IMG/VR virus record: IMGVR_UViG_3300010430_000022
Coordinates: 1-64,000 of that record
Strand: one strand, 5' to 3'
Origin: a virus
Length of the DNA stretch: 64,000 bases
Shown piece after piece: positions 1 to 64,000 of the stretch. The notes under the pieces were generated by a model. The model saw only the letters and a program-made list of their open reading frames with translations, did not search any database and was not told the DNA's origin. How positions within the stretch are numbered: the stretch's first letter is position 1; each line of letters begins with the position of its first letter. Position numbers and translations under genes: made by a program.

Positions 1-114
1 GCGACGGTCATTACTAACAAGGGTCCTGTGCAAGCAGACCAAGTCGTTATTGGTGTCTACGTTCGATGTGGGACCGCGATGTTCTGCCGCGTTGACGACA
101 TCGCAGCACTCTAG
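1..114 (+). CDS. Hint-like mini-protein, 3' part only
   Basis: The reading frame is open from the window edge and stops at TAG 112-114, so only the last 37 residues are visible. The core TNKGPVQADQVVIG matches the cores of two other tiny proteins here (6465-6641 and 11202-11399). The pattern T-x-x-GP-x-x-A-D-[QE]-V-V-x-G resembles the N-terminal beta-strands of Hint/intein folds, but no catalytic Cys or splice junction is visible. A propeller-like gene starts 12 bases downstream. The function is unknown and the Hint relationship is inferred from motif likeness only. Confidence 0.6.
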   Translation, partial: ATVITNKGPVQADQVVIGVYVRCGTAMFCRVDDIAAL

Positions 115-125
115 GAGTAGTCCGC

Positions 126-1574
126 ATGGCTAATACATTCCTCACTCTCCGAAACAGCGACACAAGCGTTCAGTTGTTCTTCCACGACGGGCAGAACATC
201 AGCCCCACCGGTCTGGGTGCGCTACCGGGTGCAATCCTAGAGCCGATCATCTCAGCGGACCGGGGTAACACAAAGCAGATCAATCGAACATGGGTGCTCC
301 TCGATTCGATCTTTGCTCTCAACAACGGGATCATCTACGAGAGTACCGACGAGGGGGCCACCTTCGCGGTCGATCACACCTTGGTCGATACCACGCCAGG
401 TGACGATCAGATGGCTCAGGGGGTGGGCCCCATTCCGGTCATGGTGCTAGGCGCCCTGAAGCTCATTGGTGCCTACATAACGGATACCACTGAAATTGGG
501 ATCATGACCTACGACGTCGCTGCCGGTACATGGGCTAGCGTGAATACGGGAATCTCATCCGTCAACGTCTCTCGTGGCAACACACTTCCTATCTTCTTCA
601 ACGGCCTGGTCTATTTCCGGTGTGGTCAGGTCTTTGGGGCCTACGATCCGGTTTCTACCGGAACCATCTCGCTTTCCTCCTCGCTTGTCGTTAACGCGTA
701 TGGATCCGATCAGATCATCGAGTGGAACGGAGCGCTGTGGTCTGGCCCACATCAAGAGGTCACCGCGAACGCAGGTATGGCGCGTCTCGTTGGATCAACA
801 TGGGACATCGACACCAATGGTGCTGATTTCAGCGTAGGCGCTACGCAGACCCCTCGACGCACCTCCAAGTCCGGGGTCTTCATCGATCCGGTTACGAACA
901 ACCTGATCGTGATGTGGACTTCGAACACACAGGTCTTCAGAGTGATGAGAATCACTCCTGGACTCGTGGTGACTGACATCACTGGCACCGTTGCCGGAGC
1001 CGGCTTGGCGGCGCTCGGCGCCTTTAGCCTCAATACTCGGTTCTGGCCGCACATCACGCGCTCCCCTGGTGGTGCCTACTCAGTTGTCATCTACGCCGCC
1101 CGTGGTGCTGATCCAACTGATCCCGTCGAGAAGTTTGAATGGGTCGATGACGCGACACAGATCACTGAAGATGGGATCGTCGGCGGCTCTGGAGAGATGG
1201 CTTTCCCTTACGCTATCGACGGCGGTGACCAGTATGGGTTCTTCGCTGCCGAGAAGCGCGTTGCTCAGACTGCGCAGGCTGCAAACCCCACCGGGATTAC
1301 GGTTACTTGCGAGGCTTTTCAGCAGGGCGGAACGACCCTCTCGGTACGCGGTCACTTCGACAAAGAAGGCGTTGACGCCAACAGCTTGACGCTGTCGCCC
1401 ATGACCTTGAGTAATCCCACAGGAACAGGTGGTCTTTCGGTGAGCGGCGTCAATCCAGGTGCGCAGATCGATGGTGTTCCTGCTGACCGGACTCCGATCA
1501 GCATGGACTGGAACCAGGTCACAGACGGCTTCGCCACAGGCGACAACTACAACTTCCAGCTTGAGGCGCTGTAG
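126..1574 (+). CDS. Propeller-like tail protein, paralogue 1
   Basis: A 482-residue protein, the first of seven related proteins between 126 and 12864. It is built from short beta-rich repeats in which a hydrophobic strand and a G-x-(L/I)-Y/W turn recur (for example IIEWNGALWSG and VYFRCGQVFGAYDP), as in Kelch-like propellers. The last ~90 residues form a separate beta domain ending in a pattern shared with its paralogues: D-W-(D/N), a DG, then GD before the stop. RBS-like GGAGTAG precedes the ATG. The likely role is a virion adhesin or receptor-binding subunit, inferred from the position in a fibre locus. No enzymatic motif was seen. Confidence 0.75.
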   Translation: MANTFLTLRNSDTSVQLFFHDGQNISPTGLGALPGAILEPIISADRGNTKQINRTWVLLDSIFALNNGIIYESTDEGATFAVDHTLVDTTPGDDQMAQGVGPIPVMVLGALKLIGAYITDTTEIGIMTYDVAAGTWASVNTGISSVNVSRGNTLPIFFNGLVYFRCGQVFGAYDPVSTGTISLSSSLVVNAYGSDQIIEWNGALWSGPHQEVTANAGMARLVGSTWDIDTNGADFSVGATQTPRRTSKSGVFIDPVTNNLIVMWTSNTQVFRVMRITPGLVVTDITGTVAGAGLAALGAFSLNTRFWPHITRSPGGAYSVVIYAARGADPTDPVEKFEWVDDATQITEDGIVGGSGEMAFPYAIDGGDQYGFFAAEKRVAQTAQAANPTGITVTCEAFQQGGTTLSVRGHFDKEGVDANSLTLSPMTLSNPTGTGGLSVSGVNPGAQIDGVPADRTPISMDWNQVTDGFATGDNYNFQLEAL

Positions 1575-1774
1575 TGGCGAAGATCCTGGAACTACGCACC
1601 GATCAAGGTGAGTTCGTGACGCGGAGCTTTCAGGATCCTGCGCCGGTTTTCTACATCGAACACGATCCCAGTGTTCCAGTCGTCCGAAGGAGCTTCGCTG
1701 ACCTTCGGATTGGTGATCGCGTCGCCACAGAGCCGCACCACTTCATGGAACTCCTGAACATGAGGGTGACCTAA
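1574..1774 (+). CDS. Small Hint-like protein
   Basis: A 66-residue protein whose GTG start overlaps the stop of the preceding propeller gene; its own stop overlaps the next ATG (TAATG). The C-terminal half contains RRSFADLRIGDRVATEP, resembling the A-x-x-(V/I)-x-x-GD-x-(V/I) strand-turn of the other Hint-like mini-proteins, but the T-x-x-GP part is absent. It is therefore the most divergent of the four. Tight coupling to propeller genes on both sides suggests co-expression. Function unknown. Confidence 0.6.
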   Translation: MAKILELRTDQGEFVTRSFQDPAPVFYIEHDPSVPVVRRSFADLRIGDRVATEPHHFMELLNMRVT

Positions 1775-3312
1775 TGCCTCAAATGCTCGCCTGCCGTTGG
1801 AACGCCTATGGCGGAAATACTCAAATCCAACCGTTGCGGAACAACAACGGCTCTTTCACTGCGTTTGGGAATCCTTACACCCCGGCTAGCCTTGGAACCA
1901 ACGTGACCGGCCACGTCAAGCAAAACTTGGTGGTGCAGTTCGGTGACGAGTTCTACTGCTCTGGTGGTCGCGAGATTCGCGTCTACAACCCATCAACCGG
2001 CAACTGGGACGTCGACGTCGCCAACACAGGTGTCCACGGAAATAACGATGCAGGGCTTTATATCGGACGTGGGCCTACAGGAGCACCTAGGCTTGCGCTG
2101 CTCAATCGGAACGTCTCCAACCGACTCCACGTTCATACACTCGACACGCCGGGCGGTGCTTGGAACGCACCCGTTGATTCCGGTATCGGCGCCAGTTCCC
2201 AGACATGGCCCGGCATTAGCGGCTTGGTCTACAACAACACGCTCTTCTTGGGAGACCGAGGATACGTGGTCTCATACGGGTTCGCCTCGGAGGCGTTCGC
2301 GCGACAACAAATCGTCACCACTGTCTCCCATGACGGCCCCCAGGCATTCTGTCGTGCCGGTGCCAGACTGTTCATGTACAGCTACCCCACGTCTTCGGCA
2401 GCCAATTACGGAAGGATCTACGAGTACATCGGCGGCAGCTTCGTCATAGTTTTTGACGGCACCGCCACCCAAGTATTGCCGAGGCTCGGTAGTGCTGGAG
2501 CAAACTCACAATGTGAGGTGATGTTCTTCGACGAGGCCAGCGCTTCGCTGATCGTTGTGGCGTATCAAGACACGGCGACGGTGAGCACCATCAGCCCCGG
2601 TACTGGTCCAGGAGACTCGAACCCCGGCGGCAATGGTCTGCACATCGTTCAGGTGCCCATCGCAACATTTACTGAAGTCAATCTCACAGGAACGGTTCCG
2701 CCTATCGGGACGAGAAGTCCGGGAGCACTCGATCCTGTCGGAGACGTACGCCTGTGCGTCGAAGTCGACACCGATACGAATCCTCTCGTCCCTGTGACCT
2801 ACATCTGGTACTGCGTTGCTCACGGTGCGTGGGCTCGATTCCAATGGAACGGCGTCGGCTCTATCATGACCGTGCTCGGCTCGGGGGGTGATCGTGGTAT
2901 CGCGCTCTCACACAACCCGAACGGTGGTGGGCAATACTTCTTGGATCCGACGACGACGATCAGTCCGACCTATCACATCGAGGAGGTCCAGGCGCGGGTG
3001 CCGATCACAAACGGCACGCGGGTCTTCTTGCGCGGCTACCAGATCGACGAGACTGGTGGTGTTCCAACACCGTCTGACGAGACCGTTGGTCTCTACTGGG
3101 GGCTCGCTGACCAGACCCCCAACAACCTCGCTACGATCAGTAACGCTGTGAAGGTGAGCGGTCCCGGAACTGCTCCCATCCTCGCAGGCAACAAGTTCAC
3201 CAACTTCACCTTCGACGGCACCACGATCTACTCCGTCGATTGGGACGCCGTTGGAAGCGATGGGCTCGCCAACCAACAGCAGCACATGCTGATGCCGCAT
3301 GTTGAGGTCTAG
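1774..3312 (+). CDS. Propeller-like tail protein, paralogue 2
   Basis: A 512-residue member of the seven-gene propeller family. It shows repeated strand/turn units (VQFGDEFYCSGGREIRVYNP, LVYNNTLFLGDRGYV), the family landmark MTVLGSGGDRG near residue 370, and a C-terminal domain ending in a V-D-W-D...DG...-Q-x-x-x-M pattern. Paralogues have the corresponding LLTSVDSGGD or LMTVVNSDV in the same place. It follows the small protein at 1574 with a TAATG overlap. Receptor-binding or fibre-tip function is inferred from context. Confidence 0.75.
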   Translation: MPQMLACRWNAYGGNTQIQPLRNNNGSFTAFGNPYTPASLGTNVTGHVKQNLVVQFGDEFYCSGGREIRVYNPSTGNWDVDVANTGVHGNNDAGLYIGRGPTGAPRLALLNRNVSNRLHVHTLDTPGGAWNAPVDSGIGASSQTWPGISGLVYNNTLFLGDRGYVVSYGFASEAFARQQIVTTVSHDGPQAFCRAGARLFMYSYPTSSAANYGRIYEYIGGSFVIVFDGTATQVLPRLGSAGANSQCEVMFFDEASASLIVVAYQDTATVSTISPGTGPGDSNPGGNGLHIVQVPIATFTEVNLTGTVPPIGTRSPGALDPVGDVRLCVEVDTDTNPLVPVTYIWYCVAHGAWARFQWNGVGSIMTVLGSGGDRGIALSHNPNGGGQYFLDPTTTISPTYHIEEVQARVPITNGTRVFLRGYQIDETGGVPTPSDETVGLYWGLADQTPNNLATISNAVKVSGPGTAPILAGNKFTNFTFDGTTIYSVDWDAVGSDGLANQQQHMLMPHVEV

Positions 3313-3317
3313 TTCTC

Positions 3318-4265
3318 GTGCCCCACGCCGGTCCAGTCACAGAACAATCGTTGGCGGTGCTCCAGCATAATCACGCTGGGGCCGTTGTACAAGAGGCGCT
3401 CGCTGTAACGCCGACGACGTTCGCTGGTCCGGTTCTGATAGAAAACCTCGACGCGTTGGCAACTGCCTTCGCTGGTCCGATTCAAGATGGAATCTTGGAC
3501 GCGCCTCCGCCCTACTTCGGCGCCCCCACAGGTGGGCCTCAAACACTTCTGGCCGCCACTCAGACCTATTCAGGGCCGACGTCCGGGCAGGCCAGTATCC
3601 CCCCACCTCGTGGATTCGGAGGAACAACTGAGGGGGCGTTCCCTCCGGCCCCGGGCGGCTCGTTCTCGGGCACTACAGCAGGTAGCGCGGCTATTCCCCC
3701 AAATCAGACCTTCTCAGGCCCTACAGAAGGTCGCGCGGTCGTCACCGTTCGAGGCTATTCGGGCCCTACAGCAGGCCGCTCGTCGAACATTCCGCCTGTT
3801 AGAGGATTCGGCGCGGCAACAGGTGGCGTCGTCGCTGGCATCCCTCAGCCTGAGAATTTGACGGCCACTGTGGTCGACGCCGGCTGTATTCGTCTGGACT
3901 GGGTTGATCCCAGTGACGAAGAGACGGGCTACAGGCTAGAGCGCTCTCTAGAGAACGCGAACGATTGGGAAACCATTGCTGATCTCCCAGAGGACGCAGA
4001 GACCTTCCTTGATCGTTTTGCCGTTCCGCTCACGGTTTACGACTATCGGGTGATTGGCTTCAACGAAGTCAGAGAGTCGGTGCCGTCGAACATCGCGACT
4101 GCGGTGACGCCTCTTCCTCCGGACATCTCTACAGGTCCCCCTCCTTCAGCACCCGTCGATCCTCCGAGGAACCAGATCGAACCCGATGTCGTCGAGTTCA
4201 AGAGTCCAGGGAGCTACGGACTGGAGAAGGACGAAGACGGGAACGTGACCGGCTTCAAGTTCTAA
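3318..4265 (+). CDS. Repeat plus fibronectin-III-like fibre protein
   Basis: A 315-residue protein with a GTG start. Residues ~1-170 are degenerate ~17-20 residue repeats with cores such as FSGPTEGRA, YSGPTAGRS and GFGGTTEGA. Residues ~175-265 look like one FN3 domain (PENLTATVVDAGCIRLDWVD, then YRLERSLEN and VYDYRVIGFN). A Pro-rich linker leads to a C-terminal tail SPGSYGLEKDEDGNVTGFKF, nearly the same as the ends of the proteins at 5779 and 12881. That tail may be an attachment peptide (inference). It is probably a structural tail accessory. Confidence 0.7.
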   Translation: MPHAGPVTEQSLAVLQHNHAGAVVQEALAVTPTTFAGPVLIENLDALATAFAGPIQDGILDAPPPYFGAPTGGPQTLLAATQTYSGPTSGQASIPPPRGFGGTTEGAFPPAPGGSFSGTTAGSAAIPPNQTFSGPTEGRAVVTVRGYSGPTAGRSSNIPPVRGFGAATGGVVAGIPQPENLTATVVDAGCIRLDWVDPSDEETGYRLERSLENANDWETIADLPEDAETFLDRFAVPLTVYDYRVIGFNEVRESVPSNIATAVTPLPPDISTGPPPSAPVDPPRNQIEPDVVEFKSPGSYGLEKDEDGNVTGFKF

Positions 4266-4330
4266 AGGGTGATAGGGGGTAAGAGCGGGCAAGCGTAGAG
4301 GTTAAGATCGGGGATTAGCGGAGGTGAAAC

Positions 4331-5770
4331 ATGCCGAACTTCTTGTTCATGGACAATAAGACTGGGGCTGGGGGCGTCGTCTGCGCCGCGTTCCAGTACG
4401 TCAACAGCAGCCCCACGCAAATCGGCGACACGTTCGGACAAGAGATCGGTGGATTGGTCAACGGGTGCGACCGGAACGCGATCATCCAGTTCCAGGGTGA
4501 ACTCTACGCCCTTGCCAAGGACGGGGTGTACAAGAAGGACGACCCGACGGTTCTCGCGGGCCCTTGGACGATCCAGGTCACGTTCGCGTTCGGTGTCAGT
4601 GGCCTCGCCACCGGCCTCTATCCGGTAGAGATCGCCGGGGTGGCGTACTTGGTGGCCGCTTTCCGGACGACTGATTCCTCCAACACCTGGCGCTGGGCGA
4701 AGTTCGACGGAACGACGTGGACGCAGCCTGCGTCGAGCGTCTTCCTTGGATTCGGTAACCTCTTGATCGACTCGCTCGTCTACCGGGGTGTGCTTCATAT
4801 CGTTTGTGCGAGCACCACCAACCCGTCGGCGTACACGTTTGACCCGGGGACCGAGAGTTTTGCCGTAATCGCAGACCCGTTCGCCAACAGCATGATGGAC
4901 CAGGGTTTGTGCATATTCGACGACAGGCTGTTCTGCTTCTTCAGGAACGCGTTCGGCGACATGAAGATCGCTGAGTTCGTCGGCGGGACTTGGTCTGAGG
5001 TCTTGACGCTCGTCTCCGGGAACTTGACGGCCAATGTCGACGAGGGCAAGTCGGCGCTGTTCACCGACGGCGTGAACATGTACGTGATCGGCCTCTGGAA
5101 TGCTCCCGCTGTTGGGTTCCGGGCCTATCAGATCGACAGCGCACTGGCGGTCACGGAGATCACGAACGCGATTCTGCCGAACTCGTTCAAGAGCACCAGC
5201 GACCCAGGAGGCTCCTTTGTAGCCGGGCTTGCCCAGGGGATCGAGTACAGGTGGCTTCCGGTCTACGACGCGGACACCGCACCTGCGTCGGCGGCGATCT
5301 ACATCTTCCAGGCGATTGACGCTGTTCTCGGCACCTCGTTCACCATGTGGCAGTGGAATGGTCCGGCGGCGCTGCTTACCTCGGTCGACTCTGGAGGAGA
5401 CGTCGGCCACGCTGTTCCGAGCAACCTGCCACAAGGAGGCTGCCGAATCTTCACCCCCGGAGAACTGGATGTGAAGATCGCGAGTCGTCAGGGAGTGCTC
5501 GGCGGCGAGGAGATCACTTTCCGCGCCTATGGAGGAGGCACCGGGCGGAAGTTCAAGATGTTCTACTCGATTGGTGGCGACCCTGACCTCATTGAGGCAA
5601 CACTCATCGCCCCGGTCACAGGTGGGAGCGCCACTTTCAACGTCGGCCTCAATCAGGTCGAAGGTATCGCTGCGGATGGTGCGACGGACTACACCATCAT
5701 CTGGGACATTGGCACCGACGGTGTGACGGCTGGGACAATCCTAGACCGCTTCCCGCAGATCACTGTGTGA
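4331..5770 (+). CDS. Propeller-like tail protein, paralogue 3
   Basis: A 479-residue propeller-family protein and the closest sister of the one at 8228. Both begin MP-x-FLF-(M/V)-D-x-KTGAGG, share IQFQGELYA near residue 55 and KDDPT shortly after, and keep LLTSVD-(S/T)-GGD near residue 355. They also share a C-terminal domain with CYGGGTGRK-like sequence (AYGGGTGRKFKMFYSIGGDP here). An RBS-like GGAGGTGAA precedes the ATG. The 65-base gap before it is the longest in this stretch and has no clear promoter. The role as an adhesin is inferred. Confidence 0.75.
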   Translation: MPNFLFMDNKTGAGGVVCAAFQYVNSSPTQIGDTFGQEIGGLVNGCDRNAIIQFQGELYALAKDGVYKKDDPTVLAGPWTIQVTFAFGVSGLATGLYPVEIAGVAYLVAAFRTTDSSNTWRWAKFDGTTWTQPASSVFLGFGNLLIDSLVYRGVLHIVCASTTNPSAYTFDPGTESFAVIADPFANSMMDQGLCIFDDRLFCFFRNAFGDMKIAEFVGGTWSEVLTLVSGNLTANVDEGKSALFTDGVNMYVIGLWNAPAVGFRAYQIDSALAVTEITNAILPNSFKSTSDPGGSFVAGLAQGIEYRWLPVYDADTAPASAAIYIFQAIDAVLGTSFTMWQWNGPAALLTSVDSGGDVGHAVPSNLPQGGCRIFTPGELDVKIASRQGVLGGEEITFRAYGGGTGRKFKMFYSIGGDPDLIEATLIAPVTGGSATFNVGLNQVEGIAADGATDYTIIWDIGTDGVTAGTILDRFPQITV

Positions 5771-5778
5771 GCTAAGCG

Positions 5779-6456
5779 ATGCCTCTCGGACCTCCTAGCT
5801 CTGGCGCAGTTGCGAGCGTAGTCACAACCACGCTCGGACCGCCGTCGTCGAGTGCGGTTGCGGCAATTCCTCTGTCTACGCTCGGACCGCCGTCTAGTGG
5901 TCCGGCATTATTCATTCCCTCGGCGTCCTTCGGTCCTGTTGCCGATCAGTTCATCTCTGCTGACCCCGACGACTCGACCGGCCCCGTCTTCGATCACACA
6001 GTTGGGGCAGTACCTCTCTCCTCTTCTGGTCCTGTCTCGGACCAGGCCCTAGCGCACAGACCTCTCGATTCAGTGGGGCCTGTCTACGATCACACCATTC
6101 AAGCGCGCCCAGGAGCCTCTCTCGGCCCAGTCAATGACGACTGGCTCAGTCCGACTGCCAATAGCAATACCGGGCCTGTCTTCGATCACGATATTGAGGC
6201 CATCATTGGTGGGATCCCTGCTCATGGCCCGGTCGATGATAGTTTTGTATTCGCGGGGATCTCTGTTCACGGGCCCGTTTTCGATCACATCATCGCCGCC
6301 CCTCCGCCCCCTCTAGAGGTCAGGGACCCCGACGCTGCCACTGGTCCAGATCCGATCAGGAATCAGATCGTGCCGGATGAGTTGGAGATTCTCAGTCCTG
6401 GTATTTACGGAGTGGCGAAGGATGATGAAGGTGCTGTCACCGGGTTCAAGTTCTAG
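5779..6456 (+). CDS. GPV-x-DH repeat fibre protein
   Basis: A 225-residue protein made of ~18-20 residue repeats. An early block uses LGPPSSGAV-type units; the main block uses (T/H)GPVFDHxIxA units (GPVFDHTVGA, GPVYDHTIQA, GPVFDHDIEA). There is no FN3 domain, unlike the proteins at 3318 and 12881, but it shares their C-terminal peptide (SPGIYGVAKDDEGAVTGFKF). The repeats suggest an elongated rod, and the shared end suggests a common docking site in the virion. Both are inferences. Confidence 0.65.
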   Translation: MPLGPPSSGAVASVVTTTLGPPSSSAVAAIPLSTLGPPSSGPALFIPSASFGPVADQFISADPDDSTGPVFDHTVGAVPLSSSGPVSDQALAHRPLDSVGPVYDHTIQARPGASLGPVNDDWLSPTANSNTGPVFDHDIEAIIGGIPAHGPVDDSFVFAGISVHGPVFDHIIAAPPPPLEVRDPDAATGPDPIRNQIVPDELEILSPGIYGVAKDDEGAVTGFKF

Positions 6457-6464
6457 GAGGTTCC

Positions 6465-6641
6465 ATGGCTGTTACATTTGATCTAGGAAATGGAACTACC
6501 TGCTCTGTTCAGGACAACTCTCAGATCGTCCAGACTCACGATGGCCCAAAGCAGGCTGACCAAGTCGTGCAGGGTGATCGCATCTGTAACATCACCGGCG
6601 AGCCCTTTGTCGAGGTCGTCGCACCACCGGTCGTGTCCTAA
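6465..6641 (+). CDS. Small Hint-like protein
   Basis: A 58-residue ORF with a good RBS (AGGAGG at 6455-6460 region) and a TAATG overlap with the next propeller gene. The core QTHDGPKQADQVVQGDRI closely matches the proteins at 1-114 and 11202. The T-x-x-GP...A-D-x-V-V-x-GD-x-(V/I) pattern is the one seen in blocks A/B of intein/Hint domains, where a Gly-Asp turn precedes a Val/Ile strand. No nucleophile at the first position and no C-terminal HN motif is present, so splicing is not expected. Function unknown. Confidence 0.65.
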   Translation: MAVTFDLGNGTTCSVQDNSQIVQTHDGPKQADQVVQGDRICNITGEPFVEVVAPPVVS

Positions 6642-8215
6642 TGGCTAACAGTCCTCCTACCGTCAATGTCCTCAAGTACAAGGGGGCCGGCAACATTCAG
6701 GTCTACCCATTGCTTCCGACGCAACTTGTAGGTACGCAAGACGGCTCAGACGTGGGTACCGGTGGCCCAGGACTCGCTTTCCTAGAAGTACCACCGGCTG
6801 GTACTTTCGTGCATAGCAGGCTCATTGAGTTTCTCGATGATCGCTTCGCTCTCACAAGAGCCAACACCATCGGCAACGCCGGTGTCTACAAGAAGGCCCA
6901 GGGCGGCGCCGGAGCCTGGGGAAGGGTGCAGGGCGGTGGTTCTAGCATCAGCGTTCCAAGTACTTGCACCGGGATGCACATCCTGCATCCTGCCGGCGTT
7001 CCTACACTCGCTCTCTTGATCCGCGATAACCTCCACGAGATGCGCTTGCACTCTACGGTTGATGGCACCACAGGAGCTAACTGGGGTGGGGCGGCCGGTC
7101 TTATAGTCGAGACAAACTCTAGTTCACCCGCCACTGTTGGGCAGTCTCTTGTGTTCCGCGACGCCATCGTGTGGGCACACCAGTCGTATACCGGGGGCGC
7201 CGGAACCGGCAGCATTACTCTCTACGACATCAATCTGGGAATTCTGACGCGCTACAGTCTTTCCGGGATCCAAACCAGTACGCTCGCCGCTTCTATGGCG
7301 CTGCACGTTCATGACAACGTGTTGTTCTATCTAGCTTGCACGACGGCGTCCGGGTCACCCTATCGAGTCTGGAGGCTACAAGGAGGTAGCTTCGTAACTG
7401 CCTATACCGACACGACACAGGGTGGTGGATTCATTCTTTCGTCTTCGCTCGGGCACAGCGCGATGTTCACCGACGCCGCTACCGGGGATTTGATTATTCT
7501 CATGACCGGGGTCACCCTCGCAGGTACGCCGACCGCAAAGGTAGTTCGGCTTCAGGATGCTACTGGATCACCGACTCCAACCGACATTACCTCAACGATC
7601 CTAGGCGCAACGGAGGGGGCCAATAAGTATCTGGTTGGTGGAGGGTCGGTTAGCGATGATCGTCGCTGGGTCGTCAACGTAGACAACGATACCGACCCTC
7701 TCAACCCACGCACCTTCCTGTGGACCTGGGACCCAACAGGGGCAGGAATTACGGAGTGCTGGGAGTGGAAGGGCGTCGGAGCAGAGATTGAAGCGGTTGC
7801 CCTGCTTCAAGGCGTCAGTGATGATTTCGCTTTGCCATATAACACCGTTGGAGGTGGTCACCGCTCTCCGCGCATCGCTGCTGTCGAGATCGGAGACATC
7901 GCCAACGACGTAGCAGAGGTCGTCGGCGGAACCAAGTTCTTCTTCCGAGGGCGCGGAAGCTCTTCTGCCGGGACAGTGACCTTCTACGGGACAGACACAG
8001 AAGGTACGCCCTCGACAATCGTGCCCATCGTGGCAGCTTCGCTGACGGTCGAGAGCGGCTCCCCTCCAACGACTCCCACGATCTCGGGCAACACGCTCAT
8101 CAACTTCACGCCGGACAACGGTGCCACGCTCTACTCCGTGATCCTCGACGTCGGCGCAGCAGGGGTCGACATCGGCGAGGGCGATGTCGGGCTTCTACTC
8201 GCGAAGCTCAGCTAA
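6641..8215 (+). CDS. Propeller-like tail protein, paralogue 4
   Basis: A 524-residue propeller-family member, more diverged at the N-terminus than the sister pair at 4331 and 8228. It has repeated strand units (VFRDAIVWAHQ, VHDNVLFYLACT), a W-(E/Q)-W-x-G motif near residue 380 (CWEWKGVG) matching FQWNG/WTWNG in paralogues, and a C-terminal beta domain with YSVILDVGAAGVDIGEGDVG before the stop. The start overlaps the stop of the Hint-like mini-gene. Receptor-binding role inferred. Confidence 0.75.
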   Translation: MANSPPTVNVLKYKGAGNIQVYPLLPTQLVGTQDGSDVGTGGPGLAFLEVPPAGTFVHSRLIEFLDDRFALTRANTIGNAGVYKKAQGGAGAWGRVQGGGSSISVPSTCTGMHILHPAGVPTLALLIRDNLHEMRLHSTVDGTTGANWGGAAGLIVETNSSSPATVGQSLVFRDAIVWAHQSYTGGAGTGSITLYDINLGILTRYSLSGIQTSTLAASMALHVHDNVLFYLACTTASGSPYRVWRLQGGSFVTAYTDTTQGGGFILSSSLGHSAMFTDAATGDLIILMTGVTLAGTPTAKVVRLQDATGSPTPTDITSTILGATEGANKYLVGGGSVSDDRRWVVNVDNDTDPLNPRTFLWTWDPTGAGITECWEWKGVGAEIEAVALLQGVSDDFALPYNTVGGGHRSPRIAAVEIGDIANDVAEVVGGTKFFFRGRGSSSAGTVTFYGTDTEGTPSTIVPIVAASLTVESGSPPTTPTISGNTLINFTPDNGATLYSVILDVGAAGVDIGEGDVGLLLAKLS

Positions 8216-8227
8216 GGAGGGCCTGAT

Positions 8228-9661
8228 ATGCCTGCATTTCTCTTCGTGGACGCAAAGACCGGCGCTGGCGGCGCCACCAACGCAGCCTTCCGCTACGTCA
8301 ACGCTACCCCCCAGCAGATCGGCAATACCTTCGGCGCCGACTTCATTAGTCCTGACTCAATCAGCGCCCCCAGGAATGGGTTGATCCAGTTCCAAGGTGA
8401 GCTTTACGCCATGGTTCGCGACGGGATCTTTCAGAAGGACGATCCCACCTCTATGACCGGGGCCTGGTCATCCGCACTTGTGTTCACCTCAACTGACGCC
8501 AGCGACGTTAGGACGACTGGGCTTTACCCGATGGAGATTGCTGGGGTCCAGAATCTCGTCGGCGTCTTTGGGTCGGGATCAGATACCACCTGGAAGTGGG
8601 TCAAGTTCGACGGGACGACGTGGACCCAAGGTGGCGGTGTTGCTATCGGACTCTCGATCCAGAGGATCCACGACGTGGTGGTCTGGAATGGAGTCCTTTA
8701 CTGGGTTGGCAGCGCGGGCGGCACAGCCACCGTCACGTCGTTCGATCCAGGATCTGACAGCTTTTCGTCTAGCACCCCTTTTGGGGCGTCCAGTGTCTAC
8801 AACATTCACTGCTTCTGCATTTATCAGGGCCGCCTGTTCATGCTGGACTCCATAACCGGCGACGCTTACCTCACGGAGTTCGTCGGCGGTGTATGGGTGA
8901 ACGCCTACGGCATGACGTTCCTCAACAACGCCGGGTTCTCGCAGGCCAACACAAAGTGGTGCCTATTCACCGACGGCACGAACATGTACGCGTTCGTCAT
9001 GCGCGACAATACAGCGGGCTGGAAGGCGTATGAGTTCGACAGCAGCCTGGTGCTTACCGAGATCACCAACACGGTCCTTCCGGCAGCCCTCAAGTCTCCC
9101 ATTGACGGTGGGTCGTTCCCGAATCTTCCGAGCGGCCCCAGGTGCGTGGTCTGCTACGACGTGGACAGCGTCCCAGGCTCCACGTCGATCTACCTCTACT
9201 TCGCGGTCAACAGCAACACCGGCACCGCCCTCACCATGTTCCAGTGGAACGGAAATGCGGCTCTACTGACCTCAGTGGACACAGGAGGTGACGCTTGGCA
9301 TTCTCCGCCCAGTGGCTATTCGAACCACGGCGAGCGCATTTGGACTGCTGGTGAGCTAGACATTAGGATCACCTCGCGCATGTCTGTGTTAGGTGGCGAG
9401 CAGATCTTCTTCACTTGCTACGGCGGCGGCACTGGTCGAAAGATGAAGCTCTACTACTCGGTCGACGGCGAGCCGCTACTTACCGAGGCCGCGCTCATTG
9501 GACCGGTTACAGGCGGTTCGGCGACTCTCAATACTGGAATGAACCAGGTCGAAGACATCGACGCCGACGGCTCCACTATCTACTCGATCATCTGGGACGC
9601 GCCTACTGATGGAATCACCTTTGGGCAGAGGGTTAATCGCGCTCCCCAGGTCTTTGTGTAG
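8228..9661 (+). CDS. Propeller-like tail protein, paralogue 5
   Basis: A 477-residue sister of the 4331 gene (same N-terminal KTGAGG block, IQFQGELYA, KDDPT, LLTSVDTGGD, CYGGGTGRKMKLYYSVDGEP). RBS AAGGAGG lies at 8215-8221. The two sisters differ mostly in the middle, where putative propeller blades would contact receptors, which fits diversification after duplication. The C-terminal residues again show S-I-I-W-D, DG and a final hydrophobic strand. Confidence 0.75.
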   Translation: MPAFLFVDAKTGAGGATNAAFRYVNATPQQIGNTFGADFISPDSISAPRNGLIQFQGELYAMVRDGIFQKDDPTSMTGAWSSALVFTSTDASDVRTTGLYPMEIAGVQNLVGVFGSGSDTTWKWVKFDGTTWTQGGGVAIGLSIQRIHDVVVWNGVLYWVGSAGGTATVTSFDPGSDSFSSSTPFGASSVYNIHCFCIYQGRLFMLDSITGDAYLTEFVGGVWVNAYGMTFLNNAGFSQANTKWCLFTDGTNMYAFVMRDNTAGWKAYEFDSSLVLTEITNTVLPAALKSPIDGGSFPNLPSGPRCVVCYDVDSVPGSTSIYLYFAVNSNTGTALTMFQWNGNAALLTSVDTGGDAWHSPPSGYSNHGERIWTAGELDIRITSRMSVLGGEQIFFTCYGGGTGRKMKLYYSVDGEPLLTEAALIGPVTGGSATLNTGMNQVEDIDADGSTIYSIIWDAPTDGITFGQRVNRAPQVFV

Positions 9662-9669
9662 GAGGACTG

Positions 9670-11193
9670 ATGGCTATCTCACCACTCATGGCATGGCGTG
9701 CAGGCTACAGCGGATCCGTACAGGCGTTGCGTGTGCTGAATGGCACCACGTTGGAGACTACCCAGCTTGGAGCAGCTACCGGATTCACAGCCTCCGGTTG
9801 GGATACTGCTATCGCCGGATGCCCTAGGCACAATCGGATCGTCGAGTTTCGGGGCGACCTCTACGCTTACCACTCAGGGGGCGGACCAGCGATCTACAAG
9901 TTCGTGTTCGGCTCCAAAACGTGGTCGTCGGTGGATACGCTTCCGAACCCGCCGAACGCTGCCGATGACAACACGATCAGTGGTTTCGAAGTCATTGACG
10001 TCAATGGCGAGGCCAGGCTCTATCTCTTCTATCGCACGTCACTCAGCACGAACGCCCGTGTTCGCTGGTCCAACGACGGTACTACGTGGAACAGTGGGGC
10101 GACAACCGCAACCACGCCTAACTTTTATCGGACCTTGGTGTATCAAAAGAAGGTCTACGTCTTCGCCGGACCAAACGCGAATCCGGTGCTCTCCTACGAT
10201 CCGGCAGCAGATACATGGACTTCGGTGCCGGTGGTCGGAACGTCACTCGGACGACCAGCCCAAGTTCTCATCAACTTCAAAGGCAGACTCTTGCTGATCG
10301 GGGCCCAGAACGGTACTTGGGCTAGCATCATGACCTTCAAAGAGTTGGTTGGTGGTGGGTTCAACGACGTGTCCTACAGCGGAGGATCTGACCCTGGAGA
10401 CATGGTCACGGTGCGGGCGGCTGCCAATGGAACCCTTGCTGTGTTCGAGGAGAATGACAAGCTCTACGTCCTCTTCAATGAGAAGGCGGTAGACAACGCC
10501 AGCGTTGCAGCCGGACAGGTTCGCGTCTCAGAGTTCGTTCCGAACGGGGCAGCCGTGGGATCGTCTTGGCAAGAGAACGATCTTACCGCCACTGTGGTGC
10601 CCGCCGCATGGCGAACCGGCGGCGCGTTCGCAAACCTGTTCAGTCCGTACGCGGCCTTCAATGGCTACGTGGAGACGAGCACTCCAGGTGCGCCCGAGTT
10701 CTATGCTTGGCGCCACCACACCGTTAACGCAGTCGCGACGTCCACCTTCTGGACGTGGAACGGCAACGCCGCGCTTATGACAGTCGTCAATAGCGATGTG
10801 ACGTCCGAGGTTCAGATTGCGAGCGGGCCAAACACCACGGGTGAGCACATCTACACCGAAGGCGACTTCGACGTCACGCTAGAGAACGCAGCCGTTGAGC
10901 CTGGAAAGGTTCTCTTCGACTTTCAGGCGCACTCTCCGCTCGACGCCAGTTCGCCAACGAACAAGCAGGGCCGGCTCTACTACTCAATCGGTGGCTCGGA
11001 CTGGGCCGTGGCTACGCTGAGCACGGATGCGCCTACTGTCGTATCTGGCGGGGACGCTGCTCCGACGATCAGCGCCAACCTGCTTCAGGGAATCGTAGTT
11101 GGCTCCTCGAAGTTCCGCGCGACCTGGGACGCCATTGCTGACGGCTTCACGGACGCGGGCGAGCAGGTCGAACTCATGCTGAACGTCTTCTAG
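9670..11193 (+). CDS. Propeller-like tail protein, paralogue 6
   Basis: A 507-residue propeller-family protein. Blade-like units include IVEFRGDLYAYHSGGG, LVYQKKVYVFAGPN and VLINFKGRLLLIGAQ. The conserved W-T-W-NG-N-A-A-L-M block lies near residue 360, and the C-terminal domain ends ATWDAIADGFTDAGEQVELM. RBS GTAGGAGG precedes the ATG. The role is inferred from the locus. Confidence 0.75.
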   Translation: MAISPLMAWRAGYSGSVQALRVLNGTTLETTQLGAATGFTASGWDTAIAGCPRHNRIVEFRGDLYAYHSGGGPAIYKFVFGSKTWSSVDTLPNPPNAADDNTISGFEVIDVNGEARLYLFYRTSLSTNARVRWSNDGTTWNSGATTATTPNFYRTLVYQKKVYVFAGPNANPVLSYDPAADTWTSVPVVGTSLGRPAQVLINFKGRLLLIGAQNGTWASIMTFKELVGGGFNDVSYSGGSDPGDMVTVRAAANGTLAVFEENDKLYVLFNEKAVDNASVAAGQVRVSEFVPNGAAVGSSWQENDLTATVVPAAWRTGGAFANLFSPYAAFNGYVETSTPGAPEFYAWRHHTVNAVATSTFWTWNGNAALMTVVNSDVTSEVQIASGPNTTGEHIYTEGDFDVTLENAAVEPGKVLFDFQAHSPLDASSPTNKQGRLYYSIGGSDWAVATLSTDAPTVVSGGDAAPTISANLLQGIVVGSSKFRATWDAIADGFTDAGEQVELMLNVF

Positions 11194-11201
11194 GAGCGCT
11201 C

Positions 11202-11399
11202 ATGGCAACCACAGAAATTACCTACGAGCATCCACCTGGTAGTGGCTCTGAGGGCTGCAAGCGAATCTTCGATGACGCTTACGTTCTTCAGTCAGATCGG
11301 GGCCCTCTTCGTGCAGACGAGGTAGTGGTGGGAGACTGTCTCCAGACGACACCTCGTTACAAGACGCTGGTGCTCGCCGTCGCACCTGTGATGGAGTAA
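11202..11399 (+). CDS. Small Hint-like protein
   Basis: A 65-residue ORF sitting between two propeller genes with an RBS-like AGGAGC. The core LQSDRGPLRADEVVVGDCL aligns with the mini-proteins at 1-114 and 6465. The N-terminal half (EITYEHPPGSGSEGC) is unlike the others. No full Hint domain, splice junction or catalytic residue is visible. Recurrence of this core just upstream of propeller genes argues it is a real family rather than chance. Confidence 0.62.
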   Translation: MATTEITYEHPPGSGSEGCKRIFDDAYVLQSDRGPLRADEVVVGDCLQTTPRYKTLVLAVAPVME

Positions 11400-11403
11400 A
11401 CCC

Positions 11404-12864
11404 ATGCCAATTCCTGAGCTTCTAGTCGGAAACGTGTTCATCTCGGGCGCTCCACAGATTTCGGAGCTTGTCGGCGGCACATCGCTAAACGCTATTGGTT
11501 CCCTGTTGAGCGAGGCTGCTGCTGATACAGGTAGACCGAGCACCACTTGGGGCGACCCGACGAACCGTTGTATCGAATATCGCGGTGACATCTACGCGCT
11601 GTTCTACTTCGGCTCGAACACTTGTCGGATCCATCGCTACAACCGACCTGCCGGAACATGGGGCGTGGCCGCCGGAACGGGTTGCGTGTCTGGCAATCAG
11701 ACTGGTCTGTATATCGCCAACACCGGCTCAACGCAGCGGATCTTCTCGGTCAGCCGCAATCTCGGCGGGAGGTTTCAGATCGCCTGGGCAGACCTGGGAA
11801 CGGTTGCGTGGACGCACACGGACACTGGTACTTCCGAAGGCGGAACAGGGGTATCCCCGCCGTGCTTGTTCAACAACAAGCTCTACCAGCTTCATGATGG
11901 CGGGGCTTGGGAAGTAGATCCTGTTTCGCTCACAGCGGCGCAGGTGACCCAGGTCTGGGACACGCAGACGACAAACATCAGCGGTGATCTGTGTGTCTTC
12001 GACGACCGACTGTTCGCCCTTATCGCTGAGTCCGGGGGAACACGACAAGACTTCTCCCTCTGGGAGTTCACTGGAGGTGGCTGGACTCTGAATCTGGAGA
12101 TCACAACCGACGGTCGAATCAATGGCTACTCTCAAGTGGATGAGGGGCAGGTCTGCTTGTTCAAGGATCCAGGGGCGAACAAGCTGATTGCTATCTGCAA
12201 CGGATCGAACAATGGCGCCAATACGGGTGCAGGCTCAATGGCGTTCGAGTTGACGCCCTCGGGTTTGACCTTCACGCCGAATGAGATCACCAGCACCGTG
12301 ATCCCAGCCGCGTTCCGTCCAGGCGTCCGGGGAGCAAGCAACGACGCCACCGAAGATCGGTGGTACGGCTACTCGAACAATGACGTTCCCGGCTCACCGG
12401 AGTTCTTCCTGTTCTTCGCTCAAGGTCCCGCACCAGGCACCGCCTACACCGTCTACCAGTGGGTGGATACAAGCACGGTCATGACGTCGCTCGGCGCCGG
12501 ACCAAGCAAGATATTCACGATTCCGCACGGGAAGTTCGGAGGCGGGGCCAGGATCAACATCGCCAGCGGAAATCAGTGCGCAATCGAGTCAGGCACCGCC
12601 GTTCTAGGCGCCTACAGGATCAACTATCGCGTCTATGGGGCGGTTGCCTCTCAGAGTGTCAGGCTCTACTACGACGAGGAGCAGGAGTCTCCCGTGACAC
12701 AGGCGACGATCATCGCGCAAACCGGTGGATCCGGGATTACAGCCAACGCTGTGACTGGGGTCACTGGAGACGATGGTGTAACCCTGTTCACGGTGGATTG
12801 GGATCTCGCAGCAGACGGCGTAGCGAACGGTGACGCTGTCCACATCATGCTCGACATTTCCTAG
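11404..12864 (+). CDS. Propeller-like tail protein, paralogue 7
   Basis: A 486-residue last member of the propeller array. It has CIEYRGDIYALFYFG near residue 60, LFNNKLYQLHDGG and LCVFDDRLFALIAE in later blades, VYQWVDTSTVMTSLG near residue 355, and a C-terminal domain with VRLYYDEEQ followed by LFTVDWDLAADGVANGDAVH. It is preceded by the Hint-like mini-gene at 11202. Likely a virion adhesin by context. Confidence 0.75.
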   Translation: MPIPELLVGNVFISGAPQISELVGGTSLNAIGSLLSEAAADTGRPSTTWGDPTNRCIEYRGDIYALFYFGSNTCRIHRYNRPAGTWGVAAGTGCVSGNQTGLYIANTGSTQRIFSVSRNLGGRFQIAWADLGTVAWTHTDTGTSEGGTGVSPPCLFNNKLYQLHDGGAWEVDPVSLTAAQVTQVWDTQTTNISGDLCVFDDRLFALIAESGGTRQDFSLWEFTGGGWTLNLEITTDGRINGYSQVDEGQVCLFKDPGANKLIAICNGSNNGANTGAGSMAFELTPSGLTFTPNEITSTVIPAAFRPGVRGASNDATEDRWYGYSNNDVPGSPEFFLFFAQGPAPGTAYTVYQWVDTSTVMTSLGAGPSKIFTIPHGKFGGGARINIASGNQCAIESGTAVLGAYRINYRVYGAVASQSVRLYYDEEQESPVTQATIIAQTGGSGITANAVTGVTGDDGVTLFTVDWDLAADGVANGDAVHIMLDIS

Positions 12865-12880
12865 CTAAGGGTCTTTAGTC

Positions 12881-14071
12881 TTGTCCAAGCCCAGCGCAAT
12901 CTTCTCAGGTTCCGCATCTGCACTGCGAGTGCGATCTCCGAGTGGGATCGCTGCGGTCGCGGCACAGGCGCTCAGGGCTCGCGCACCCAGTGCGGTGAGC
13001 ACACCTACTGCTGGATCACTTGGCATTCTCGTCCCTACCATCAGCAACAAAGTCTCTACGTTCGCAACGGACTTTGCTGCTAGCTCTTCCACAGTCTCCA
13101 ACGGGATTCAGTTCTTCACCGAGACTCTCGGCGGTGTTGCTTCCACAAGTAACAAGACCGGGATCTTTGATTTCACCATTCCACCTTCGTCTGTATTAGG
13201 ACCAGGCGCCGATGGCTTCCTAGAGAACCCGGTCACAGCCTCGCTTGGACCTGGCACTGACGCACCAGTTGATTTCATCCCGAGCGCCTCGCTCGGGCCC
13301 GGCACCGATGGTGAGATCGGGTTCTATCTCTTCAATACCAGTGGTACTCCGTTTCGGTTTGTCCGTGACGTAGCCATTGAAGTTTCGCAAGGCGCTCCAT
13401 TTCGCTATACGCGCGGCGCCGGACTGGTCGCCCGAGTGGGTTCGCCTTTCCGTTGGGTGCGAGGAGCCCCGTTCCCGTTGTTCGGATTTAGTGGGACCAC
13501 AGGCGGTCAAGTCCCACCACCGGACCCCGTGCGCGGATTTGGAGGCGTCTCTGGCGATCTCGCCTTCCTTGCCCCGCCTCCAAACATCTACGGCGGTCTC
13601 ACCGGCGACATCGCGGCAGTAGGGCCTCAGAGAGGCTTTGGGGGCCTGACGGGGGGCTCTGTCGCTTTCACCGGTGTTGCTCCGGCGGTGCGACTCACTG
13701 CCGTAGGTGTTGCTCCTAGCGTCATTGAGCTTGCGTGGGTCATCATCGGCGGCGCTCAGACTGGATTTCGGATCGAGCGCTCTCCTAACGGACAGGGTAT
13801 GTGGACGGTGATCGGGTCCGTTCCTGCCGATTTCGTCCTCTTCCTCGATCTAAACGCGACCCCACTCGTGGTTTTCGACTACCGGGTGATCGCCTTCAAC
13901 CCCGCAGAAGACGCTCCGCCCTCGAATATCGCCTACGCCTACTCCCCAGCACCGGGTGGCCCACCGCCTTCTTCTACGCCCTTGCCCTCGCGTAACCTAG
14001 AATTTCTGAGCCCGGGTGCCTACGGACTCGAAAGAGACGTGGATGGAAACGTCGGGGGTAGTAAGTTCTAA
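12881..14071 (+). CDS. Repeat plus fibronectin-III-like fibre protein
   Basis: A 396-residue protein; the only in-frame start near the upstream stop is TTG at 12881. The order is: S/A/V-rich N-terminus, units LGPG(A/T)D (residues ~105-145), three GxPFR(F/Y/W)xRG units (~150-200), then GFSGTTGG / GFGGVSGD / GFGGLTGG units (~205-265). One FN3-like domain follows (LTAVGVAPSVIELAWVII...FRIERSPNGQ...VFDYRVIAFNP), and the shared tail SPGAYGLERDVDGNVGGSKF ends the protein. It is the longer cousin of the 3318 protein. A structural tail role is inferred. Confidence 0.68.
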   Translation: MSKPSAIFSGSASALRVRSPSGIAAVAAQALRARAPSAVSTPTAGSLGILVPTISNKVSTFATDFAASSSTVSNGIQFFTETLGGVASTSNKTGIFDFTIPPSSVLGPGADGFLENPVTASLGPGTDAPVDFIPSASLGPGTDGEIGFYLFNTSGTPFRFVRDVAIEVSQGAPFRYTRGAGLVARVGSPFRWVRGAPFPLFGFSGTTGGQVPPPDPVRGFGGVSGDLAFLAPPPNIYGGLTGDIAAVGPQRGFGGLTGGSVAFTGVAPAVRLTAVGVAPSVIELAWVIIGGAQTGFRIERSPNGQGMWTVIGSVPADFVLFLDLNATPLVVFDYRVIAFNPAEDAPPSNIAYAYSPAPGGPPPSSTPLPSRNLEFLSPGAYGLERDVDGNVGGSKF

Positions 14072-14090
14072 TGGGTGAGGAGATCTACTC

Positions 14091-15092
14091 ATGGCCTTCG
14101 TTTACGCTGACCGAGTCAAAGAACAATCGTCATCCGTTGGACTTGCGTCGATGGTGCTCTCCGGCACTCTGCCCGGGTTCCAGGATTTTGCCACCGGAAT
14201 TGGTGACGCCAACCAGACTTACTACACCATCGTCAACACGGCGGATAACACCTGGGAGGTAGGAACCGGGACCTATACGCTCGCTGGCACGTCTCTGAGT
14301 CGCGACACCGTCTTCGCCTCCTCTAACGCCAATAGCCCTGTAAGCTTCGCTGCTGGCACCAAGACGATCATCGCAACGGTAGCGGCCCAATTCTTTGGGG
14401 CCGCTCTCACGGCCTCCACTCATGCCGTACTGAACCACTCGGGCGTGCTTGGCGTTCCCGGCCCCGAGACCTTCACTGCCGGCGATCACGATGTGGTGGA
14501 TCACACTGGGCTCCCGTTCCAGCTTCTCGATGAGCCTGCTCATAACGCCATTGACCACACCATTGGTCAGGTCAAGAACCTGCTTGACGAACCTACCCAC
14601 GACGCTCTCGATCACACTGGATTGAACGGCGTTAACGCTTTCGACGCCGCAGCCCATGGACTAGAGAACCACGCCGGTATCCTGGGTGTCCCGGCTGCTG
14701 AAACCTTCACCTCGCCGGTTCATACAGCAACAGATCATGCCTTGATCCCCGGTGTCTTTGCGCAGGCTACACACGCTGTGGAGGATCACACGGGAATTAT
14801 GGGTGTCGGCGTCACCAACTACGCCTTCCAGATCAGCGCGGAGCTTGGGGGCGGCGCGGTCCACGCTCTTGGTCGTATTTACGACTTTCCAATGGGCATC
14901 GGCACTGTCAAATTTGCCGTCTGCGGGTTTGCTACCCACAACGACAACAGCGTCTTTCCAGATGATGGGGCGCTCATCACTAACACTCAGATCAACTTTC
15001 CGGTGGCCGGGACCGTTCGCGTCACCTTCAACACCGCAGGTCCCGGACTGTATGAGTCTTCCTTGCTCTTTTCCTGCACCGCCTACAGCTAA
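14091..15092 (+). CDS. Tail fibre protein with DHTG repeats (type A)
   Basis: A 333-residue protein. Residues 1-105 (MAFVYADRVKEQSSSVG...SLSRDTVFASS...AAGTKTIIATVAAQFF) form a domain that recurs at 18938 and looks like a phage fibre attachment domain. It is followed by repeats centred on H-x-x-x-(D/N)HTG(I/L) (for example HDVVDHTGLPF, HDALDHTGLNG, HAVEDHTGIMG). The last ~80 residues are a beta-rich tip. RBS GGAGAT lies upstream. It overlaps no neighbour. Confidence 0.7.
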   Translation: MAFVYADRVKEQSSSVGLASMVLSGTLPGFQDFATGIGDANQTYYTIVNTADNTWEVGTGTYTLAGTSLSRDTVFASSNANSPVSFAAGTKTIIATVAAQFFGAALTASTHAVLNHSGVLGVPGPETFTAGDHDVVDHTGLPFQLLDEPAHNAIDHTIGQVKNLLDEPTHDALDHTGLNGVNAFDAAAHGLENHAGILGVPAAETFTSPVHTATDHALIPGVFAQATHAVEDHTGIMGVGVTNYAFQISAELGGGAVHALGRIYDFPMGIGTVKFAVCGFATHNDNSVFPDDGALITNTQINFPVAGTVRVTFNTAGPGLYESSLLFSCTAYS

Positions 15093-15105
15093 GAAGGGTT
15101 GATTC

Positions 15106-17064
15106 GTGCCAGGCGAGTTTTCGATCTCCGAATTTCCAATCAGCGACTCCGTTACCGGAGGCGCTACCAGTGGTCCTGCGTTCGTCTTCAGTCCGGAGAA
15201 CGTGAAGTACCGCTATGGGGAGCGTTATGCCTCGGAGTCGTCGAACCGCAAGTTCCTGGGTATCCCTCTTGGAACATACCTAGGGTTTACTCCGAGCTTC
15301 AGCAACGACATTCTGACCCTCTCAGCCGACGCTGAGTTCGGCTACTGCTTCGCCCGCATCGCCTCTCAAGACGATCCCCTCTACATCTTGGATGTCATCA
15401 TCCAAGACGACGGGATTCTTGACTTCACGAACCACAACAGCTTCCCCGTCAACGTGGTGCTCAAGGTCAATGGCAAGTTGGGATTTCCTCATTCTGCTGA
15501 GATCGTGACGCAGTCTGCTGCGCCTACTTATCCGACCGAGATCCTTCTGGGCGTTGTTACTGCTCCCAACACCATCGATGTTTCCGAGCCCTTCAATCGC
15601 GACACACCGTACGCCTACTCCGGAGCGCCTTTCGGCTACGGCTTCATGAAGAGCAATGCGGTTGAGGATCTTCTCGCGGCGATCTCCCTCAACACTGAAG
15701 TAGCGGCTGCTCGAACTGACTTGACCGGATTCACCCATCCGGATCTCAACGCCAGAATCGAGGCGGATGGCGCCCCCTCTGCTGTGGCTGATCGTCTTGG
15801 TAAGGAGATGCGGACGATCCTGGCAGACGATTTCGTTGTGGCGGCTCCGACCGATACGCTCAACGTCAGTCGAGCCTTCTCACGGTTCCATCGGAACATC
15901 TCTGGGATCACCCCGATCCAAGACTTCGATGGATTCGCCTCTGAGACACGAGTAGGCGCCATTACGTCAGGGACGGTGCAGGATCCGCCACCTGTCGGAG
16001 CTTTCACCGATCCAGAGCGCAACGTGTGCGCGATCATTGACGCTACGTCTGAGGCTCGTCTGACCGATTCGACGCGTCAGGTCGCCTATGGACGTCTCGT
16101 TCATGACGAGATCATCCTTTCGGGGACAGACATTACCTTCAACGCCGCCTCGACGACCGTGAACGGATCGGGCACCCTCTTCACGATGCAGGTTCAGATC
16201 GGGGACATCCTTCAAGACCCGATTAGTGGTGACTACTTCGAGGTTGCCGGCATTACCTCGGACGTGGCGCTTGATCTCTCGGTTCCCTTTCCGAACGCTA
16301 CTACGCCTCCAGCTACTCCTCCTGGTCTGCGGCGCCGATTTACGCTCAACGCCAGGACACGATCAGGTCCGGACACCGACGCGTTGTTCACCATGCCGGC
16401 GTCTACGGTTCGCGTCTACTTCAATGCCTGGTTCTCGGTCGAAGTTGCGCAATATGACTACTCGACCGACCTCTTGCGTGCGTTCGAGGAAGATCCGGTT
16501 ATCAGCGCGACCACCGGCGCGGCAGGTAAGGCCCTACTGATGTCTGGCCTGTCAGAGGGTAAGGCAGGCGCTATCTTCGCAACGCAACAGCTTGGGTTGC
16601 AGATTGGCTCGCCGCACATCTACTCAGTTGATTTCAATGGTGCTGCTAGTGGTGGCGTTGGCGTCGCCAACATCACTCAAAGAGGCCCTACCGGTGCAAC
16701 AGGTGCTCCTGGCGGCGCCGGTGTCCCAGGCCCTCCAGGTGCGCAGGGTCCACAAGGCCAAGGCTTCGACGCATTCTCCTCGTCTAATCTGTTTAGGGAA
16801 TCTCAGGTCTTTGACCACGGCGCACTGGGCTCCGGGGTGCAGTATTCATTCTCGGCGACCATGGATGGCGCGGAGCCCCTTTTCCTGACGGGCGGAAACT
16901 CGGAATGGTTTTCGCCATGGAGGTTCGATTCCGATGACCACTGGCAGATCGATGACATCGTGGTCGTGAGCGGAAATAACGTGCGGATGGACCTTCGTGT
17001 TCCAACCGGTGGATCAGTGGCCGCACATGTTCGGTTTTTCTTGAACGCGGCGACGACGAACTAA
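15106..17064 (+). CDS. Collagen-like tail fibre protein (type B)
   Basis: A 652-residue protein with a GTG start behind AAGAAGG. The N-terminal domain has YLGFTPSFSNDILTLSADAEFGY and is shared with the proteins at 17067 and 20027. There is a helical-looking section near residues 185-250 and a further beta section. A Gly-X-Y segment lies around residues 527-550 (GPTGATGAPGGAGVPGPPGA and onward), with several X-Pro and Pro-rich triplets. A ~100-residue C-terminal tip follows. Collagen-like triple helices are known in phage fibres, so trimeric assembly is a reasonable inference. Confidence 0.72.
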   Translation: MPGEFSISEFPISDSVTGGATSGPAFVFSPENVKYRYGERYASESSNRKFLGIPLGTYLGFTPSFSNDILTLSADAEFGYCFARIASQDDPLYILDVIIQDDGILDFTNHNSFPVNVVLKVNGKLGFPHSAEIVTQSAAPTYPTEILLGVVTAPNTIDVSEPFNRDTPYAYSGAPFGYGFMKSNAVEDLLAAISLNTEVAAARTDLTGFTHPDLNARIEADGAPSAVADRLGKEMRTILADDFVVAAPTDTLNVSRAFSRFHRNISGITPIQDFDGFASETRVGAITSGTVQDPPPVGAFTDPERNVCAIIDATSEARLTDSTRQVAYGRLVHDEIILSGTDITFNAASTTVNGSGTLFTMQVQIGDILQDPISGDYFEVAGITSDVALDLSVPFPNATTPPATPPGLRRRFTLNARTRSGPDTDALFTMPASTVRVYFNAWFSVEVAQYDYSTDLLRAFEEDPVISATTGAAGKALLMSGLSEGKAGAIFATQQLGLQIGSPHIYSVDFNGAASGGVGVANITQRGPTGATGAPGGAGVPGPPGAQGPQGQGFDAFSSSNLFRESQVFDHGALGSGVQYSFSATMDGAEPLFLTGGNSEWFSPWRFDSDDHWQIDDIVVVSGNNVRMDLRVPTGGSVAAHVRFFLNAATTN

Positions 17065-17066
17065 GC

Positions 17067-18929
17067 ATGGCAGTCTTTCCACTACAGGTCTTCACTCAGA
17101 ACGGCGCGCAGGCGGGCTTCAACGAAGACTACAAATCGTCCCCTCTGGGTGTTCGATACGCCGGGCAACCAAAGGGTGCCTATCTTGGGTTCACCCCATC
17201 CGTCCTCGGCTCGGAGCTTACGCTCGACGTTGACCCAACCTTCGGCTATTCCTTAGTCAAGGTGGGCTCAGACGTCAATCCGAGTGGTATGGATGTCTTC
17301 GTCACAGATCCGGTGGTCCTAGACTTCGTAGGTCAACCTAGCATTGACTTCCCGATGAACGTGATGGTGCGGGTCTCCTACTATGACGACGGTTCGGTTC
17401 CGACAACCGCAGAGGTGTTTTCTCGAAGTGCCACCGTGGCGGTGTCAGCAAACGAGGTGCTGCTCTGTGTTGTCGACGGCCCTGCTGCTGCGCTCACCTT
17501 TGCGGCTGATCCAACGCTAGAAGAGCGTGACGTTCCGCTGGCTTATGGGCACGTCAACTTTGGGTTCATGCCCGGTGGTTCGATTGAGAACCTTCAAGCG
17601 GCTGCGGACATCGTTAACGAAGTGATCGCTGCCCGTACCGGTCTCGATAGCACGGTCTACGCGGATCTAGCTGCGCGAATTGCAGGGGACTACAGCGCTG
17701 AGAAGATGGCCGAGCGACTCGCGCTAACCTTCCGTGCGTTGCGAAGCAACGACTACGTCGTCGCAGCAGGAGAAAGTAGCGTCAAGGTCTCTGGTTCATT
17801 CTCTGAAGTCGACCGCGCACACGAACCGATGCTCACTCTCGATGGAGACGGAGGCGAAACCACTGAGGGGGCGATTGCCGATCCAAACGATATCTCCCGC
17901 AACGTGGTCTTGGTTGTGGACGCGTCGACAGGTTATCGACCCATTGATGATGAGACAGAGCGCAGAACCATCTTCGGAAGAATCTCAGGACCCAATCAAA
18001 AGGTGGTTGGGGGAGAGTGGCAATTCCTAAATGCGTCCAAGGACGTCGCAGCGATTGATGAGAACGGTCAAGCGACCATCGAAATGGAGGCAGGAGACGC
18101 CATTCTCGGACCTGACGGGATCTACTACGAGGTCGAGACGGTTCTCACCAACAACAGCATTGAGCTTCGAACCGCGTTCCAAGGATCTTCCGATACCGTT
18201 TCGTCAGCGCAGATCAGGCGATGGGAGCTTGCACTCAAGAAGATCGTTGGAGGTGTAGAGATAGACGCGGAACTCCTGGCTAGCACCACGATCAGGTTCT
18301 TCTTTCCAGCCTTCCTCTCTATGGAGCAAAGCAACGCCGACTGGCGCATGGCGATGCATACATCGGCTGAGCGAAAACCTCTTCCTAGCGCGACTACTGC
18401 AATTCCAGGTCTGGTTCGTCTCGCCGAGACCGGTGCTCTTCTCGGGGCAGTGAACATTCAGAACGCGGGGGTCCCGCTTGGCGGTGGACCGTTCCATACC
18501 CTCAACTTCAACGCCGCTAACGCTTCGGTTGTCGCTGTACCAGGCAGTCCGCAAGAGGTTCAGGTTGTTGAGATCGGTCAAGTAGGCGCACCTGGTGCGG
18601 CAGGCGCAAGCGGCGGGCCTGGTAACCCAGGTGGTCCTGGTCCAGGCTTCAGCACTCTCAATCCATTCGAGATTAGTACCGAGCTTCCAGGTACACCAGG
18701 AATGATCGTCATGTGGTCTTTCACGAGGGATATGGGCCACAATGTTCGCTATATTCACGGCGGCATTGCTAAGTGGCGGGATGCTGGCTTCTTCTCTACC
18801 CCTGGTGACCGCCTCGACGTCTCTGACGTAGTGATCGCTAGTCCAACGGAAGGTCGCATCGAGGGCAGCATGGGTGGTGCCTTTGGTGACGTCTTCGTTA
18901 CCCCATTTCTTAGTTCTGCTGGTGATTAG
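17067..18929 (+). CDS. Collagen-like tail fibre protein (type B)
   Basis: A 620-residue paralogue of the 15106 protein. It carries the same YLGFTPSVLGSELTLDVDPTFGYSL block, the GFMPGGSIENLQAAADIVNE helix and a short Gly-X-Y segment near residues 510-530 (GAPGAAGASGGPGNPGGPGP). It starts two bases after the upstream stop. The C-terminal ~90 residues differ from the paralogues, as expected for a variable receptor-binding tip. Structural role inferred. Confidence 0.72.
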   Translation: MAVFPLQVFTQNGAQAGFNEDYKSSPLGVRYAGQPKGAYLGFTPSVLGSELTLDVDPTFGYSLVKVGSDVNPSGMDVFVTDPVVLDFVGQPSIDFPMNVMVRVSYYDDGSVPTTAEVFSRSATVAVSANEVLLCVVDGPAAALTFAADPTLEERDVPLAYGHVNFGFMPGGSIENLQAAADIVNEVIAARTGLDSTVYADLAARIAGDYSAEKMAERLALTFRALRSNDYVVAAGESSVKVSGSFSEVDRAHEPMLTLDGDGGETTEGAIADPNDISRNVVLVVDASTGYRPIDDETERRTIFGRISGPNQKVVGGEWQFLNASKDVAAIDENGQATIEMEAGDAILGPDGIYYEVETVLTNNSIELRTAFQGSSDTVSSAQIRRWELALKKIVGGVEIDAELLASTTIRFFFPAFLSMEQSNADWRMAMHTSAERKPLPSATTAIPGLVRLAETGALLGAVNIQNAGVPLGGGPFHTLNFNAANASVVAVPGSPQEVQVVEIGQVGAPGAAGASGGPGNPGGPGPGFSTLNPFEISTELPGTPGMIVMWSFTRDMGHNVRYIHGGIAKWRDAGFFSTPGDRLDVSDVVIASPTEGRIEGSMGGAFGDVFVTPFLSSAGD

Positions 18930-18937
18930 GAGGAAAC

Positions 18938-20023
18938 ATGCCCCTTGTGTTCGGTGACAGGGTCAAAGAGACCTCTACCTCGGTCGGGCTTAGTAGCTTC
19001 GTTCTTGACGGAGCCACATCTGGGTTCCAATCGTTCGCCATCGGGATTGGCAACGGTAATCAGTGCTTCTACACCATCGAGAACGACACCGACGCCTCTT
19101 GGGAAGTCGGTATCGGGACCGTTAGTGGGACGAGCATTTCGCGTGACTCGGTCCTCAGTTCCTCGAATGGCGGCTCTCCTGTCAATTTCGCAGCCGGCAC
19201 TAAGCAGGTCTTTGCTACTGAGGCGGCCCAACACTTCAACAACACGCTCGATGTGGCGAACCACAACATTCTGGACCATACGGGCATTACGGGTGTTCCG
19301 GCTGCCGAGGTCTTCACAGGCGTCGTTCACCAGACACAAGACCACGCTGGAATCCTTGGTGTTCCGGCTGCTGAGGCTTACACGCAAGCGGCCCACGATG
19401 CTGACGATCACACTGGCGCCTCGTTGATCGCACCACCATCTACTGTTGAGGCGCAAGCTGGCGTCTCGACCACAGCGCGGCTGTGGACCGCCGAGCGGGT
19501 GAAGGACTCCATTGACGCCCTTGGCTCTGGCGCCGAGTCCTACGACCAGGCCGCTCACGACGCTGATGACCACACCGGAGCAACACTGATTGCCCCACCC
19601 TCTCAGGTTGAGGCTGAAACCGGTACTTCCACAACCGCACGACTGTGGACTGCGCTACGCGTGGCTCAGGCCATCGCGGCACAAACCGGGCTTCAGGTCG
19701 TGGCGTCCCATGTCGTTCTGACGAACACCATCACCATCGCAACTGGCTTTCTCCCAAGATTGGCCATCTTTGCGGGACGATACAACGGTCTTACAGCTAC
19801 ACCTACCATCGGATACGCCATTGGCGCTGGTGGAGGTAATCAGGGTTGTACCGTGGCCGGTGGGCTCGAATCGGTCCCTGGGTTTATCGCTGCGGACTCT
19901 GGTGGCGATGCGGTCGTTGACGAAGCGCACGAAGTTGTTCAATTCGACGCTACGCAGGTTCAAGCGACGCAGACCACAGGTACTACAACCTGGACCGGCA
20001 TCGTTTTCGTGCTGGGGGGTTAA
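18938..20023 (+). CDS. Tail fibre protein with DHTG repeats (type A)
   Basis: A 361-residue paralogue of the 14091 protein, with the same attachment domain (MPLVFGDRVKETSTSVGLSS...SISRDSVLSSS...AAGTKQVFATEAAQHF). Its DHTG repeats are regular: two copies of A-A-HDADDHTGA(S/T)LIAPPS followed by VEA-x-(A/T)G-(V/T)-STTARLWTA. The tip is a beta-rich 110-residue segment. RBS AGGAGGAAA lies just upstream. Together with 20027 it repeats the gene order of 14091-15106. Confidence 0.7.
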   Translation: MPLVFGDRVKETSTSVGLSSFVLDGATSGFQSFAIGIGNGNQCFYTIENDTDASWEVGIGTVSGTSISRDSVLSSSNGGSPVNFAAGTKQVFATEAAQHFNNTLDVANHNILDHTGITGVPAAEVFTGVVHQTQDHAGILGVPAAEAYTQAAHDADDHTGASLIAPPSTVEAQAGVSTTARLWTAERVKDSIDALGSGAESYDQAAHDADDHTGATLIAPPSQVEAETGTSTTARLWTALRVAQAIAAQTGLQVVASHVVLTNTITIATGFLPRLAIFAGRYNGLTATPTIGYAIGAGGGNQGCTVAGGLESVPGFIAADSGGDAVVDEAHEVVQFDATQVQATQTTGTTTWTGIVFVLGG

Positions 20024-20026
20024 TCT

Positions 20027-21958
20027 GTGGCCGGTGTCTTTCCTACTTCTGCGAGTCCCACCGCCTCAACGCCAGCGGTAGCTACACCTCCACCAGGTGT
20101 CGGAACCTTCCCTTCTATTGCGCTCTCGAATGAGTTCGTAAAGGTGCGGTGGTTTGAGCAGAACGTAGCTGAGGCAGTCAATCAACGCTGGATCGGTATG
20201 CCTCGGGGCGTCTATCTAGGGTTCATTCCGTCAACTACTCCTGGTTCCCGCGTTATCACGCTGGCTGTCGATCCAGAGCAGAACTTCTCACTACTGAAAG
20301 TGCCCTCTCGCGACGAGACGGTCATGGTCGACGTATTCACAGGTGAAAACATCGATCTCGACTTCACGGCACACAACGCTTGGCCTGTTTATGTACTCGC
20401 CTCGTCGTCCTACAAGATCGGATCACCGACGCAAGGCAAGATCTTCACTCGGGCCTCGAACGCGAACACGATTGACGAGATCGTAATCTGTCAGGTGAAC
20501 AAGGTCGGCGACGACCTGGTCATTGACATCACGGAGCCTACGAATCGACAAGAACCTGTGGCGTTCCAGGGGCAGCCTTACGGCTATATGCCTAATGGTT
20601 CCATCGATGATCTTGCGACAACGAATGCCACCGTGGCTGAGGTCATTGACGCGCGTTCGTCGACCTATACAGGTCCACACAGCGATCTCAAAGCACGTCT
20701 CGACTCAGATATGGGTGGGGCAGAAATAGCTGACCGCCTGGGTCTACGCCTCGTTCACTTGCTCTCGAACGTGCATCAAGACCGCAGTGGGACGTCCCTG
20801 AATGTATCCGGATCCTTCACGGAGACGGGTCGTGAGACAGCACCGCTCATTACCATTTCCGATAGTGGCACTGAGTTGGTCGAGGGGGCGATCACAGACG
20901 GCACTAGAGGCGTCTGCTTCCTTATCAACAGTACCACTGGACAGCGTCTTATCGACGAGGTGACTCGCGAGCCGGTCTACGGTCAACTTACCTTCTCAAC
21001 CGCCAGTATTGGAGGCGGTAAGGAAGTTCACTTCGTCAACGCCTCGACCAGCGTCAACGGAAACGGAACCAACCCCTTTGGTGCCCCACTCGTGGAAGGT
21101 GACATCGTTGAGGGACCGGATGGGTTGTTCTACGAAGTCGATACCATCGACGATCCAGACAACGCTATCCTTGGCGCAGCCTATCGCGGGCTCAACGACT
21201 TCATCTCGAACCCAGTGTTTCGACGCTGGCAGACCTTTCTGTTCACGGTGTCAGGCGGTGTCTTCAATCTCACCACTTCGACCAGCATTCAGTTCATCTT
21301 CCCGTCGTTCTTCCGTATCGATCAGGCGGTCTTCGATGGGCTTCTGCTTATCAAGCGAGACGGAGAACGTCCGCAACTTCCTGTCGCGACCGACGCAGCG
21401 GAGGGTAAAGCCCTCCTAGCTGTTGATGGTGGATTGGTCGGATCGTTCCGCACCATCAAGAACGCCGGATCTTCCATCGGCTCTGACATCCACACTCTAA
21501 ACTTCACTGTCGGTGGCGCGACAAACGCGGGGTCCGGTGTTGCTGCTGTATCTGTGGGCGGAGCACAAGGCCCTGCTGGAGCAGGCGCTAATCAAGGGCC
21601 TGACGGCCCAACTGGTGCCGCAGGATTTGGCTTCAGCCTCCAGAACACTTTTGAAGTTGGACCAGAATCCTCCGACACCAGCGGTCTTGGCGGTTCACCA
21701 GCTAGTGTGTCTTACACACACGACTGGACGGCCCCATCGTCAACACCTACCTTGGCTCCGGGATCACCACGATCCTATGCTCATGTCACCGGCGGCTGGA
21801 GCATTATCAACGGTTTTTGGCCGGGAGGCTTTGAGCGGATTCACATCGACTCCTTGACGATTGATGGTGCGAACAACACTCGAATCATCTATCGCGTGGA
21901 GCCCGCTCCTAACTTGAGCAACACGACCATTCAGTGTTATATGGGGGCGTCGCAGTGA
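20027..21958 (+). CDS. Collagen-like tail fibre protein (type B)
   Basis: A 643-residue protein with GTG start, third member of the type-B family. The YLGFIPSTTPGSRVITLAVDP block and the YGYMPNGSIDDLATTNATVAE helix match the sisters at 15106 and 17067. A collagen-like segment lies near residues 512-535 (GAQGPAGAGANQGPDGPTGA), interrupted once. The C-terminal tip differs from the sisters. Its stop overlaps the GTG start of the next gene (GTGA). Structural role inferred. Confidence 0.72.
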   Translation: MAGVFPTSASPTASTPAVATPPPGVGTFPSIALSNEFVKVRWFEQNVAEAVNQRWIGMPRGVYLGFIPSTTPGSRVITLAVDPEQNFSLLKVPSRDETVMVDVFTGENIDLDFTAHNAWPVYVLASSSYKIGSPTQGKIFTRASNANTIDEIVICQVNKVGDDLVIDITEPTNRQEPVAFQGQPYGYMPNGSIDDLATTNATVAEVIDARSSTYTGPHSDLKARLDSDMGGAEIADRLGLRLVHLLSNVHQDRSGTSLNVSGSFTETGRETAPLITISDSGTELVEGAITDGTRGVCFLINSTTGQRLIDEVTREPVYGQLTFSTASIGGGKEVHFVNASTSVNGNGTNPFGAPLVEGDIVEGPDGLFYEVDTIDDPDNAILGAAYRGLNDFISNPVFRRWQTFLFTVSGGVFNLTTSTSIQFIFPSFFRIDQAVFDGLLLIKRDGERPQLPVATDAAEGKALLAVDGGLVGSFRTIKNAGSSIGSDIHTLNFTVGGATNAGSGVAAVSVGGAQGPAGAGANQGPDGPTGAAGFGFSLQNTFEVGPESSDTSGLGGSPASVSYTHDWTAPSSTPTLAPGSPRSYAHVTGGWSIINGFWPGGFERIHIDSLTIDGANNTRIIYRVEPAPNLSNTTIQCYMGASQ

Positions 21959-22554
21959 GACACTACTTTGGCTACGACATCAATGGCACTCTTCTCTCTG
22001 TTGAGGCTTACGGCCCCATCGGCTGGCCTGCTGATTACTGCATGGAAGACCCCGAGTGCCTCGCTGACTCGGTTGTCTCACTGCGCGAGAGTCGTGCCAG
22101 AAATTCCCCGGGTATCATCAATTGGGTACTCTATGACTGCCCCTGCGACCCAGGGCAGGGCGTTCTTCTGAAAGACTGCACCTGCGTCAACTCGACGTTT
22201 GGTGTGAGCTACGTGGACGTGCTGGGCAAGGCCATGCATCCCAAGCCGATGCAGACGGTCTACGTCGACACCACTGTGGTCAAGGCAGGTGACATCATCA
22301 CCAAATCCCCTGGAACTCAGATGATCCTCAAGATCACCGGTCAGGGCGTGCCGGACGGCACGATAGCTAGGTGTGCGCAGAAGGGGTCGGTTGATCTCAC
22401 GCTTGACGATGAGTGGGAGATGGTCTTTGAGCGCGGTGTTAGTACAACCAAGACGCTCACTGCCCCTGCGCAGGGGTCGCGCGGCATTGTTTCTATCTCG
22501 GGCACCTTGATCCGACCGATAACGTTCGCTGTTCGAGGGTTCGAGATGGCCTAA
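21955..22554 (+). CDS. Cys-rich protein of unknown function
   Basis: A 199-residue ORF. I chose the GTG at 21955, which overlaps the upstream stop, over an in-frame GTG at 21934. The first half has a cysteine cluster (CMEDPEC near residue 25, then DCPCDPG and DCTC near 60-75), and the second half looks beta-rich. No family is recognised. It sits between the last fibre and the oxygenase, so a fibre assembly or tip role is possible but unproven. Confidence 0.6.
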   Translation: MRHYFGYDINGTLLSVEAYGPIGWPADYCMEDPECLADSVVSLRESRARNSPGIINWVLYDCPCDPGQGVLLKDCTCVNSTFGVSYVDVLGKAMHPKPMQTVYVDTTVVKAGDIITKSPGTQMILKITGQGVPDGTIARCAQKGSVDLTLDDEWEMVFERGVSTTKTLTAPAQGSRGIVSISGTLIRPITFAVRGFEMA

Positions 22555-22556
22555 GT

Positions 22557-23381
22557 ATGAGCAATATCGACGACACGCTATCGTTGCCTGATGAAGTCGA
22601 AGTTCGGCTGTTGTCTCCTAACATGATGGTCTTGCGGAACGTCATTCCGGCGTGGCGCGACGAACTCATTCAGATCACCCAGAAACTCTCGTGCTGGAAG
22701 CACTCTGGGCAGATCCTTCCCAATGGAACGCAGAGCTACAAAGGTACGCATCGGACAAGTCGTAGTCTTATGCTCTCTTCGTCGCACCTAGATTACGGCG
22801 CGTGCTTTCGGCGTTTCGAGGAGGGGGTCTACAAGGCTTTCCTCACGGGTGTATCCGCCTACAAGCAATACAACCGGTTCCTGGACGTCACTCACGACTC
22901 AGGCTTCGAGATGCTGAGATACGAGGAGGGTCAGCACTTCGGGATGCATACCGATGCTATTTTGGGCCGACATGAGGGTTTACGGCAGCTTAGTGCTCTG
23001 ATCTACCTCAATGACGACTATGAGGGCGGTGAGACCTACTTCCCGCGTCAACAGATCAAGTTCAAGGCCAAGGCGGGGGACCTCCTGCTCTTCCCATCAA
23101 CTTTCTGCTACCCTCACGAAGCTCTACCGGTGACCAAAGGCGTAAAGTATGCCATCGTGACCTGGTTCATAGCCTATCCAAAGGTCCAAGAAGACTCTGT
23201 CGAGGAAGAACAACATGGTGAAGCAGAAGTTGACGGTGATTCTGGTCGGGCTGCTCCTGATGACGGGATGCGCCTGCACGAATCCCCCGGAAGCGGATCT
23301 CCTACGGGAGAACCGGAAGCATCTGATCGAGAGCATTCGACCAGCGCTGGTCGACTCGTTGAACAGGGCTCAGAAGCCTGA
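22557..23381 (+). CDS. 2OG/Fe(II) oxygenase, prolyl-4-hydroxylase type
   Basis: A 274-residue protein whose catalytic part spans about residues 15-208. It shows the 2OG/Fe(II) facial triad H131-x-D133 (in HFGMHTDA) and H187, followed by K197 (HEALPVTKGVKYAIVTW), the usual 2-oxoglutarate-binding position in prolyl 4-hydroxylases. RYEEGQHF before the triad and YEGGETYFP after it are typical of this family. The reaction would be 2OG-dependent hydroxylation of a protein side chain. Residues ~215-274 are low-complexity acidic sequence overlapping the next gene. Three collagen-like fibre genes immediately upstream are plausible substrates (inference). Confidence 0.85.
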   Translation: MSNIDDTLSLPDEVEVRLLSPNMMVLRNVIPAWRDELIQITQKLSCWKHSGQILPNGTQSYKGTHRTSRSLMLSSSHLDYGACFRRFEEGVYKAFLTGVSAYKQYNRFLDVTHDSGFEMLRYEEGQHFGMHTDAILGRHEGLRQLSALIYLNDDYEGGETYFPRQQIKFKAKAGDLLLFPSTFCYPHEALPVTKGVKYAIVTWFIAYPKVQEDSVEEEQHGEAEVDGDSGRAAPDDGMRLHESPGSGSPTGEPEASDREHSTSAGRLVEQGSEA

Positions 23382-23523
23382 CGGCACGCCTCTCTACATC
23401 GACGCGTTCAGGACCAAGAAGGTCGAGCTTCTAGACGAGATCATTCGTCAGAGCGCACGCGTCGCACCCACCGATGAGGATCAGGGCGAGTACGCAGCAG
23501 AGCCGCTCCCCTGGAAGGAGTAA
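23215..23523 (+). CDS. Small putative lipoprotein
   Basis: A 102-residue protein overlapping the 3' end of the oxygenase gene by 167 bases in another frame. The ATG is preceded by a good RBS (GAGGAAG). It begins with Lys residues and a hydrophobic stretch ending LLLMTGCAC, a plausible lipobox with Cys at residue 19, then a charged helical region. It could be a phage lipoprotein such as an outer spanin or an exclusion protein; no partner is identified. If the lipobox is functional the product is membrane-anchored. Confidence 0.55.
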   Translation: MVKQKLTVILVGLLLMTGCACTNPPEADLLRENRKHLIESIRPALVDSLNRAQKPDGTPLYIDAFRTKKVELLDEIIRQSARVAPTDEDQGEYAAEPLPWKE

Positions 23524-23526
23524 AGC

Positions 23527-24012
23527 ATGGCCCTCGATGCCAAGAAGGTACTTGCTGATCTCAAGGCGGCTGCGAAGCCTGAGCTTGAGAAGCGAGCCGA
23601 GGAGCTTCGCTCCACGTTTCTGACGAACGTCGACGAGTTCGTCGATTCGTCCCGAGTCAAGGTGCTCGACGATCTCATCGCCGAAGCAGCCGAGCACGAG
23701 ATCTCAGCCGTCATGGCCGACGATCCGGATATCGCACGCCAATACGCAGAGGCCGCCGAGGACACGCTCAGGCAGGTCTCTGTGATCCTCGTCGCTGAGA
23801 AGGTCGTGGCTGAGAAGCAGATCGCAGCCATGATCCAGGCCGCTCTGCTCACCGTCTGGGACGGCTTCAAGTCCGTCGCGACCGGCATGCTCGGCGTCGC
23901 CGTCAAAGGCGTCATGACGGGGCTGCTCGGCCCGGCTGGAGGTGCTATTGCCGACGCGGCCGGGTCCTTTCTCGGAGACGCTGTCGAAGGTGACGACACC
24001 AAGCCAGCCTGA
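23527..24012 (+). CDS. Unknown protein with amphipathic/hydrophobic C-terminus
   Basis: A 161-residue protein. Residues 1-95 are charged and helical with Ala/Glu heptad-like character (KRAEELRS, EAAEDTLRQV). Residues ~98-150 become hydrophobic and Gly-rich (LGVAVKGVMTGLLGPAGGAI) before an acidic tail. The hydrophobic part could insert in a membrane, but it is not a clean transmembrane pair, so a holin call is not justified. It starts three bases after the upstream stop. Confidence 0.6.
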   Translation: MALDAKKVLADLKAAAKPELEKRAEELRSTFLTNVDEFVDSSRVKVLDDLIAEAAEHEISAVMADDPDIARQYAEAAEDTLRQVSVILVAEKVVAEKQIAAMIQAALLTVWDGFKSVATGMLGVAVKGVMTGLLGPAGGAIADAAGSFLGDAVEGDDTKPA

Positions 24013-24040
24013 TCCCATCGCAGGACACAAGGAGAGAATC

Positions 24041-24379
24041 ATGGCCAAGTTCACAGCAGCAGAGATCCAGGAGCACGCCGAGAAGGCGATGGAGGCGTTT
24101 GAGGACGGCTTCCAGTGGTCTGACGTCTTCACCCTCGTCCCTGAGGTCATGGAGATCGTCGAGAGCGTCAAGGAGATGACTGGTCCTGAGAAGGAAGAGT
24201 CGGCTCTGGCGATCATCGACTACGTGATCGACGAGACCGACACCCCCTGGATCCCGGACAACCTGACCGATCCCCTTCTCAAGAAGGGCGCCCGGTTCAT
24301 GATCCCCATGCTCATCAAGGCAACGAAGGGCGGGCTCAAGCTCAACCTTCCGTCTGGCGAAGAGACCGCCGACGCCTAA
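24041..24379 (+). CDS. Small acidic helical protein, unknown
   Basis: A 112-residue protein from ATG 24041, with RBS AAGGAGAG eight bases upstream. The sequence is acidic in the first half (HAEKAMEAFEDGFQW, EVMEIVESVKEM) and ends in a more hydrophobic, Lys-containing segment (FMIPMLIKATKGGLKL). No family recognised. It is probably co-transcribed with the 23527 gene and followed by a hairpin at 24412. Confidence 0.6.
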   Translation: MAKFTAAEIQEHAEKAMEAFEDGFQWSDVFTLVPEVMEIVESVKEMTGPEKEESALAIIDYVIDETDTPWIPDNLTDPLLKKGARFMIPMLIKATKGGLKLNLPSGEETADA

Positions 24380-24411
24380 GTTCGAGAGCCTCCGCCCAAT
24401 AAGGCTCCGTT

Positions 24412-24437
24412 GAAGGCTCCGGGTAACCGGGGCCTTC
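24412..24437 (+). terminator. GNRA-capped hairpin after 24379
   Basis: An 11-base stem (GAAGGCTCCGG against CCGGGGCCTTC, one G-T wobble) closed by a GTAA tetraloop. It lies 32 bases after the stop of the preceding gene and lacks a clear T-run, so it may be a weak terminator or an mRNA 3' end. TACAAT at 24444-24449 follows directly and could be a -10 element for the next gene, but no matching -35 was found. Confidence 0.5.
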
Positions 24438-24455
24438 TGCGTGTACAATCCTTCC

Positions 24456-24905
24456 ATGACCTTGCGACGTAGATCCTTGCTTATCTTCGAGATGGATGAC
24501 CGTCTTCGAAGACAGCAACGTAACGCTGCCGCCAATCCAGGTGACGTAGACGCACAACGTGCTTTTGCGCAGAGTCGCAGGCGAGGTGCTACCACAGAGG
24601 TAAACAAGAAGCGTCCCATGCTTGGTCGAGGTCATACGGCTCGAACAGAACTACCTGACGGGGTAACGCTCTACTCCTCTTCGGTGCGACACGATGGTTG
24701 GTGGGGTGTTCATCACGGGCATCAGGAGCCTGACTCAAAGGATGTCTCAGATCACGGTCACGATCACGCACACAAGCTTGAATACGGCAAACAGGGCAAT
24801 ATCACTAAGGACGAGCCACCTCATCCCGATAAGGTGCGCGAGTTCCACGAGAAATACGTCGACCGCTTTCTAAACGGTCAAGCAAGTAGCAATCATGGAT
24901 CTTGA
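24456..24905 (+). CDS. Putative internal head protein with capsid-targeting motif, His-rich
   Basis: A 149-residue protein from ATG 24456. The N-terminus MTLRRRSLLIFE fits the recurrent L-x-R-x-x-L-L-x-E motif of this window, with a predicted prohead-protease cut after Glu. The next section is basic (DRLRRQQRN, QSRRRG). Near residue 90 a His/Asp cluster (VSDHGHDHAHKLEYG) could bind metal. An in-frame GTG at 24441 is an alternative start. It overlaps the next gene by 11 bases. Packaging in the capsid is inferred from the motif and from closeness to the head genes. Confidence 0.6.
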   Translation: MTLRRRSLLIFEMDDRLRRQQRNAAANPGDVDAQRAFAQSRRRGATTEVNKKRPMLGRGHTARTELPDGVTLYSSSVRHDGWWGVHHGHQEPDSKDVSDHGHDHAHKLEYGKQGNITKDEPPHPDKVREFHEKYVDRFLNGQASSNHGS

Positions 24906-25137
24906 GCGTACCCCGTTGCTGCTCGAACGGCGCGGCCGTACCCGCCACGCGAGGCACAAGGCCGCCGATATCCTTCGGTCTCGCAGCGGTAGAACCAAGA
25001 AGCGCAAGAACCGTGGAAGGCTTTCGCGCCTGATTGCTCGTGAAATGGACACTCCACAGCGCTCTCCTCTCACTGGGCTAGCAATGGGTAACTTCACCGG
25101 AGGTATGCCTGGCGGCGGGATCATCAAGCACGCATGA
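24895..25137 (+). CDS. Small basic putative internal head protein
   Basis: An 80-residue protein beginning MDLERTPLLLE, the clearest copy of the recurrent N-terminal motif; cleavage after Glu11 would fit the (L/I)-x-E rule of T4-type prohead proteases. The remainder is strongly basic (RRGRTRHARHKAADILRSRS, TKKRKNRGRLSRL) and ends in a Gly-rich tail. This is what a DNA-condensing internal head protein looks like. It is translationally coupled on both sides (overlap upstream, ATGA downstream). Confidence 0.65.
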   Translation: MDLERTPLLLERRGRTRHARHKAADILRSRSGRTKKRKNRGRLSRLIAREMDTPQRSPLTGLAMGNFTGGMPGGGIIKHA

Positions 25138-25490
25138 TCCGCCAGACGCTTCTAGTTGAGACCTTGGTCACCAGGACGATCACCCGTAGGGGCCCGGTGT
25201 TCATGTATCGCCGCCCCCAGGGCCCACCTGTCACTAGCGATGATTCGATTGATCGGTGGCTGCACAAGACCACTCAAGCCTTTGACTTCTCGCCGATGTT
25301 CAATGGGGATCAATATCAGTCGAGGATCGTCGCAGAGCGCTATCTAGCACACCTCAAGAAGGAATCTGCCCGAGAAGGCATGGACTGGGGAGAGGTTGCT
25401 AGTCGCCTCAAGCAGATCAGTCCTCACCTCCGCCGTGGCTTCCAGACCTTCTTCTCGTTCTTTGATGCGTCTGTTCGCACAAGCGGCTAA
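25134..25490 (+). CDS. Putative internal head protein
   Basis: A 118-residue protein starting MIRQTLLVE, a short form of the targeting motif (L-V-E then Thr). The rest is basic to neutral, with a helical section (AERYLAHLKKESAREGMDW) and an aromatic C-terminus (FQTFFSFFDAS). No family recognised. Its start overlaps the upstream stop (ATGA) and its stop overlaps the start of the Hint gene (TAATG), so the three small genes and the Hint gene form one translational run. Confidence 0.58.
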   Translation: MIRQTLLVETLVTRTITRRGPVFMYRRPQGPPVTSDDSIDRWLHKTTQAFDFSPMFNGDQYQSRIVAERYLAHLKKESAREGMDWGEVASRLKQISPHLRRGFQTFFSFFDASVRTSG

Positions 25491-26179
25491 TGCTCGACGC
25501 TGAGACCCTTATCACCACGCTCGCCGGGCCACGTCCCATCAGCGATTTCATTGATAAGGGTCCAGTCCGAATCTTCACCTGGAATGGTGAACGGGTCACT
25601 GTCGGAGAGGTCGAGGTCAAGGACTCGACGCGTCTGGTCATTCCGTTCCGCGTAGAACTCGATGACGGCTCAAAGCTTGTGCTCTGCACCGAGACACTGG
25701 TCTTGCTCAGGAACGGGGCCCCTAGGTTCCCAGAGCAGCTTGTCTCTGAGACTTCGTTGCTCCCCCTCTACACGAAGAGCGATTCGTCGGGCTATCCGGT
25801 CTACCAAGAACCTGGCGAGTGGCACCGAGCAGCCTTGACGCCCAGCGACCGCAATCGTTGGCGACGCGTCAGCCGCATGGTGGCTGAATGGAAACTGGGA
25901 CGAAGATGCGCGCCAGGAGACGTAGTTTCCTACGTTTCAAAGGACCGAATGGACTGTTCTCCTGAGAACTTGAAGTTCCATCGGAAAGAACGAAAGAAGA
26001 CCGAGAAAAAGGTCGGGTTTGCCGAACCGCTCTTCGAAGCGCAGCGGTTTCTCGACAGGTACAATCACAAGGTAGTCCGCACCTACCTTGACACTAGCCG
26101 TAGTTTGCTGTCGATTAGAGGTTTAGGAACGGCTAACCTATCGGTTGGCGGAGTCTTCGTCTCCGTAGACCCGGAGTAA
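25490..26179 (+). CDS. Stand-alone Hint (intein-derived) protein
   Basis: A 229-residue protein. The start MLDAETLITTLAGPRPISDF matches intein block A, but the initiator Met sits exactly where the splicing Cys1 should be. The end LGTANLSVGGVFVSVDPE matches block F/G but lacks the terminal His-Asn and the +1 nucleophile. Between them (~residues 100-165) lies a region resembling a degenerate HNH endonuclease insert (KDRMDCSPENLKFHRKERKK) without the catalytic His pair. Protein splicing therefore looks impossible. It stops three bases before the intein-containing portal gene. Confidence 0.72.
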   Translation: MLDAETLITTLAGPRPISDFIDKGPVRIFTWNGERVTVGEVEVKDSTRLVIPFRVELDDGSKLVLCTETLVLLRNGAPRFPEQLVSETSLLPLYTKSDSSGYPVYQEPGEWHRAALTPSDRNRWRRVSRMVAEWKLGRRCAPGDVVSYVSKDRMDCSPENLKFHRKERKKTEKKVGFAEPLFEAQRFLDRYNHKVVRTYLDTSRSLLSIRGLGTANLSVGGVFVSVDPE

Positions 26180-26182
26180 CCT

Positions 26183-28591
26183 GTGGCAATTCGAGATCGA
26201 GCACTTACCGCTCTCCGTCGCGTGTTTGGTGACGACAGAGATGAGCGGGAGCGCGCAGAGAGTCCTAGCGCCGACGCTCTACGTCACGCACCCTCCTCCA
26301 CCTACGCCATCTGGGGGCGTGAGGATATTGGCGGGCTTCTCTCGGTCTCCCAGAACCTCATGGATCGCTACGCGGACTACGAGGCAATGAATGACTACCC
26401 AGACATTCGTTGCTTCACCGGAGACATGAAGGTCTACGTTGTTGCCGACAACAACGTCATCGTGCCGACTCCGATCAAGACGATCTGCGAGAGCACCGAA
26501 ACCTTCGAGATCCTTGCCTACGACAAGAAGAAGAAGTGTTTGGTCCCGGTTACGGCTGAGCACCCTCGGATTTCAGGACGTAACGCCCCCATTCTTCGTC
26601 TCGAACTCAGCAACGGCGAAGTTCTCCGCGTTACCCCCAACCACAAAATCTTCTGCGTCGAGCCTCGTCCGGGCTACGTCGAGGCGAAAGACCTGAAGAA
26701 GGGCGCCTTCATTGTTGGTGCTCGTGCCGGCTTCGAGACTGAAGCCAAGAGCATGCTCACCGTCAAGACGGCTGGTGGTGTGTGGCTGAGCGAAGACCCA
26801 GTTCCGGACAGCTTCGCCCCCGAGGTCTATGACATCACGACCTCGACTCACAACCTCTTGGTCAACGGCGTCATTTGCCACAACTCGGCGTTCCACTACT
26901 TCGCCAACGACGCAACGCAGCCCAACATGGACAACGGGCGTGTCTGCTGGCTCCAGAGCCCAGACCAAGCGGTCGTGGACATGGGCGACACGCTCATCAA
27001 GCGCCGCCTCCGGCTTGAAGACGATCTGTTCTCCATCGCCTACTCGCTCTGCCAGTACGGGAACGACTTCGAAGAGGTGCTGGTCACTGAGAACGGCGTG
27101 GTCGGCCTCAACAACTTGGCAGCGCCCACCATGCGCCGAGTGGAGAAGCTCAACGGTAGCCTGATCGGCTACGTACAGGACGTCACAGGTCGCTTTACAG
27201 CCAACCAGGACGAATTGCGTCGGATGCTGGCGGGTGCGCTGACCATTCCCAAGCACGTCGCACTCTTCGAGGACTGGCAGGTCTGCCACTTCCGTTCGCG
27301 CTCAACGACTAGACGCTCACCCTATGGGGTGTCTGTTGGCGAAGGTGCGCGATGGATTTGGAAGCGTCTCGTCATGCTCGAAGACGCGGTCATGATCTAC
27401 AAGCTGACCCGTTCGCCGGCTCGTTACGCCTTCTACGTGGACGTCACGGACGTTCCACCGAACCGTGTCGAGTCTTTCTTGAAGCGCGCCAAGCGCGACC
27501 TCAAGAAGAAGAAGATGGTCAACCCCAACAACAACTTCCTCGACATGCGCTACAACCCGCTCAGCAACGATGAGGACTTCTTCATTGCTGTTCGCGACGG
27601 TCGTGCGCTCTCCCGTGTTGAAGTGCTCTCGGGCCCCGACTACCAGAACACAGACGACGTCGAGTATTTCCAGCGCAAGCTGCACGGCGCCCTCATGGTG
27701 CCTCGCGCCTACATGGGCCAAGACGCGCCAATTCAGGGTCGTGCAATTCTGTCCAACGAGGACGTTCGAGCCGCACGCGTCAGCCTTCAGATCCAAAAGG
27801 AACTGAAGAACGGCATCGAGAGCATCGTTCGCACCGATCTCGCAGCCCGAGGTCACGGTGCCCCGTGGAACGTAGATCTCGACGTCATGATGACCGTGCC
27901 CTCCAACATCTACGAGTTGGCAGCCATGGAGGTGAAGAACGCTCGCGCTGACTTTGCTGCCAGGATCCAGCCCTACGTCTCTATGCGCTGGCTGCTAGAG
28001 AATGTCTTCAAGCTCTCTGACGACGAGATCCGTGAGGTCGAGAAGCAGCGTCGACGCGAGGCCAATCTCGCCGATGCCATGGGTATGGACCCGTCCTTCT
28101 CCGCCTTTACGGGCGGGCGTCCTCCCGATCAGGATCCTGAGATGGACCCAGGAGCGGCAGGAGGAGACCCAGGAGCGGCAGCGCCTCCAGGTGGCGGTCT
28201 ACAAGAGGTTCCTGGTGCTGGTGGAGCCGGACTACAGGAAGTTCCTGGTGGTGGGCTGCAAGAAGTCCCTGGAGCAGGGCTGCAAGAGGTCCCAGGTAAC
28301 GGTCTCGAAGAAGTGCGTCCGGGTAGGAATGCCTCTCGTAATGAGTGGCGTGCTTACGACCGTCGTCGACGTCTTGAAGAGAATCGTTACCGCGAGTCGC
28401 GTCAAAACCACCAGAAGTTGGTGGATATGATCGGAAATCTCCAACAAAATGATGCGGGTTTTGCGCGCCGTTTGGACGAGACAACTTCCTTCTTGAAAGA
28501 GTTCAAGCAAGCGACCATGAAACGCGTCAATGGTCGATTGGTGGGCACTCCTTCAGCAGGAGCGGGTAGACCACAGGCTCGCGGTCACTAG
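26183..28591 (+). CDS. Portal vertex protein (T4 gp20-like) with mini-intein
   Basis: An 802-residue precursor with GTG start. Exteins: residues 1-76 and 235-802. The C-extein begins SAFHYFANDATQPN, the conserved portal stretch after Y-P-(D/E)-I, and continues with portal-like sequence (KRRLRLEDDLFSIAYSLCQY, PYGVSVGEGARWIWKRLVML, RAYMGQDAPIQGRAILSNED). Residues 77-234 are an intein (listed separately). After splicing the portal is 644 residues, somewhat longer than T4 gp20 because of a Gly/Pro tail with GLQEVPG repeats and a final basic helix. It forms the DNA entry ring and docks the packaging motor. It is followed by the usual head-gene order. Confidence 0.88.
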   Translation: MAIRDRALTALRRVFGDDRDERERAESPSADALRHAPSSTYAIWGREDIGGLLSVSQNLMDRYADYEAMNDYPDIRCFTGDMKVYVVADNNVIVPTPIKTICESTETFEILAYDKKKKCLVPVTAEHPRISGRNAPILRLELSNGEVLRVTPNHKIFCVEPRPGYVEAKDLKKGAFIVGARAGFETEAKSMLTVKTAGGVWLSEDPVPDSFAPEVYDITTSTHNLLVNGVICHNSAFHYFANDATQPNMDNGRVCWLQSPDQAVVDMGDTLIKRRLRLEDDLFSIAYSLCQYGNDFEEVLVTENGVVGLNNLAAPTMRRVEKLNGSLIGYVQDVTGRFTANQDELRRMLAGALTIPKHVALFEDWQVCHFRSRSTTRRSPYGVSVGEGARWIWKRLVMLEDAVMIYKLTRSPARYAFYVDVTDVPPNRVESFLKRAKRDLKKKKMVNPNNNFLDMRYNPLSNDEDFFIAVRDGRALSRVEVLSGPDYQNTDDVEYFQRKLHGALMVPRAYMGQDAPIQGRAILSNEDVRAARVSLQIQKELKNGIESIVRTDLAARGHGAPWNVDLDVMMTVPSNIYELAAMEVKNARADFAARIQPYVSMRWLLENVFKLSDDEIREVEKQRRREANLADAMGMDPSFSAFTGGRPPDQDPEMDPGAAGGDPGAAAPPGGGLQEVPGAGGAGLQEVPGGGLQEVPGAGLQEVPGNGLEEVRPGRNASRNEWRAYDRRRRLEENRYRESRQNHQKLVDMIGNLQQNDAGFARRLDETTSFLKEFKQATMKRVNGRLVGTPSAGAGRPQARGH
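26411..26884 (+). other. Mini-intein in the portal gene
   Basis: A 158-residue in-frame insert running from Cys77 to Asn234 of the portal precursor, followed by Ser+1. Block A: CFTGDMKVYV; block B: VTPNHKIF with the TxxH motif; block F: VYDITTSTHNLLVNG; block G: GVICHN|S. All standard splicing residues (Cys1, block-B His, penultimate His, terminal Asn, Ser+1) are present, so it should be active. No endonuclease domain fits in this length. It interrupts the conserved portal sequence between Y-P-D-I-R and S-A-F-H-Y-F. Confidence 0.88.
28182..28320 (+). repeat. GLQEVPG repeats in the portal C-terminus
   Basis: Four copies of a 7-residue unit G-L-Q-E-V-P-G with Gly/Ala spacers and a diverged fifth (GLEEVRPG). 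They lie in a Gly/Pro-rich segment just before the last helix of the portal. At the DNA level the unit varies in codon use, so it is not a very recent expansion. It is probably a flexible linker. Confidence 0.7.
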
Positions 28592-28681
28592 AGTTTCCGG
28601 CTGGAAACTCCGGGAAACTTCAAAGAAAGTTCGATCTTCCTGTCACAGGTAGTTGACGGGTATAGATATAGATTCTAAACC
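28591..28681 (+). promoter_or_regulatory. Hairpin and candidate promoter before the 28710 gene
   Basis: A perfect 8-base stem (GAGTTTCC/GGAAACTC, loop GGCT, 28591-28610) begins on the last base of the portal stop codon. Downstream, TTGACG (28653-28658) and TAAACC (28676-28681) are 17 bases apart, an acceptable sigma70-like pair. An A/T-rich stretch lies between and after. The assignment rests on consensus likeness only. Confidence 0.4.
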
Positions 28682-28709
28682 TAGGTATATCGAAGGTCAT
28701 AGGAAACCC

Positions 28710-29546
28710 ATGCCCGTTGTTCTCAAAAACGCAGTCGTCGACCAACTCCGCGCATCACGTTACGCGGACGATGCCATGTCGCGTCTCCGGGAGAACTCCT
28801 GGGAAGTGCAGCGCGGTGCGCTGGTGCGCATGGTCGAGTCGACTGAGTGGCGCTTCGGTCCTGCTGAGTTGATCGCCACCTTCGACCACCACGTCCTGGC
28901 CAAGTCGCCTAGCGGAGACATTGTTCAGGTCGAGTGGTCTACTGGTGATGAGGGTCAGATCTATCTGGGCCGCGCCGTTGTTCACGAGTCCACCACACCT
29001 GTGTCGGACCTGGGCTACGAAGTCATGGAGACCGCTCGCTCCGCTGTCGACAAGATCCTCGACGAGGACTACACAGCAGCCGGCCCCATGATCGCGTGCA
29101 TCACTGAGGCGCTTGACGTCGGCGGTGATCTTCAGCGCCAGATCGGCAACGAGGTGACTGTTCAGTCGCTCAGCCGCCGCGCCTGGTGGCACGACGTTGT
29201 TGGCCTCAACGAGGACACCGTCGAGAAGCTCCCAGAGGTGAATGTCGAAGACATTCAAAAGTCGGCTACCGACCTCCTTGCCTTCTTGAAGGAGCAAGCG
29301 TCCACGCTCTCAATTACTGCTCGTCAACTCGACGGCGGTAACGCAGGGCCAGAGATCGAATCTCTGGCTTCGGACGTCGTTGAGGATGTTCACCGAGCAA
29401 TCTCGGCGCTGATGAACCTCGACCGTCGCCGTACGGCCGAGGTGACCAAGATTTACGAAGCGGTCATGTCTGCGACGCCGCAGCTTCTCAGTGGGATCGC
29501 TTTCCTCTCACAGTTGTCCGAAGCCTCGGACGAGAACGTCAGCTAG
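28710..29546 (+). CDS. Head-region protein of unknown function
   Basis: A 278-residue protein from ATG 28710 (RBS AGGAAA; an upstream in-frame TTG at 28653 lies in the putative -35 and is rejected). It is acidic, with a beta-rich first third (VLAKSPSGDIVQVEWSTGDE) and helical remainder (LLAFLKEQASTLSITARQ). Position between portal and scaffold/protease matches the small prohead-core genes of T4-like phages (gp67/gp68 region), but no similarity is claimed. Probably a prohead or virion component. Confidence 0.65.
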   Translation: MPVVLKNAVVDQLRASRYADDAMSRLRENSWEVQRGALVRMVESTEWRFGPAELIATFDHHVLAKSPSGDIVQVEWSTGDEGQIYLGRAVVHESTTPVSDLGYEVMETARSAVDKILDEDYTAAGPMIACITEALDVGGDLQRQIGNEVTVQSLSRRAWWHDVVGLNEDTVEKLPEVNVEDIQKSATDLLAFLKEQASTLSITARQLDGGNAGPEIESLASDVVEDVHRAISALMNLDRRRTAEVTKIYEAVMSATPQLLSGIAFLSQLSEASDENVS

Positions 29547-29575
29547 CCAGGTCGGAAGGCCCGAGGAGATTTCAC

Positions 29576-30727
29576 ATGATGCTTCCAGCTACAGGTCCGA
29601 CGACCTCCCTTATGGAAGACCTCCAGTCCCTCAACATGGTTGAGTCGAGTGGACCTTCTACAAAGGTCAAGCAGGTCAAGCAGTCTGACCCCGAAGGCGG
29701 AGACTACGCCGGCAAGCCTGGCAACAAGACCCCTGATCCGGGCGGTGACGTCGACCTGGAAACTGGTGACGCGGCTGCCGGTCACTACACCTACGTCCCC
29801 GGACGTGGTGACGAGAACGTCGGTCCCGACGGCAAGTACGGCAAGAGCCGTGGCGGCGCCAAGAACGAGGACTACGAGGACTCTTCGGGCAAGATGGTTC
29901 CGAGCTTCATGATTCCTCCCGCCGTCTCCGCTGACGAGATCGCCGAGGAGCAGGAGGCTCTGGCCGAGCAGGCTCGCGCTGGCCAACTGAACCGTGCTTG
30001 GGACGTCATCAACGCCTACTTCAGCGAGGACGACGACGGTCTCAACGAGGATGGCCTGCGCGGCGTCATCAACGCCATGGGCCACGCGATCAACGTCGCC
30101 GTCGAAGACATCGCCATGCTTCAGGGTGAGAACGTTCGCCTGACCGAGGCGGTCAACGACCTGAACCGGATCCTCAAGGAGTCCGAGCTTCACGAGGCAG
30201 CAATGCCCCCTGAGATGATGGCCAAGTACCAGGCCATGCAGGCCAAGGGCGACGACGACGACGAGGAAGAGGACGACGACGACGACGAAGACGACGAGAA
30301 GGGTTCGAAGCAGGCAGCTTCCTACCGCTCCCGTTCCAACCTTCACGAGGACGCTAGCCTCAACTCGATCCTCGACGAGGTTGCCTCCATTGGCGGCAGC
30401 CCTCGCCAGCAGGCGATCAGCGCCCAGAGCAAGCTGATCGAAGCCTTCGAGAGCGTGCTGGAGTCGGCCTCTGAAGTCGTCGACCGTGTTGTGGACGTGA
30501 TCCGTGACGACGAAGGTCTCGCTGAGGACGAGGAGATCGAGCTTCCCGAAGACGACGCGCGCCTCAAGGTCGCGAACTACTTCTACGGGATCGCCGAGGA
30601 CGCCCAGGGCTACCTCAACCGCCTGGCAGATGGCGACGTCGCCTTCCGCGTGGCCGAGGAAGACCTGAGCCGCTTGCACGCTGACATCCAGAACGGCATC
30701 GACGCGATGCACAAGATCCCCGCGTAA
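29576..30727 (+). CDS. Acidic scaffold-like prohead core protein
   Basis: A 383-residue strongly acidic protein with RBS GAGGAGAT. It begins MMLPATGPTTSLMEDLQSLNMVES, holding two (L/M)-x-E sites. A Gly/Asp-rich disordered section (~25-100) is followed by helical segments and a run of Asp/Glu at residues ~222-240. The C-terminal third is helical. Composition and the place directly before the protease suggest an assembly scaffold that the protease degrades; T4 gp22 and gp67 are analogues by position, not by shown homology. Confidence 0.65.
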   Translation: MMLPATGPTTSLMEDLQSLNMVESSGPSTKVKQVKQSDPEGGDYAGKPGNKTPDPGGDVDLETGDAAAGHYTYVPGRGDENVGPDGKYGKSRGGAKNEDYEDSSGKMVPSFMIPPAVSADEIAEEQEALAEQARAGQLNRAWDVINAYFSEDDDGLNEDGLRGVINAMGHAINVAVEDIAMLQGENVRLTEAVNDLNRILKESELHEAAMPPEMMAKYQAMQAKGDDDDEEEDDDDDEDDEKGSKQAASYRSRSNLHEDASLNSILDEVASIGGSPRQQAISAQSKLIEAFESVLESASEVVDRVVDVIRDDEGLAEDEEIELPEDDARLKVANYFYGIAEDAQGYLNRLADGDVAFRVAEEDLSRLHADIQNGIDAMHKIPA

Positions 30728-30782
30728 GGAGACGTAGTCGAGGAACGGTTTCGGTAACCCACGACTAAGTCTGGAGACTTTC

Positions 30783-32654
30783 ATGACGACCAACACAATG
30801 AGCCCACAGGTAGAGCAGCGTTTCCGTGCAAACGCCAGCGCTACCCGTCGGCCTCTGGTCGACAACATGTTGGTGGAGTCTGAGGGCTTCACCAAGATGA
30901 CCGTCCTGGCCGAAGACTCTCAGAGCAAGGGCGCTCTGATTGTCGAAGGTCTGGTCGGTATCTGTGGAAAGGCGACGAAGAATCGTCGTCTCTACACAGA
31001 GTCGATCATGAAGCGAGAGATCAAGCGTCTTCAGGAACGGATCGATTCTCGGTCCCTCCTGGCTGCTGTGGATCACCCCACAGACGGCAAGTCGCGTATC
31101 CGTGAGGCTGGCGCCATCTGCGTTGGTCTCCGGTGCGAGGCCGACGGTCGGATCATCGGCAAGTACGAAATCGTCGAAGACTCGACCGGTGGTAAGGATC
31201 TCGCCGCATTCCTGCGTGCAGGTGCCTCCATTGGTATGTCCTCCCGTGGCCTGGGTTCGACCTCGGTCAACATGGAAGGCGTCCACGTTGTTGGCGAGGA
31301 CTTCAAGCTCCACGGCTTCGACTTCGTCGCTGATCCCGCTTGCGAGACGGCCTATCCCACACTGGTGTCTGAGGACGTCGACGCGGCACAGGTCGACGAG
31401 AACCAGCTTCGCGCAACCTTCGGCAACCTTGTCGAGCAGATCGAAGATCGCGCTCGCCAGGCTGGTGCCGAGATCGCTGAAGAAGAGGTTCGGGCTCAGG
31501 TCGAAGAGGAGTTCAAGTCGGCACTCGATGAGGCCGGTGGCAAGCTCCGTGAAGACATCAAGCTCCAGGTGGAGTCCGAGATCCGCGAACAGCTTCGCGA
31601 AGACTTCTCGGTCAAGCTCCTAAAGGCCCTCCAAGAGCAGCGGACTCAGATCGAGTCTGTTGTGCGCTCAGAGCTTCTCTCCGACCCCAAGGTCGGTGCC
31701 GCCAAGCGCTTCATGGAAGACCTCGCTCAGAAGCTCGTGCCCTTCGCACCGGCGCCCGACCAGCAAGTCGTCATGGACGATTACGAGGCCAAGCTGGCTT
31801 CGCTGCGTGAGGACGTCGAGAAGAACGAGGCTGCGGTCGGCGCCAAGGACAGCGTCATCAACGAGATGGCCGAGCGCGTTGAGGTCGCCGAACAGGCCGC
31901 TCGCTCGCTGGGCTACAAGCTCTACATCGAGCGCTGCCTTGAGGGTCGCGAGAACGCTGCTCACCTCCGTGAGATGATCGGCACCCCTGACGGCAGCGAG
32001 AGCGCCGACGATCTCCGTGATCGCGTCAGCGCAGTTCTGAACCAGGTCTCCGAGGCAGAGGATCAGGCCCAAGCGCAAGCTCAGTCCAAGATCAAGCTCA
32101 AGGAGCACAAGGCCGATCTGGCCCGCAGGAAGGCAGAGGTCGCAACCGAAGACTTCGACCGTTTCCGCTCTGAGATGGAAGGACGCTTCGAACGTCTCTC
32201 CACTCGCATGGGATCGCAAATCCGCGAGAAGGATCGTGCGCTCTCCGAGGCTCTCGGCCATATCGAGAACCTAGAGAGCACAGTGGGCCAGTCCCGTCGT
32301 CAGCTTCAAGAAGCTGACCTTCGCGCATACGCGGCCCGACGCGTTATCGGCCACCCCCGCGCAAACGACATTCTCTCCCTCGTTGAGAGTGGACGAGTGA
32401 CCTCGAAGGACCAAGTCCAGCAACTTGCCGAGCAGTGGGACAACACTGCAAGCGAGCCTGGCGGGGTCAGTGAGCGCATTCGTCGTTCACTTGGGCGAGG
32501 CCGTGAGGCCCCCACTGAGGACGACCAACAGCGGTTTACTCAACTAATGGAAGACCAGCAGACCATTCCCGGTCTTGAGGGCTTCGACACCACCATGGGA
32601 GAACTCCGCGCGCTGTCGGGGATCGATCATGACTCTTTCAATGGCAGATTCTAA
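30783..32654 (+). CDS. Prohead protease (T4 gp21-like) fused to scaffold-like coiled coil
   Basis: A 623-residue protein. Residues ~35-200 match the T4 gp21-type serine protease: His98 in AAVDHPTDGKSR, Ser153/Ser154 in GMSSRGLGS, and GFDFVADPAC carrying the likely Asp. Residues ~205-560 are long charged coiled-coil helices typical of a head scaffold. The enzyme would mature the head by cutting scaffold, capsid and internal proteins after Glu. The protein contains NMLVES near residue 29, a possible self-cleavage site. In T4, protease and scaffold are separate genes; here they are one polypeptide. It lies 12 bases upstream of the capsid gene. Confidence 0.85.
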   Translation: MTTNTMSPQVEQRFRANASATRRPLVDNMLVESEGFTKMTVLAEDSQSKGALIVEGLVGICGKATKNRRLYTESIMKREIKRLQERIDSRSLLAAVDHPTDGKSRIREAGAICVGLRCEADGRIIGKYEIVEDSTGGKDLAAFLRAGASIGMSSRGLGSTSVNMEGVHVVGEDFKLHGFDFVADPACETAYPTLVSEDVDAAQVDENQLRATFGNLVEQIEDRARQAGAEIAEEEVRAQVEEEFKSALDEAGGKLREDIKLQVESEIREQLREDFSVKLLKALQEQRTQIESVVRSELLSDPKVGAAKRFMEDLAQKLVPFAPAPDQQVVMDDYEAKLASLREDVEKNEAAVGAKDSVINEMAERVEVAEQAARSLGYKLYIERCLEGRENAAHLREMIGTPDGSESADDLRDRVSAVLNQVSEAEDQAQAQAQSKIKLKEHKADLARRKAEVATEDFDRFRSEMEGRFERLSTRMGSQIREKDRALSEALGHIENLESTVGQSRRQLQEADLRAYAARRVIGHPRANDILSLVESGRVTSKDQVQQLAEQWDNTASEPGGVSERIRRSLGRGREAPTEDDQQRFTQLMEDQQTIPGLEGFDTTMGELRALSGIDHDSFNGRF

Positions 32655-32666
32655 GGAGGGACACCC

Positions 32667-34112
32667 ATGTTCCAGGCACGTTCAATGATTGCCGAGAGTG
32701 CAGAAGGGTGCGCCCTCGCCGATCACGGTATGGTTCGACAGTACGTCAACAAGTGGGCTCCCCTGCTTGAAGGCATCGAGTCCGAACTCGACAAGTTCAC
32801 CCCTCGTGGGCAGGCCCAGTATGTGAAGTCCGTCGCGGCCTTCATGCTGGAGAACCAGGCTCGACACCTCAAGCGGCTCTCTGAGGAGACTCGGGCGCTG
32901 TCGGTCGGCCCGTTCTTGAAGTTCGTCTTTCCCGTCATCCGACGCGCCGCCGTGCGGTTGGTTGCGACGCAGATTGCGTCCGTCCAGCCCATGACCGGTC
33001 CCATCGGTGGCGTGGCCTTCTACAGGCCACGTTATGCGACGGACAAGGGTCAGGTCGTCGCCGGCCAGGAGATGAACAAGACGTTCAACAAGTGGTACTC
33101 GTCGAACTTCATCGACGGCGAAGGCATTGGCACCGGCAACGGCACCAACACCGTCTTCTCCTCGAACCTGAAGTTCCCTCGGGTTCTCTCCGGCACCCTC
33201 CGGGTCCTGGTTCGCACGGCTGGCACGACCCAGACGGGCACCCTGGTCGGAACTGACAACGGCGCTGGCGGTCTGACCGCTGTTGCTGGCGGGCCTCTCG
33301 CTGGCGGCACGATCAACTACCAGGCTGGTCAGCTTCAGGTCAACTTCGCCGCCGCTCCGGCGACGACCGACGAAGTGCTCATTGAGTACAAGTACGACAA
33401 CGAACTGAACCCCCGGATCCCCGAAGTCCAGTTGGACATCGCGATCCAGGAGATCCGTGCGGAGTCGCGCAAGCTCAAGAGCCTGGCGTCCGTCGAGGCT
33501 GCGGACGACCTCCGCGCCCTCTGGGGACGTGACATCGACGCCGACCTCGTTGCTCACATGAGTGACGAAATGACGGCGGAGATCGACCGCGAGATCGCCG
33601 GCACGGCGCTGAACGCAGTCGAGGGTCTGGCCATGCTGGACTGGGACCGTGCGACTCCTTCGGGCGTCTCCGATCCTGAGCACCTCCAGTCGCTCGTGAT
33701 CCGCATGTCCGAGGCGAGCCACATCGTTCACCGTCGCACCCAGCGTGCGCCGACGAACTGGTGCATCACCTCGTCCGAGGTCGCTGCCCTCCTGGAGACC
33801 ATGCCCGGATTCGCTTCCGTGGACGATGGTCACGTCTACCAGGGAGGCATCATGAAGGGAGGTGTCCTCAACAGGAAGTGGGTTATCTACGTTGATCCCC
33901 TCTTCCCGCAGGACGAGATCCTCATGGGTTACCAGGGTCCTTCGATCCTGGACACCGGCATGATCTACTCGCCCTACGTGCCGATGGAGATCACGCCTAA
34001 CTTCGTTGACCCCAACGACTTCAGCCTCCGTCGCGCGATCCGCACGCGTCACAAGATCACCCTGATCCGGCCGGAGTTCTTCTCGAAGGTCAAGATCTCG
34101 AACCTCAACTAG
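32667..34112 (+). CDS. Major capsid protein (T4 gp23-like)
   Basis: A 481-residue protein with RBS AAGGAGGG. HK97-fold/gp23 landmarks are ASVQPMTGPIGGVAFYR near residue 104 and VQLDIAIQEIRAESRKLKSL with DDLRALWGRDIDADL near 255-290, as in gp23 proteins. An Ala/Gly/Thr-rich insertion (~residues 150-243) separates these blocks and may be a surface domain. The N-terminus MFQARSMIAES holds an I-A-E site at residue 10, suggesting a much shorter propeptide than the 65 residues of T4 gp23. A strong terminator follows. Confidence 0.92.
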   Translation: MFQARSMIAESAEGCALADHGMVRQYVNKWAPLLEGIESELDKFTPRGQAQYVKSVAAFMLENQARHLKRLSEETRALSVGPFLKFVFPVIRRAAVRLVATQIASVQPMTGPIGGVAFYRPRYATDKGQVVAGQEMNKTFNKWYSSNFIDGEGIGTGNGTNTVFSSNLKFPRVLSGTLRVLVRTAGTTQTGTLVGTDNGAGGLTAVAGGPLAGGTINYQAGQLQVNFAAAPATTDEVLIEYKYDNELNPRIPEVQLDIAIQEIRAESRKLKSLASVEAADDLRALWGRDIDADLVAHMSDEMTAEIDREIAGTALNAVEGLAMLDWDRATPSGVSDPEHLQSLVIRMSEASHIVHRRTQRAPTNWCITSSEVAALLETMPGFASVDDGHVYQGGIMKGGVLNRKWVIYVDPLFPQDEILMGYQGPSILDTGMIYSPYVPMEITPNFVDPNDFSLRRAIRTRHKITLIRPEFFSKVKISNLN

Positions 34113-34139
34113 GTTCGAACTCCCTTCGGCTTTGAAAGA

Positions 34140-34168
34140 GGGCGGCGGCAGATGCCGCCGCCCTTTTT
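34140..34168 (+). terminator. Rho-independent terminator after the capsid gene
   Basis: A perfect 10-base GC stem (GGGCGGCGGC / GCCGCCGCCC, loop AGAT) followed by TTTTT. It lies 27 bases after the capsid stop. It is the strongest terminator in the window and probably isolates the high-level capsid transcript. Confidence 0.95.
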
Positions 34169-34211
34169 CTATGTCTAGACGTCCTTCCTTCGAGCTAACC
34201 GTGAGGTAACC

Positions 34212-35045
34212 GTGAGCACTCTCTTCGAACGAATCGGCCTCGCAGAAGGACGAGGACGAAACTTCCGGATTGCTGATCGCAGAGGTGACGCGGCGCGAGC
34301 AGACTGGTATTCCGATGACTCGGAGAGTCGTCGGAAGCGTAGTCAACGTCGTGCAATCGCCAAATTCCTCAAGCCAGCAGAGGATTGGGCTGACAAGGAA
34401 TCAGACAGTCTTGGGCACAACAAGAGGCAGCGAGAAGAGCACGCCCGCTATCACACCACGCTAGCTCTCAACCCCAGTCTGAAGGATGACGCAAGCTTCC
34501 ATCAGGACCACAAGGACCGTCTCTATAAGCATCAAGAGACGGCGCAGCGGAATCGCCCTGTCCGATCTAAGGATCAGAAGAAGCGTGGTGGTGTCGGAGC
34601 GCAATGGGACACCGTCGTCGGCGGTAAGCGCGCCAAGCGCTTTGAGGCTACGGAGTCGATGTTCGACCGTGTTTTCACCGAGGGCGTAAAGAAGCTCCAA
34701 CGTGCTGGTCAGGGCCTTGTAGCCTCTGGCACTGTGAGGAATGTCGCAAACCCTCGCTCTGGTCCGGACTACCCTTACACGCGCCCAGATCCAGATGAGG
34801 CCCGAACGGCGAAGGCGCTCTATAAGGCGCACTCTTCTGACGAGCGCGAGACAGCCAGCATCCGAGGCACTTCACGCAAAGAGGCGATGAAGAAAGCGAC
34901 CGACAAGACTAAGGCTGAGTTGGAGGACGATCCTCAGGACAGGTGGCGAGACGCCAACTGGAAGCCTAAGCGTCGCCCTCGTGTCAGCAGGCAAGAGCGC
35001 AAGGCTTACCACGACACGCGTGGTGGTGACCGAGAGACCCACTAA
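34212..35045 (+). CDS. Basic putative internal head protein
   Basis: A 277-residue, Lys/Arg-rich protein starting (GTG) MSTLFERIGLAEG, a variant of the targeting motif with an L-A-E site. A second site-like block ESMFDRVFTEGVKK near residue 150 resembles LFDQVFTESDKK in the protein at 36935. The rest is charged and probably disordered with short helices. No enzyme motif. Position after the capsid gene and its composition suggest a packaged, proteolytically matured protein. Confidence 0.62.
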   Translation: MSTLFERIGLAEGRGRNFRIADRRGDAARADWYSDDSESRRKRSQRRAIAKFLKPAEDWADKESDSLGHNKRQREEHARYHTTLALNPSLKDDASFHQDHKDRLYKHQETAQRNRPVRSKDQKKRGGVGAQWDTVVGGKRAKRFEATESMFDRVFTEGVKKLQRAGQGLVASGTVRNVANPRSGPDYPYTRPDPDEARTAKALYKAHSSDERETASIRGTSRKEAMKKATDKTKAELEDDPQDRWRDANWKPKRRPRVSRQERKAYHDTRGGDRETH

Positions 35046-35056
35046 GGAGAAGCCGC

Positions 35057-36745
35057 GTGTATCAAGCACATACGCTACTGATCCTCGAAGACCTACTTGG
35101 GTCTCGGACCTTTCGTCGACTCATCGAGGGCAAAGACCCTGCGCCTGATCCCGAGCGCCAGTCGCGCCCGGTCATTCCTCCACATCTCCGCACGAGCCAT
35201 GAGGAGGACACGCACCCAGCGATGAAGCTGCCGGGCCACAAGTTCCCTCAAGCAGTGCATGACGTCGCGCACTCCATCAAGAAGGCTGGTGGACGCGCGA
35301 TGATGGTCGGCGGCTACGTCCGCGATACGCTGGAGAAGCATTTCCATGGAGGGGACGAGCCCTCCAAGGACTACGACATGGAAGTCCATGGGATGCACCC
35401 AGATCACCTGGATAAGCACTTGGACTCCATCGGACGAGTGGACAGAGTCGGCAAGGCTTTCGGGGTGATGAAGCTCACACACAAGAAGCACGACTTTGAC
35501 ATCTCGATCCCCCGCCGAGACAACAAGGTCGGTAAGGGGCACAAGGGCTTCATGCCCGAGCCTGATCCGCACATGACCATTGGCGAGGCTGGTCATCGTC
35601 GGGACTTCACCATGAACTCGGTGGCGATGGACCCACACACTGGGCATGTCTACGACCCGCACCACGGCATCAAGGACATCAAGAGTCGGACGCTACGGGC
35701 TACAGACCCCAAAGCGTTTGCTGAGGATCCTCTGCGTATTCTGCGTGGCGCTCAGTTTGCCGCCCGCAAGAAGATGACGGTTCACCCACACACCATGAAG
35801 CTGATGCAGAACGCCGGGCACGAGCTAAAGGATCTGCCTCGTGAGCGTGTTGGTGTCGAGTGGAAGAAGCTTCTCATGAAGGGCAAGCACCCTGAGCACG
35901 GCCTAAAGGTCTTGCACGACTCGGGTGCGCTGAAGCATCTTCACCCTGAGCTTCATGCACTGACAGACCACCAACACGATCCGCACGATCACACGAAGGG
36001 CACTTCGTTTGAGCACACAGGTCGGGCACTGAGCCATGTTGTGCATGCGACTAAGGGGCTGCCCGATGACTCTCGCGAATCGATCCACCACGCCACGCTG
36101 ATGCATAACGTAGGGCGACCGGCAGGTACGGATGACCACGCTTCGGCTGGCTCAGCTATCTCTCGTTCTACTGGCAAGAGCCAGTTTGATCTGGAGAAGA
36201 ACGTCGCCACCAAGACTCATAAGCTCGTAGGCGAGCACGGTGCTCCTCACGAGATTCACGAGGCACACAAGCGCGGCGAGAACACAGACGCGCACATTCG
36301 CCATCTCGCTCACCGCCTAGGACCGTCGAAGCCAACGGCCCACGACGGCTCGTCTATTGGTGATCTTCTACACGTCGCTCACGCGTCACATGTGGCAGAT
36401 GGTAGTGGTGACCCTCACCACGCTGGTGACTTCTTGCGCAAGCGTGCCAAGGCACTTGGGGTTCACGACGGGCCTCAAGAGCGGCTTGTTACCGGCAAGC
36501 ACCTGAAGGCAGATGGTGTCAAAGGCGGACGTCGTATGGGAAGAGCCTTGGACCACGCCCACCAGAGGCAGTTGGATGGTGATGTCACTACTCACGAGGA
36601 GGCGAAGAAGGCTGCACTCGATCACCTCGCACACCTCGAACGTGAAGAGGGGCCTGAACAAGGGAAGAAGCAGAAGGTCAATCGTCGTAAGAAGCCTCCA
36701 TTGGCGGAGAACTACTCGCTCTACGCACGCGTCTTTAGTGCTTAG
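35057..36745 (+). CDS. CCA-adding enzyme / poly(A) polymerase homologue with targeting motif
   Basis: A 562-residue protein. Its class II nucleotidyltransferase head has GGYVRD at residues 85-90, the metal-binding D105-Y-D107, HDFDIS at ~145-150, RRDFTMNSVAMD at 181-192 and EDPLRILRGAQFAAR at 223-237, all landmarks of tRNA CCA-adding enzymes. A downstream HD-like region is degenerate (LMHNVGRP where HD enzymes have H-D). The N-terminal ~55 residues are extra and start MYQAHTLLILED and RLIEG, matching the candidate capsid-targeting motif. The predicted reaction is CTP/ATP addition to tRNA 3' ends; virion packaging is inferred. The C-terminus is His/Lys-rich and ends YARVFSA. Confidence 0.8.
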   Translation: MYQAHTLLILEDLLGSRTFRRLIEGKDPAPDPERQSRPVIPPHLRTSHEEDTHPAMKLPGHKFPQAVHDVAHSIKKAGGRAMMVGGYVRDTLEKHFHGGDEPSKDYDMEVHGMHPDHLDKHLDSIGRVDRVGKAFGVMKLTHKKHDFDISIPRRDNKVGKGHKGFMPEPDPHMTIGEAGHRRDFTMNSVAMDPHTGHVYDPHHGIKDIKSRTLRATDPKAFAEDPLRILRGAQFAARKKMTVHPHTMKLMQNAGHELKDLPRERVGVEWKKLLMKGKHPEHGLKVLHDSGALKHLHPELHALTDHQHDPHDHTKGTSFEHTGRALSHVVHATKGLPDDSRESIHHATLMHNVGRPAGTDDHASAGSAISRSTGKSQFDLEKNVATKTHKLVGEHGAPHEIHEAHKRGENTDAHIRHLAHRLGPSKPTAHDGSSIGDLLHVAHASHVADGSGDPHHAGDFLRKRAKALGVHDGPQERLVTGKHLKADGVKGGRRMGRALDHAHQRQLDGDVTTHEEAKKAALDHLAHLEREEGPEQGKKQKVNRRKKPPLAENYSLYARVFSA

Positions 36746-36781
36746 ACGGAGGCGCTCTGCACTTGATGTACGCCTCGGCAA

Positions 36782-36827
36782 CCTCGTGGTAAGTTGTAGG
36801 GTAACCACGGGGAGATCGCGCTATGAT
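36782..36827 (+). promoter_or_regulatory. Hairpin and -10-like element before the 36935 gene
   Basis: The 189-base gap 36746-36934 holds a 9-base stem (CCTCGTGGT / ACCACGGGG with one G-T pair, 36782-36812). TATGAT at 36822-36827 lies inside a smaller GCGC...GCGC stem. No -35 is seen at 16-18 bases. The rest of the gap has only a purine-rich stretch. Confidence 0.3.
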
Positions 36828-36934
36828 GCGCCCGTAAGCCTAGCCTTGTTGATTCTGGTCCCACCGAAGGGAGGTGCGGAGGAAACGGCGGCTTGCGGAG
36901 GTCGTCGTTTCTTTCGTTCTCGTAAGGTCCCCTC

Positions 36935-37606
36935 ATGAGCCATATCCCTAGCCTGCACGACCGGATCTTTGAGGGATTCTCCGACGACGTCAAGCACGCA
37001 CTGGCCGTCGGAATGCAGACACCCGAACGATTCGGTGGTCCACCCGAGAAGCCCAAGGAGCGTAAGAAGCCCAAGCCGACTCTGAAGAAGCCGACTCTGA
37101 AGAAGCGGCTCAAGAGGTTTGCTACGGACGCCGGCCGAGTCATGTTCCCTCGCAGCGAGGACGTGACCCTCTTCGACCAAGTTTTCACGGAGTCCGACAA
37201 GAAAAAGCTAGGTTTCGTAGGAAGCGTCAAGAAGATCGCCAAGGACGCCCACGAGTATGCGGATGTTTCAGATCCCACACACCCTTGGAATAAGATCCTC
37301 GTCACAGCGAAGAAGTGGTCTGACCAGGGCGGCGCGCTCGCCGGGAAAGATCAGGCGAAACCTCAAGCCAAACTTGAGAAAAAGGCTGGGTGGGGGTCTG
37401 AAGCCCTGAAACGTAAGAGTTCTTCGAAGGACAAGAAAAGCTCTAAATCAAAACACCCCATGAAGGTGCTCAGGAAGAGCATGCGGGATGCTCAACGCGA
37501 CCGCGACCGCGTCAGCCGTGGGGCTCAGGCGCCTCAGGGTGTTGGTCGCTCGAACCTAGGGGCCCCCGCAAAGACCACCTCGAAGCAACCTTCTGCCAAG
37601 AGGTAG
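36935..37606 (+). CDS. Basic putative internal head protein
   Basis: A 223-residue, very Lys-rich protein. It starts MSHIPSLHDRIFEGF, giving an I-F-E site at residue 13, and has VTLFDQVFTESDKKK near residue 80, like FDRVFTEGVKK in the 34212 protein. A Pro/Lys block (EKPKERKKPKPTLKKPTLKK) lies between. Composition fits a DNA-binding or condensing protein. No known family. Confidence 0.6.
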   Translation: MSHIPSLHDRIFEGFSDDVKHALAVGMQTPERFGGPPEKPKERKKPKPTLKKPTLKKRLKRFATDAGRVMFPRSEDVTLFDQVFTESDKKKLGFVGSVKKIAKDAHEYADVSDPTHPWNKILVTAKKWSDQGGALAGKDQAKPQAKLEKKAGWGSEALKRKSSSKDKKSSKSKHPMKVLRKSMRDAQRDRDRVSRGAQAPQGVGRSNLGAPAKTTSKQPSAKR

Positions 37607-37694
37607 CGGATCTTATTCCGATACCCCATAATCCACTTACTTTGGTGGCACTACTACTGATCCAATTCGGGTTCGTAACCTCTTTCCTCGCATG

Positions 37695-37700
37695 TAGAAT
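37695..37700 (+). promoter_or_regulatory. -10-like TAGAAT
   Basis: TAGAAT lies 32 bases before the ATG at 37733, in a 126-base gap. The hexamer 17 bases upstream (TTCGTA in the palindrome GGTTCGTAACC) is a poor -35. It fits a recurrent TA(A/G)A(A/C)T pattern seen in other gaps of this window. Confidence 0.35.
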
Positions 37701-37732
37701 GAGGTAACCATCCGACTCGGCGGAGAGACCTC

Positions 37733-38101
37733 ATGGCGACAGGCAGCAAAACAGTCAAGTTTCAGGGCAGCTTCTCGGTGCATGACGCATCGAACGTCGC
37801 CTCTCCCAACAAGCCGATCAAGGATCTCACGCTCACCGTGGCGCAGGTTCAGTCGTCGGACCCGATGTGCATCGCTGGTGCTTCGGTGGACTTCCAAGTT
37901 CCGTTCGGTGCGATCACCGGCGCAAAGCGGATCTACATCAAGACTGACCAGTCGGTCACGATTAAGTTCAACCAGGACACTGATCTCGGGTTCTCCTGGA
38001 AGGGCGAAGGTGTGGTTCCTTCTGAGGACGGGATCACTGCGCTCTACATCACTACAGGTCCGAACGACACCAACGTCGAGATCGTTATCGCAGGAGACTA
38101 G
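37733..38101 (+). CDS. Small beta-rich virion-like protein
   Basis: A 122-residue protein with RBS GGAGAGA. The sequence alternates hydrophobic and polar residues as in a beta-sandwich (KRIYIKTDQSVTIKFNQD, ALYITTGPNDTNVEIVIAGD). No family recognised. It lies two bases upstream of another small beta-rich gene and behind a candidate promoter. Size and fold type would suit a head decoration or tail accessory protein, but this is a guess. Confidence 0.6.
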   Translation: MATGSKTVKFQGSFSVHDASNVASPNKPIKDLTLTVAQVQSSDPMCIAGASVDFQVPFGAITGAKRIYIKTDQSVTIKFNQDTDLGFSWKGEGVVPSEDGITALYITTGPNDTNVEIVIAGD

Positions 38102-38103
38102 CC

Positions 38104-38469
38104 ATGGGCCCCACTCTCTACGTTGAACGCGAAACTATGCCCTCCGTCATTCCTGGCGAAGAGGTCATGGTCATTGCACGCAACAAGGGGTCGGAGAACG
38201 CGACGCCCAAGTTCTACATTGTGGGGCTGGCTCCTGGAACGACCTATGAGACGCGCACCGGTCAGGGTCCCATGGTCGACACGTTCCCGGCGACGCCCGG
38301 TTCGACCCTTGGTCGTGGTCAACGCCAGCACGTCGATTTTGGCGCGGCTGTCGCCGCCGATCACAACATCTACGTGCTGCGCTGCCTCACCGGGCGCCTT
38401 GCGGTGACCGTCGTGTCGCCGCATGAGGTTCAGATGCAGTTCCGCACCAGGGGGCGTGCAAGCGCATGA
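38104..38469 (+). CDS. Small beta-rich protein, paralogous C-terminus with 38466
   Basis: A 121-residue protein. Its end (LRCLTGRLAVTVVSPHEVQM) resembles the end of the next protein (LTLFSGRLAVDLRSPVECRT), so the two share a C-terminal beta unit and probably an assembly site. The first 90 residues are beta-rich. It overlaps the next start by four bases (ATGA). Function unknown. Confidence 0.58.
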   Translation: MGPTLYVERETMPSVIPGEEVMVIARNKGSENATPKFYIVGLAPGTTYETRTGQGPMVDTFPATPGSTLGRGQRQHVDFGAAVAADHNIYVLRCLTGRLAVTVVSPHEVQMQFRTRGRASA

Positions 38470-39149
38470 CCGACCACCTTCATCCTCAGCGTGAGACCTA
38501 CCCGCTCGTCAACACAGACGACACGTTGGTCGCTGTATTCCGGCACCACATCGTGCCGGGCTCTCCGCCGGTTCTCTTTATGGAGGGCCTTGCGGCAACC
38601 GAAGCGCTCGTGAAGTGCAGTCGAACCCTCGACGACCGCTCTGGTCTTGTCGTGGTCGACTTCAGCAACGGTGCGCTCGCTACCATCACGATCATCGTGG
38701 ACGGTGGGGCGCCGACGGTGCTCACCGAGGGCACGGAATTCGACGCTGTGATCTCTAACGAGGAGACGGCCCTTCAGATCGCAGCCGCAATCAACACGGC
38801 GGCTGTCGGATTGACCGCCACCACCGAGACGGGTTCGCCGAACGTCTACATCACCCCAGACGCAAGCATCCGGACTTGGAGCGCTACCTCCAGCGACGCT
38901 ACGGCGTGGACCGAGTCCATCCTAGCTACACCAGGCACGTTGATCTCGGTAGGGCGCCAGGAGCGCACTGAGTTGGAGCTTCCCACTGGGACATCTGACG
39001 GCACCTTCCAGGTCGCGTTCCTTACGCTCTTCTCGGGCAGGCTCGCAGTGGACCTGCGCTCGCCCGTCGAGTGCCGCACTTACTTCCGCCAGCCGGCAAC
39101 GCTGAGCGGCAACACTGGTCACCCTGGCGGGTGGCCTACCACTCCGTAG
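38466..39149 (+). CDS. Beta-rich virion-like protein
   Basis: A 227-residue protein. Residues ~60-140 (VVVDFSNGALATITIIVDGG, ETALQIAAAINTAAVGLTAT) resemble the repeated units found in phage tail and capsid accessory proteins that bind through Ala-rich helices. The C-terminal unit matches the 38104 protein, and a Gly/Pro tail follows. Function unknown; virion location inferred from the neighbourhood. Confidence 0.58.
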   Translation: MTDHLHPQRETYPLVNTDDTLVAVFRHHIVPGSPPVLFMEGLAATEALVKCSRTLDDRSGLVVVDFSNGALATITIIVDGGAPTVLTEGTEFDAVISNEETALQIAAAINTAAVGLTATTETGSPNVYITPDASIRTWSATSSDATAWTESILATPGTLISVGRQERTELELPTGTSDGTFQVAFLTLFSGRLAVDLRSPVECRTYFRQPATLSGNTGHPGGWPTTP

Positions 39150-39164
39150 GTCTAGGGGAACGGC

Positions 39165-39998
39165 GTGACAATGGCGACTGAGTTTCAAACGTGGAAGAAG
39201 GCTGTAGAGATCCCTACGGATCGTCTCGTCTTCACTGACTGGAACTGTAACGAGATGAGCCAGGAGAAGCTGGCTCATCTCCAAGCAGAGATCGAGAACG
39301 ATGAGGATCCAGAGGATCCTCATTTCGACGAGCCACTTCAGGTGATTCCGATTGCGGAGTCCGAAGGAAAGTTCCTCGTCGTAGGTGGTGAGCACCGCAC
39401 CAAGATCGCTCGCTCGCTAGAGATGCCAGCAGTCCCATGCGTGATCCGCAACGATCTGTCGAAGATGTCCAGGAAGGATCTGATCCTCTGGTCGGTTCGT
39501 CGCAACAACCTTCGTGGTCGAATCAACGCAACCAAGTATGCCGAGATGGAAGCCGAACTGGTTAACCACCACGGCATGACCTCTGAGGCAGCGCGGCGGT
39601 CCATGCTGATCGACGGTGACCTGGCCAAGGCGCTTCGGGCGACTCTGGCAGTCCGGGCGAACGAGAACAACGAGTCAGACGATGGGCACGACGGTAAGCG
39701 CCAGTTCGGCGACGACGTGGCAGACGCTCGTGAGGATCGACGCTCCAAGGAGGAGCTTCTCTCGGCGCTCAAGATGGCCGAGCAGGACGTGCTCCTCGAC
39801 TCTGCCGATACCGTCAAGCATGGCTACCTGTTCTTCGCTCAGGGCAAGAACGGTCAGATGCATCTGGTCGTCGACGAATCCCTGGAGCTACACGCACTCA
39901 TCAAGCAGATGGTTTCCACCTGCAAAGGCAATGACGCGAAGGTCGACGACTTCTTGACCAACGCGATTAGCGCTCAACTGACCTCGGAGACAAAGTGA
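39165..39998 (+). CDS. ParB/Srx-fold protein
   Basis: A 277-residue protein starting at GTG 39165 or ATG 39171 behind AGGGGA. The ParB-like core includes EPLQVIPIAESEGKFLVVGG followed by the hallmark GGEHRTKIARSL near residues 74-85 and a helix-turn-helix-like segment (GRINATKYAEMEAELVNHHG). ParB-fold domains in phages can be nucleases, DNA binders or CTP-dependent switches. No ParA partner is nearby, so plasmid-type partition is not implied. The C-terminus is helical and acidic. Confidence 0.78.
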   Translation: MTMATEFQTWKKAVEIPTDRLVFTDWNCNEMSQEKLAHLQAEIENDEDPEDPHFDEPLQVIPIAESEGKFLVVGGEHRTKIARSLEMPAVPCVIRNDLSKMSRKDLILWSVRRNNLRGRINATKYAEMEAELVNHHGMTSEAARRSMLIDGDLAKALRATLAVRANENNESDDGHDGKRQFGDDVADAREDRRSKEELLSALKMAEQDVLLDSADTVKHGYLFFAQGKNGQMHLVVDESLELHALIKQMVSTCKGNDAKVDDFLTNAISAQLTSETK

Positions 39999-42900
39999 TG
40001 CAGGCACAGATGAACAGAACCCGTGCTACTCACAGCCGCCCCTCGATGAACATGTGGGAGTGGTTCGACATGTGGGCCCTCTATGAGGAGGTCACGCGTC
40101 GCTTCGGTTCGAGGAACCTGTTCGAGGATGAGGACGAGGAGGATTACTCGGACGAGGAGAAAGCGAAGCATCACGACTTCTACGTGAAGCACTTCAATGA
40201 GGTGCTCCACAACCACAACAGGATGTCTGCCAAGGACAGCAAGGATCGCTTGGCGCAGGTTGGTCAGTGGGCGTCGGAGCCATCGTCGAAGGTCGACATC
40301 AGGGCCGGACTGCGTCCACGACAAGGACGAACCGAGCGGGGCAGGGTCGTCCCTGTGGGCAAGGACCCAGTAACCAAGAAGAAGCAATTCGTGAGCAGCG
40401 AAGCACCTGGCTTCGGCGAGAAGGCTCGCGACTTTCGTAAGCGTCGGAGCGAGTGGCACAAGGGTCTTCGCGCTGATGGTCACGATCTGAAGTCTGCTCA
40501 CTCGGCCGCCCAGATCGTGACCGCAGTGAGCGGTAGTAAGCACGGTCACATTCTGCTCAGGGCCGCGAAGTCTCTCGCAGGCGACCCGCACAAGTCACCT
40601 GAGCGTCACAGAGGCATTTCGAGCACGACGGCTAAGAGCGTGCCTGGTGGTGGCAAGACCTCGCCTGATGAAGATAAGCACTTCATCGGTGCCACGCTGA
40701 TGACGCGCCACGGAGAAGCGCAGTCGGCGCACACCAACGAAGAGACCAAGCGGCTCCACGCTCGGCTCAAGGCACGTCGCGATCACGCTGCTTCGAAGGT
40801 CGAACCACTGGAGCCACGCGGAGAGGAAGAAAGCGAAGAAGCCTGGGGGAAGCGTGCTAGCGCCCACGACTCCAAGGTCAATAAGGCTGAAAGTGATATC
40901 GAATCAAACGATAAGCACGGCTATGCCTCTATCTCGACCGATACGAATCACACAGAAGACCAGGTGAAGGCGCACCGCCAGCGCATCTACGGTAAGCGCG
41001 CTGGAGCACACCTCTCGCCGATTCGCGACCTGGCTAGACAGGCTATGGCTCACATCGAGCCTAAGAAGGACAAGGACGGGAACATCACTGGCCCCGGCGG
41101 CAAGCTGAGTCATGAGTGGGTTGCACGAGCAGCGAAGCAACTTGCGATTCAGCGTCGTAGCTCTCACGAGACAAGCAAGAAGGCGGACTCTTTCAGGAAG
41201 GCCGTCGACACCGGTCATCGTTTGGGCGGAGATGACGAAGACCAGGCGAAGGGGATGGCAGGGATCTCTCAGTCCTCCGGCAAGCTTGCCACTCGCGTGA
41301 AGACAGGTGAAACGGTCAATCCCAAGTGGCACCACCCTGCCTCAAAACGAGCCAAGGATACTGGCATCACCATGCGGGGGCGCGATGGTAGCCCGAGTGC
41401 CGAAGCGCACGAAGCAGCTAACAAGGCTCTAGGAGTAACAAGAAAGAGAGCAAGCATCGATATTGGAACGGCGATCAAGACGCTTACCGACAAGGGCCAC
41501 GACCCCAAGTCGATTGCCCGGTTGCTCCAACACCCACACGGACAAGTGATGCGGAGGCTGGCCGGCTTCTCACCTACTGGTGCCGAGAGAGGCGGCGGCG
41601 CGTCAGGCAAACGTGCTGGTGCGCGAGAGAAGCGCGATCAACAACCCGTCAAGTCTGCGATGCGCGCAGAGCGCGAGGCCAAGATCGCCAAGGGCAAGTC
41701 TCCTACTGAGGCCGTCAAGGCCGACCTTCACCGTCTCTATCCGAAGCGAGACGAGGTTGGAGAGGGGCAAGACGACGAGAATCCGACAGGATCCTTCGCA
41801 GGCCGCATCCACAAGATGTATCACGGCGAAAAGGACGCAAAGGGAAACTGGATCTCCCAGCCGATGCCTCACAAGAAGGATGTGCAGGCCGATGAGGAGC
41901 AGCCAGACAAGCTAGGCGTACGCATTACACCTGGCACGGCACGCGCTGGCTTCACCGCTGGCAGAAACATTTCAGGTGCGAGTCCTCTCGAACACCCTGG
42001 CAAGTTCGACGAAGAGGCCGCTCACAAGCAGCACGACGGAGACGAGAAGAAGATCGAGCACGCTCGTCGATCTCACGAGACGCGCCTGGACCGTTTCCAC
42101 GACAGGATGGCAGACAACCACGACGGTGTTCACAAGGCCATGGATAAGATCCTCGCGAACGTGAAGGATCGAAACCACCACCTGACTGTTCAGCATCGTG
42201 AACATCACGACGCACTCAAGCTCGCCAAAAACACAAACAACGAAAGGGATGTAGAGGAGCTAACGGCTCATGGCAAGAAGATGAACATCATGGATGACAT
42301 CATCGATCACCACATGAACCACGCTCAGCACGATCCTGACGTGAAGAAGGCTTTGGGCGGCTCTCTCGCTCGTGTTCGCTCAGGACTCACCAACATCCAG
42401 GCTCGTCTGCGAAAGCATGGTGAGCACTCTATGGCGGCTCGAATCCTTCGTGGGGGCGCATCGCAGAAGGCTCGTGGTGGTGAAGAGCGCGGTAAAGGTC
42501 GCCCAGGTGACCCACTTTCGCGTCAGCGCGTTCGCGTTCCCGGCAGCGAGTCTGGTGCCGGTGGTGACATCGAGTCTCCAACAAAGCACAAGCCTGAGCA
42601 GTACATCGAGCCGACTACACAAACCAGAAAGGTCAAAATGCGCACAGCGCGCGGCGAGCCTGCTGGTACCGCAAACAGGCCCGTGCCTTCCGTGGCGACG
42701 CGAATCCTCGACAAGAGAGCGCAGGCCGCTCGCACCGCCAGCGCTATGGCGAAGCATGCTGCGTCGAAGGCTGCTAAGGAAGCCGCGAAGAGTCGTGAGG
42801 ACGCCCAGGAGCGGGCAACTATGCAGCGACCTGGTGGCGCAGGTGGCCCAATTGGACCAAAGCCGATTCCTGGCGCCGATAAAGAGGCGGAGAGGCGACG

Positions 42901-43414
42901 AGCGCGCGGCGACGCTGCTATGGCGGCCAAGAAGTCTCTCGCTGATAAGGTTGCTGCTGCACCGTCTTCGAAGACGGGCAAAGTGGGAACACCAGAGACA
43001 AGCTCAACGAGTCCTGCAACCCAGGCTCGATACCGCACCTACCCTTCAAAGTCGACCCCAACAAGTCGCGCTCAGATCACACCAACAACCAGTGATTCAC
43101 CTCGGATTCAGGCGCCCTCCAGGCCGGAACCCGGAACACCAGGTGGTCGTAGGCCCGAGGGCGAGAAGAAGCTGGTTCGCGCCCGCCCAACGGGCAGAAA
43201 GGGCGAGTTCTACGTACAGCCCGCCTCGTCGCCGCGCAGCGCGCCTGGGCGTCTCGCTCGAAGGAAGAAAAAGAAGGAGAAGACTGAGGGAGAGAAGAAG
43301 ATGGACGCGCTCTTCAGGAAGCCTGACAACAGGGAAGAGTCTCTCTTCGTTCGTACGCGCCTCGTTATCAACGAGTCATCGTCGCTCCTCAATCGGACCC
43401 CTCTCTCCGTTTAG
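39998..43414 (+). CDS. Very large basic virion-like protein
   Basis: An 1138-residue protein; I prefer ATG 39998 (RBS GGAGA) over an in-frame GTG at 39995. It is Lys/Arg/Glu/His-rich and probably mostly disordered with helices. Near the N-terminus are MWALYEE and NLFED, L-x-E sites like those of the targeting motif. The C-terminus has ESLFVRTRLVINES followed by LNRTPLSV, echoing the RTPL part of the motif. No enzyme domain was recognised. A protease-processed inner-head or injected protein is plausible (inference). Confidence 0.62.
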   Translation: MQAQMNRTRATHSRPSMNMWEWFDMWALYEEVTRRFGSRNLFEDEDEEDYSDEEKAKHHDFYVKHFNEVLHNHNRMSAKDSKDRLAQVGQWASEPSSKVDIRAGLRPRQGRTERGRVVPVGKDPVTKKKQFVSSEAPGFGEKARDFRKRRSEWHKGLRADGHDLKSAHSAAQIVTAVSGSKHGHILLRAAKSLAGDPHKSPERHRGISSTTAKSVPGGGKTSPDEDKHFIGATLMTRHGEAQSAHTNEETKRLHARLKARRDHAASKVEPLEPRGEEESEEAWGKRASAHDSKVNKAESDIESNDKHGYASISTDTNHTEDQVKAHRQRIYGKRAGAHLSPIRDLARQAMAHIEPKKDKDGNITGPGGKLSHEWVARAAKQLAIQRRSSHETSKKADSFRKAVDTGHRLGGDDEDQAKGMAGISQSSGKLATRVKTGETVNPKWHHPASKRAKDTGITMRGRDGSPSAEAHEAANKALGVTRKRASIDIGTAIKTLTDKGHDPKSIARLLQHPHGQVMRRLAGFSPTGAERGGGASGKRAGAREKRDQQPVKSAMRAEREAKIAKGKSPTEAVKADLHRLYPKRDEVGEGQDDENPTGSFAGRIHKMYHGEKDAKGNWISQPMPHKKDVQADEEQPDKLGVRITPGTARAGFTAGRNISGASPLEHPGKFDEEAAHKQHDGDEKKIEHARRSHETRLDRFHDRMADNHDGVHKAMDKILANVKDRNHHLTVQHREHHDALKLAKNTNNERDVEELTAHGKKMNIMDDIIDHHMNHAQHDPDVKKALGGSLARVRSGLTNIQARLRKHGEHSMAARILRGGASQKARGGEERGKGRPGDPLSRQRVRVPGSESGAGGDIESPTKHKPEQYIEPTTQTRKVKMRTARGEPAGTANRPVPSVATRILDKRAQAARTASAMAKHAASKAAKEAAKSREDAQERATMQRPGGAGGPIGPKPIPGADKEAERRRARGDAAMAAKKSLADKVAAAPSSKTGKVGTPETSSTSPATQARYRTYPSKSTPTSRAQITPTTSDSPRIQAPSRPEPGTPGGRRPEGEKKLVRARPTGRKGEFYVQPASSPRSAPGRLARRKKKKEKTEGEKKMDALFRKPDNREESLFVRTRLVINESSSLLNRTPLSV

Positions 43415-43423
43415 GAGCGAACT

Positions 43424-43801
43424 ATGGGCTATCTGACCGATAACATTCCGCTTGGAGAGAACTCTGCGTTCTGCCAAGACCTGTATGTCTATCGGATCAT
43501 CGTTCAGCCTGGCTCACTCTCTGACTCTGCGCTTTCATCCATCGTCAAAGACGAGATTCCTGACGTTGAGGAATGGCAATACTCTGGGCGACGTCGTTGT
43601 CCAATTGTTCCCAACCGAGGCAAGGCTAAGGGTATCCGGCGGGTGATCCATCCGGCTGGTTACGCACAGAACTCGCGCCGTGTTCGACCTTTCACTGAAG
43701 AGGTGACATACGCATTTCACACGAACGACCAGCGAAGTCAGATCGCTGCTCGTTTCGACGTGGAGCGCATCAGCTATAGGCTCGAAGATGAGCCGTCCTA
43801 A
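43424..43801 (+). CDS. Small protein of unknown function
   Basis: A 125-residue protein nine bases after the large basic gene, RBS AGGAGCG. It has a mixed alpha/beta look with a basic middle (YSGRRRCPIVPNRGKAKGIR) and an acidic end (ISYRLEDEPS). No family recognised. Probably co-transcribed with the upstream gene. Confidence 0.55.
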   Translation: MGYLTDNIPLGENSAFCQDLYVYRIIVQPGSLSDSALSSIVKDEIPDVEEWQYSGRRRCPIVPNRGKAKGIRRVIHPAGYAQNSRRVRPFTEEVTYAFHTNDQRSQIAARFDVERISYRLEDEPS

Positions 43802-43837
43802 CCAGTGAGCTTGCTGTGATTCCATCACGGTTTGGCG

Positions 43838-43876
43838 TAAACTAGCTAGGATCAAGAGATTTGAGCCTTTAGGCTC
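43838..43876 (+). promoter_or_regulatory. -10-like TAAACT and small hairpin
   Basis: TAAACT at 43838-43843 lies 47 bases before the ATG at 43891. It is followed by a 5-base stem GAGCC-TTTA-GGCTC (43863-43876), which would fall in the 5' leader. A short GTGAT/ATCAC inverted repeat lies just upstream. No -35 at normal spacing. Confidence 0.35.
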
Positions 43877-43890
43877 TTGGGAGCAAAATC

Positions 43891-46473
43891 ATGGCGCAGG
43901 GATTCGACGAAATTCTCGGCCTTTACCAGGCATCCGTGAGGAAGAGCCCTGCCTTGATGATGGAGACGATCAACGTCGATTCCAATCGTGGTGTCACATC
44001 GCGCGGCAACTCTCCATACGACAAGTATGCGTCCCCTGCGACTCGGGCTAAAGTCCTTGAGTCTCGGATGCAGGAGATCGAGGCTTTTGCGCGCAGCCGC
44101 AGTCTCTCTGCGTCAGCTATCTACGCTCTTGCGGAAGCCGCGATGCGCACTGGAAAGATCCCTGATCTCGGTCAGTTCGGTCTGGCTGGTGACGACGCGG
44201 TCGCAACCAAGCAGTTCCTCATCTCCAACGTCCTGAACATCGCTGGTCTGGAATGGACTGACTACAAGGGCGATCCGGTTGTCGAGGACGACGAAGAGCC
44301 TGAGCACCACGGCGCGCACGTCGTGGGCGATGAGCCGATGCGCATAGCCCAGGAGCAGGAGCCTCCTAAGAAGCGTCGGCGCCCGAAGACTACTGCTGGC
44401 GGCTACCAGATGGCCGACACAAGCAATGATCCTGCACGATTCATGGCTGAGGGCGCCGAGGGTATGCAGTCCAGTGGACAGAAGCTCGGCTCCCACTGGG
44501 CGAAGCACACTCCAAATCGCGTCGGATCAGCAGGCGCCAAGCGTGAGCGCCGGGCTGCCCACAAGGCAGGACGTCGTGCCGGGCAGGCTGACGCCGAGCA
44601 GGGCATGTCTGACTACGAGCAGGATAAGGAGGAGCGCGAGGAGCATCTTGAAGTCGATCCGACTCGCTTCATGGCTGAGGCTCCCGAGGACTACTGGCAG
44701 CGCTCTCGCACAGATCGCAAGAAGTCACAGGCCAACTACGACGAGCGCGTGAAGCGCCGCGCTTCTCAGTTGGGGGGCACCGGCGAAACCGGCTCTCCTG
44801 AGGTTCAGGAACAGAAGGCCAAGTCGAGGGCTGCTACCGCTGCGCGCGAAGCTGCGAAGGCTGCAAAGGCGAAGAAGTTCGGTATCGACCGGAAGCCCAA
44901 GATGGATAGCGTCGAATTCGATCCCATGACCTTCATGGGTGAGGGTGTGAAGCCAAAGCCGCAGGCCGGCTTCACCGAGAAGCAGGTCCGCAAGTTCACC
45001 GGCAGGAACCGCAAGGGTGCGCGCCGTCGCGAAGTTGGCGATGGTTACGGCCGATACGGTCGCCCGGTTGCTGGTGGCGGTCGCGGAAAGAAGGGCGTCC
45101 AAGGTGGCTGGGGACCAACCGACGAGCGGAAGGAGCCTCAAGACGTTGACGTTCAGGCTGACTCTGTTTTTGTCGATCCCTCCCGCTTCATGGCTGAAGG
45201 AGATGATCCCTACGACCGAATCGTGACCGCTGCTGGACATAGACGGCGGCCACACGAGCTTCAAGGCGAGGAGTTGAAGCGCGCCAAGGCAGAGAGTCAG
45301 CGTCGTCGTGAGTCTCCCGAACGTCGGGAGCAGGTGAAGCAGTGGAAGAAGTCTCGTAAGGATCGAGAGTCCCGCAAGGCGGCACGAGCAAAGGAAATGG
45401 GCGTCGAGCGCAAGCCGCAGATGAACAGTCTTGAGTTCGATCCCTTTCAGTTCATGGCTGAGGAGAAGGACACTGTCGGTGGACCTTCGAACGCGACCCT
45501 CTCGCCCAACCGCATGTCCGATGGTGGCGACACGCCCCACAAGCTCCAGGACTACGAGCGGAATGACCTTCTCTCGAAAGAGGTCATGGCGAAGCTGAGG
45601 AAGATTGCCGGAGACGGCGTCTACGGCTACTCCCGTGAGGATCTCTTCCGGCTCGCCCGCGAGCGCGGTCTGCTCGGGACCGAGGAGGCTGTCGAAGAGG
45701 CCGCCCATCTTGGTGCTGCCGGAAACGACCGTAGCGCCGGCAGCGCTGGTCTCGGCAACTACCCCGGCCCCACCACAGTTCCCTGGGAAGAGGACGAGAA
45801 GGAGAAGCGACGTCGGAAGCAGGAAGAAGACGCTCGTTCTGAGGTCGACAAAATCCTTGGGATTGAGCAAGGTGATCCGCGTGGCGACTCCTGGCCCAAG
45901 CTTGGTGGCGAGATGGCTCGCCTCATGGGTGTTCAGGAAAGCGTAGGCACTCCGGTCCATACCTACATGACCCAAGAGGAGGTTGCGGCCGAGGAGAAGG
46001 CTCTTCGCGAGCGTTCTGAGACCGACAAGATCCTTGGGATCATGCCTGGTGACCCCCGTGGCGACGCCTGGCCCAAGCTCGGCGGTGAGATGGCGCGTCT
46101 CATGAATCTGGAGGATCAAGGCGTTTTCCGGGCCCCGCGTGGCATCAACATGGACGAGCCGGCCGAAGATCAGATCGACGAGATGACCACTTCGGGCGGT
46201 CTAGGTGGCTTCATTGGTGGAGGCATGATGGGCGGCGGCATGATGGGCCGCACCTGCGCTATGCCCTCCTACGACGCGTCCTATCAGCTTCCGGAGGATC
46301 CGGACGAGCGCGTCAAGGCCCTCAACAAGCTGCTCAACAAGGGCAAGAAGAAGGGCAAGAAGGTTCAGGAGAGCGAGGAGATCTACGAGCCGGCACCGAA
46401 CTCAACTGAGGTCCCGACTGTTCGTGACGAAGCCTACGACGCTCATCCTTCGCGCTTCATGAAGCGCCGCTAG
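43891..46473 (+). CDS. Repeat protein with multiple RFMAEG motifs
   Basis: An 860-residue protein. A motif (V/L)-x-(F/V)-DP-x-x-FM-(A/G)-E-(G/A/E) occurs at about residues 183, 258, 346, 432 and 520, and a cut-down version HPSRFMKRR forms the C-terminus. Each has M/F-x-E, a plausible prohead-protease site, so the protein may be cut into fragments. Between the motifs lie basic Lys/Arg segments, two of which are near-copies (GIDRKPKMDSVEFDP and GVERKPQMNSLEFDP). Two tandem ~36-residue repeats lie near 650-745. The N-terminus has KSPALMMET near residue 18. No enzyme motif was seen. Confidence 0.7.
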   Translation: MAQGFDEILGLYQASVRKSPALMMETINVDSNRGVTSRGNSPYDKYASPATRAKVLESRMQEIEAFARSRSLSASAIYALAEAAMRTGKIPDLGQFGLAGDDAVATKQFLISNVLNIAGLEWTDYKGDPVVEDDEEPEHHGAHVVGDEPMRIAQEQEPPKKRRRPKTTAGGYQMADTSNDPARFMAEGAEGMQSSGQKLGSHWAKHTPNRVGSAGAKRERRAAHKAGRRAGQADAEQGMSDYEQDKEEREEHLEVDPTRFMAEAPEDYWQRSRTDRKKSQANYDERVKRRASQLGGTGETGSPEVQEQKAKSRAATAAREAAKAAKAKKFGIDRKPKMDSVEFDPMTFMGEGVKPKPQAGFTEKQVRKFTGRNRKGARRREVGDGYGRYGRPVAGGGRGKKGVQGGWGPTDERKEPQDVDVQADSVFVDPSRFMAEGDDPYDRIVTAAGHRRRPHELQGEELKRAKAESQRRRESPERREQVKQWKKSRKDRESRKAARAKEMGVERKPQMNSLEFDPFQFMAEEKDTVGGPSNATLSPNRMSDGGDTPHKLQDYERNDLLSKEVMAKLRKIAGDGVYGYSREDLFRLARERGLLGTEEAVEEAAHLGAAGNDRSAGSAGLGNYPGPTTVPWEEDEKEKRRRKQEEDARSEVDKILGIEQGDPRGDSWPKLGGEMARLMGVQESVGTPVHTYMTQEEVAAEEKALRERSETDKILGIMPGDPRGDAWPKLGGEMARLMNLEDQGVFRAPRGINMDEPAEDQIDEMTTSGGLGGFIGGGMMGGGMMGRTCAMPSYDASYQLPEDPDERVKALNKLLNKGKKKGKKVQESEEIYEPAPNSTEVPTVRDEAYDAHPSRFMKRR
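45838..46120 (+). repeat. Tandem DKILGI...GGEMARLM repeat
   Basis: Two copies of a ~36-residue unit inside the 860-residue protein. Each runs S-E-x-DKILGI-x-x-GDPRGD-x-WPKLGGEMARLM, at nt 45838-45945 and 46012-46120. The amino acid identity is high while codons differ in places, so the duplication is not brand new. Confidence 0.75.
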
Positions 46474-46481
46474 AGGTCTAC

Positions 46482-46766
46482 GTGACGCTCGAACGCACCA
46501 ACCTCATCATGGAGACCGGCCCCTACGGGGGCGGGGGCGGTGGTCGTTCGGCTGGTGGATTCGCTACGCCTGTTTCGGGCCGGCGGTTCAATACCTGGCC
46601 GTTCGTCCCCAACGCTAAGCTTCTGATGCAGAAGGATCAGGAGGCTCAGCGCCGCCGCGAACGTCTTCGCGAATTGGCGTTAGGATGGTTCATGCACGGT
46701 GGCATGGGGACCGCCGGCTCGACGAACGGTGCGTCTAGTGGCTCAGCCCCAGGATCAATCTTCTAG
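46482..46766 (+). CDS. Small Gly-rich protein with capsid-targeting motif
   Basis: A 94-residue protein with a GTG start and N-terminus MTLERTNLIMETG, a clear variant of the LERTPLLLE motif (I-M-E site). It continues with a Gly run (YGGGGGGRSAGG), a short basic helix (KDQEAQRRRERLRELAL) and a Gly/Ser tail. Cleavage after Glu11 would leave a small Gly-rich internal protein. It lies eight bases after the RFMAEG-repeat gene. Confidence 0.6.
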   Translation: MTLERTNLIMETGPYGGGGGGRSAGGFATPVSGRRFNTWPFVPNAKLLMQKDQEAQRRRERLRELALGWFMHGGMGTAGSTNGASSGSAPGSIF

Positions 46767-47007
46767 CGACAGCACGAAATGGTGCAGGTGCGAACAGCGC
46801 CCACCAATGCCTGGCTCAGATCTTTGCCTCCCGTGCTCAAAGAAAGATCTCGAATCCCCTCAAGAGTGTGGTGCTGAGGGTCCGATAGAGGATCAAAGAG
46901 ATCGCCTTGGGGCTCTACGGGCCCTAGTCTGGTCACTGATACTTAGCTGCCTGGCGTTCGTGCTAGGAATCGGTATCTTCGTGGGCTGGATTATCTGGGG
47001 CAAGTGA
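46738..47007 (+). CDS. Small Cys-motif membrane protein
   Basis: An 89-residue ORF from GTG 46738, overlapping the previous gene; the start is uncertain because no strong RBS is visible. A CxC...CLPC pattern (CRCEQRPPMPGSDLCLPC) may bind zinc. Near the C-terminus, residues ~65-86 form one transmembrane helix (LILSCLAFVLGIGIFVGWII). Function unknown. Confidence 0.45.
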   Translation: MAQPQDQSSSDSTKWCRCEQRPPMPGSDLCLPCSKKDLESPQECGAEGPIEDQRDRLGALRALVWSLILSCLAFVLGIGIFVGWIIWGK

Positions 47008-47041
47008 AGCGACAGCCCGCGGGGCGAGGTGAGGTGAAATC

Positions 47042-47593
47042 GTGGCCAAAAACATGGCTGATCTAGGGTGCAAGTCGACTATCTACATCACACCACCGAA
47101 GATTGCGGACCCGGTACGGTCCTACTTTGCTTCGGGTGTGATTCCGCTCGATCCGGCGACGGAACCGAACAACCCGTTGAAGGCAACGAACTTCTGCACG
47201 GGCCCTGGCTCGAATGGTGGCTCTCTTGGAGATGGGCTTACCGTCTCTTGGTCAGACCACGGTGGCGTCTTCGTCAATCCTCCCTACGGCAAAGGCATGA
47301 AGGATTGGTGCGCCAAGATCCACGAGGAGACGGTCGCCGGAACTGAGATTCTGGCCCTCCTTCCCTGCGGTGCTCGGTTCGCCACCAAGTATTGGCAAGA
47401 CCACATCTTCAATTCCGGACTGGACGTCACACTGTTCGTGCGTGGACGGGTACAGTTCCTTCGTCCGGACGGCTCGGGGACGCAGGGCTCAAACCCCTAC
47501 GACTCGCAACTGCTTGGGTTCAATGTGGACATCGACAAGTTCGTCAAGTGCTTCGGCCACCTTGGGTCGGTCGTGAAGATGGAAGTTGCATGA
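47042..47593 (+). CDS. DNA N6-adenine methyltransferase (phage Dam type)
   Basis: A 183-residue protein with GTG start. It shows DPATEPNNPL near residue 36 and the catalytic NPPYG motif in VFVNPPYGKGMKDWC near residue 78, as in the phage Dam (DNA N-6-adenine-methyltransferase) family, which is about this length. It would use S-adenosylmethionine to methylate adenine in phage DNA, protecting it from restriction. A second, larger methylase is at 56600. Its stop overlaps the next start (ATGA). Confidence 0.85.
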   Translation: MAKNMADLGCKSTIYITPPKIADPVRSYFASGVIPLDPATEPNNPLKATNFCTGPGSNGGSLGDGLTVSWSDHGGVFVNPPYGKGMKDWCAKIHEETVAGTEILALLPCGARFATKYWQDHIFNSGLDVTLFVRGRVQFLRPDGSGTQGSNPYDSQLLGFNVDIDKFVKCFGHLGSVVKMEVA

Positions 47594-47853
47594 GCGGATT
47601 CCAGATCGGTGTTCTGATCTGGCTCGTCTTTCTCACTATCCGGAGCTTCACGGCGCAGGCCAGAACCGCGAAGGTCGTTGACCTACTGGTGGAGATGGAC
47701 GTTCTGAAGCGCGTTGAGACGCCGACGAAGAAGACTAGCTCTACGACGACTTATGTGCCGCCAGACCGATCTGATCCCGACAACAACCCGTTCCTGAAGG
47801 CGGGAATCGAAGCAATCAGGCAGAGCAAGAAGAAAGGCAGCCAGGATGGGTGA
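47590..47853 (+). CDS. Small single-pass membrane protein
   Basis: An 87-residue protein from ATG 47590, coupled to the Dam gene by ATGA. Residues ~4-17 (FQIGVLIWLVFLTI) form a short N-terminal transmembrane segment, and the remainder is Thr/Lys-rich. It overlaps the next start by eight bases. Function unknown. Confidence 0.5.
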   Translation: MSGFQIGVLIWLVFLTIRSFTAQARTAKVVDLLVEMDVLKRVETPTKKTSSTTTYVPPDRSDPDNNPFLKAGIEAIRQSKKKGSQDG

Positions 47854-48658
47854 GCAGCCGAACAAGATCCTGTTCCTGATCGGAGGGAACGCGGGCCACG
47901 GGAAGGACACCTTCGCGGACTACTTGAAGGAGGTCACAACACTCTGGACGGGGACCTACTCAACCGCCTACGCCTATGGGATCAAGAAGATCGTTCACGA
48001 GACCTACGGAACCCCGTGGGAGATCCTGAACGGGAACAAGGACGTCAAGGAGTCCTCCTTCATCTATCTGGGGGGCCAGAAGACCGAAGTCACGGTTCGT
48101 CGTGCGCTCCAGAACATCGGCCAGTTCCACAGGGAGACTTTCGGTCCGACCTGCTGGGCAGCCGCGACGCTTACGCGCTGCAAGCAGTCCAACGAGCGTG
48201 TCTGCATCGTGACCGATGCCCGTCACCCAGCCGAAGAGATCCACTGGATCGGCGACGAGGCGGCCTCGGCTGGCTTCGTGGTGGTCCCAGTGAAGATTCG
48301 TAGGGAATCGGTCCCGGTCAACCCAGACCACCCCTCAGAGAGCCTCATTCTGGCTGAGCCGGATGGCTCCTTCTCGTTCATCATCAAGAACGACAGCACG
48401 CTGGAGGATCTGCGGCGCGCTGCTGAGCAAGTCGCCTGCGCTGCTGTGCTTCTCCAGAAAGCTGGTAAGAAGAAGCTCCCTGGGAAGCTCATGGCCTTCG
48501 GAGTCCGCGCTGAGCCGGGACACATGCCCTACGAGCCTACGCTCTCTGCTGAGAGCGCCGACCTGCTCGCCAACAGGATGACGGATGAGACTGGGATACA
48601 CCACACGGCCGAGCTACTCAAGTTCGACCTCCTGACGGGGGTTGCGAGTGGTCACTAG
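47846..48658 (+). CDS. Deoxynucleoside monophosphate kinase-like protein
   Basis: A 270-residue P-loop protein. Walker A is GNAGHGKDT at residues 14-22, followed by YAYGIKKIVHETYG and a VTDARHPAEEI block near residue 125. This pattern resembles the dNMP kinase family of T4-like phages (gp1 type). It would phosphorylate dNMPs for DNA synthesis, consistent with the reductase, dNK and MazG genes nearby. Substrate specificity cannot be read from the sequence. Confidence 0.75.
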   Translation: MGEQPNKILFLIGGNAGHGKDTFADYLKEVTTLWTGTYSTAYAYGIKKIVHETYGTPWEILNGNKDVKESSFIYLGGQKTEVTVRRALQNIGQFHRETFGPTCWAAATLTRCKQSNERVCIVTDARHPAEEIHWIGDEAASAGFVVVPVKIRRESVPVNPDHPSESLILAEPDGSFSFIIKNDSTLEDLRRAAEQVACAAVLLQKAGKKKLPGKLMAFGVRAEPGHMPYEPTLSAESADLLANRMTDETGIHHTAELLKFDLLTGVASGH

Positions 48659-48702
48659 AACTCAGCCGCACCCCGCGGGCTCCTCTTCCAAGGACAGAAC
48701 CA

Positions 48703-49563
48703 ATGTTTGATCGCTTCACCGACCGCGCACGCAAGGTCATGGGCTTGGCTCGTACCGAGGCTCAGACGTTCAACCACCAGTACATCGGGACCGAGCACAT
48801 CCTGCTTGGTCTGATCGAAGAGGGCTCTGGGATCGCTGCCAACGTGCTTCGCAATCTCGATGTCGGGTCGCTGGTAGTGCGTCACGAAGTCGAGAAGATG
48901 CTCCAGGATGGCCCGACCATGGTCACTATGGGTCAGCTTCCGTTCACTCCGCGTGCAAAGCGACTGCTGGAGCTAGCTGGCGGTGCAGCGAACGAAATGC
49001 ACCACGGCTACATCGGCACTGAGCACCTTCTCCTAGGAGTCCTTCTCGAAGACGAAGGCACAGCCGCTAAGGCGCTGAAGAACCTCGGGCTGAACTCGGA
49101 CAACGTTCGCGCCGAGGTCATGGAGTTGCTCGGCCCCCTGGCAAACAGGCCCATTACGGAGGCGACGACTAACGATGTAGGGTTCGACGACTACCAAGCG
49201 TTCACGCGCACGACCGCCGTCTACCCCGGCTGCGACGAGCAGGGCTTCCACAGCGCCTCTTACTGCACCTTCGGCCTTACCGGCGAGGCCGGCGAGGTCG
49301 CCGAGAAGATGAAGAAGCGCTACCGCCTGGGCGGCCCCAATGCTTTCCTTCCCGGCTCGGTTGTGGACTACAAGGGCAACCCTGAGACCTACGAGGAGTT
49401 CGTGGAGGGCGTTAAGAAGGAACTCGGAGACGTGCTTTGGTACGTCGCGGGCCTCGCTGCTGAACTCGGAATCTCGCTCTCTGACGTTGCTGACGCCAAC
49501 ATCGTGAAGCTCTCGTCGCGCAAAGAACGCGGTGTGCTCAAGGGCAAGGGCGACGATAGGTAA
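48703..49563 (+). CDS. ClpC-type N-domain fused to MazG-like pyrophosphohydrolase
   Basis: A 286-residue protein. Residues 1-145 are two Clp-N repeats: MFDRFTDRARKVMGLARTEA with YIGTEHILLGLIEEGSG, then FTPRAKRLLELA with YIGTEHLLLGVLLEDEG, as in ClpC unfoldases. Residues ~160-280 are a MazG-like domain: GLTGEAGEVAEKMKKRY (E-x-x-E) and VKKELGDVLWYVAGLAAELG (E-x-x-D). There is no AAA+ ATPase. The MazG part should hydrolyse nucleotides such as dNTPs or alarmones, and the Clp-N part could bind ClpC adaptors or substrates. It is a fusion I have not seen described. Confidence 0.85.
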   Translation: MFDRFTDRARKVMGLARTEAQTFNHQYIGTEHILLGLIEEGSGIAANVLRNLDVGSLVVRHEVEKMLQDGPTMVTMGQLPFTPRAKRLLELAGGAANEMHHGYIGTEHLLLGVLLEDEGTAAKALKNLGLNSDNVRAEVMELLGPLANRPITEATTNDVGFDDYQAFTRTTAVYPGCDEQGFHSASYCTFGLTGEAGEVAEKMKKRYRLGGPNAFLPGSVVDYKGNPETYEEFVEGVKKELGDVLWYVAGLAAELGISLSDVADANIVKLSSRKERGVLKGKGDDR

Positions 49564-49894
49564 CCGCGCGCTCACGCGCCGTGTCTGTCAAGTCCTAAGA
49601 CCGAATAATCGGTAAGTCTCGGTCTATTCGTTGCATTCGACCGCTACTGCAAGACCTACGTCGTGTCACACGAATAGGTCTCGCAGTCCCCGAGCGCGAT
49701 GCGCTATGGTGGCTAACCTGGGTCGCACAGACGAAGCCTCGAATGGTATGTAACGTCTACTGGTCCAGTAAAAGAAACACGAGTTGTTGGGCGCGAGGTG
49801 AGCAGGGGCTTGGGACGTATTACGGCTGAACGCCGATACCCCACAGACCTCTCTCCGGTGAATACGTACCCACAGCTTACAAGGAGGTAACTAC
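49564..49894 (+). promoter_or_regulatory. Structured leader upstream of the class II RNR gene
   Basis: A 331-base non-coding stretch with several strong stems: AGACCGA/TCGGTCT (49598-49625), a 17-base-pair hairpin ACTGC-a-AGACCTA-cg-TCGTG / CACGA-a-TAGGTCT-c-GCAGT (49646-49687), AGCGC-GAT-GCGCT (49693-49705), and a long-range GGG-a-CGTATT / AATACG-ta-CCC element (49812-49871) with an inner CGGC/GCCG stem. It ends ten bases before the RBS AAGGAGG (49881-49887). No standard cobalamin-riboswitch box could be matched. It may be a cis-regulatory RNA or a small RNA gene. Confidence 0.5.
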
Positions 49895-52339
49895 GTGGCA
49901 GGCTCCGCTACCCGCTCGGCATCTGACGATCTTTCCAAGTCCATTGCGTTCTTCAGTGGCGCTGAGATGCCTGCTCGGGTGTGGAATCGAAAGTACCGGT
50001 TGCGCGACAAGGTCGACAACTACCTGGAGGAGTCGCCCCTTCAGACCTTCTGCCGCATGGCCGACGCCGTTCACGCCCCGACCGACTCGTCGATGCGGCA
50101 GAACCTCGTCGAGAGGCGCTTCATTCCCGCCGGCCGGATCCTCTTCGCCCTCGGAAACCCCTACTTCAGCGCAACCCTAAAGAACTGCTATGTACTGGGC
50201 CTGGAGGGAGACTCGTTGGAGTCAATCTCCGAGCTTCGTGGGCAGATGGCACGCACTTACGCCATGGGCGGGGGTGTCGGGATCGATCTCTCGGCTCTGC
50301 GTCCTGCTGGCGCTCCTGTGAAGAACTGCGCAATCACGTCCTCGGGCGCTGCGAGCTTCGCTGACGGCTTCTCGCACCTGACAGGTGAGATTGGTCAGAA
50401 TGGTCGTCGCGGCGCGCTCATGATCTCTCTGAGCGTCGACCACCCCGACATTCAGCGCTTCGTGCAGGCCAAGAACGACTTCAACCACGACCTCGCGACC
50501 AAGATCCGTGAGAAGCTCCCCCGCAAGCTATACAAGCAACTGAACGAAGAGGTCATCGAGCCTCGTCGTGCGTGCGGTAACGCCAACATGAGCGTTCGCA
50601 TCACCGACCGCTTCATGAAGGCTGTGAAGGACGGCAAGCACCACATCACGCGCTTCATCATGGACGACGGGCAGGAGATCACCGAGGTCTTCGACGCCAA
50701 GAAGCTGTTCCGTGACATCGTAATGGGTGCTTGGAGCCACGGCTGCCCTGGCTGCCTGTTCTGGGACACCATGGCGCGCGAGGACAACCGCAATTACCTC
50801 GCACCTAGGTGGCACATTGTTACCACCAACCCATGCGGAGAGCAGCCTCTCAGCGATGGCGGGTCGTGCAACCTCGGAGCGGTCAATCTCGCTCGGTTCA
50901 CCAAGCACCCTTACACAGACCGTGCTGAGTTCGACTGGGATGGCTTCAAGCAAGCGATCCGTGACGGTGTTTGCTTCCTCGATGAGGTCAACACTATCGA
51001 ACTCGAAGAAAACCGCGCTCCGATCTCGAAGCAGGCCGAGGTCACCGAAGGTCTGCGCCAGGTCGGGCTGGGTGTCATGGGCTATGGCGATCTGTTGCTT
51101 CAGCACCAGATCAAGTACGGCTCGGACGAGGCGCTGGCCTTCACCGACAAGCTGTTCCGCTGCCTCCGCGACACGGCCTATCACGAATCGATCATGCTCG
51201 CGAAGGAGAAGGGTCCGTTCCCTGCCTTCAACTGGGAGCAGATCAAGCGCTCGCCGTTCATCGACCGTCTGCCTGGTGAACTGAAGAAGCTGATGGCGAA
51301 GCACGGTCTTCGCAACAGCAACGTCCTGAGCATCGCACCCACTGGCACTATCGCCATCATGGGTGAGACCACTGGTGGGATCGAGCCGGAGTTCGCTTAC
51401 CAACTTACCCGTGCGGCTCAACTCGGTACCGGCAAGCGGACCAAGTTCACCTTCCTCACGCCTACCGCACAGCGGATCGCCAAGGCGCTCGGTAAGAGCG
51501 TGCCTCAGGGTGAGATCGAAGGCGCGGTCGACATGTCGTGGCTGCCCGAGTGGGCCGTGGCTAGTCACCAGATCGATCCCAAGCGTCGAGTTCTGGTGCA
51601 AGGCACCATTCAGCAGTACATCGACACGGCGATCTCGTCGACGGTGAACCTGCCGGAGACGGCCACAGTCGAGGACGTGATGGACATCTACTGGACTGCT
51701 TACGAGGCAGGCTGCAAGGGTGTCACCGTCTACCGTGAAGGGTCGCGTGAGGGCATTCTTCAGACGCTCCAAGAAGCAGAGCGCCTTGAGTATCCCATCG
51801 AGCCTCCGCTCCAGATCAAGTCCAAGCGGCTGTCGTTCAAGGGGCAGAACGGACTTCAGCGCATCCTCATCAACGTAGGCGACTACCGTCCTGGTGTGCC
51901 ATGCGAGGTCTCGGTCATCCACGGCAAGTCCGGAACTGAGGTCGCGTCCTACGCGTCTGCACTCGGGATCGTCATCTCCATCGCTCTCCAGAACGGCGTC
52001 CACCCGATCAAGCTCGCTCGGGCGATGGAAGGCATCAGCGCTGGCTGGGCAACACGTCTTCCTCTTGACGGCAAGGGCAACAAGCCCACGACCGTTCAGA
52101 GCGTGCCCGACAGCGTGGCTGCCGCGCTGCGGAAGTTCTACGGCAACGGGATCTACGAGAAGGGCCTCGCCGGCAAGCCGATCAACGGCGAGACCAACAA
52201 GACCGGCTGGGAACTCACGGCTGAGGAGCGCAACCGGGCTCAGAACTGCCCGAAGTGCGGCAAGCAGACCTACATTCCAGACTCCTCATGCTGGAAGTGC
52301 ATCAATCCGGCCTGCGACGTCGATGGGATCTGTGGCTAA
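49895..52339 (+). CDS. nrdJ: Class II (adenosylcobalamin-dependent) ribonucleotide reductase
   Basis: An 814-residue protein with GTG start behind AAGGAGG. It has the reductase landmarks LKNCYVLGLEGDS near residue 93, GGGVGIDLSALRP near 125, NPCGEQPLSDGGSCNLGAVN near 312, and APTGTIAIMGETTGGIEPEF near 480. The C-terminus carries a zinc-ribbon-like Cys cluster (NCPKCGKQTYIPDSSCWKC), typical of single-chain B12-dependent class II enzymes. It reduces ribonucleotides to deoxyribonucleotides without a second subunit. Host-supplied coenzyme B12 would be needed. It is upstream of a hairpin rather than an obvious terminator. Confidence 0.92.
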   Translation: MAGSATRSASDDLSKSIAFFSGAEMPARVWNRKYRLRDKVDNYLEESPLQTFCRMADAVHAPTDSSMRQNLVERRFIPAGRILFALGNPYFSATLKNCYVLGLEGDSLESISELRGQMARTYAMGGGVGIDLSALRPAGAPVKNCAITSSGAASFADGFSHLTGEIGQNGRRGALMISLSVDHPDIQRFVQAKNDFNHDLATKIREKLPRKLYKQLNEEVIEPRRACGNANMSVRITDRFMKAVKDGKHHITRFIMDDGQEITEVFDAKKLFRDIVMGAWSHGCPGCLFWDTMAREDNRNYLAPRWHIVTTNPCGEQPLSDGGSCNLGAVNLARFTKHPYTDRAEFDWDGFKQAIRDGVCFLDEVNTIELEENRAPISKQAEVTEGLRQVGLGVMGYGDLLLQHQIKYGSDEALAFTDKLFRCLRDTAYHESIMLAKEKGPFPAFNWEQIKRSPFIDRLPGELKKLMAKHGLRNSNVLSIAPTGTIAIMGETTGGIEPEFAYQLTRAAQLGTGKRTKFTFLTPTAQRIAKALGKSVPQGEIEGAVDMSWLPEWAVASHQIDPKRRVLVQGTIQQYIDTAISSTVNLPETATVEDVMDIYWTAYEAGCKGVTVYREGSREGILQTLQEAERLEYPIEPPLQIKSKRLSFKGQNGLQRILINVGDYRPGVPCEVSVIHGKSGTEVASYASALGIVISIALQNGVHPIKLARAMEGISAGWATRLPLDGKGNKPTTVQSVPDSVAAALRKFYGNGIYEKGLAGKPINGETNKTGWELTAEERNRAQNCPKCGKQTYIPDSSCWKCINPACDVDGICG

Positions 52340-52376
52340 GGGAAGCTAACCCGAGTCAAACAGGTTGGTAACCCAG

Positions 52377-52420
52377 CCCTCGTGATAGGATCGCCAGATA
52401 CGGTAAGCCTGTTACGAGGG
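52377..52420 (+). other. Inverted repeat between the RNR gene and 52428
   Basis: CCCTCGT (52377-52383) and ACGAGGG (52414-52420) could pair across a 30-base loop that contains GATAGG and GGTAAG. The TTG start of the next gene is eight bases after it. It may be a weak attenuator or promoter region; no T-run follows directly. Confidence 0.3.
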
Positions 52421-52427
52421 TCGTCTT

Positions 52428-53033
52428 TTGAGGTTTTCATCGCTCCGACTCCTGCCTCTGGCGTTGCTCCTCTTGGTAGGAGTGGCGCTCGCTCAAGGCG
52501 CACCGTCCCCTACCCCACAAGTCCCCGGTAACACGGTTCCGGCTTGGGTCTTCTATTGGGTACTCGGTCTAGTCACCGCAGGAGCCGTAGTCTGGACGGG
52601 CGTCACTAAGATCCTTTGGGATCGAGGTAGCGAGGCCCAGAAGGCGACCATTGCGGCCCAACAAAGGGCTAGTGTTCTCACTGACGAGGAGAAGGGCTGG
52701 CTCCGACAGCTTTACCACTGGCACAAAGCGGTCGACGACGATCAGGTCCCGCTTTGGTATATCCCTCGCTCTTGGCTAGAGCACATCAAGGGACTCAAGG
52801 ACGACCACGCCGCCGTGAAGGGTCTCCTTACCAAGCTCGTCGAGTGGAACGAAGAAATCATCTCTGACCTCCGTGAGCAACTCAAGGAAAGCCGAGGGTT
52901 GCAAGCTCAACAGCAGACAAAGATGTTGAAGCTGGCGGTTCGAGTTCAACGCGCCGTCGAGGCCCTTGCCGGCATGGAGACGCCTCCCGCCATTGAGACG
53001 GATCTCGACGATGACGACGAGGAGACTTCGTGA
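52428..53033 (+). CDS. Membrane-anchored coiled-coil protein, possible spanin-like
   Basis: A 201-residue protein with TTG start. Residues 1-22 look like a cleavable signal sequence or membrane anchor (LRLLPLALLLLVGVALAQ). A second hydrophobic helix (AWVFYWVLGLVTAGAVVW) lies near residues 36-55, then a Trp-rich segment and a C-terminal coiled coil (LREQLKESRGLQAQQQTKML). Membrane placement is likely. A lysis role is one possibility, but no lysin, holin or partner is visible. The stop overlaps the next start. Confidence 0.5.
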   Translation: MRFSSLRLLPLALLLLVGVALAQGAPSPTPQVPGNTVPAWVFYWVLGLVTAGAVVWTGVTKILWDRGSEAQKATIAAQQRASVLTDEEKGWLRQLYHWHKAVDDDQVPLWYIPRSWLEHIKGLKDDHAAVKGLLTKLVEWNEEIISDLREQLKESRGLQAQQQTKMLKLAVRVQRAVEALAGMETPPAIETDLDDDDEETS

Positions 53034-53323
53034 CAGCGATGAGACCAGCACCGAAGCCGGTGAGTAGCCAAGAAGTGGAGGAGCCCGTGCTCGACGATGT
53101 CATTCAACGGATCGATCAGTCCCTACCGATCATCCACAAACGGATTGCAGACGGTGAACCCGAGAAGCCTACGACAAGGCTGTCTCGGGAGCAGGCTGTT
53201 CGTGCGCAGGCCGTCTTTCAGGACATGAAGGACAATCCCATCCTCAATGAGGAGGGAGATGACATCTGCCTCAAGAAAAAGAAGAAGAAACGGGTGCGAC
53301 GCGTCAATGGACATTTGGGGTAG
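53030..53323 (+). CDS. Small acidic/basic protein, unknown
   Basis: A 97-residue protein. GTG 53030 overlaps the upstream stop; ATG 53039 is an alternative. The first part is acidic and helical (EEPVLDDVIQRIDQSLPIIH), and the C-terminus is a Lys run (CLKKKKKKRVRRVNG). No family recognised. Confidence 0.5.
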   Translation: MTAMRPAPKPVSSQEVEEPVLDDVIQRIDQSLPIIHKRIADGEPEKPTTRLSREQAVRAQAVFQDMKDNPILNEEGDDICLKKKKKKRVRRVNGHLG

Positions 53324-53352
53324 CACAACCAACCCCGTATGCTCCTGTAAGG

Positions 53353-53380
53353 TAAAATAAGTGCTTCTCCGCAGGAGAAG
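53353..53380 (+). promoter_or_regulatory. -10-like TAAAAT and leader hairpin
   Basis: TAAAAT (53353-53358), preceded by GG, lies 44 bases before the collar-gene ATG. A perfect 7-base stem CTTCTCC/GGAGAAG with loop GCA (53364-53380) follows, so the transcript would begin close to this hairpin. No -35 was found. The hairpin might stabilise the 5' end. Confidence 0.4.
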
Positions 53381-53402
53381 AAAGATCGTTAGGTAGTCGT
53401 TC

Positions 53403-54071
53403 ATGGCAACGAACGTCGACAAATTCGTAGAGCCGAGTGAGATCCCGGGATCCGTCGCCGTTCCGGTCGGCGGCGTCATCATGTGGATGAACACTGCCGC
53501 TGCTTCTATGAATCCGACCCCTCCCGCAGGCTTCGAGTTCTGTGATGGAACAGCGGTCGTAACGGTCGGCTCTCCTCTCCTTGGCGAGATCAAGCCCAAC
53601 TTGATGATTACCAGTGCTGGTGGCGCGAAGGGTGTGGCGCGCGGCGCCGATGTAAACACCGCTCCTTACGGTGTCGGCACCCCTCTTGTCCAAGGGGGCA
53701 ATGATCTTCACAACCACACCGCAAATTCCGTTAGCAACCACAACCATGGAATGAAGAACCACTCTCATTCCATGCAGAACCATACTCACGCTAGCGGAGG
53801 GGGAGGAAACCACACCCACTCCACAAGTGATGCAGTCCAGCCGACTGGTGGTGGCGCCACTTACCAGGGCGGCATCTTTGCGCACTTCCACACCATTTCG
53901 AGTAGTGGCTCCCACACTCATTTTGGATCGGGCACGCCAAGCTCCGCCAGCACTGGTAGTCCAAACGACAACACCTCTGACGGCGCAGGCAGTCACGGTC
54001 ACTCGATCAACAACAACACGGTCTTCCCTGTATTCCACACAGAGATCGCGTTCATCGTGAGAGTGCTCTAG
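53403..54071 (+). CDS. Tail collar / short tail fibre protein with HxH repeats
   Basis: A 222-residue protein. Residues ~15-60 (GSVAVPVGGVIMWMNTAAAS...GFEFCDGTAV) match the phage tail-collar domain start. Residues ~100-200 hold many His pairs (NHNHGMKNHSHSMQNHTH, then NHTHS, SHTH, SHGHS), the metal-binding pattern of T4 short and long tail fibre tips. The C-terminus FPVFHTEIAFIVRVL ends as collar proteins do. A trimeric fibre with a line of metal ions is expected. Confidence 0.85.
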   Translation: MATNVDKFVEPSEIPGSVAVPVGGVIMWMNTAAASMNPTPPAGFEFCDGTAVVTVGSPLLGEIKPNLMITSAGGAKGVARGADVNTAPYGVGTPLVQGGNDLHNHTANSVSNHNHGMKNHSHSMQNHTHASGGGGNHTHSTSDAVQPTGGGATYQGGIFAHFHTISSSGSHTHFGSGTPSSASTGSPNDNTSDGAGSHGHSINNNTVFPVFHTEIAFIVRVL

Positions 54072-54556
54072 TGCCGTCAACGCACTCATACACTCCTGGT
54101 GAACTACCGGCGATGTATTCCCCTTGGGGATACGCATGGCTGCGCGAGCGATTGCTTGCTGCCGGACGAACGAACCCAACTGTCTACGAAGACGCCGCCG
54201 TTCCCGGCAACGTCGTTTTGTGGATAGGTGAGGCGAACGTCTCCAAGAACCAACTCGCTTTTGAGTGTCAGGCACCGGTCGCCGAGTTGGCCGCGAACCA
54301 GTCGGACATGAACGTCCCGCCTATGTCCACACAGATGGTGACAATCACCGGTCCCATTGGGGCTCTCGTTAAGGTCCGTTTCGAAGGAATTGCCTTCGTC
54401 TCGGAGACCGAGTTCACGATCCCCGGCAACAGCAATTACGATTTCCAGGTCGGACCGTGTCCGGCCGGGCAACGTCTTGTTATCCCTCAGATGCTCGATT
54501 TCTACGTTGAGGACGGTTCGTGCTCACCCGTAGCGGTCATGGTTACTTTCAAATGA
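54071..54556 (+). CDS. Beta-rich structural protein, unknown
   Basis: A 161-residue protein whose GTG start overlaps the collar-gene stop. It is beta-rich (MVTITGPIGALVKVRFEGIA, FTIPGNSNYDFQVGPCPAGQ) with no recognised family. Its coupling to the collar gene suggests a tail-fibre partner or accessory. Function unknown. Confidence 0.55.
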   Translation: MPSTHSYTPGELPAMYSPWGYAWLRERLLAAGRTNPTVYEDAAVPGNVVLWIGEANVSKNQLAFECQAPVAELAANQSDMNVPPMSTQMVTITGPIGALVKVRFEGIAFVSETEFTIPGNSNYDFQVGPCPAGQRLVIPQMLDFYVEDGSCSPVAVMVTFK

Positions 54557-54622
54557 ACGGGAGCGGCACAGCAACAGCGTTAAGGGCTAGGGAGATTGGT
54601 CCCATTTACCCCGTATCACCGT

Positions 54623-54651
54623 TTGACTTTGCGTTTCCACAGGCTTAGACT
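54623..54651 (+). promoter_or_regulatory. Sigma70-like promoter before the 54689 gene
   Basis: TTGACT (54623-54628) and TAGACT (54646-54651) are separated by exactly 17 bases, the best sigma70-like pair in the window. It lies 38 bases before the ATG in a 132-base gap. ACCCCGTAT upstream also occurs before the 53353 element. Confidence 0.6.
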
Positions 54652-54688
54652 CTGGGGAGTTAGATAGATCTCCCCTGGGAGGAAGAAC

Positions 54689-55234
54689 ATGTCAGTCCTT
54701 CGTCAGCAATTCGCTCAGACTCTCGTGGCAAGCGTTCCCGACGCTACCACGCTGGAGTTCGATCTCTTCGGCCCGGAGTCGCCCCTCGCGCCTCCCTACG
54801 CAGAGAACACCGATCACGTCACCGAGCCCCGTCAAGTTCGTCAGAACGAGGCAGGCTGGGTCGTCATCGATGGTCTCTCCAACCTCGCTGTCCCGACTGT
54901 CACCTTCGACGTCGAGATCTGGCAGCGTGGTGCAGCTTCCGCTCAGCGGAACTTGCAGGCACCTCTCTTCCCCTCGGGCGCGGCTCCTGCTGCTGACCCC
55001 AGCCTGAAGCGCGCAGTCGCTACGGGTTTGGTCGGCGACTCGACTCTGCTTCCGAGCATTCTCGGTGGCGGCCTCGGCGGTGTCGACACCAAGGACGTGC
55101 CGGCTCTGCACCTGCGCGCCGACGAGTTCGTGAAGCTTCGCATCACGAACGGTTCGGGTGGTCTGCTCGCCGACACGTTCCTCGCCAAGTATGACCTTGG
55201 TGGCAGCCCCGGCGACACCCACCGGTTGGCCTAA
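54689..55234 (+). CDS. Structural-looking protein, unknown
   Basis: A 181-residue protein with RBS GGGAGGAAG. A beta-rich section (WVVIDGLSNLAVPTVTFDVE) is followed by Ala/Gly/Leu-rich sequence (LLPSILGGGLGGVDTKDVPA). Frequent bases and codons look like those of the capsid gene, suggesting high expression. No family recognised; a virion protein is likely. Confidence 0.58.
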   Translation: MSVLRQQFAQTLVASVPDATTLEFDLFGPESPLAPPYAENTDHVTEPRQVRQNEAGWVVIDGLSNLAVPTVTFDVEIWQRGAASAQRNLQAPLFPSGAAPAADPSLKRAVATGLVGDSTLLPSILGGGLGGVDTKDVPALHLRADEFVKLRITNGSGGLLADTFLAKYDLGGSPGDTHRLA

Positions 55235-55266
55235 CGGTCCGCTAGAAAGACACAGGAGAATTCAAC

Positions 55267-55722
55267 ATGCTTGGTCGCAAGACTCTCGCTGCGGACGCCA
55301 CGCTTGCCGCAGCCCCCACCGACTTCGACACCAACCAGCTTGCTGCTGGCGAACTCGAACTCGGTTTCACGGTCGAGGAAGACGAGATGCTCGTCGACCT
55401 CGAATCGCGCCTCGTTTGGGCGAACTCGGTTGCCGAGGCAACCTCGTTCACCTACTACATCGACGGCGCCGCGTCGCCTGATCTGGCAGCAGCCGGTCTC
55501 GTGCTGGAGACCCCGGCTGCTGGTGTCCTCACCACGAGCTACATGCGGACGACGCTGCGGCTCGACAAGGGCTACCACACTGTCGCGGTCCGCGCACTCG
55601 CGGCCACTGGTGCGGTGACTATCGGTGGCGCAACGATGCCCAGCGAAGTGGTTGCTCGCCGCCAGAGCCACCCGGCTACGCTGGGTCACGGCGTCGACTC
55701 TAAGGCGCAGTTGATCCAGTAG
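55267..55722 (+). CDS. Structural-looking beta protein, unknown
   Basis: A 151-residue protein with RBS AGGAGAA. It is beta-rich (LGFTVEEDEMLVDLESRLVW, TTLRLDKGYHTVAVRALA) and followed by a strong terminator at 55761. No family recognised. Together with 54689 it forms a two-gene unit between promoter and terminator. Confidence 0.58.
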   Translation: MLGRKTLAADATLAAAPTDFDTNQLAAGELELGFTVEEDEMLVDLESRLVWANSVAEATSFTYYIDGAASPDLAAAGLVLETPAAGVLTTSYMRTTLRLDKGYHTVAVRALAATGAVTIGGATMPSEVVARRQSHPATLGHGVDSKAQLIQ

Positions 55723-55760
55723 GGTCACTGACCAGAGGGTCATCTAACTTCAAGGAAAGA

Positions 55761-55783
55761 GCCTGGCAACTGCCAGGCTTTTT
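55761..55783 (+). terminator. Rho-independent terminator
   Basis: A 7-base perfect stem GCCTGGC-AACT-GCCAGGC followed by TTTTTC, 38 bases after the stop at 55722. A textbook intrinsic terminator that closes the 54689-55722 unit. Confidence 0.93.
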
Positions 55784-55796
55784 CTATGTACTGCGG

Positions 55797-55802
55797 TAAG
55801 AT
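55797..55802 (+). promoter_or_regulatory. -10-like TAAGAT
   Basis: TAAGAT (55797-55802), preceded by GCGG, lies between the terminator and the ATG at 55845. There is no -35 at the right distance because the terminator occupies that place. It belongs to the TA(A/G)A(A/C)T-like group in this window. Confidence 0.35.
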
Positions 55803-55844
55803 AGGGACTCAACTCCAGAACCCGGATTGATAGGGGTAAAGACC

Positions 55845-56141
55845 ATGGCTTCTCAACTCTCAGTCACGTTTGCTGCTGGCGCCAACCGCGAGTTCGCGCT
55901 GCGTAAGCTTCAGACCATCGTCGACGGTGCTGTTGCGCCTCTCACCACCATTCGCGCCCTGGAGCACGGCGATCACGCTGATCTGGACTTCCCGGACGAG
56001 GTCGCGTCGGAGCAGGTTCTCGCTTGCTTCGAGGCCGCCGTCAACATGGCTGGGCTGCCTGAGTCTGGCTACGTCGCCGGCTCCGCACTGCTCACCGGCG
56101 ACGTCCTGAGCGGTTCCCGCCAGCGCGTCTACTCGGTCTAG
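55845..56141 (+). CDS. Small paralogous protein 1
   Basis: A 98-residue protein from ATG 55845. It resembles the next protein in length, layout (basic helix early, acidic strand, LPESGYVAGS near the end) and last residues (SRQRVYSV versus AQRQYSV). The fold looks alpha/beta and small. No known family; the pair probably arose by duplication. Confidence 0.62.
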   Translation: MASQLSVTFAAGANREFALRKLQTIVDGAVAPLTTIRALEHGDHADLDFPDEVASEQVLACFEAAVNMAGLPESGYVAGSALLTGDVLSGSRQRVYSV

Positions 56142-56154
56142 GTAGGAGAACAGC

Positions 56155-56448
56155 ATGACTACCCTAATCACCGTCACCATCGATCCGGCACAGCGCCGTA
56201 ACGCTCGTCTGGAACTCCAGAACCGTGTTGAGGGTTGCGTCACCCTGCTGGACGACCCCGTTGTGATCCGCAACGTCGACGAGAGCACCCTGGAGTTGCA
56301 GCTTCCGGAGGCGCTCCCTGCCGAGGAGCTTAGCTCGATCATCCGAACTCTGGCCAATCTCGTGCGTCGTCCCGAGTCCGGGATCCTCAGCAACGTGGTC
56401 GTCAGCCCCGAAGACGTCTCTGGCGCTCAGCGACAGTACTCGGTCTAG
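56155..56448 (+). CDS. Small paralogous protein 2
   Basis: A 97-residue protein with RBS GTAGGAGA. It parallels the 55845 protein: N-terminal ITVTIDPAQRRNARLELQNR, a central acidic strand (ESTLELQLPEALPAEEL) and a C-terminal RRPESGILSNVV...QRQYSV. An intrinsic terminator follows at 56475. Function unknown. Confidence 0.62.
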   Translation: MTTLITVTIDPAQRRNARLELQNRVEGCVTLLDDPVVIRNVDESTLELQLPEALPAEELSSIIRTLANLVRRPESGILSNVVVSPEDVSGAQRQYSV

Positions 56449-56474
56449 TACAACCACCCCGGATTCCGAGTGCG

Positions 56475-56507
56475 GCAAGCCCAGGAATGTTTCCTGGGCT
56501 TGCTTCT
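56475..56507 (+). terminator. Rho-independent terminator
   Basis: A perfect 13-base stem GCAAGCCCAGGAA / TTCCTGGGCTTGC (56475-56503, loop TGT) followed by TTCTTG. It closes the 55845-56448 pair, 26 bases after the last stop. Confidence 0.88.
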
Positions 56508-56599
56508 TGTACGCCTTCGCACAACTTGCGAGCATGCTGGTAGACGAGTCGTAGCGTTCGTGTGCTTCATGCGGTAAAACAGGCGGATCGGGGTCGGGT

Positions 56600-58825
56600 A
56601 TGGGTGCATCCCCTCTAAAAGTCGAGACTTACGAGCTACGCTCCGGGGATGCGCTTCAGCAGCTACGGCTGCTTCCTGACGCGTCTGTCCAGACATGCCT
56701 GACGAGTCCGCCCTACTTCGCGTTGCGCAAATACAACACGGCGCCGCAAGTTTGGGGAGGGGACGCAAACTGTACCCACGAGTGGGGTCCTGAGATCCCT
56801 GGTGACTCCCGTGGAGGATCGGGCCCCAGAGCCAAGGGGAAGCGCTCAGGCGACGCCAAGTCTTCATACGGTAGGAACGCCACCCGAGGCCGTTTCTGTA
56901 GCTCCTGCGACGCCTGGGAGGGCGAGCTAGGGCTTGAGCCGACTCCCGACCTGTTCGTCAAGCATTTGGTGTTGATCTGCCGCGAGATCAGACGCGTTCT
57001 GCGCGATGACGGCACCTTCTTCTTGAACATTGCCGACACCTTCTTCGGTGGCTCTCCGAAAGGGATCAAGGATCCCTGGGGACTCAAGAAGAAGGATCTC
57101 TGCGGTGTCCCGCAGCGACTTGTTCTCGCCCTTCAAGAGGACGGCTGGTATTGGCGAACGGATGGTGTCTGGTCTAAGGCCGGAGGAAACTGCCCGCGAT
57201 GCCATTTCCGGATCGAGAAGGGCTCCACCAAACCTGAGTCAGTCCGTGATCGCTTCACACGCTCCCACGAGTATCTCTACCTGCTCGCCAAGAAGCCGAA
57301 GTACTACTTCGACGTTGAGGCAGTCAAGGCAGAGCACACCACCTCCTGCCGGCGAGACGTCTTCCACATCTCCTCACAGAACTTCCGTGGCGCTCACTAC
57401 GCGACGATGCCGGAGAACCTGGCCAAGGTAGGGATCCTGGGGGGAACCTCAGAGCATGGTGCGTGCGCCAAGTGTCATGCTCCCTACAAGCGGATCACCC
57501 AGAAGGGTGAAGTTGACCGCAAGAAGCAGAAGGAGATGGGCAGCGACGCCAGTGGTGACTACAAGGGCGAGAACCTAAAGGACTACGATGGGGCTGGTGC
57601 TGAGAAGGCCAGCGATCTCAAGCGTAGGATCCTGGCAGGCGCTAAGAAGATCACGACTGTTGGGTGGGCTCAGACCTGCAAGTGCGTTGATCCAGGCGAT
57701 CCTGTTCCGTGCTTGGTGCTTGATCCGTTCTCTGGTGCCGCCACAACCGGAGCAGTGGCTCTTGGATACGGTCGGACCTACCTTGGACTGGAGCTTCTGG
57801 AAGAGAACAACACTGAGATCGCGCAGCCACGTCTAGACGCTGTTCTCGAATCGCTCAAGGCGCCAGTTGAGATCGACTACCTTCCTCTGACGTCGGGGAT
57901 CTACCAAGGTAACTCCGAGATCCTGCTGCATCGCGTTCAGCCTGGCTCTGTTCGATTGATCCTGACGGACCCGCCCTACAACGTGTCCCGAGAGAACAAC
58001 TTCCACACCATGGGTCGAGGTGGCATCGACTTCTCGTGGGACGGCAACTTCGACCAGGAGCTTTGGGTTCGCCTCGCCGACAAGGCGCTCATGGTCGGCG
58101 GCAACCTCGTGATCTGGAACGACTGGAAGGTGCTGGGCCTGATTGCCCACCTTCTGCTCGATCTGGGATACGAGGTGAAGCGAAACCTCGTCTGGTACAA
58201 GACGAACCCCTTCCCTCGGAACATCCAGTCCAGTCCGGTTCAGCGCACCGAGATTGGACTCTGGGCAGTCAAGCGGACGAAGAAATCCACCAAGTGGCGT
58301 CACAACCTTCGTCCGCATCAGCACTACGAAGACCTGGTGTTCCGCTACCCGATCCCGTCTTCAAAGAAGGGCCGCCCTCGACACGAGACCAAGAAGCCAG
58401 ACGACATGTTCCGGGAGATCATCCAGATCTTCTCCGACCCTGGTGATCTGATTCTCGACCCCTTCTCTGGTGGTGGGACCACAGCCTTCGCGGCCGAGGC
58501 CGAGGGCCGGCGCCATATCTCCTTCGAGCTAGAGCCGAAGTGGTATCAGGAGGCGTGCCTCCATTGGGAAGAAGGGAAATCTGCAAATCCCCTCAAGTTC
58601 CCAATGACACCTGTCGAAAAGGCTAGAGCGGCACAGAAGGAATATCGCGAGATCTGCAAGAAGCTTCGGGTTCACCCGGTGACGTTCGAGGAGATCCCCA
58701 AGAAGAAGCGTGTCGTGAAACCCGACATGGGTGTCGAGAAAACCGTCTTACATCAAGTCCTGCGCCCACCGGCTGATGCAGGTCCACGAGACTACAAGCA
58801 CATCGCGAAGTTGAAGGAAATCTAA
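56600..58825 (+). CDS. Two-domain DNA methyltransferase (beta-class pair)
   Basis: A 741-residue protein with two complete methylase modules. Module 1 has TSPPYF at 35-40 (catalytic motif IV, N4-cytosine or N6-adenine type) and LVLDPFSGAATTG near 373 (SAM motif I). Module 2 has LTDPPYNV near 455 and LILDPFSGGGTTAF near 617. Cysteine pairs in module 1 (CSSCD, CPRCH, CAKCH) may bind zinc. The two modules may methylate two sites or two strands. It has no restriction partner. TAAAAC at 56575 could be a weak -10. Confidence 0.88.
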   Translation: MGASPLKVETYELRSGDALQQLRLLPDASVQTCLTSPPYFALRKYNTAPQVWGGDANCTHEWGPEIPGDSRGGSGPRAKGKRSGDAKSSYGRNATRGRFCSSCDAWEGELGLEPTPDLFVKHLVLICREIRRVLRDDGTFFLNIADTFFGGSPKGIKDPWGLKKKDLCGVPQRLVLALQEDGWYWRTDGVWSKAGGNCPRCHFRIEKGSTKPESVRDRFTRSHEYLYLLAKKPKYYFDVEAVKAEHTTSCRRDVFHISSQNFRGAHYATMPENLAKVGILGGTSEHGACAKCHAPYKRITQKGEVDRKKQKEMGSDASGDYKGENLKDYDGAGAEKASDLKRRILAGAKKITTVGWAQTCKCVDPGDPVPCLVLDPFSGAATTGAVALGYGRTYLGLELLEENNTEIAQPRLDAVLESLKAPVEIDYLPLTSGIYQGNSEILLHRVQPGSVRLILTDPPYNVSRENNFHTMGRGGIDFSWDGNFDQELWVRLADKALMVGGNLVIWNDWKVLGLIAHLLLDLGYEVKRNLVWYKTNPFPRNIQSSPVQRTEIGLWAVKRTKKSTKWRHNLRPHQHYEDLVFRYPIPSSKKGRPRHETKKPDDMFREIIQIFSDPGDLILDPFSGGGTTAFAAEAEGRRHISFELEPKWYQEACLHWEEGKSANPLKFPMTPVEKARAAQKEYREICKKLRVHPVTFEEIPKKKRVVKPDMGVEKTVLHQVLRPPADAGPRDYKHIAKLKEI

Positions 58826-59202
58826 TGGGATCGAATCGGGAAGACCTAGAAGCACGCCTCGACAGGGCCAAGACAAAGATCAAGCCGCAGCACTGCGCTG
58901 ACTGCGGTGGTCTGAACGCTCACGTCCCCATGGCTTGCGTTCTGAATATGAACACCCATGTTCTCGATACCTATCGCCTTCAGCTTCCGCCGGTCTGCGA
59001 CGACTGCGCGAAGGCACGCGGTATCTCGCGACGCGGAGTGCTTGCCCCCAAAGCTGAAATGCAGAACGCCTCTGAAGCGCTCAACGCACTGGTAGAGAAG
59101 ATCCCAGCCTGGTCAAAAACGTTGCTGGAGAAGCAACTAGTAGAACTCGTGTCGCAAGGCATGCCCGAGCAAGAAGCCAAAGACTTCTTGGGGGTCAAAT
59201 GA
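58825..59202 (+). CDS. Small zinc-ribbon-like protein
   Basis: A 125-residue protein whose ATG overlaps the methylase stop (TAATG). It has a four-Cys pattern HCADCGG near residue 23 and VCDDCAK near 57, suggesting a zinc-binding fold, then a helical acidic C-terminus (SKTLLEKQLVELVSQGMPEQ). Its stop overlaps the kinase start (ATGA). A DNA-binding or adaptor role is possible but not shown. Confidence 0.65.
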   Translation: MGSNREDLEARLDRAKTKIKPQHCADCGGLNAHVPMACVLNMNTHVLDTYRLQLPPVCDDCAKARGISRRGVLAPKAEMQNASEALNALVEKIPAWSKTLLEKQLVELVSQGMPEQEAKDFLGVK

Positions 59203-59885
59203 GCGATCCGAGGTTCATCGTTATCTCCGGCCTGATCGGTGTTGGTAAGAGCACGCTCTGTAAGAAGCTGGCAGAGCTTCTCGACTACGAACCGATCTTC
59301 GAGCCCGTCGAGGACAACCCCTACCTGGAGAAGTTCTACAAGGACCCCAACAAGTGGGCCTACCCGATGCAGGAGTTCCTCAAGCATCGGCGCTTCGCGG
59401 CCTATCAGTACGCCGCCTGGGGGATCAAGCACGGAGCCTTCAAGGGTGTGGTCCTCGACAGGTCTATCCACGAAGACACCGTCTTTGCAGAGATCAACGC
59501 CAAGATCGGTACCATCGACGCTCTCAACTGGAAGACCTATCTCCAGGGCTTCAACGACTTCCAGACGTTCCTGCCTGAGCCAGACGTTTACATCTATCTC
59601 GACGCCAGCCCAGAGACCTGTCACGCTCGGATCCTGGAGCGCGCTCGGCCGGCAGAGCAGCAGACCGGCTTCGAGGGTGATCCCGAAGACGCGCCGAAGG
59701 GAATCCCTCTCGACTACCTCCGGACCTTGCACCAGGGCTACCAGGACTGGCTGAAAGAGATCGCGCCTCGGATCCCCACAGTCAAGCTCGACTGGACGCG
59801 CTTCAAGACCACTGAGGACGCTTGGAAGTGGGTCAACGGTCAGATCGACGAGCGCAGTCGCTTCACACGGAGCTTGGTGGTCTAG
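59199..59885 (+). CDS. Deoxynucleoside kinase
   Basis: A 228-residue P-loop kinase of the dNK/dCK/dGK family. Walker A GLIGVGKST at 11-19, EPVEDNPYLEKFYKDP near 35, DRSIHEDTVFAE near 88, and a lid region with RARPAEQQTG near 148. These are standard for deoxynucleoside kinases. It phosphorylates deoxynucleosides (salvage), feeding dNTP synthesis with the dNMP kinase and RNR. It converges on the minus-strand 2H gene with a 4-base stop overlap and no terminator. Confidence 0.88.
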   Translation: MSDPRFIVISGLIGVGKSTLCKKLAELLDYEPIFEPVEDNPYLEKFYKDPNKWAYPMQEFLKHRRFAAYQYAAWGIKHGAFKGVVLDRSIHEDTVFAEINAKIGTIDALNWKTYLQGFNDFQTFLPEPDVYIYLDASPETCHARILERARPAEQQTGFEGDPEDAPKGIPLDYLRTLHQGYQDWLKEIAPRIPTVKLDWTRFKTTEDAWKWVNGQIDERSRFTRSLVV

Positions 59886-60442
59886 TAGCCACGCTTTGGC
59901 AACGCCCTAATCGTTCCGGTTAGGGGCAGGTGTCCGTGTTTGATCTTGCCTCCGACCTTACGAGGCACCGCAACACGATCTCCACGCTGCTGGGCCAGCA
60001 GATCGTTGCTCTGCACCGGCTTAGCTCCCGGCGCGTGCGAGATCGTGATGTGTGGGTGCTCCTTCTTCGTGAGGTGTTCGACACCTGAGACGCGAACAGC
60101 GTGGATCCCCATCTTCTCATCGTCAGCATGATGCGTCGCGTGGAGGTTCACTGTCTTCTTATGTTCCGGTGTGTTGTGGAACCGGTCGAGATCCTCTTGG
60201 GATGGGTCGTAGTTCAGCGTGACGTGATCGGCGGTTCGCGACTTGTACTTCGACGGGAAGTGCTGCGCCAACGCCTTCTTAGAGCCGTGGCTCAGTTCAA
60301 GCGCAAGATAGTGGCTGTCTGGGGAGTAGGGCGTTCCGCTAGCCGGCGCCGACTGTCGGTCAGACTTCGTTCGACGCTCACGGGGCGTAGGCGTTCCGGT
60401 CCCAAAGCCTTCGATCAAGAGAGGTGTTCGGCGAAGATTCAT
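59882..60442 (-). CDS. 2H phosphoesterase with capsid-targeting motif
   Basis: A 186-residue protein. Two H-x-T motifs define a 2H phosphoesterase: DHVTLNYDP (His73, Thr75) and EHPHITISHAP (His131, Thr133). The N-terminus MNLRRTPLLIE|G fits the recurrent targeting motif with cleavage after Glu11, and ~30 basic disordered residues separate it from the catalytic domain. Substrates could be 2',3'-cyclic phosphate RNA ends (RNA repair) or cyclic nucleotides, as for the T4 anti-CBASS protein Acb1. It is translationally coupled to the upstream HAD gene (4-base overlap). Confidence 0.75.
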   Translation of the reverse strand: MNLRRTPLLIEGFGTGTPTPRERRTKSDRQSAPASGTPYSPDSHYLALELSHGSKKALAQHFPSKYKSRTADHVTLNYDPSQEDLDRFHNTPEHKKTVNLHATHHADDEKMGIHAVRVSGVEHLTKKEHPHITISHAPGAKPVQSNDLLAQQRGDRVAVPRKVGGKIKHGHLPLTGTIRALPKRGY

Positions 60443-61107
60443 GAGGTTTTTGGCATCGATCCGGCAGATCCCCAGTGCTCGTCGTCGACGTGATGCAGCG
60501 TGTGCTTCACTCCGAGGTCACTGAGAACCTTCCTGAAGTGTTCAATGTGCTCGGGACGGTCGTCCCACATGTGAACGTGTTTGAGATGTGGGTGCTCTGA
60601 ATGGAAACGCTTGAGCATGTGCCCCTTCCACTCAGCAGTCTTCATAGGCTTCTTCTTACCGTCCTGCGGAGGCTTCAGGAAGAGGTCGTGACCGTGCTTG
60701 TGTCCCCTCACCCCGAGCTTGTGCAGGGTATGAGACACAGCGTCTTGCATATCCGGCTTGGCGACGCGTCCGGTCATGACCACGACTCTGCTATGCGGAG
60801 ATGCTTTAGCGGCGTGATAGTTCTTGAGCGTGTGCTCGATTGGGTGCGTCTCGAACGGGTGACGAAGCGTCTTGTGGTCCCCCCACCAGTCACCAGGCTT
60901 GCTGCCTCGTGGATTCGTCCTGCTACGTGAGTGGTAGCGATAGAGATCCTTGTTCTGCGATGTTGGCTCAGGCGTCCTGGCCAGGGTGCCGTCCATGTCG
61001 AAGATGTGGAGGTGTTTCGCATTGCGAGACTCAATGAGGAGCGCAACCTCCTCTGCTCGGATGGCCTCAAGAATCGGGCTGATTGCTCGAATGGTGCGAC
61101 TTCTCAT
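60439..61107 (-). CDS. HAD-family phosphatase with targeting-motif-like N-terminus
   Basis: A 222-residue HAD-type hydrolase: HIFDMDGTLART (Asp37, Asp39), VVVMTGR at 108-114 and WDDRPEH at 181-187. The layout, with LKP before the last motif, resembles the HAD domains linked to RNA-repair proteins (HAD_SAK group). The first ~30 residues are extra and contain SPILEA and LLIES, (L/I)-x-E sites like the targeting motif. The likely reaction is phosphate removal, perhaps from RNA or nucleotide ends. It starts directly after the stop of the basic gene at 61108. Confidence 0.78.
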   Translation of the reverse strand: MRSRTIRAISPILEAIRAEEVALLIESRNAKHLHIFDMDGTLARTPEPTSQNKDLYRYHSRSRTNPRGSKPGDWWGDHKTLRHPFETHPIEHTLKNYHAAKASPHSRVVVMTGRVAKPDMQDAVSHTLHKLGVRGHKHGHDLFLKPPQDGKKKPMKTAEWKGHMLKRFHSEHPHLKHVHMWDDRPEHIEHFRKVLSDLGVKHTLHHVDDEHWGSAGSMPKTS

Positions 61108-61395
61108 CTATCCCTTATGCCCCGATCCTGGCAGCTTGGCACGTTTCACTACGCGGCCCTTGATCTTCGACTTCAACTGTCGCCTCTTCTCGGGTGGAAC
61201 GAAGATCAACTTTCCCTTACGGAAGATGTATTGGGGATGCTTCTTCGACCACCTTTTCCGCTCCTGTTGCCAGAGCCATTTAGCTGCTCGCTTAGCCCCA
61301 AAGGTGGCAGAGGGCCGTTTCTTGGACATCCGCTCCTTCGACGATTGGCGACGGACCTGTAGTGCCTCGCACAGAAGTGGTGTCCGGGTAAGCAT
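61108..61395 (-). CDS. Very basic putative internal head protein
   Basis: A 95-residue protein with N-terminus MLTRTPLLCEA, a clear targeting motif (L-C-E site). After it the protein is extremely basic (RRQSSKERMSKKRPSATFG, KWLWQQERKRWSKKHPQY, KRRQLKSKIKGRVVKRA). Such a protein would bind and condense DNA inside the capsid. It is the first gene of the minus-strand trio, read away from the divergent 61458 gene. Confidence 0.68.
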   Translation of the reverse strand: MLTRTPLLCEALQVRRQSSKERMSKKRPSATFGAKRAAKWLWQQERKRWSKKHPQYIFRKGKLIFVPPEKRRQLKSKIKGRVVKRAKLPGSGHKG

Positions 61396-61444
61396 GGACC
61401 CAGTCTACCTAACTACTTAGGTGCCAGCGACCATGTCTTTCGGC

Positions 61445-61450
61445 TAGAAT
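61445..61450 (+). promoter_or_regulatory. -10-like TAGAAT in the divergent spacer
   Basis: TAGAAT lies eight bases before the first ATG of the 61458 gene, in the 62-base spacer between divergent genes. TGCCAG, 17 bases upstream, is a weak -35. If this is a -10, transcription would begin near the first ATG, favouring the in-frame ATG at 61479. On the other strand TAGACT (61405-61410 region) could serve the minus-strand trio. Confidence 0.35.
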
Positions 61451-61457
61451 CGGGAGG

Positions 61458-62726
61458 ATGACGCAAGGTAAACCGAAGATGAGTCGTGCGGCGCTACGAT
61501 GCGGCTCTGTAGCTGTGAGTGTGCTCAAGCCGGGCACTAAACGCTATGAGCGGTGGTTGGCCAGGCGAAACCGCCGCCGGGCTGCGACCATGCGGAAGAA
61601 GCAAGAAGAGGACACCATGTTCGAGGAGCGAGAAGCTGACAAGACCGGGGCGCTCACCTGCGGCGTCTTCCTCCCGCTCCCCTATGACCTCGCCAAGGAC
61701 TTCCCGGATAAGAGCGAGCACGACGACTCGGTGCCGCACTACACACTGCTCTTCGTGGGCCCTTGCACCCCTGCGCAGTTCAAGACGCTTGTCATGGTCA
61801 TTCGAGGTGTTGCGGTCAAGTTGAAGCCATTCCCTATGGACCTTGCCTCCTACGGCGAGTTCATGAACAAGGAGGGAATGAAGATCTCCAACATGGGGCC
61901 TAGCTTGATCGCTCGATTCCGAATGGCGGCTCTTCACGGCATACTCCGACGCGCCGTCGAGTCGCTGGCTAAAGGGGTCACGGTGAAGCACACCTACGGA
62001 CCTGGAGAGTCGAAGTCGATCCCATACGAAGCCCAGTTCAAGCCTCACGCGACCCTGGCTTACCTTCCGCGCATGATGCCCTACCGAGGCCCGAAGCCAA
62101 CTGGTAGTTGGAACGTCACTGAGCTTGAGGTCTGGGGCCACGAGAAGGTCCGGATCCCGCTCGGCAAGACCCTAGCGCGCCAGCCTATTGGCCTGACGCG
62201 TGATCCCATCAAGTTCGATTACCCCATGGCCGTCCCTGAGGTCTCGACTGGCAAAGGCAAGGGCAAGCCCAAGCTGGAGGACAGGATTCCTGGTGGTCTG
62301 GCCGATAATTCCGGCCCCGACGATTTCGACCCCAAGCAACTCGCGAAGGGCGTCAAGGTCGAGTTGGAGCACACCAGCAGCCGCGCCATTGCTACAGAGA
62401 TCGCCATGGATCATCTGAAGGAGGACCCTCGCTACTACTCCAAGTTGGAGAAGATCCATACCGAAAGCACGTCGTCGGGCAACATCGCTGCGCCAAACGT
62501 GAAGAAGTGGGGAGAGGCGTTCTTGCGCGAACCGCTGCACCTGCGAGCACGCAGCGGAGATCCATTCCTCCAGGGAGAGGATGTGGTCGGCGGCTCCATG
62601 GGTGCCATGGGTAAGGGGGTCGGTGGCTCCAGTGGGGATATCGGTCTCGACGGATCTCTGCCCTACCTAGAGGTGCAGAAGCAGATCGACAAGAAGCTGC
62701 GCCGGAAGAAGCTCAAGGGCCTGTAG
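61458..62726 (+). CDS. 2H phosphoesterase with DUF5661-like C-terminal domain
   Basis: A 422-residue protein; starts at ATG 61458, 61479 or 61617 are possible and the first is only just downstream of GGGAGG. After a basic ~60-residue N-terminus the catalytic domain has PHYTLLFVG (His94, Thr96) and FKPHATLAYLP (His197, Thr199), the two H-x-T motifs of 2H phosphoesterases. Residues ~290-335 (FDPKQLAKGVKVELEHTSSR then IAMDHLKEDPRYYSKLEKIH) resemble the phage domain DUF5661. It would act on cyclic phosphates in RNA or nucleotides. It overlaps the next gene by one base. Confidence 0.75.
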   Translation: MTQGKPKMSRAALRCGSVAVSVLKPGTKRYERWLARRNRRRAATMRKKQEEDTMFEEREADKTGALTCGVFLPLPYDLAKDFPDKSEHDDSVPHYTLLFVGPCTPAQFKTLVMVIRGVAVKLKPFPMDLASYGEFMNKEGMKISNMGPSLIARFRMAALHGILRRAVESLAKGVTVKHTYGPGESKSIPYEAQFKPHATLAYLPRMMPYRGPKPTGSWNVTELEVWGHEKVRIPLGKTLARQPIGLTRDPIKFDYPMAVPEVSTGKGKGKPKLEDRIPGGLADNSGPDDFDPKQLAKGVKVELEHTSSRAIATEIAMDHLKEDPRYYSKLEKIHTESTSSGNIAAPNVKKWGEAFLREPLHLRARSGDPFLQGEDVVGGSMGAMGKGVGGSSGDIGLDGSLPYLEVQKQIDKKLRRKKLKGL

Positions 62727-63043
62727 TGCTAGAGCGTACCCCCCTGCTCCTTGAACGAGACAAGAAGCTCGCCTTCCACGGCGGTTCACTCAACCGACAC
62801 ACCCCGCGGGAGAGAGCCTGGCTCCCAAAGCGCTATCGTGCGAAGCACAAGGATGGGCATTTCCGTCGGAACCCTAAGGGGAAGCTCAAGAAGCGCGCCG
62901 GTGATCCTTTGCGGGATGAGCCGCTTCGCCACGACATCGAGAAGCGCGCCAGAAACCGCCACAGGCACTCTCACGTTCACTCCGACGTCTCCCTAGACCT
63001 TATGCGGACTGAACTTCTGCTGGATCACGACAAGAAGACGTGA
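62726..63043 (+). CDS. Small basic putative internal head protein
   Basis: A 105-residue protein with GTG start overlapping the upstream stop. N-terminus MLERTPLLLER is one of the best matches to the recurrent motif (cut expected after Glu10). The rest is very basic with many His (RERAWLPKRYRAKHKDGHFR, RARNRHRHSHVHSD). The C-terminus LMRTELLLDHDKKT echoes the motif. Probably packaged and DNA-binding (inference). Confidence 0.68.
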   Translation: MLERTPLLLERDKKLAFHGGSLNRHTPRERAWLPKRYRAKHKDGHFRRNPKGKLKKRAGDPLRDEPLRHDIEKRARNRHRHSHVHSDVSLDLMRTELLLDHDKKT

Positions 63044-63251
63044 CCGAAAAAGAGCTTTCCGCCGGGCCGGTGGAAAAAAGGAAAGCCAGACTCTAACGCT
63101 GAGATTGCTAGCGCAGTCTCGACGGTTAAGTCTGACGACGCACTTGCTTTAGGCGCAGACGAGTAGATTCTCAGTTCTTCGCGACAGCCGATGCCCCCTG
63201 CTTGGTAAATGAACCTGAACACAGGTAAGCCCAAGCGCAGGAGGTGGTGCA
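63044..63251 (+). ncRNA. Structured intergenic region before the TROVE gene (candidate Y-like RNA or leader)
   Basis: A 208-base gap with three hairpins: TTTCCGCC/GGTGGAAA with loop GGGCC (63056-63076); AGACT...CGCT / AGCG...AGTCT (63088-63119); and a two-part stem CCTG-CTTGG / CCAAG-gc-CAGG enclosing CCTG-AACA-CAGG (63197-63241). The last one covers part of the RBS AGGAGG (63239-63244). Bacterial Ro60 genes often adjoin Y RNA genes, but I did not find the conserved Ro-binding helix or a tRNA-like domain, so this is only a candidate. Confidence 0.35.
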
Positions 63252-64000
63252 ATGGCTAACAAGGCAGTTTTCGGTAGCGCACAGCGTGGCCGCAAGGTCC
63301 CCGAGACCGACACCAAGAACAAGGCCGGTGGCGTCGCGTACGCATTCGGTCCCCAGCACGCCCTGGCGCAGCTTGCCTGCACCGGAACCTTCAACGACAC
63401 GTTCTACGGCAAGGCCGTCGACCAACTGGAGGGCATCCGCAAGGCCGCCGACCAGTGCTCGCCGGAGTTCATCGCTAAGTGTGCCGTCTACGCCCGTGAG
63501 CGTGGCTACATGAAGGACATGCCGGCCGCTCTGGCCGTCATCCTGTCCAAGGCCGATCCGGTTCTGTTGGACAAGGTCTTCGACCGGACCATCGACAACG
63601 GCAAGCAACTTCGGAACTTCGTCCAGTTCATCCGTTCGGGCGCCTTCGGGCGTAAGAGCTTCGGCTCCGGCCCGAAGCGGCTGATCGCACGCTGGTTCAA
63701 CCAGCGCTCGGACGAGGCGATCTTCCGCGCTTCCGTCGGGAACTCCCCGTCGCTCGGTGACGTCCTCAAGCTGGCTCGCGTTTCGGGTAAGGCCGTTTCG
63801 CCACAGCGTCGTGCTCTCTACGGTTACCTGATCGGTTGTCGCGCTGCGGCTCTTGGTGAGGAACTGGAGCAGGTCACCAAGACCGAGGACGGCAAGACTC
63901 GTCGCACCAACCGCTTCAATCCAGCCGATCTCCCTGAGATCGTCAAGGGCTACGAGGCGTGGAAGCGCGGCGAGCGGACCGGCGAGGTCCCGAACGTCGA
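63252..64000 (+). CDS. TROVE-domain (Ro60-like) RNA-binding protein, 5' part
   Basis: The ORF runs off the window; 249 residues are visible. The sequence shows TROVE features: GGVAYAFGPQHALAQLACTG near residue 26, FIAKCAVYARERGYMKDMPA near 72, LRNFVQFIRSGAFGRKSFG near 119 and LIARWFNQRSDEAIFRASVG near 144, with SLGDVLKLARVSG. TROVE proteins are HEAT-ring RNA chaperones that bind misfolded RNAs and Y RNAs; phage copies are known in some actinobacterial phages. RBS AGGAGG lies 7 bases upstream. The usual C-terminal VWA domain, if present, is outside the window. Confidence 0.85.
   Translation, partial: MANKAVFGSAQRGRKVPETDTKNKAGGVAYAFGPQHALAQLACTGTFNDTFYGKAVDQLEGIRKAADQCSPEFIAKCAVYARERGYMKDMPAALAVILSKADPVLLDKVFDRTIDNGKQLRNFVQFIRSGAFGRKSFGSGPKRLIARWFNQRSDEAIFRASVGNSPSLGDVLKLARVSGKAVSPQRRALYGYLIGCRAAALGEELEQVTKTEDGKTRRTNRFNPADLPEIVKGYEAWKRGERTGEVPNV

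Follow-up and report, generated by a model that had tools for sequence, protein, structure and literature searches.

In T4, the first 10 residues of the internal protein IPIII are enough for targeting, and the gp21 protease cuts at L/I-x-E (PMC9026906). T4 Alt is cleaved at both ends (PMC5694885). The locus compared with these systems here belongs to a large, uncultured, T4-like phage, IMG/VR record IMGVR_UViG_3300010430_000022; the window, i.e. the whole stretch of DNA analysed, comprises positions 1-64,000 of this 74,465-b record. It holds a T4-type head module with a portal, two core-like genes, a gp21-like protease and a gp23-like capsid protein:

26183..28591, plus strand: gp20-like portal protein (family match)
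28710..29546, plus strand: head-module protein located where T4 has a core gene (synteny with T4)
29576..30727, plus strand: head-module core/scaffold candidate with SLMEDL and NMVESS sites (sequence, T4 gene order)
30783..32654, plus strand: gp21-like prohead protease, with a long C-terminal part fused to it and its own N-terminal site LVE (phrog_207, E 4e-32)
32667..34112, plus strand: gp23-like major capsid protein with N-terminal MIAE and PLLE sites (family match)

The portal, protease and capsid genes follow the T4 order, in synteny with T4 20-67-68-21-22-23, and this genome meets the membership test of a gp21-family protease within a T4-like head module, both of which are observed directly. 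Family searches with the 28710..29546 and 29576..30727 proteins returned no match. The first-pass annotation had placed a gp21-like protease at 30783, which the phrog_207 match bears out, and had the capsid protein start with an I-A-E site, as it does, the N-terminus reading MFQARSMIAE. In the 623-aa protease, the protease domain is fused to the long C-terminal part, and intein-like insertions are present in the copies of the portal in relatives. No relative of the capsid protein was found in the GTDB genomes searched.

Ten unrelated proteins open with short tags ending in (L/I)-x-E, and all ten peptides listed by the first-pass annotation were found at the positions it gave. That list had been presented as one motif; the peptides are real but mix two classes, class 1 being [RHQ][TS]xL[LIV]xE and class 2, at 34212 and 36935, [ST]L[FYH]xR[IV]FxE. 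Three further members lie outside the list, namely those at 68348 and at 73232-73963 on the minus strand and, probably, the HAD protein at 60439-61107 on the minus strand. The tagged proteins and one candidate are:

24456..24905, plus strand: 149-aa His-rich protein; tag MTLRRRSLLIFE at 24456-24491 (sequence, composition)
24895..25137, plus strand: small basic protein, 80 aa, net charge +14; class-1 tag MDLERTPLLLE at 24895-24927 (sequence)
25134..25490, plus strand: 118-aa protein; tag MIRQTLLVE at 25134-25160 (sequence, orthologues)
34212..35045, plus strand: 277-aa basic protein; class-2 tag MSTLFERIGLAE at 34212-34247, internal SMFDRVFTE at 34656-34682 (sequence)
35057..36745, plus strand: tRNA nucleotidyltransferase of the CCA-adding family; N-terminal tag MYQAHTLLILE at 35057-35089 (domain match)
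36935..37606, plus strand: 223-aa basic protein; class-2 tag MSHIPSLHDRIFE at 36935-36973, internal TLFDQVFTE at 37166-37192 (sequence)
39998..43414, plus strand: candidate cargo, a 1138-aa Cys-free protein, net charge +67; C-terminal SLLNRTPLSV at 43382-43411 (sequence, composition)
46482..46766, plus strand: 94-aa protein; tag MTLERTNLIME at 46482-46514 (sequence)
59882..60442, minus strand: 2H phosphodiesterase-like (tRNA_lig_CPD-like) protein; tag MNLRRTPLLIE at 60410-60442 (two H-x-T motifs)
60439..61107, minus strand: HAD_SAK RNA-repair-type phosphatase; probable tag in a 33-aa N-terminal extension with ILE-14 and LLIE-26, 61030-61107 (family match)
61108..61395, minus strand: 95-aa strongly basic protein, net charge +26; tag MLTRTPLLCE at 61366-61395 (sequence)
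62726..63043, plus strand: 105-aa basic His-rich protein; tag MLERTPLLLE at 62726-62755 (sequence)
68348, outside the window in the same record: tagged protein MALYTAQTLLVLE
73232-73963, minus strand, outside the window in the same record: tag RTLPLVE

The tag at 24456 starts from an ATG that lies within ORF 24441. SLHDRIFE forms residues 6-13 of the 36935 protein, the 62726 protein has a second copy, DLMRTELLLD, near its C-terminus, and the 39998..43414 protein lacks a class-1 tag at its N-terminus.

The shared peptide and its place, which are direct observations, satisfy the criterion that unrelated proteins have a short peptide at their very N-terminus. The strict pattern R[TS]xL[LIVM]xE, chosen post hoc, occurs in 6 N-terminal copies versus 0 internal ones (68 proteins, 21,484 aa; p ~8e-9). 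The gp21 site [LI]xE, defined in the literature and not fitted to this genome, falls within residues 2-14 of 19/68 proteins (expected 5.9 +/- 2.2; no more than 14 in any of 2,000 draws). The tag end thus matches the L/I-x-E site of gp21, except that F replaces L/I in some class-2 copies (VFTE, VFVE). Four tagged genes (34212, 35057, 46482 and 62726) have a GTG start codon, and some tagged starts, several of which overlap the upstream stop, have no clear Shine-Dalgarno site.

The tag coincides exactly with the starts of genes, and translation of several tagged genes is coupled to that of the gene upstream; on this basis the shared start could be a DNA or RNA signal (a leader peptide, translation-initiation or attenuation element) with incidental translation. 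However, between unrelated tagged genes synonymous codons differ at 3-6 of 4-7 shared residues, and the flanks are unrelated (upstream 30 nt 13-40% identical, downstream 60 nt 15-33%, about chance level), so that selection is observed to act on the peptide; the internal and C-terminal copies and the cargo composition would also remain unexplained, and this account is close to refuted. The tags could alternatively be functionless relics of a single N-terminal module that was duplicated and shuffled, a proposal which draws on RTPLLLE being identical in two genes with 81% nucleotide identity over the core, but which we find scarcely credible given that other genes differ in codons, that the tags are conserved in relatives and that variants in the same register point to a maintained function. 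Purifying selection on the tags is partly seen in this analysis.

When relatives were searched with a profile built from this genome, its top 4 matches in their 96,660 aa were all N-terminal. The 24895 protein retains an ERT-LLLERR block in 5 orthologues (T replaces P in one), orthologues of the 25134 protein begin with MIRQHLLVE, MNRTPLLLE, RRSTLLLE and MRRQSLLVE (R, L, L and E invariant in 5/5), and the tag of 46482 is retained in L017:6429. Loss of the tag with the rest conserved, which had been named as a refutation, was encountered once, in the G003 homologue of the CCA-adding enzyme, which is 43% identical, has no tag at either terminus and does not share the odd composition. Since the composition shifts together with the tag, we read this case from the sequences as modularity, the gain or loss itself being directly seen. 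The G003 orthologue of the 36935 protein begins at the position of the internal TLFDQVFTE. Scanning IMG/VR for M-x-L-x-R-T-P-L-L-x-E gave 3 matches. L026 alone is a genuine relative, and L027 and L028 were rejected, there being no plausible gene at the match. No relatives of the CCA and HAD proteins came up in an IMG/VR search, a weak result, as the pattern seeds also missed the known CCA homologue in G001. A simple aromatic T4-type pattern was not significantly enriched in a 76-locus T4-like IMG/VR set (7 matches, p 0.3; few genes per contig).

The cargo shows a directly observed composition signature: tagged proteins are basic, low in hydrophobic content and often His-rich, and the first-pass statement that most are basic holds, net charge being positive in all of them. 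They contain 1 Cys in 2,470 residues versus 21.6 expected, and that one, the only Cys of the 61108..61395 protein, lies within its tag, which bears no more than indirectly on removal of the tag by the prohead protease; T4 IPI-III are likewise Cys-free and basic. His-richness is clade-specific, being seen neither in T4 internal proteins nor in the cargo of LR756511, a 595-kb phage distantly related by its capsid protein, and was therefore rejected as a packaging rule. In LR756511 about 30-50 proteins carry a tag of another, T4-style kind, such as MKTFAEWMEE (29 observed versus 3.8 expected, p 1e-14). Yet another N-terminal peptide is common to 106 proteins of LR756502, where neither cysteine content nor charge gives a clear signature; hence a single meaning cannot be assumed for every recurrent N-terminal peptide. 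As such tags alone name no destination, the peptide might instead send proteins to the tail or baseplate, a subcellular phage compartment, the membrane or a degradation pathway, but we hold this to be decidedly improbable because the tag ends as a gp21 site does, similar sites occur in the protease and the capsid protein, and the cargo is like the internal proteins of T4.

Among the cargo are RNA-repair families. 1) The CCA-adding enzyme meets the membership test (PolyA_pol head PF01743, 57.8 bits; RNA-binding domain PF12627, 49.1 bits), has 11% His and low hydrophobic content, and ends in a class-2-like YSLYARVFSA (36713-36742). In its structure model (pLDDT 61, 3 sequences) residues 1-50 and 534-562 are of low confidence, which would fit loose tails, if only weakly, as one aligned sequence lacks those ends. 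2) The 59882 protein has two H-x-T motifs, DHVTL and PHITI, and fails tRNA_lig_CPD membership (21.2 bits versus a cut-off of 23, E 2e-4), so it is called only CPD-like or 2H-like. 3) The 60439 protein is a member of HAD_SAK_1 (51.6 bits versus a cut-off of 25.6), retains DMDGT and WDDR, and has 0 Cys and 11.7% His; its N-terminal extension is a probable tag, judged from sequence alone. No RNA ligase family was found in this record or G001, both fragments. The odd composition, as in the tagged CCA-adding enzyme, could mean that packaging is real while these enzymes serve scaffolding or DNA condensation, with catalysis lost. We consider this unlikely, as the active-site motifs (GG-VRD, RRDF, DxDGT and both H-x-T motifs) are kept and LR756511 tags these families too, on proteins whose composition is near normal. 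There the only copies of CCA, CPD and HAD_SAK carry a slightly looser form of the tag, and RNA ligases and kinases are untagged, so the kit is partial in that phage.

Head targeting and trimming, as originally proposed, has all the computable evidence behind it and remains unproven: it rests on the N-terminal place, the L/I-x-E end, the gp21 homologue and T4-order head module, the unrelated Cys-free basic cargo like that of T4 IPI-III, the selection at peptide level, the absence of tags from the untagged homologue, and the parallel T4-style tag on the same enzymes in LR756511. We thus regard it as quite likely, in the absence of virion data, that the recurrent peptides are lineage-specific T4-type capsid-targeting sequences cut by the gp21-like protease. 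By inference, the tag would bind core or scaffold proteins in the prohead, gathering unrelated cargo inside the shell; the protease would then cut after the Glu of (L/I)-x-E, freeing mature basic, cysteine-free proteins; and these, if packaged as we infer, would remain with the DNA and be injected into the host at infection. Counting against this are the lack of proteomics for this uncultured phage, the missing aromatic of class 1 at the T4 targeting position, the untagged G003 CCA-adding enzyme, the unclear Shine-Dalgarno at some tagged starts, the partial kit of LR756511 and the LR756502 peptide without cargo signature.

The evidence suggests, without experimental data on packaging or cleavage, that the phage loads tagged proteins, tRNA-repair enzymes included, into its head and delivers them with its DNA. 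One use of the tag, we infer, may be to deliver ready-made tRNA-end repair enzymes against tRNA-cutting defences. The tagging of CCA, 2H and HAD families both here and in LR756511 suggests a putative virion-delivered tRNA 3'-end repair kit; its proposed members are the 2H phosphodiesterase, the HAD phosphatase, the CCA-adding enzyme and perhaps a kinase. A wider joint proposal, tentative and with somewhat less than an even chance in our estimation, is that T4-like giant phages load such a kit (2',3'-cyclic phosphodiesterase, HAD phosphatase and CCA-adding enzyme, no ligase being needed) into the head via lineage-specific tags that arose independently in at least two lineages, that it is injected to undo tRNA-cutting defence ahead of phage gene expression, and that tag regulons of 10 to 100+ proteins are general in giant phages. 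The tag offers a sequence rule for predicting, from the genome alone, the virion-carried proteins of uncultured giant phages, and it indicates tRNA-repair enzymes as pre-delivered counter-defence, which to our knowledge has not previously been shown. The tagged and untagged CCA pair raises the question of the composition needed for packing with DNA and passage through the tail tube.

Among known systems, the T4 capsid-targeting sequence (IPI-III, MKTYQEFIAE) is likewise N-terminal, about 10 residues long and built of a hydrophobic pair followed by x-E (PMC9026906), and the two systems also have in common a cargo that is unrelated, basic and Cys-free, a protease of the gp21 type and a head module in T4 order. 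Unlike T4, class 1 reads R-T-P/L-L-L-x-E without the aromatic, having R/H/Q at Glu minus 6, where T4 has Tyr4; its L at Glu minus 3 is hydrophobic, as is Phe7 of T4. Most class-2 copies have V/I at -3 and an aromatic at -6, MSTLFERIGLAE and SLHDRIFE being off register. The cargo also differs in comprising at least 12 proteins, some with tandem internal or C-terminal copies, and in being often His-rich and including tRNA-repair enzymes. The T4 Alt ADP-ribosyltransferase is a head-carried enzyme with propeptides at both ends (PMC5694885), comparable to the motifs at both ends of the CCA-adding enzyme, whose C-terminal SLYARVFSA, however, is no clear L/I-x-E site and which belongs to another enzyme class. 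The ejection proteins of phiKZ and SPN3US are similar in that they belong to the head, are processed after Glu by a protease related to gp21 and are ejected, but their propeptides are mostly much longer, and the available portion of the source describes no short tag recurring on many proteins (PMC5694885). Finally, jumbo-phage RNA-repair systems resemble this one in that large phages encode RNA-repair families, and differ in that the sections at hand present them as encoded genes, without describing capsid-targeting tags (PMC7824862).

The ten N-terminal peptides that the first-pass annotation had picked out on unrelated proteins and read as capsid-targeting sequences are all present in the window sequence (10 of 10), and the finding is real. 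The source record is a 74,465-b fragment of an uncultured virus, part of which is covered by the window. Aligned on the Glu, the tags form class 1, [RHQ]-[TS]-x-L-[LIV]-x-E, and class 2, [ST]-L-[FYH]-x-R-[IV]-F-x-E.

Members of the two tag classes, by start coordinate
Class 1, in register, plus strand: 24456, 24895, 35057 (CCA-adding enzyme), 46482, 62726, 68348
Class 1, in register, minus strand: 60442 (2H phosphodiesterase-like protein), 61395
Class 1, with small shifts: 25134 (plus strand), 73963 (minus strand)
Class 2: 34212 and 36935 in the window; loci L016, L018, L002, L004 and L109 in relatives

In most class-2 copies position Glu-6 is aromatic and positions -3 and -2 are hydrophobic, matching the register of MKTYQEFIAE from the T4 record; class 1 shares the hydrophobic pair, but its position -6 is basic or polar. 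Similar starts occur on T4 core and head proteins, namely gp21 (MNEPQLLIE), gp22 (MLKEQLIAE) and gp24 (MAKINELLRE).

A six-frame search of the window finds the class-1 core pattern 7 times, each time 1-9 codons from a start codon. In a hand-made list of 68 proteins (21,484 aa), R[TS]xL[LIVM]xE, the strict pattern, occurs 6 times N-terminally and never internally, and a looser form 9 times against 1; p-values for these patterns are merely descriptive because the patterns were derived from the same data. The published gp21 site L/I-x-E, which comes from the literature and was not fitted to the window, lies within residues 2-14 of 19 of the 68 proteins, against 5.9 +/- 2.2 for random internal stretches. 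This N-terminal enrichment is 3.3-fold in the window genome, 1.4-fold in relatives' contigs, 1.8-fold in two T4 segments and 1.4-1.6-fold in two huge phages. The gene calls were home-made and some start codons were picked because of the tag.

Pairs of unrelated tagged genes use different codons at 3-6 of their 4-7 identical residues, and the DNA flanking the tags is similar only at about chance level. When the window-genome tag profile was run on 306 proteins of relatives, the top 4 matches were all N-terminal (scores 14.1-18.0), followed after a gap by a match of only 9.8. Five orthologues of the 25134 protein all have R, L, L and E at the corresponding positions, with variable residues in between; five orthologues of the 24895 protein retain the ERT-LLLERR block but differ in the sequence and length of the basic body. 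Judged from these comparisons, selection acts on the tag peptide.

Cargo composition is an independent line of evidence for head targeting. In the 13 tagged proteins, 2,470 residues in all, there is a single Cys where the genome's other proteins would predict 21.6; it is the residue before the Glu in MLTRTPLLCE, and hence the predicted mature products are Cys-free. Tagged proteins are also more basic and less hydrophobic than the remainder, and T4 IPI-III are likewise Cys-free and mildly basic. Five tagged proteins and a probable further member, the HAD_SAK phosphatase (60439-61107, minus strand), are His-rich (8-12%), a trait of the window's clade but not of T4 or of the distant relative LR756511.

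The head module has the T4 gene order: portal (26183, phrog_213), two genes without assignment where T4 has core genes, gp21-like protease (30783, phrog_207; its tblastn relatives are T4-like phages) and gp23-like capsid protein (32667, phrog_138). A hydrophobic-x-E site is kept at the capsid N-terminus in the relatives read (e.g. MIAE, MLTE, MMTE, LLAE). Portal genes of the clade carry large in-frame, intein-like insertions (open frames, 1,231-2,600 aa); a similar insertion is present in the L004/L030 protease.

Portal gene loci cited for intein-like insertions
26183-28591 (window)
L016:1-6597
L025:11087-14779
L026:3453-9824
L004:591-3494

A second class-2 site is present in both the 34212 and the 36935 protein, and the orthologue of the latter in a relative's genome (G003) starts at that site; such second sites would fit one ORF being processed into several pieces. 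The 39998 protein (1138 aa, Cys-free, net +67) ends in SLLNRTPLSV, and its relatives have somewhat similar C-terminal peptides. T4 Alt undergoes cleavage at both ends (PMC5694885). Elsewhere, the C-terminal peptide LSPGxYGxxKDxDGNVxGxKF is common to three proteins (3318-4265, 5779-6456 and 12881-14071) and is similar to the start of a large ORF in another relative, G007 (L109:12158, LEILSPGVYGFEKE).

The nearest capsid protein in the annotated phage collection (33-37%) is that of LR756511, a 595-kb uncultured phage for which we called 700 proteins. There the N-terminal pattern [FW]x[ED][FWY][LIVAFYM] has 29 matches where 3.8 would be expected (p 1e-14), in T4-style tags such as MKTFAEWMEE and MKTFSEWLEA; 51 proteins carry a looser form, against 13 expected, and Cys is depleted in those 51. 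A Pfam scan of 20 tagged proteins gave three clear RNA-repair matches, the CCA enzyme, tRNA_lig_CPD and HAD_SAK, each the sole member of its family in that phage. The three tagged families are the same as in the window, under a different tag. The four RNA ligase homologues and the kinases of LR756511 are untagged, with 2-10 Cys, and in two other huge phages the HAD homologues open right with the domain.

The CCA enzyme also occurs without a tag. The G003 version, from a relative whose capsid protein is 92% identical to the window's, matches residues 46-525 of the window enzyme at 43% identity. It has a strong ribosome-binding site of its own at its start, and neither the N-terminal tag nor the C-terminal YSLYARVFSA of the window enzyme is present. 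It has 3.9% His against 11-12% in the two tagged CCA enzymes, and 32% hydrophobic residues against 23%; tag and composition therefore vary together, and packaging of the CCA enzyme, if it takes place at all, does not extend to the whole clade. In six other phage records CCA enzymes start at or near the domain, and that of the huge phage LR756502 begins MIITKYAKFLES, resembling a T4-type tag.

In LR756502.1 (642 kb), 106 proteins of 95 unrelated families share a start of the MKHLKKYNES / MKYLKTYKIFES type (core pattern p about 1e-73), and these 106 show no clear signature in Cys content or charge; recurrent N-terminal peptides thus need not all be head tags. The window genome encodes an N-terminal peptide that is under selection and ends in a protease-type site, together with a matching protease. 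Capsid targeting is the best reading of its tags, one we consider likely on sequence evidence alone, without virion data. In T4 such peptides draw proteins into the core and gp21 then cuts them (PMC9026906); by inference, the window phage's tag would mediate core entry and its protease would remove it. Together, phosphodiesterase, phosphatase and CCA addition might then repair a broken tRNA 3' end with no need for a ligase, and this would give a reason for delivering just these enzymes immediately on infection. The CPD assignment of the window protein (59882-60442, minus strand) is under the Pfam cut-off, the putative HAD tag is the weakest of the set, and the kinase (73232-73963, minus strand) matches a 5'-end role only loosely.

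Nearby, a Ro60/TROVE-like RNA-binding protein (L014:3253-4995, record 63252-64994; untagged, 6 Cys) adjoins the tagged repair genes, and ARAGORN calls a tRNA-Arg within its gene (63634-63714). Between tagged genes lies a second, untagged 2H phosphoesterase-like protein (61458-62726; DUF5661 domain, 3 Cys), and 48703-49563 encodes two Clp_N domains fused to a MazG pyrophosphohydrolase domain.

A literature search, which left out most subscription papers, found no description of such tagging. The putative capsid-targeting tag as such belongs to a kind of system already known from T4; new are the lineage specificity of the tag, how widely it is used, and the fact that tRNA-repair enzymes are tagged in parallel in two lineages.

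Follow-up and report, generated by a model that had tools for sequence, protein, structure and literature searches.

A T4-like N-terminal leader on phage RNA-repair enzymes suggests their delivery from the virion

We propose that the large, T4-headed phage recorded as IMGVR_UViG_3300010430_000022 carries a kit of RNA-end healing enzymes that are probably packaged in the head at assembly and injected with the DNA, a reading to which its sequence leads us to give roughly even odds. Several repair enzymes of this phage open with the same short tag as its head proteins, and therefore the virion may deliver them pre-made, to reverse damage done by the host to tRNA ahead of all phage gene expression. 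We give slightly less than even odds to the wider reading that a T4-like tag marks the whole RNA-healing pathway (a putative 2H phosphoesterase, 2H-1; a HAD phosphatase; a polynucleotide-kinase-like, or PNK-like, kinase; and a CCA enzyme), so that the virion delivers tRNA repair before anticodon nucleases triggered by infection halt translation. Jumbo-phage RNA repair, packaging tags in T4 and the occurrence of 2H domains in polyvalent proteins are each already known. A packaging tag on repair enzymes appears to be new, and in the literature we did not find the leader described for repair enzymes.

Results

The window, that is, the whole stretch of DNA analysed, comprises 64,000 nt and corresponds to positions 1-64,000 of the record, a 74-kb phage genome fragment. 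Three co-directional ORFs that abut or overlap by 4 nt form a minus-strand operon (59882-61395), and the gene of a second 2H protein, 2H-2, diverges from it. These genes, their neighbours and the further candidates for RNA repair are:

59882-60442, minus strand: probable 2H cyclic phosphodiesterase (2H-1), 186 aa; PF08302 below cut-off, phrog_36523; leader MNLRRTPLLIE/G
60439-61107, minus strand: HAD phosphatase of the Swiss-Army-Knife RNA-repair family, putative RNA 3'-phosphatase, 222 aa; PF10307, phrog_415
61108-61395, minus strand: very basic protein, 95 aa, pI 12, first gene of the operon; leader MLTRTPLLCE/A (start MLTRTPLLCEA)
61458-62726, plus strand: 2H phosphoesterase domain with C-terminal DUF5661 (2H-2), divergent from the operon; leader absent
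62726-63043, plus strand: basic protein, 105 aa; leader MLERTPLLLE/R
63252-64000, plus strand: Ro60/TROVE and vWA protein, 580 aa, continuing past the window to record position 64994
35057-36745, plus strand: CCA-adding tRNA nucleotidyltransferase; leader MYQAHTLLILE/D
record 73232-73963: polynucleotide-kinase-like P-loop protein; AAA_33 match

The first-pass annotation had read the operon as a trio of basic protein, HAD phosphatase and 2H phosphoesterase. The ORFs are real and the HAD is firm, whereas the 2H assignment is weaker than claimed, its Pfam match being sub-threshold. The HAD protein matches HAD_SAK_1 (PF10307) with E 1.4e-13 and 51.6 bits, well over the 25.6-bit cut-off, matches phrog_415 (polynucleotide kinase) at 2e-10, and has intact catalytic motifs (DMDGT37, TGR112 and WDD181). 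On its sequence, it is a member of the Swiss Army Knife (HAD_SAK) RNA-repair HAD family and a predicted RNA 3'-phosphatase. Searches of IMG/VR, GTDB genomes and fragments of the nearest relatives gave no close homolog of it. A topoisomerase IB module is found fused to 2H and, separately, to HAD_SAK in other phages.

The product of 59882-60442, which opens MNLRRTPLLIEG, is probably a 2H phosphoesterase. This assignment draws on two HxT motifs, HVT73 and HIT131, that two diverged relatives keep unchanged, and on similarity to PF08302, the CPDase domain of fungal tRNA ligases (E 2e-4, 21.2 bits, under the cut-off of 23); phrog_36523 is matched at 8e-8. The structure model of 2H-1 (pLDDT 41) was unusable and the fold search from it uninformative, a homolog search returned just one relative, and profile comparisons linked 2H-1 neither to 2H-2 nor to any PDB chain.

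That the divergent gene encodes a second 2H protein, as also annotated, is borne out. Besides the motifs HYT94 and HAT197, it has a LigT/2_5_RNA_ligase2-type 2H domain (E 1e-4) and a predicted LigT/CPDase fold (model pLDDT 79; LigT 5ldm, E 8e-6, probability 1.0), and we take 2H-2, from its two HxT motifs in this modelled LigT-like fold, to be a member of the 2H superfamily. Its start may lie at 61617, which codon usage favours, and its C-terminal DUF5661 matches at E 2e-10. These two domains are its only domain content; its homologs are multidomain phage proteins, and it is 48-51% identical to 2H domains within polyvalent proteins of 1305-1750 aa. The 2H domains of polyvalent proteins are reported to show no association with RNA ligases, a point against the healing reading, and have been proposed to degrade 2-5A or cyclic nucleotides, or to act as RNases (PMC5512222).

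The 2H proteins might instead act in counter-signalling: one or both, injected early, might destroy cyclic oligonucleotides or 2'-5' oligoadenylates in the manner of Acb1, blocking CBASS or type III CRISPR signalling. Destruction of cyclic nucleotides, another suggestion of the annotation, is not upheld for the trio; it is possible for 2H-2, because its relatives are the polyvalent-protein 2H domains with that proposed role (PMC5512222), and viral 2'-5'A phosphodiesterases (4ye2, 4rpt and 5af2) and Acb1 are among its fold matches. However, Acb1 (7t27, E 6e-3) ranks only 45th, behind LigT, bacterial CPDase and Usb1; the nearest curated family, RNA 2',3'-cyclic phosphodiesterase TIGR02258, is matched at E 1e-4, below cut-off; and 2H-1 shares its operon with the RNA-repair HAD. 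We thus regard counter-signalling as improbable and favour an Acb1-like role less than RNA-end healing.

Other genes point to RNA as well. The CCA enzyme matches phrog_2244 (1.3e-64), NF008137 (1.6e-44) and PolyA_pol (1.8e-15), and the Ro60 protein matches Rsr (3.4e-14), vWA_Ro60 (1.2e-10) and TROVE (1.3e-6). The PNK-like protein matches AAA_33 (1.3e-16), its Pnkp matches are weak, and a homolog search gave no relatives. An array of about 20 tRNAs and a tmRNA lie in the same 74-kb record; a tRNA-Arg called by ARAGORN at 63634-63714 was not accepted as a gene, being placed within the reading frame of Ro60 and scoring below the Rfam gathering score. The annotation's case for RNA-repair enzymes is strengthened by these genes: to a HAD of an RNA-repair family and the 2H proteins, the record adds the PNK-like kinase, CCA enzyme, Ro60, tRNA array and tmRNA, which together, judged from sequence, constitute an RNA-healing set. 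Of a T4-type PNK/ligase system, the 5'-kinase-like and predicted 3'-phosphatase genes are both present, and RNA ligase profiles (PF09414, PF09511, PF01139) found no match in the 74-kb record; because the record is a fragment, this absence is weak counter-evidence.

Polynucleotide kinase/phosphatases also act on DNA. The HAD and the PNK-like kinase might hence serve as 3'-phosphatase and 5'-kinase for breaks in phage DNA, the 2H proteins being unrelated, and the topoisomerase IB fusions of both 2H and HAD_SAK would agree with this. We consider such DNA-end processing very unlikely, since the HAD belongs to a family described for RNA repair, and a 2H in the same operon, the CCA enzyme, Ro60, the tRNAs and the tmRNA all indicate RNA.

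Evidence for delivery comes from a leader of 10-12 residues, [RHQ][TS]..LLxE, which ends in a prohead-protease-like [LIM]xE. Further bearers of it, and the head genes of the window, are:

24895-25137, plus strand: basic protein, 80 aa; leader MDLERTPLLLE/R, kept in the relatives G001 and G006
25134-25490, plus strand: basic protein, 118 aa; leader MIRQTLLVE/T (G006 ortholog, MNRTPLLLE/T)
46482-46766, plus strand: basic protein, 94 aa; leader MTLERTNLIME/T, identical in G001
30783-32654, plus strand: fusion of a prohead protease (Peptidase S77) with a long scaffold-like tail; PF03420, phrog_207
32667-34112, plus strand: T4-type major capsid protein; phrog_138; N-terminus MFQARSMIAE/S fits the leader pattern

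The strict leader occurs within the first 16 aa of 9 out of 71 genes and in 2 out of 1129 internal windows, an approximately 70-fold enrichment for a motif picked after inspection of the data. It was seen 8 times, whereas residue shuffles gave 0.29 on average and never more than 4, and it is on none of the 20 tail-side genes. Its bearers are unrelated, mostly basic proteins, together with the major capsid protein, the CCA enzyme and 2H-1. Across related phages the leader is kept while the linker behind it diverges; that of the CCA enzyme is conserved in G001 as MFTPRTLLILE and is absent from the ortholog of G003. Ro60, like 2H-2, is without it. Targeting-like N-termini had been annotated on the whole trio: the basic protein, for which family searches gave no match, and 2H-1 do carry the leader, far above chance, but that of the HAD (sites SPILE/A and ALLIE/S) is akin to RTPLLxE and not the same. 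The leaders of HAD and PNK are divergent, and the strict motif misses both.

The window encodes both a T4-type head gene, the major capsid protein (phrog_138, 1.5e-57), and an S77 prohead protease (PF03420, 6.4e-14; phrog_207, 4e-32) with N-terminal sites of its own, NMLVE/S and ALIVE/G. The capsid KWAPLLEG was dropped as a processing site and is not counted as cleavage evidence, because T6 gp23 carries NKWKPLLEGEG at the same place. In LR756511, the nearest named relative by major capsid protein (33%), 13 out of 140 genes have starts resembling the capsid-targeting sequence (CTS) of T4, against 21 out of 1459 windows. Among them is the HAD_SAK protein, which begins MNLNFRQYVEGL; the RNA ligases of LR756511 have no clear leader.

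Another explanation is that the repair enzymes are synthesised during infection, as happens in T4, and that the leaders act in prohead assembly or as some other signal with no bearing on repair delivery, or, for HAD and PNK, are chance [LIM]xE matches. RNA repair of such composition is a standard trait of jumbo phages (PMC7824862). Moreover, in the HAD_SAK homologs of LR756504 and LR756502 the domain begins right from the start, without a leader, and the looser motif [LIM]xE[AGSDT] is only mildly enriched (12/71 versus 65/684, p 0.06); by itself, it is too frequent for significance and was set aside. Against this explanation, the strict leader is strongly enriched, sits on 2H-1 and the CCA enzyme, is common to the capsid protein, and is conserved in front of a diverged linker. 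We therefore judge synthesis in the cell to be unlikely, though the most serious of the alternatives. Virion delivery, as first annotated, is sustained at the level of sequence by a CTS-like leader on repair enzymes and capsid protein and by the S77 protease of the window, except for the leaderless 2H-2.

Discussion

The domains, the intact motifs, and the enrichment and conservation of the leader are what we observe; from sequence we infer packaging, injection and every biochemical step of the following scheme. The N-terminal leader would bring the proteins into the prohead core, where the S77 protease would cut it off, as for the T4 CTS. Cleavage by an anticodon nuclease of the host, or by another metal-independent RNase, would leave 2',3'-cyclic phosphate and 5'-OH ends. 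A 2H enzyme would then open the cyclic phosphate, the HAD phosphatase take off the terminal phosphate and the PNK-like kinase phosphorylate the 5' end, while the CCA enzyme may rebuild the 3' ends of tRNAs and the Ro60 protein bind damaged RNA. Sealing would come last, by an RNA ligase, which this fragment lacks.

Defences that cut tRNA or rRNA block the synthesis of new phage proteins; any repair enzyme still awaiting translation is then at a disadvantage, unlike one delivered pre-made. Whereas T4 internal proteins inhibit restriction enzymes, our proposal, if true, would carry the same strategy over to mending the translation apparatus. Proteins that this phage group injects could also be listed from sequence by a simple rule, the presence of the common leader.

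Several known systems bear comparison. With Acb1, the T4-type anti-CBASS 2H nuclease, the 2H fold and two HxT/S motifs are shared; the closest structural matches of 2H-2 are, however, LigT, CPDase and Usb1. The RNA-repair equipment of T4 and of jumbo phages (PMC7824862) likewise comprises a Swiss-Army-Knife HAD, 2H, PNK-like kinase, CCA enzyme, Ro60/TROVE and a tRNA array; it includes RNA ligases, of which this fragment has none, whereas here the CCA enzyme and 2H-1 bear a leader.

In T4, about 10 N-terminal residues are enough for packaging and delivery, the head protease then removes them, and diverse anti-defence proteins have this leader in common (PMC7697877, PMC9026906, PMC3012670). As with the T4 internal proteins IPI, IPII and IPIII and with Alt, which bear the CTS, about 10 N-terminal residues are common here to unrelated, mostly basic proteins, alongside a T4-type head, an S77 prohead protease and a site ending in [LIM]xE. 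Unlike in T4, the leader is RTPLLxE, the cargo would be RNA-repair enzymes and not restriction inhibitors, and packaging is predicted from sequence. Finally, 2H-2 is close to the 2H domains of polyvalent proteins (PMC5512222), whose modules are helicase, topoisomerase, pyrophosphatase or DUF5661. In contrast to these, 2H-2 is small and two-domain, and the other activities are encoded here not in one chain but by separate genes with a common leader.

Results

The window covers positions 1-64000 of an IMG/VR record 74,465 bases long; the 10 kb beyond it (L002) were examined as well. Across the whole record, if two very short and doubtful calls are set aside, minus-strand genes are confined to the HAD/2H operon and a gene for a kinase-like protein. 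The features concerned, in record positions, are:

35057-36745: CCA-adding enzyme
61395-59882, minus: operon of a 95-aa basic protein, a 222-aa HAD protein and a 186-aa protein
61458-62726, divergent from the operon: 2H domain (HYT94, HAT197) with C-terminal DUF5661
63252-64994: Ro60/TROVE-vWA protein, adjoining the 2H region
73232-73963, minus: P-loop protein resembling polynucleotide kinases (PNK-like; AAA_33 1.3e-16, weak Pnkp matches)

The 95-aa and HAD genes abut, while the HAD and 186-aa genes overlap by 4 nt. The 222-aa protein clearly belongs to HAD_SAK_1, the 'Swiss Army Knife' RNA repair family (E 1.4e-13), and its HAD motifs are intact. The 186-aa protein (2H-1) is probably a 2H protein: it has two HxT motifs, HVT73 and HIT131, both invariant in two diverged relatives (from Sinorhizobium phage Phosso and from L070, another stretch examined), and it matches the fungal tRNA-ligase cyclic phosphodiesterase domain below threshold.

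The divergent protein (2H-2) has a confidently predicted LigT-like fold; in the fold comparison LigT, bacterial CPDase and Usb1 come out on top, followed by viral 2'-5'A phosphodiesterases, with Acb1 in 45th place. Its 48-51% identical relatives are domains within proteins of 1305-1750 aa, beside a UvrD-type helicase, a putative metallopeptidase and DUF5661; Rctr197k combines 2H, DUF5661 and a pyrophosphatase in a single 2039-aa protein. A more distant relative is fused to topoisomerase IB, and the same module is fused to HAD_SAK in LR745208; one huge phage carries the HAD_SAK fusion and another the 2H fusion (L030 5965-7491; L069 6001-10038), which suggests interchangeable modules of injected proteins. 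All these multidomain proteins fit the description of polyvalent proteins in PMC5512222, a paper that proposed virion delivery together with either RNase or nucleotide-degrading roles and noted that RNA ligases do not accompany 2H domains of this kind. Because its relatives are of this kind, 2H-2 may differ in action from 2H-1.

DUF5661 also occurs in fusions with putative prohead protease/scaffold proteins (one hit, H10, carries the annotation DUF2213) and behind N-termini like the T4 capsid-targeting sequence (CTS), namely MEFVKTYLEFINEQ and MKTFSEWLEAD (L022, L026, L034, L072); it may be a head-interior module.

The record further carries about 20 tRNA genes and a tmRNA gene. The latter (L002 5887-6302, record 65886-66301; Rfam 130 bits) adjoins the tRNA array, and its tag peptide, as read by ARAGORN, closes with AALV, where an LAA-type end would be usual. 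An ARAGORN tRNA-Arg at 63634-63714 is probably false, lying inside the Ro60 reading frame and unconfirmed by Rfam. Near the Ro60 gene is a SIR2-family gene (L002 11514-12548). A 322-kb IMG/VR phage (L084) has a 41% identical Ro60 protein and, about 4 kb downstream of its gene, a similar SIR2-like protein (15666-16535), with what we read as a macro-domain-like gene in between.

The window encodes a T4-type head, as its matches indicate:

window: portal (phrog_213)
window: prohead protease, family S77 (PF03420)
window: major capsid protein (phrog_138)

The capsid protein has 12 close relatives in IMG/VR (76-98% identical); its nearest named relative is that of the 595 kb huge phage LR756511 (33% identity), and T4-like phages are more distant. 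Between tail or head genes sit short genes with Hint/intein-like starts (T..GP..AD.V..GD; 6465-6641, 11202-11399, 25490-26179), with counterparts in relatives (L050 1602, L059 9635). In a related phage, G001, the portal and RNR genes far exceed their counterparts here in length, as though they contained inteins.

At residues 4-11, RTPLLxE is common to both operon proteins flanking HAD and to two further basic proteins, encoded at 24895 and 62726. The somewhat broader pattern [RKHQ][TS]x0-2[LIVM][LIVM]xE occurs within the first 16 residues of 9/71 called genes and in 2/1129 internal windows (Fisher p 3e-10); an earlier version gave 9/71 against 2/684, with 0/20 tail-side genes, and residue shuffles gave 0.29 expected leaders against 8 observed. 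These figures overstate the evidence, since the motif was picked after the first cases had been seen and was widened as more appeared. Eight of the nine carriers are basic (pI 9.4-12), the exception being the capsid protein. Orthologs in related phages keep the leader; the G001 CCA enzyme retains it (MFTPRTLLILE) with a diverged linker behind, and the CCA ortholog of another related phage, G003, has none. Related, looser versions are present on HAD (SPILE/A, ALLIE/S) and on the PNK-like protein (RTLPLVE/S).

Discussion

We favor, at roughly even odds (about 0.5), a set of RNA-end healing enzymes several of which bear a tag for head packaging. RNA-end healing is in itself likely. Because the 74-kb fragment lacks RNA ligases from all three main families, the sealing step is undocumented here, unlike in LR756511 and LR745208, which have such ligases. 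Every ingredient of this reading is already known, and the open-access literature searched yielded no description of a packaging tag on repair enzymes. Comparable sets of standalone Swiss-Army-Knife HADs, 2H enzymes, CCA enzymes and TROVE proteins are carried by jumbo phages (PMC7824862).

Packaging is suggested because the leader is shared by unrelated proteins, looks like the capsid protein N-terminus and ends in [LIM]xE in a genome encoding an S77 protease; it is rather probable that the leader drives packaging of 2H-1 and the CCA enzyme, at the least. In LR756511, T4-CTS-like starts occur in 13/140 genes against 21/1459 windows, and its HAD_SAK protein (MNLNFRQYVEGL) and a DUF5661 protein (MKTFSEWLEAD) both have one. 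Such tagging is not universal, since a leader is missing from the HAD_SAK proteins of LR756504 and LR756502.

In T4, a stretch of some ten residues at the N-terminus is enough to take internal and foreign proteins into the head, where the head protease cuts the CTS off before the proteins are injected (PMC7697877, PMC9026906). The T-even internal proteins are diverse anti-defence proteins that have only their leader in common (PMC3012670; Ip2 and Ip3, PMC12373910).
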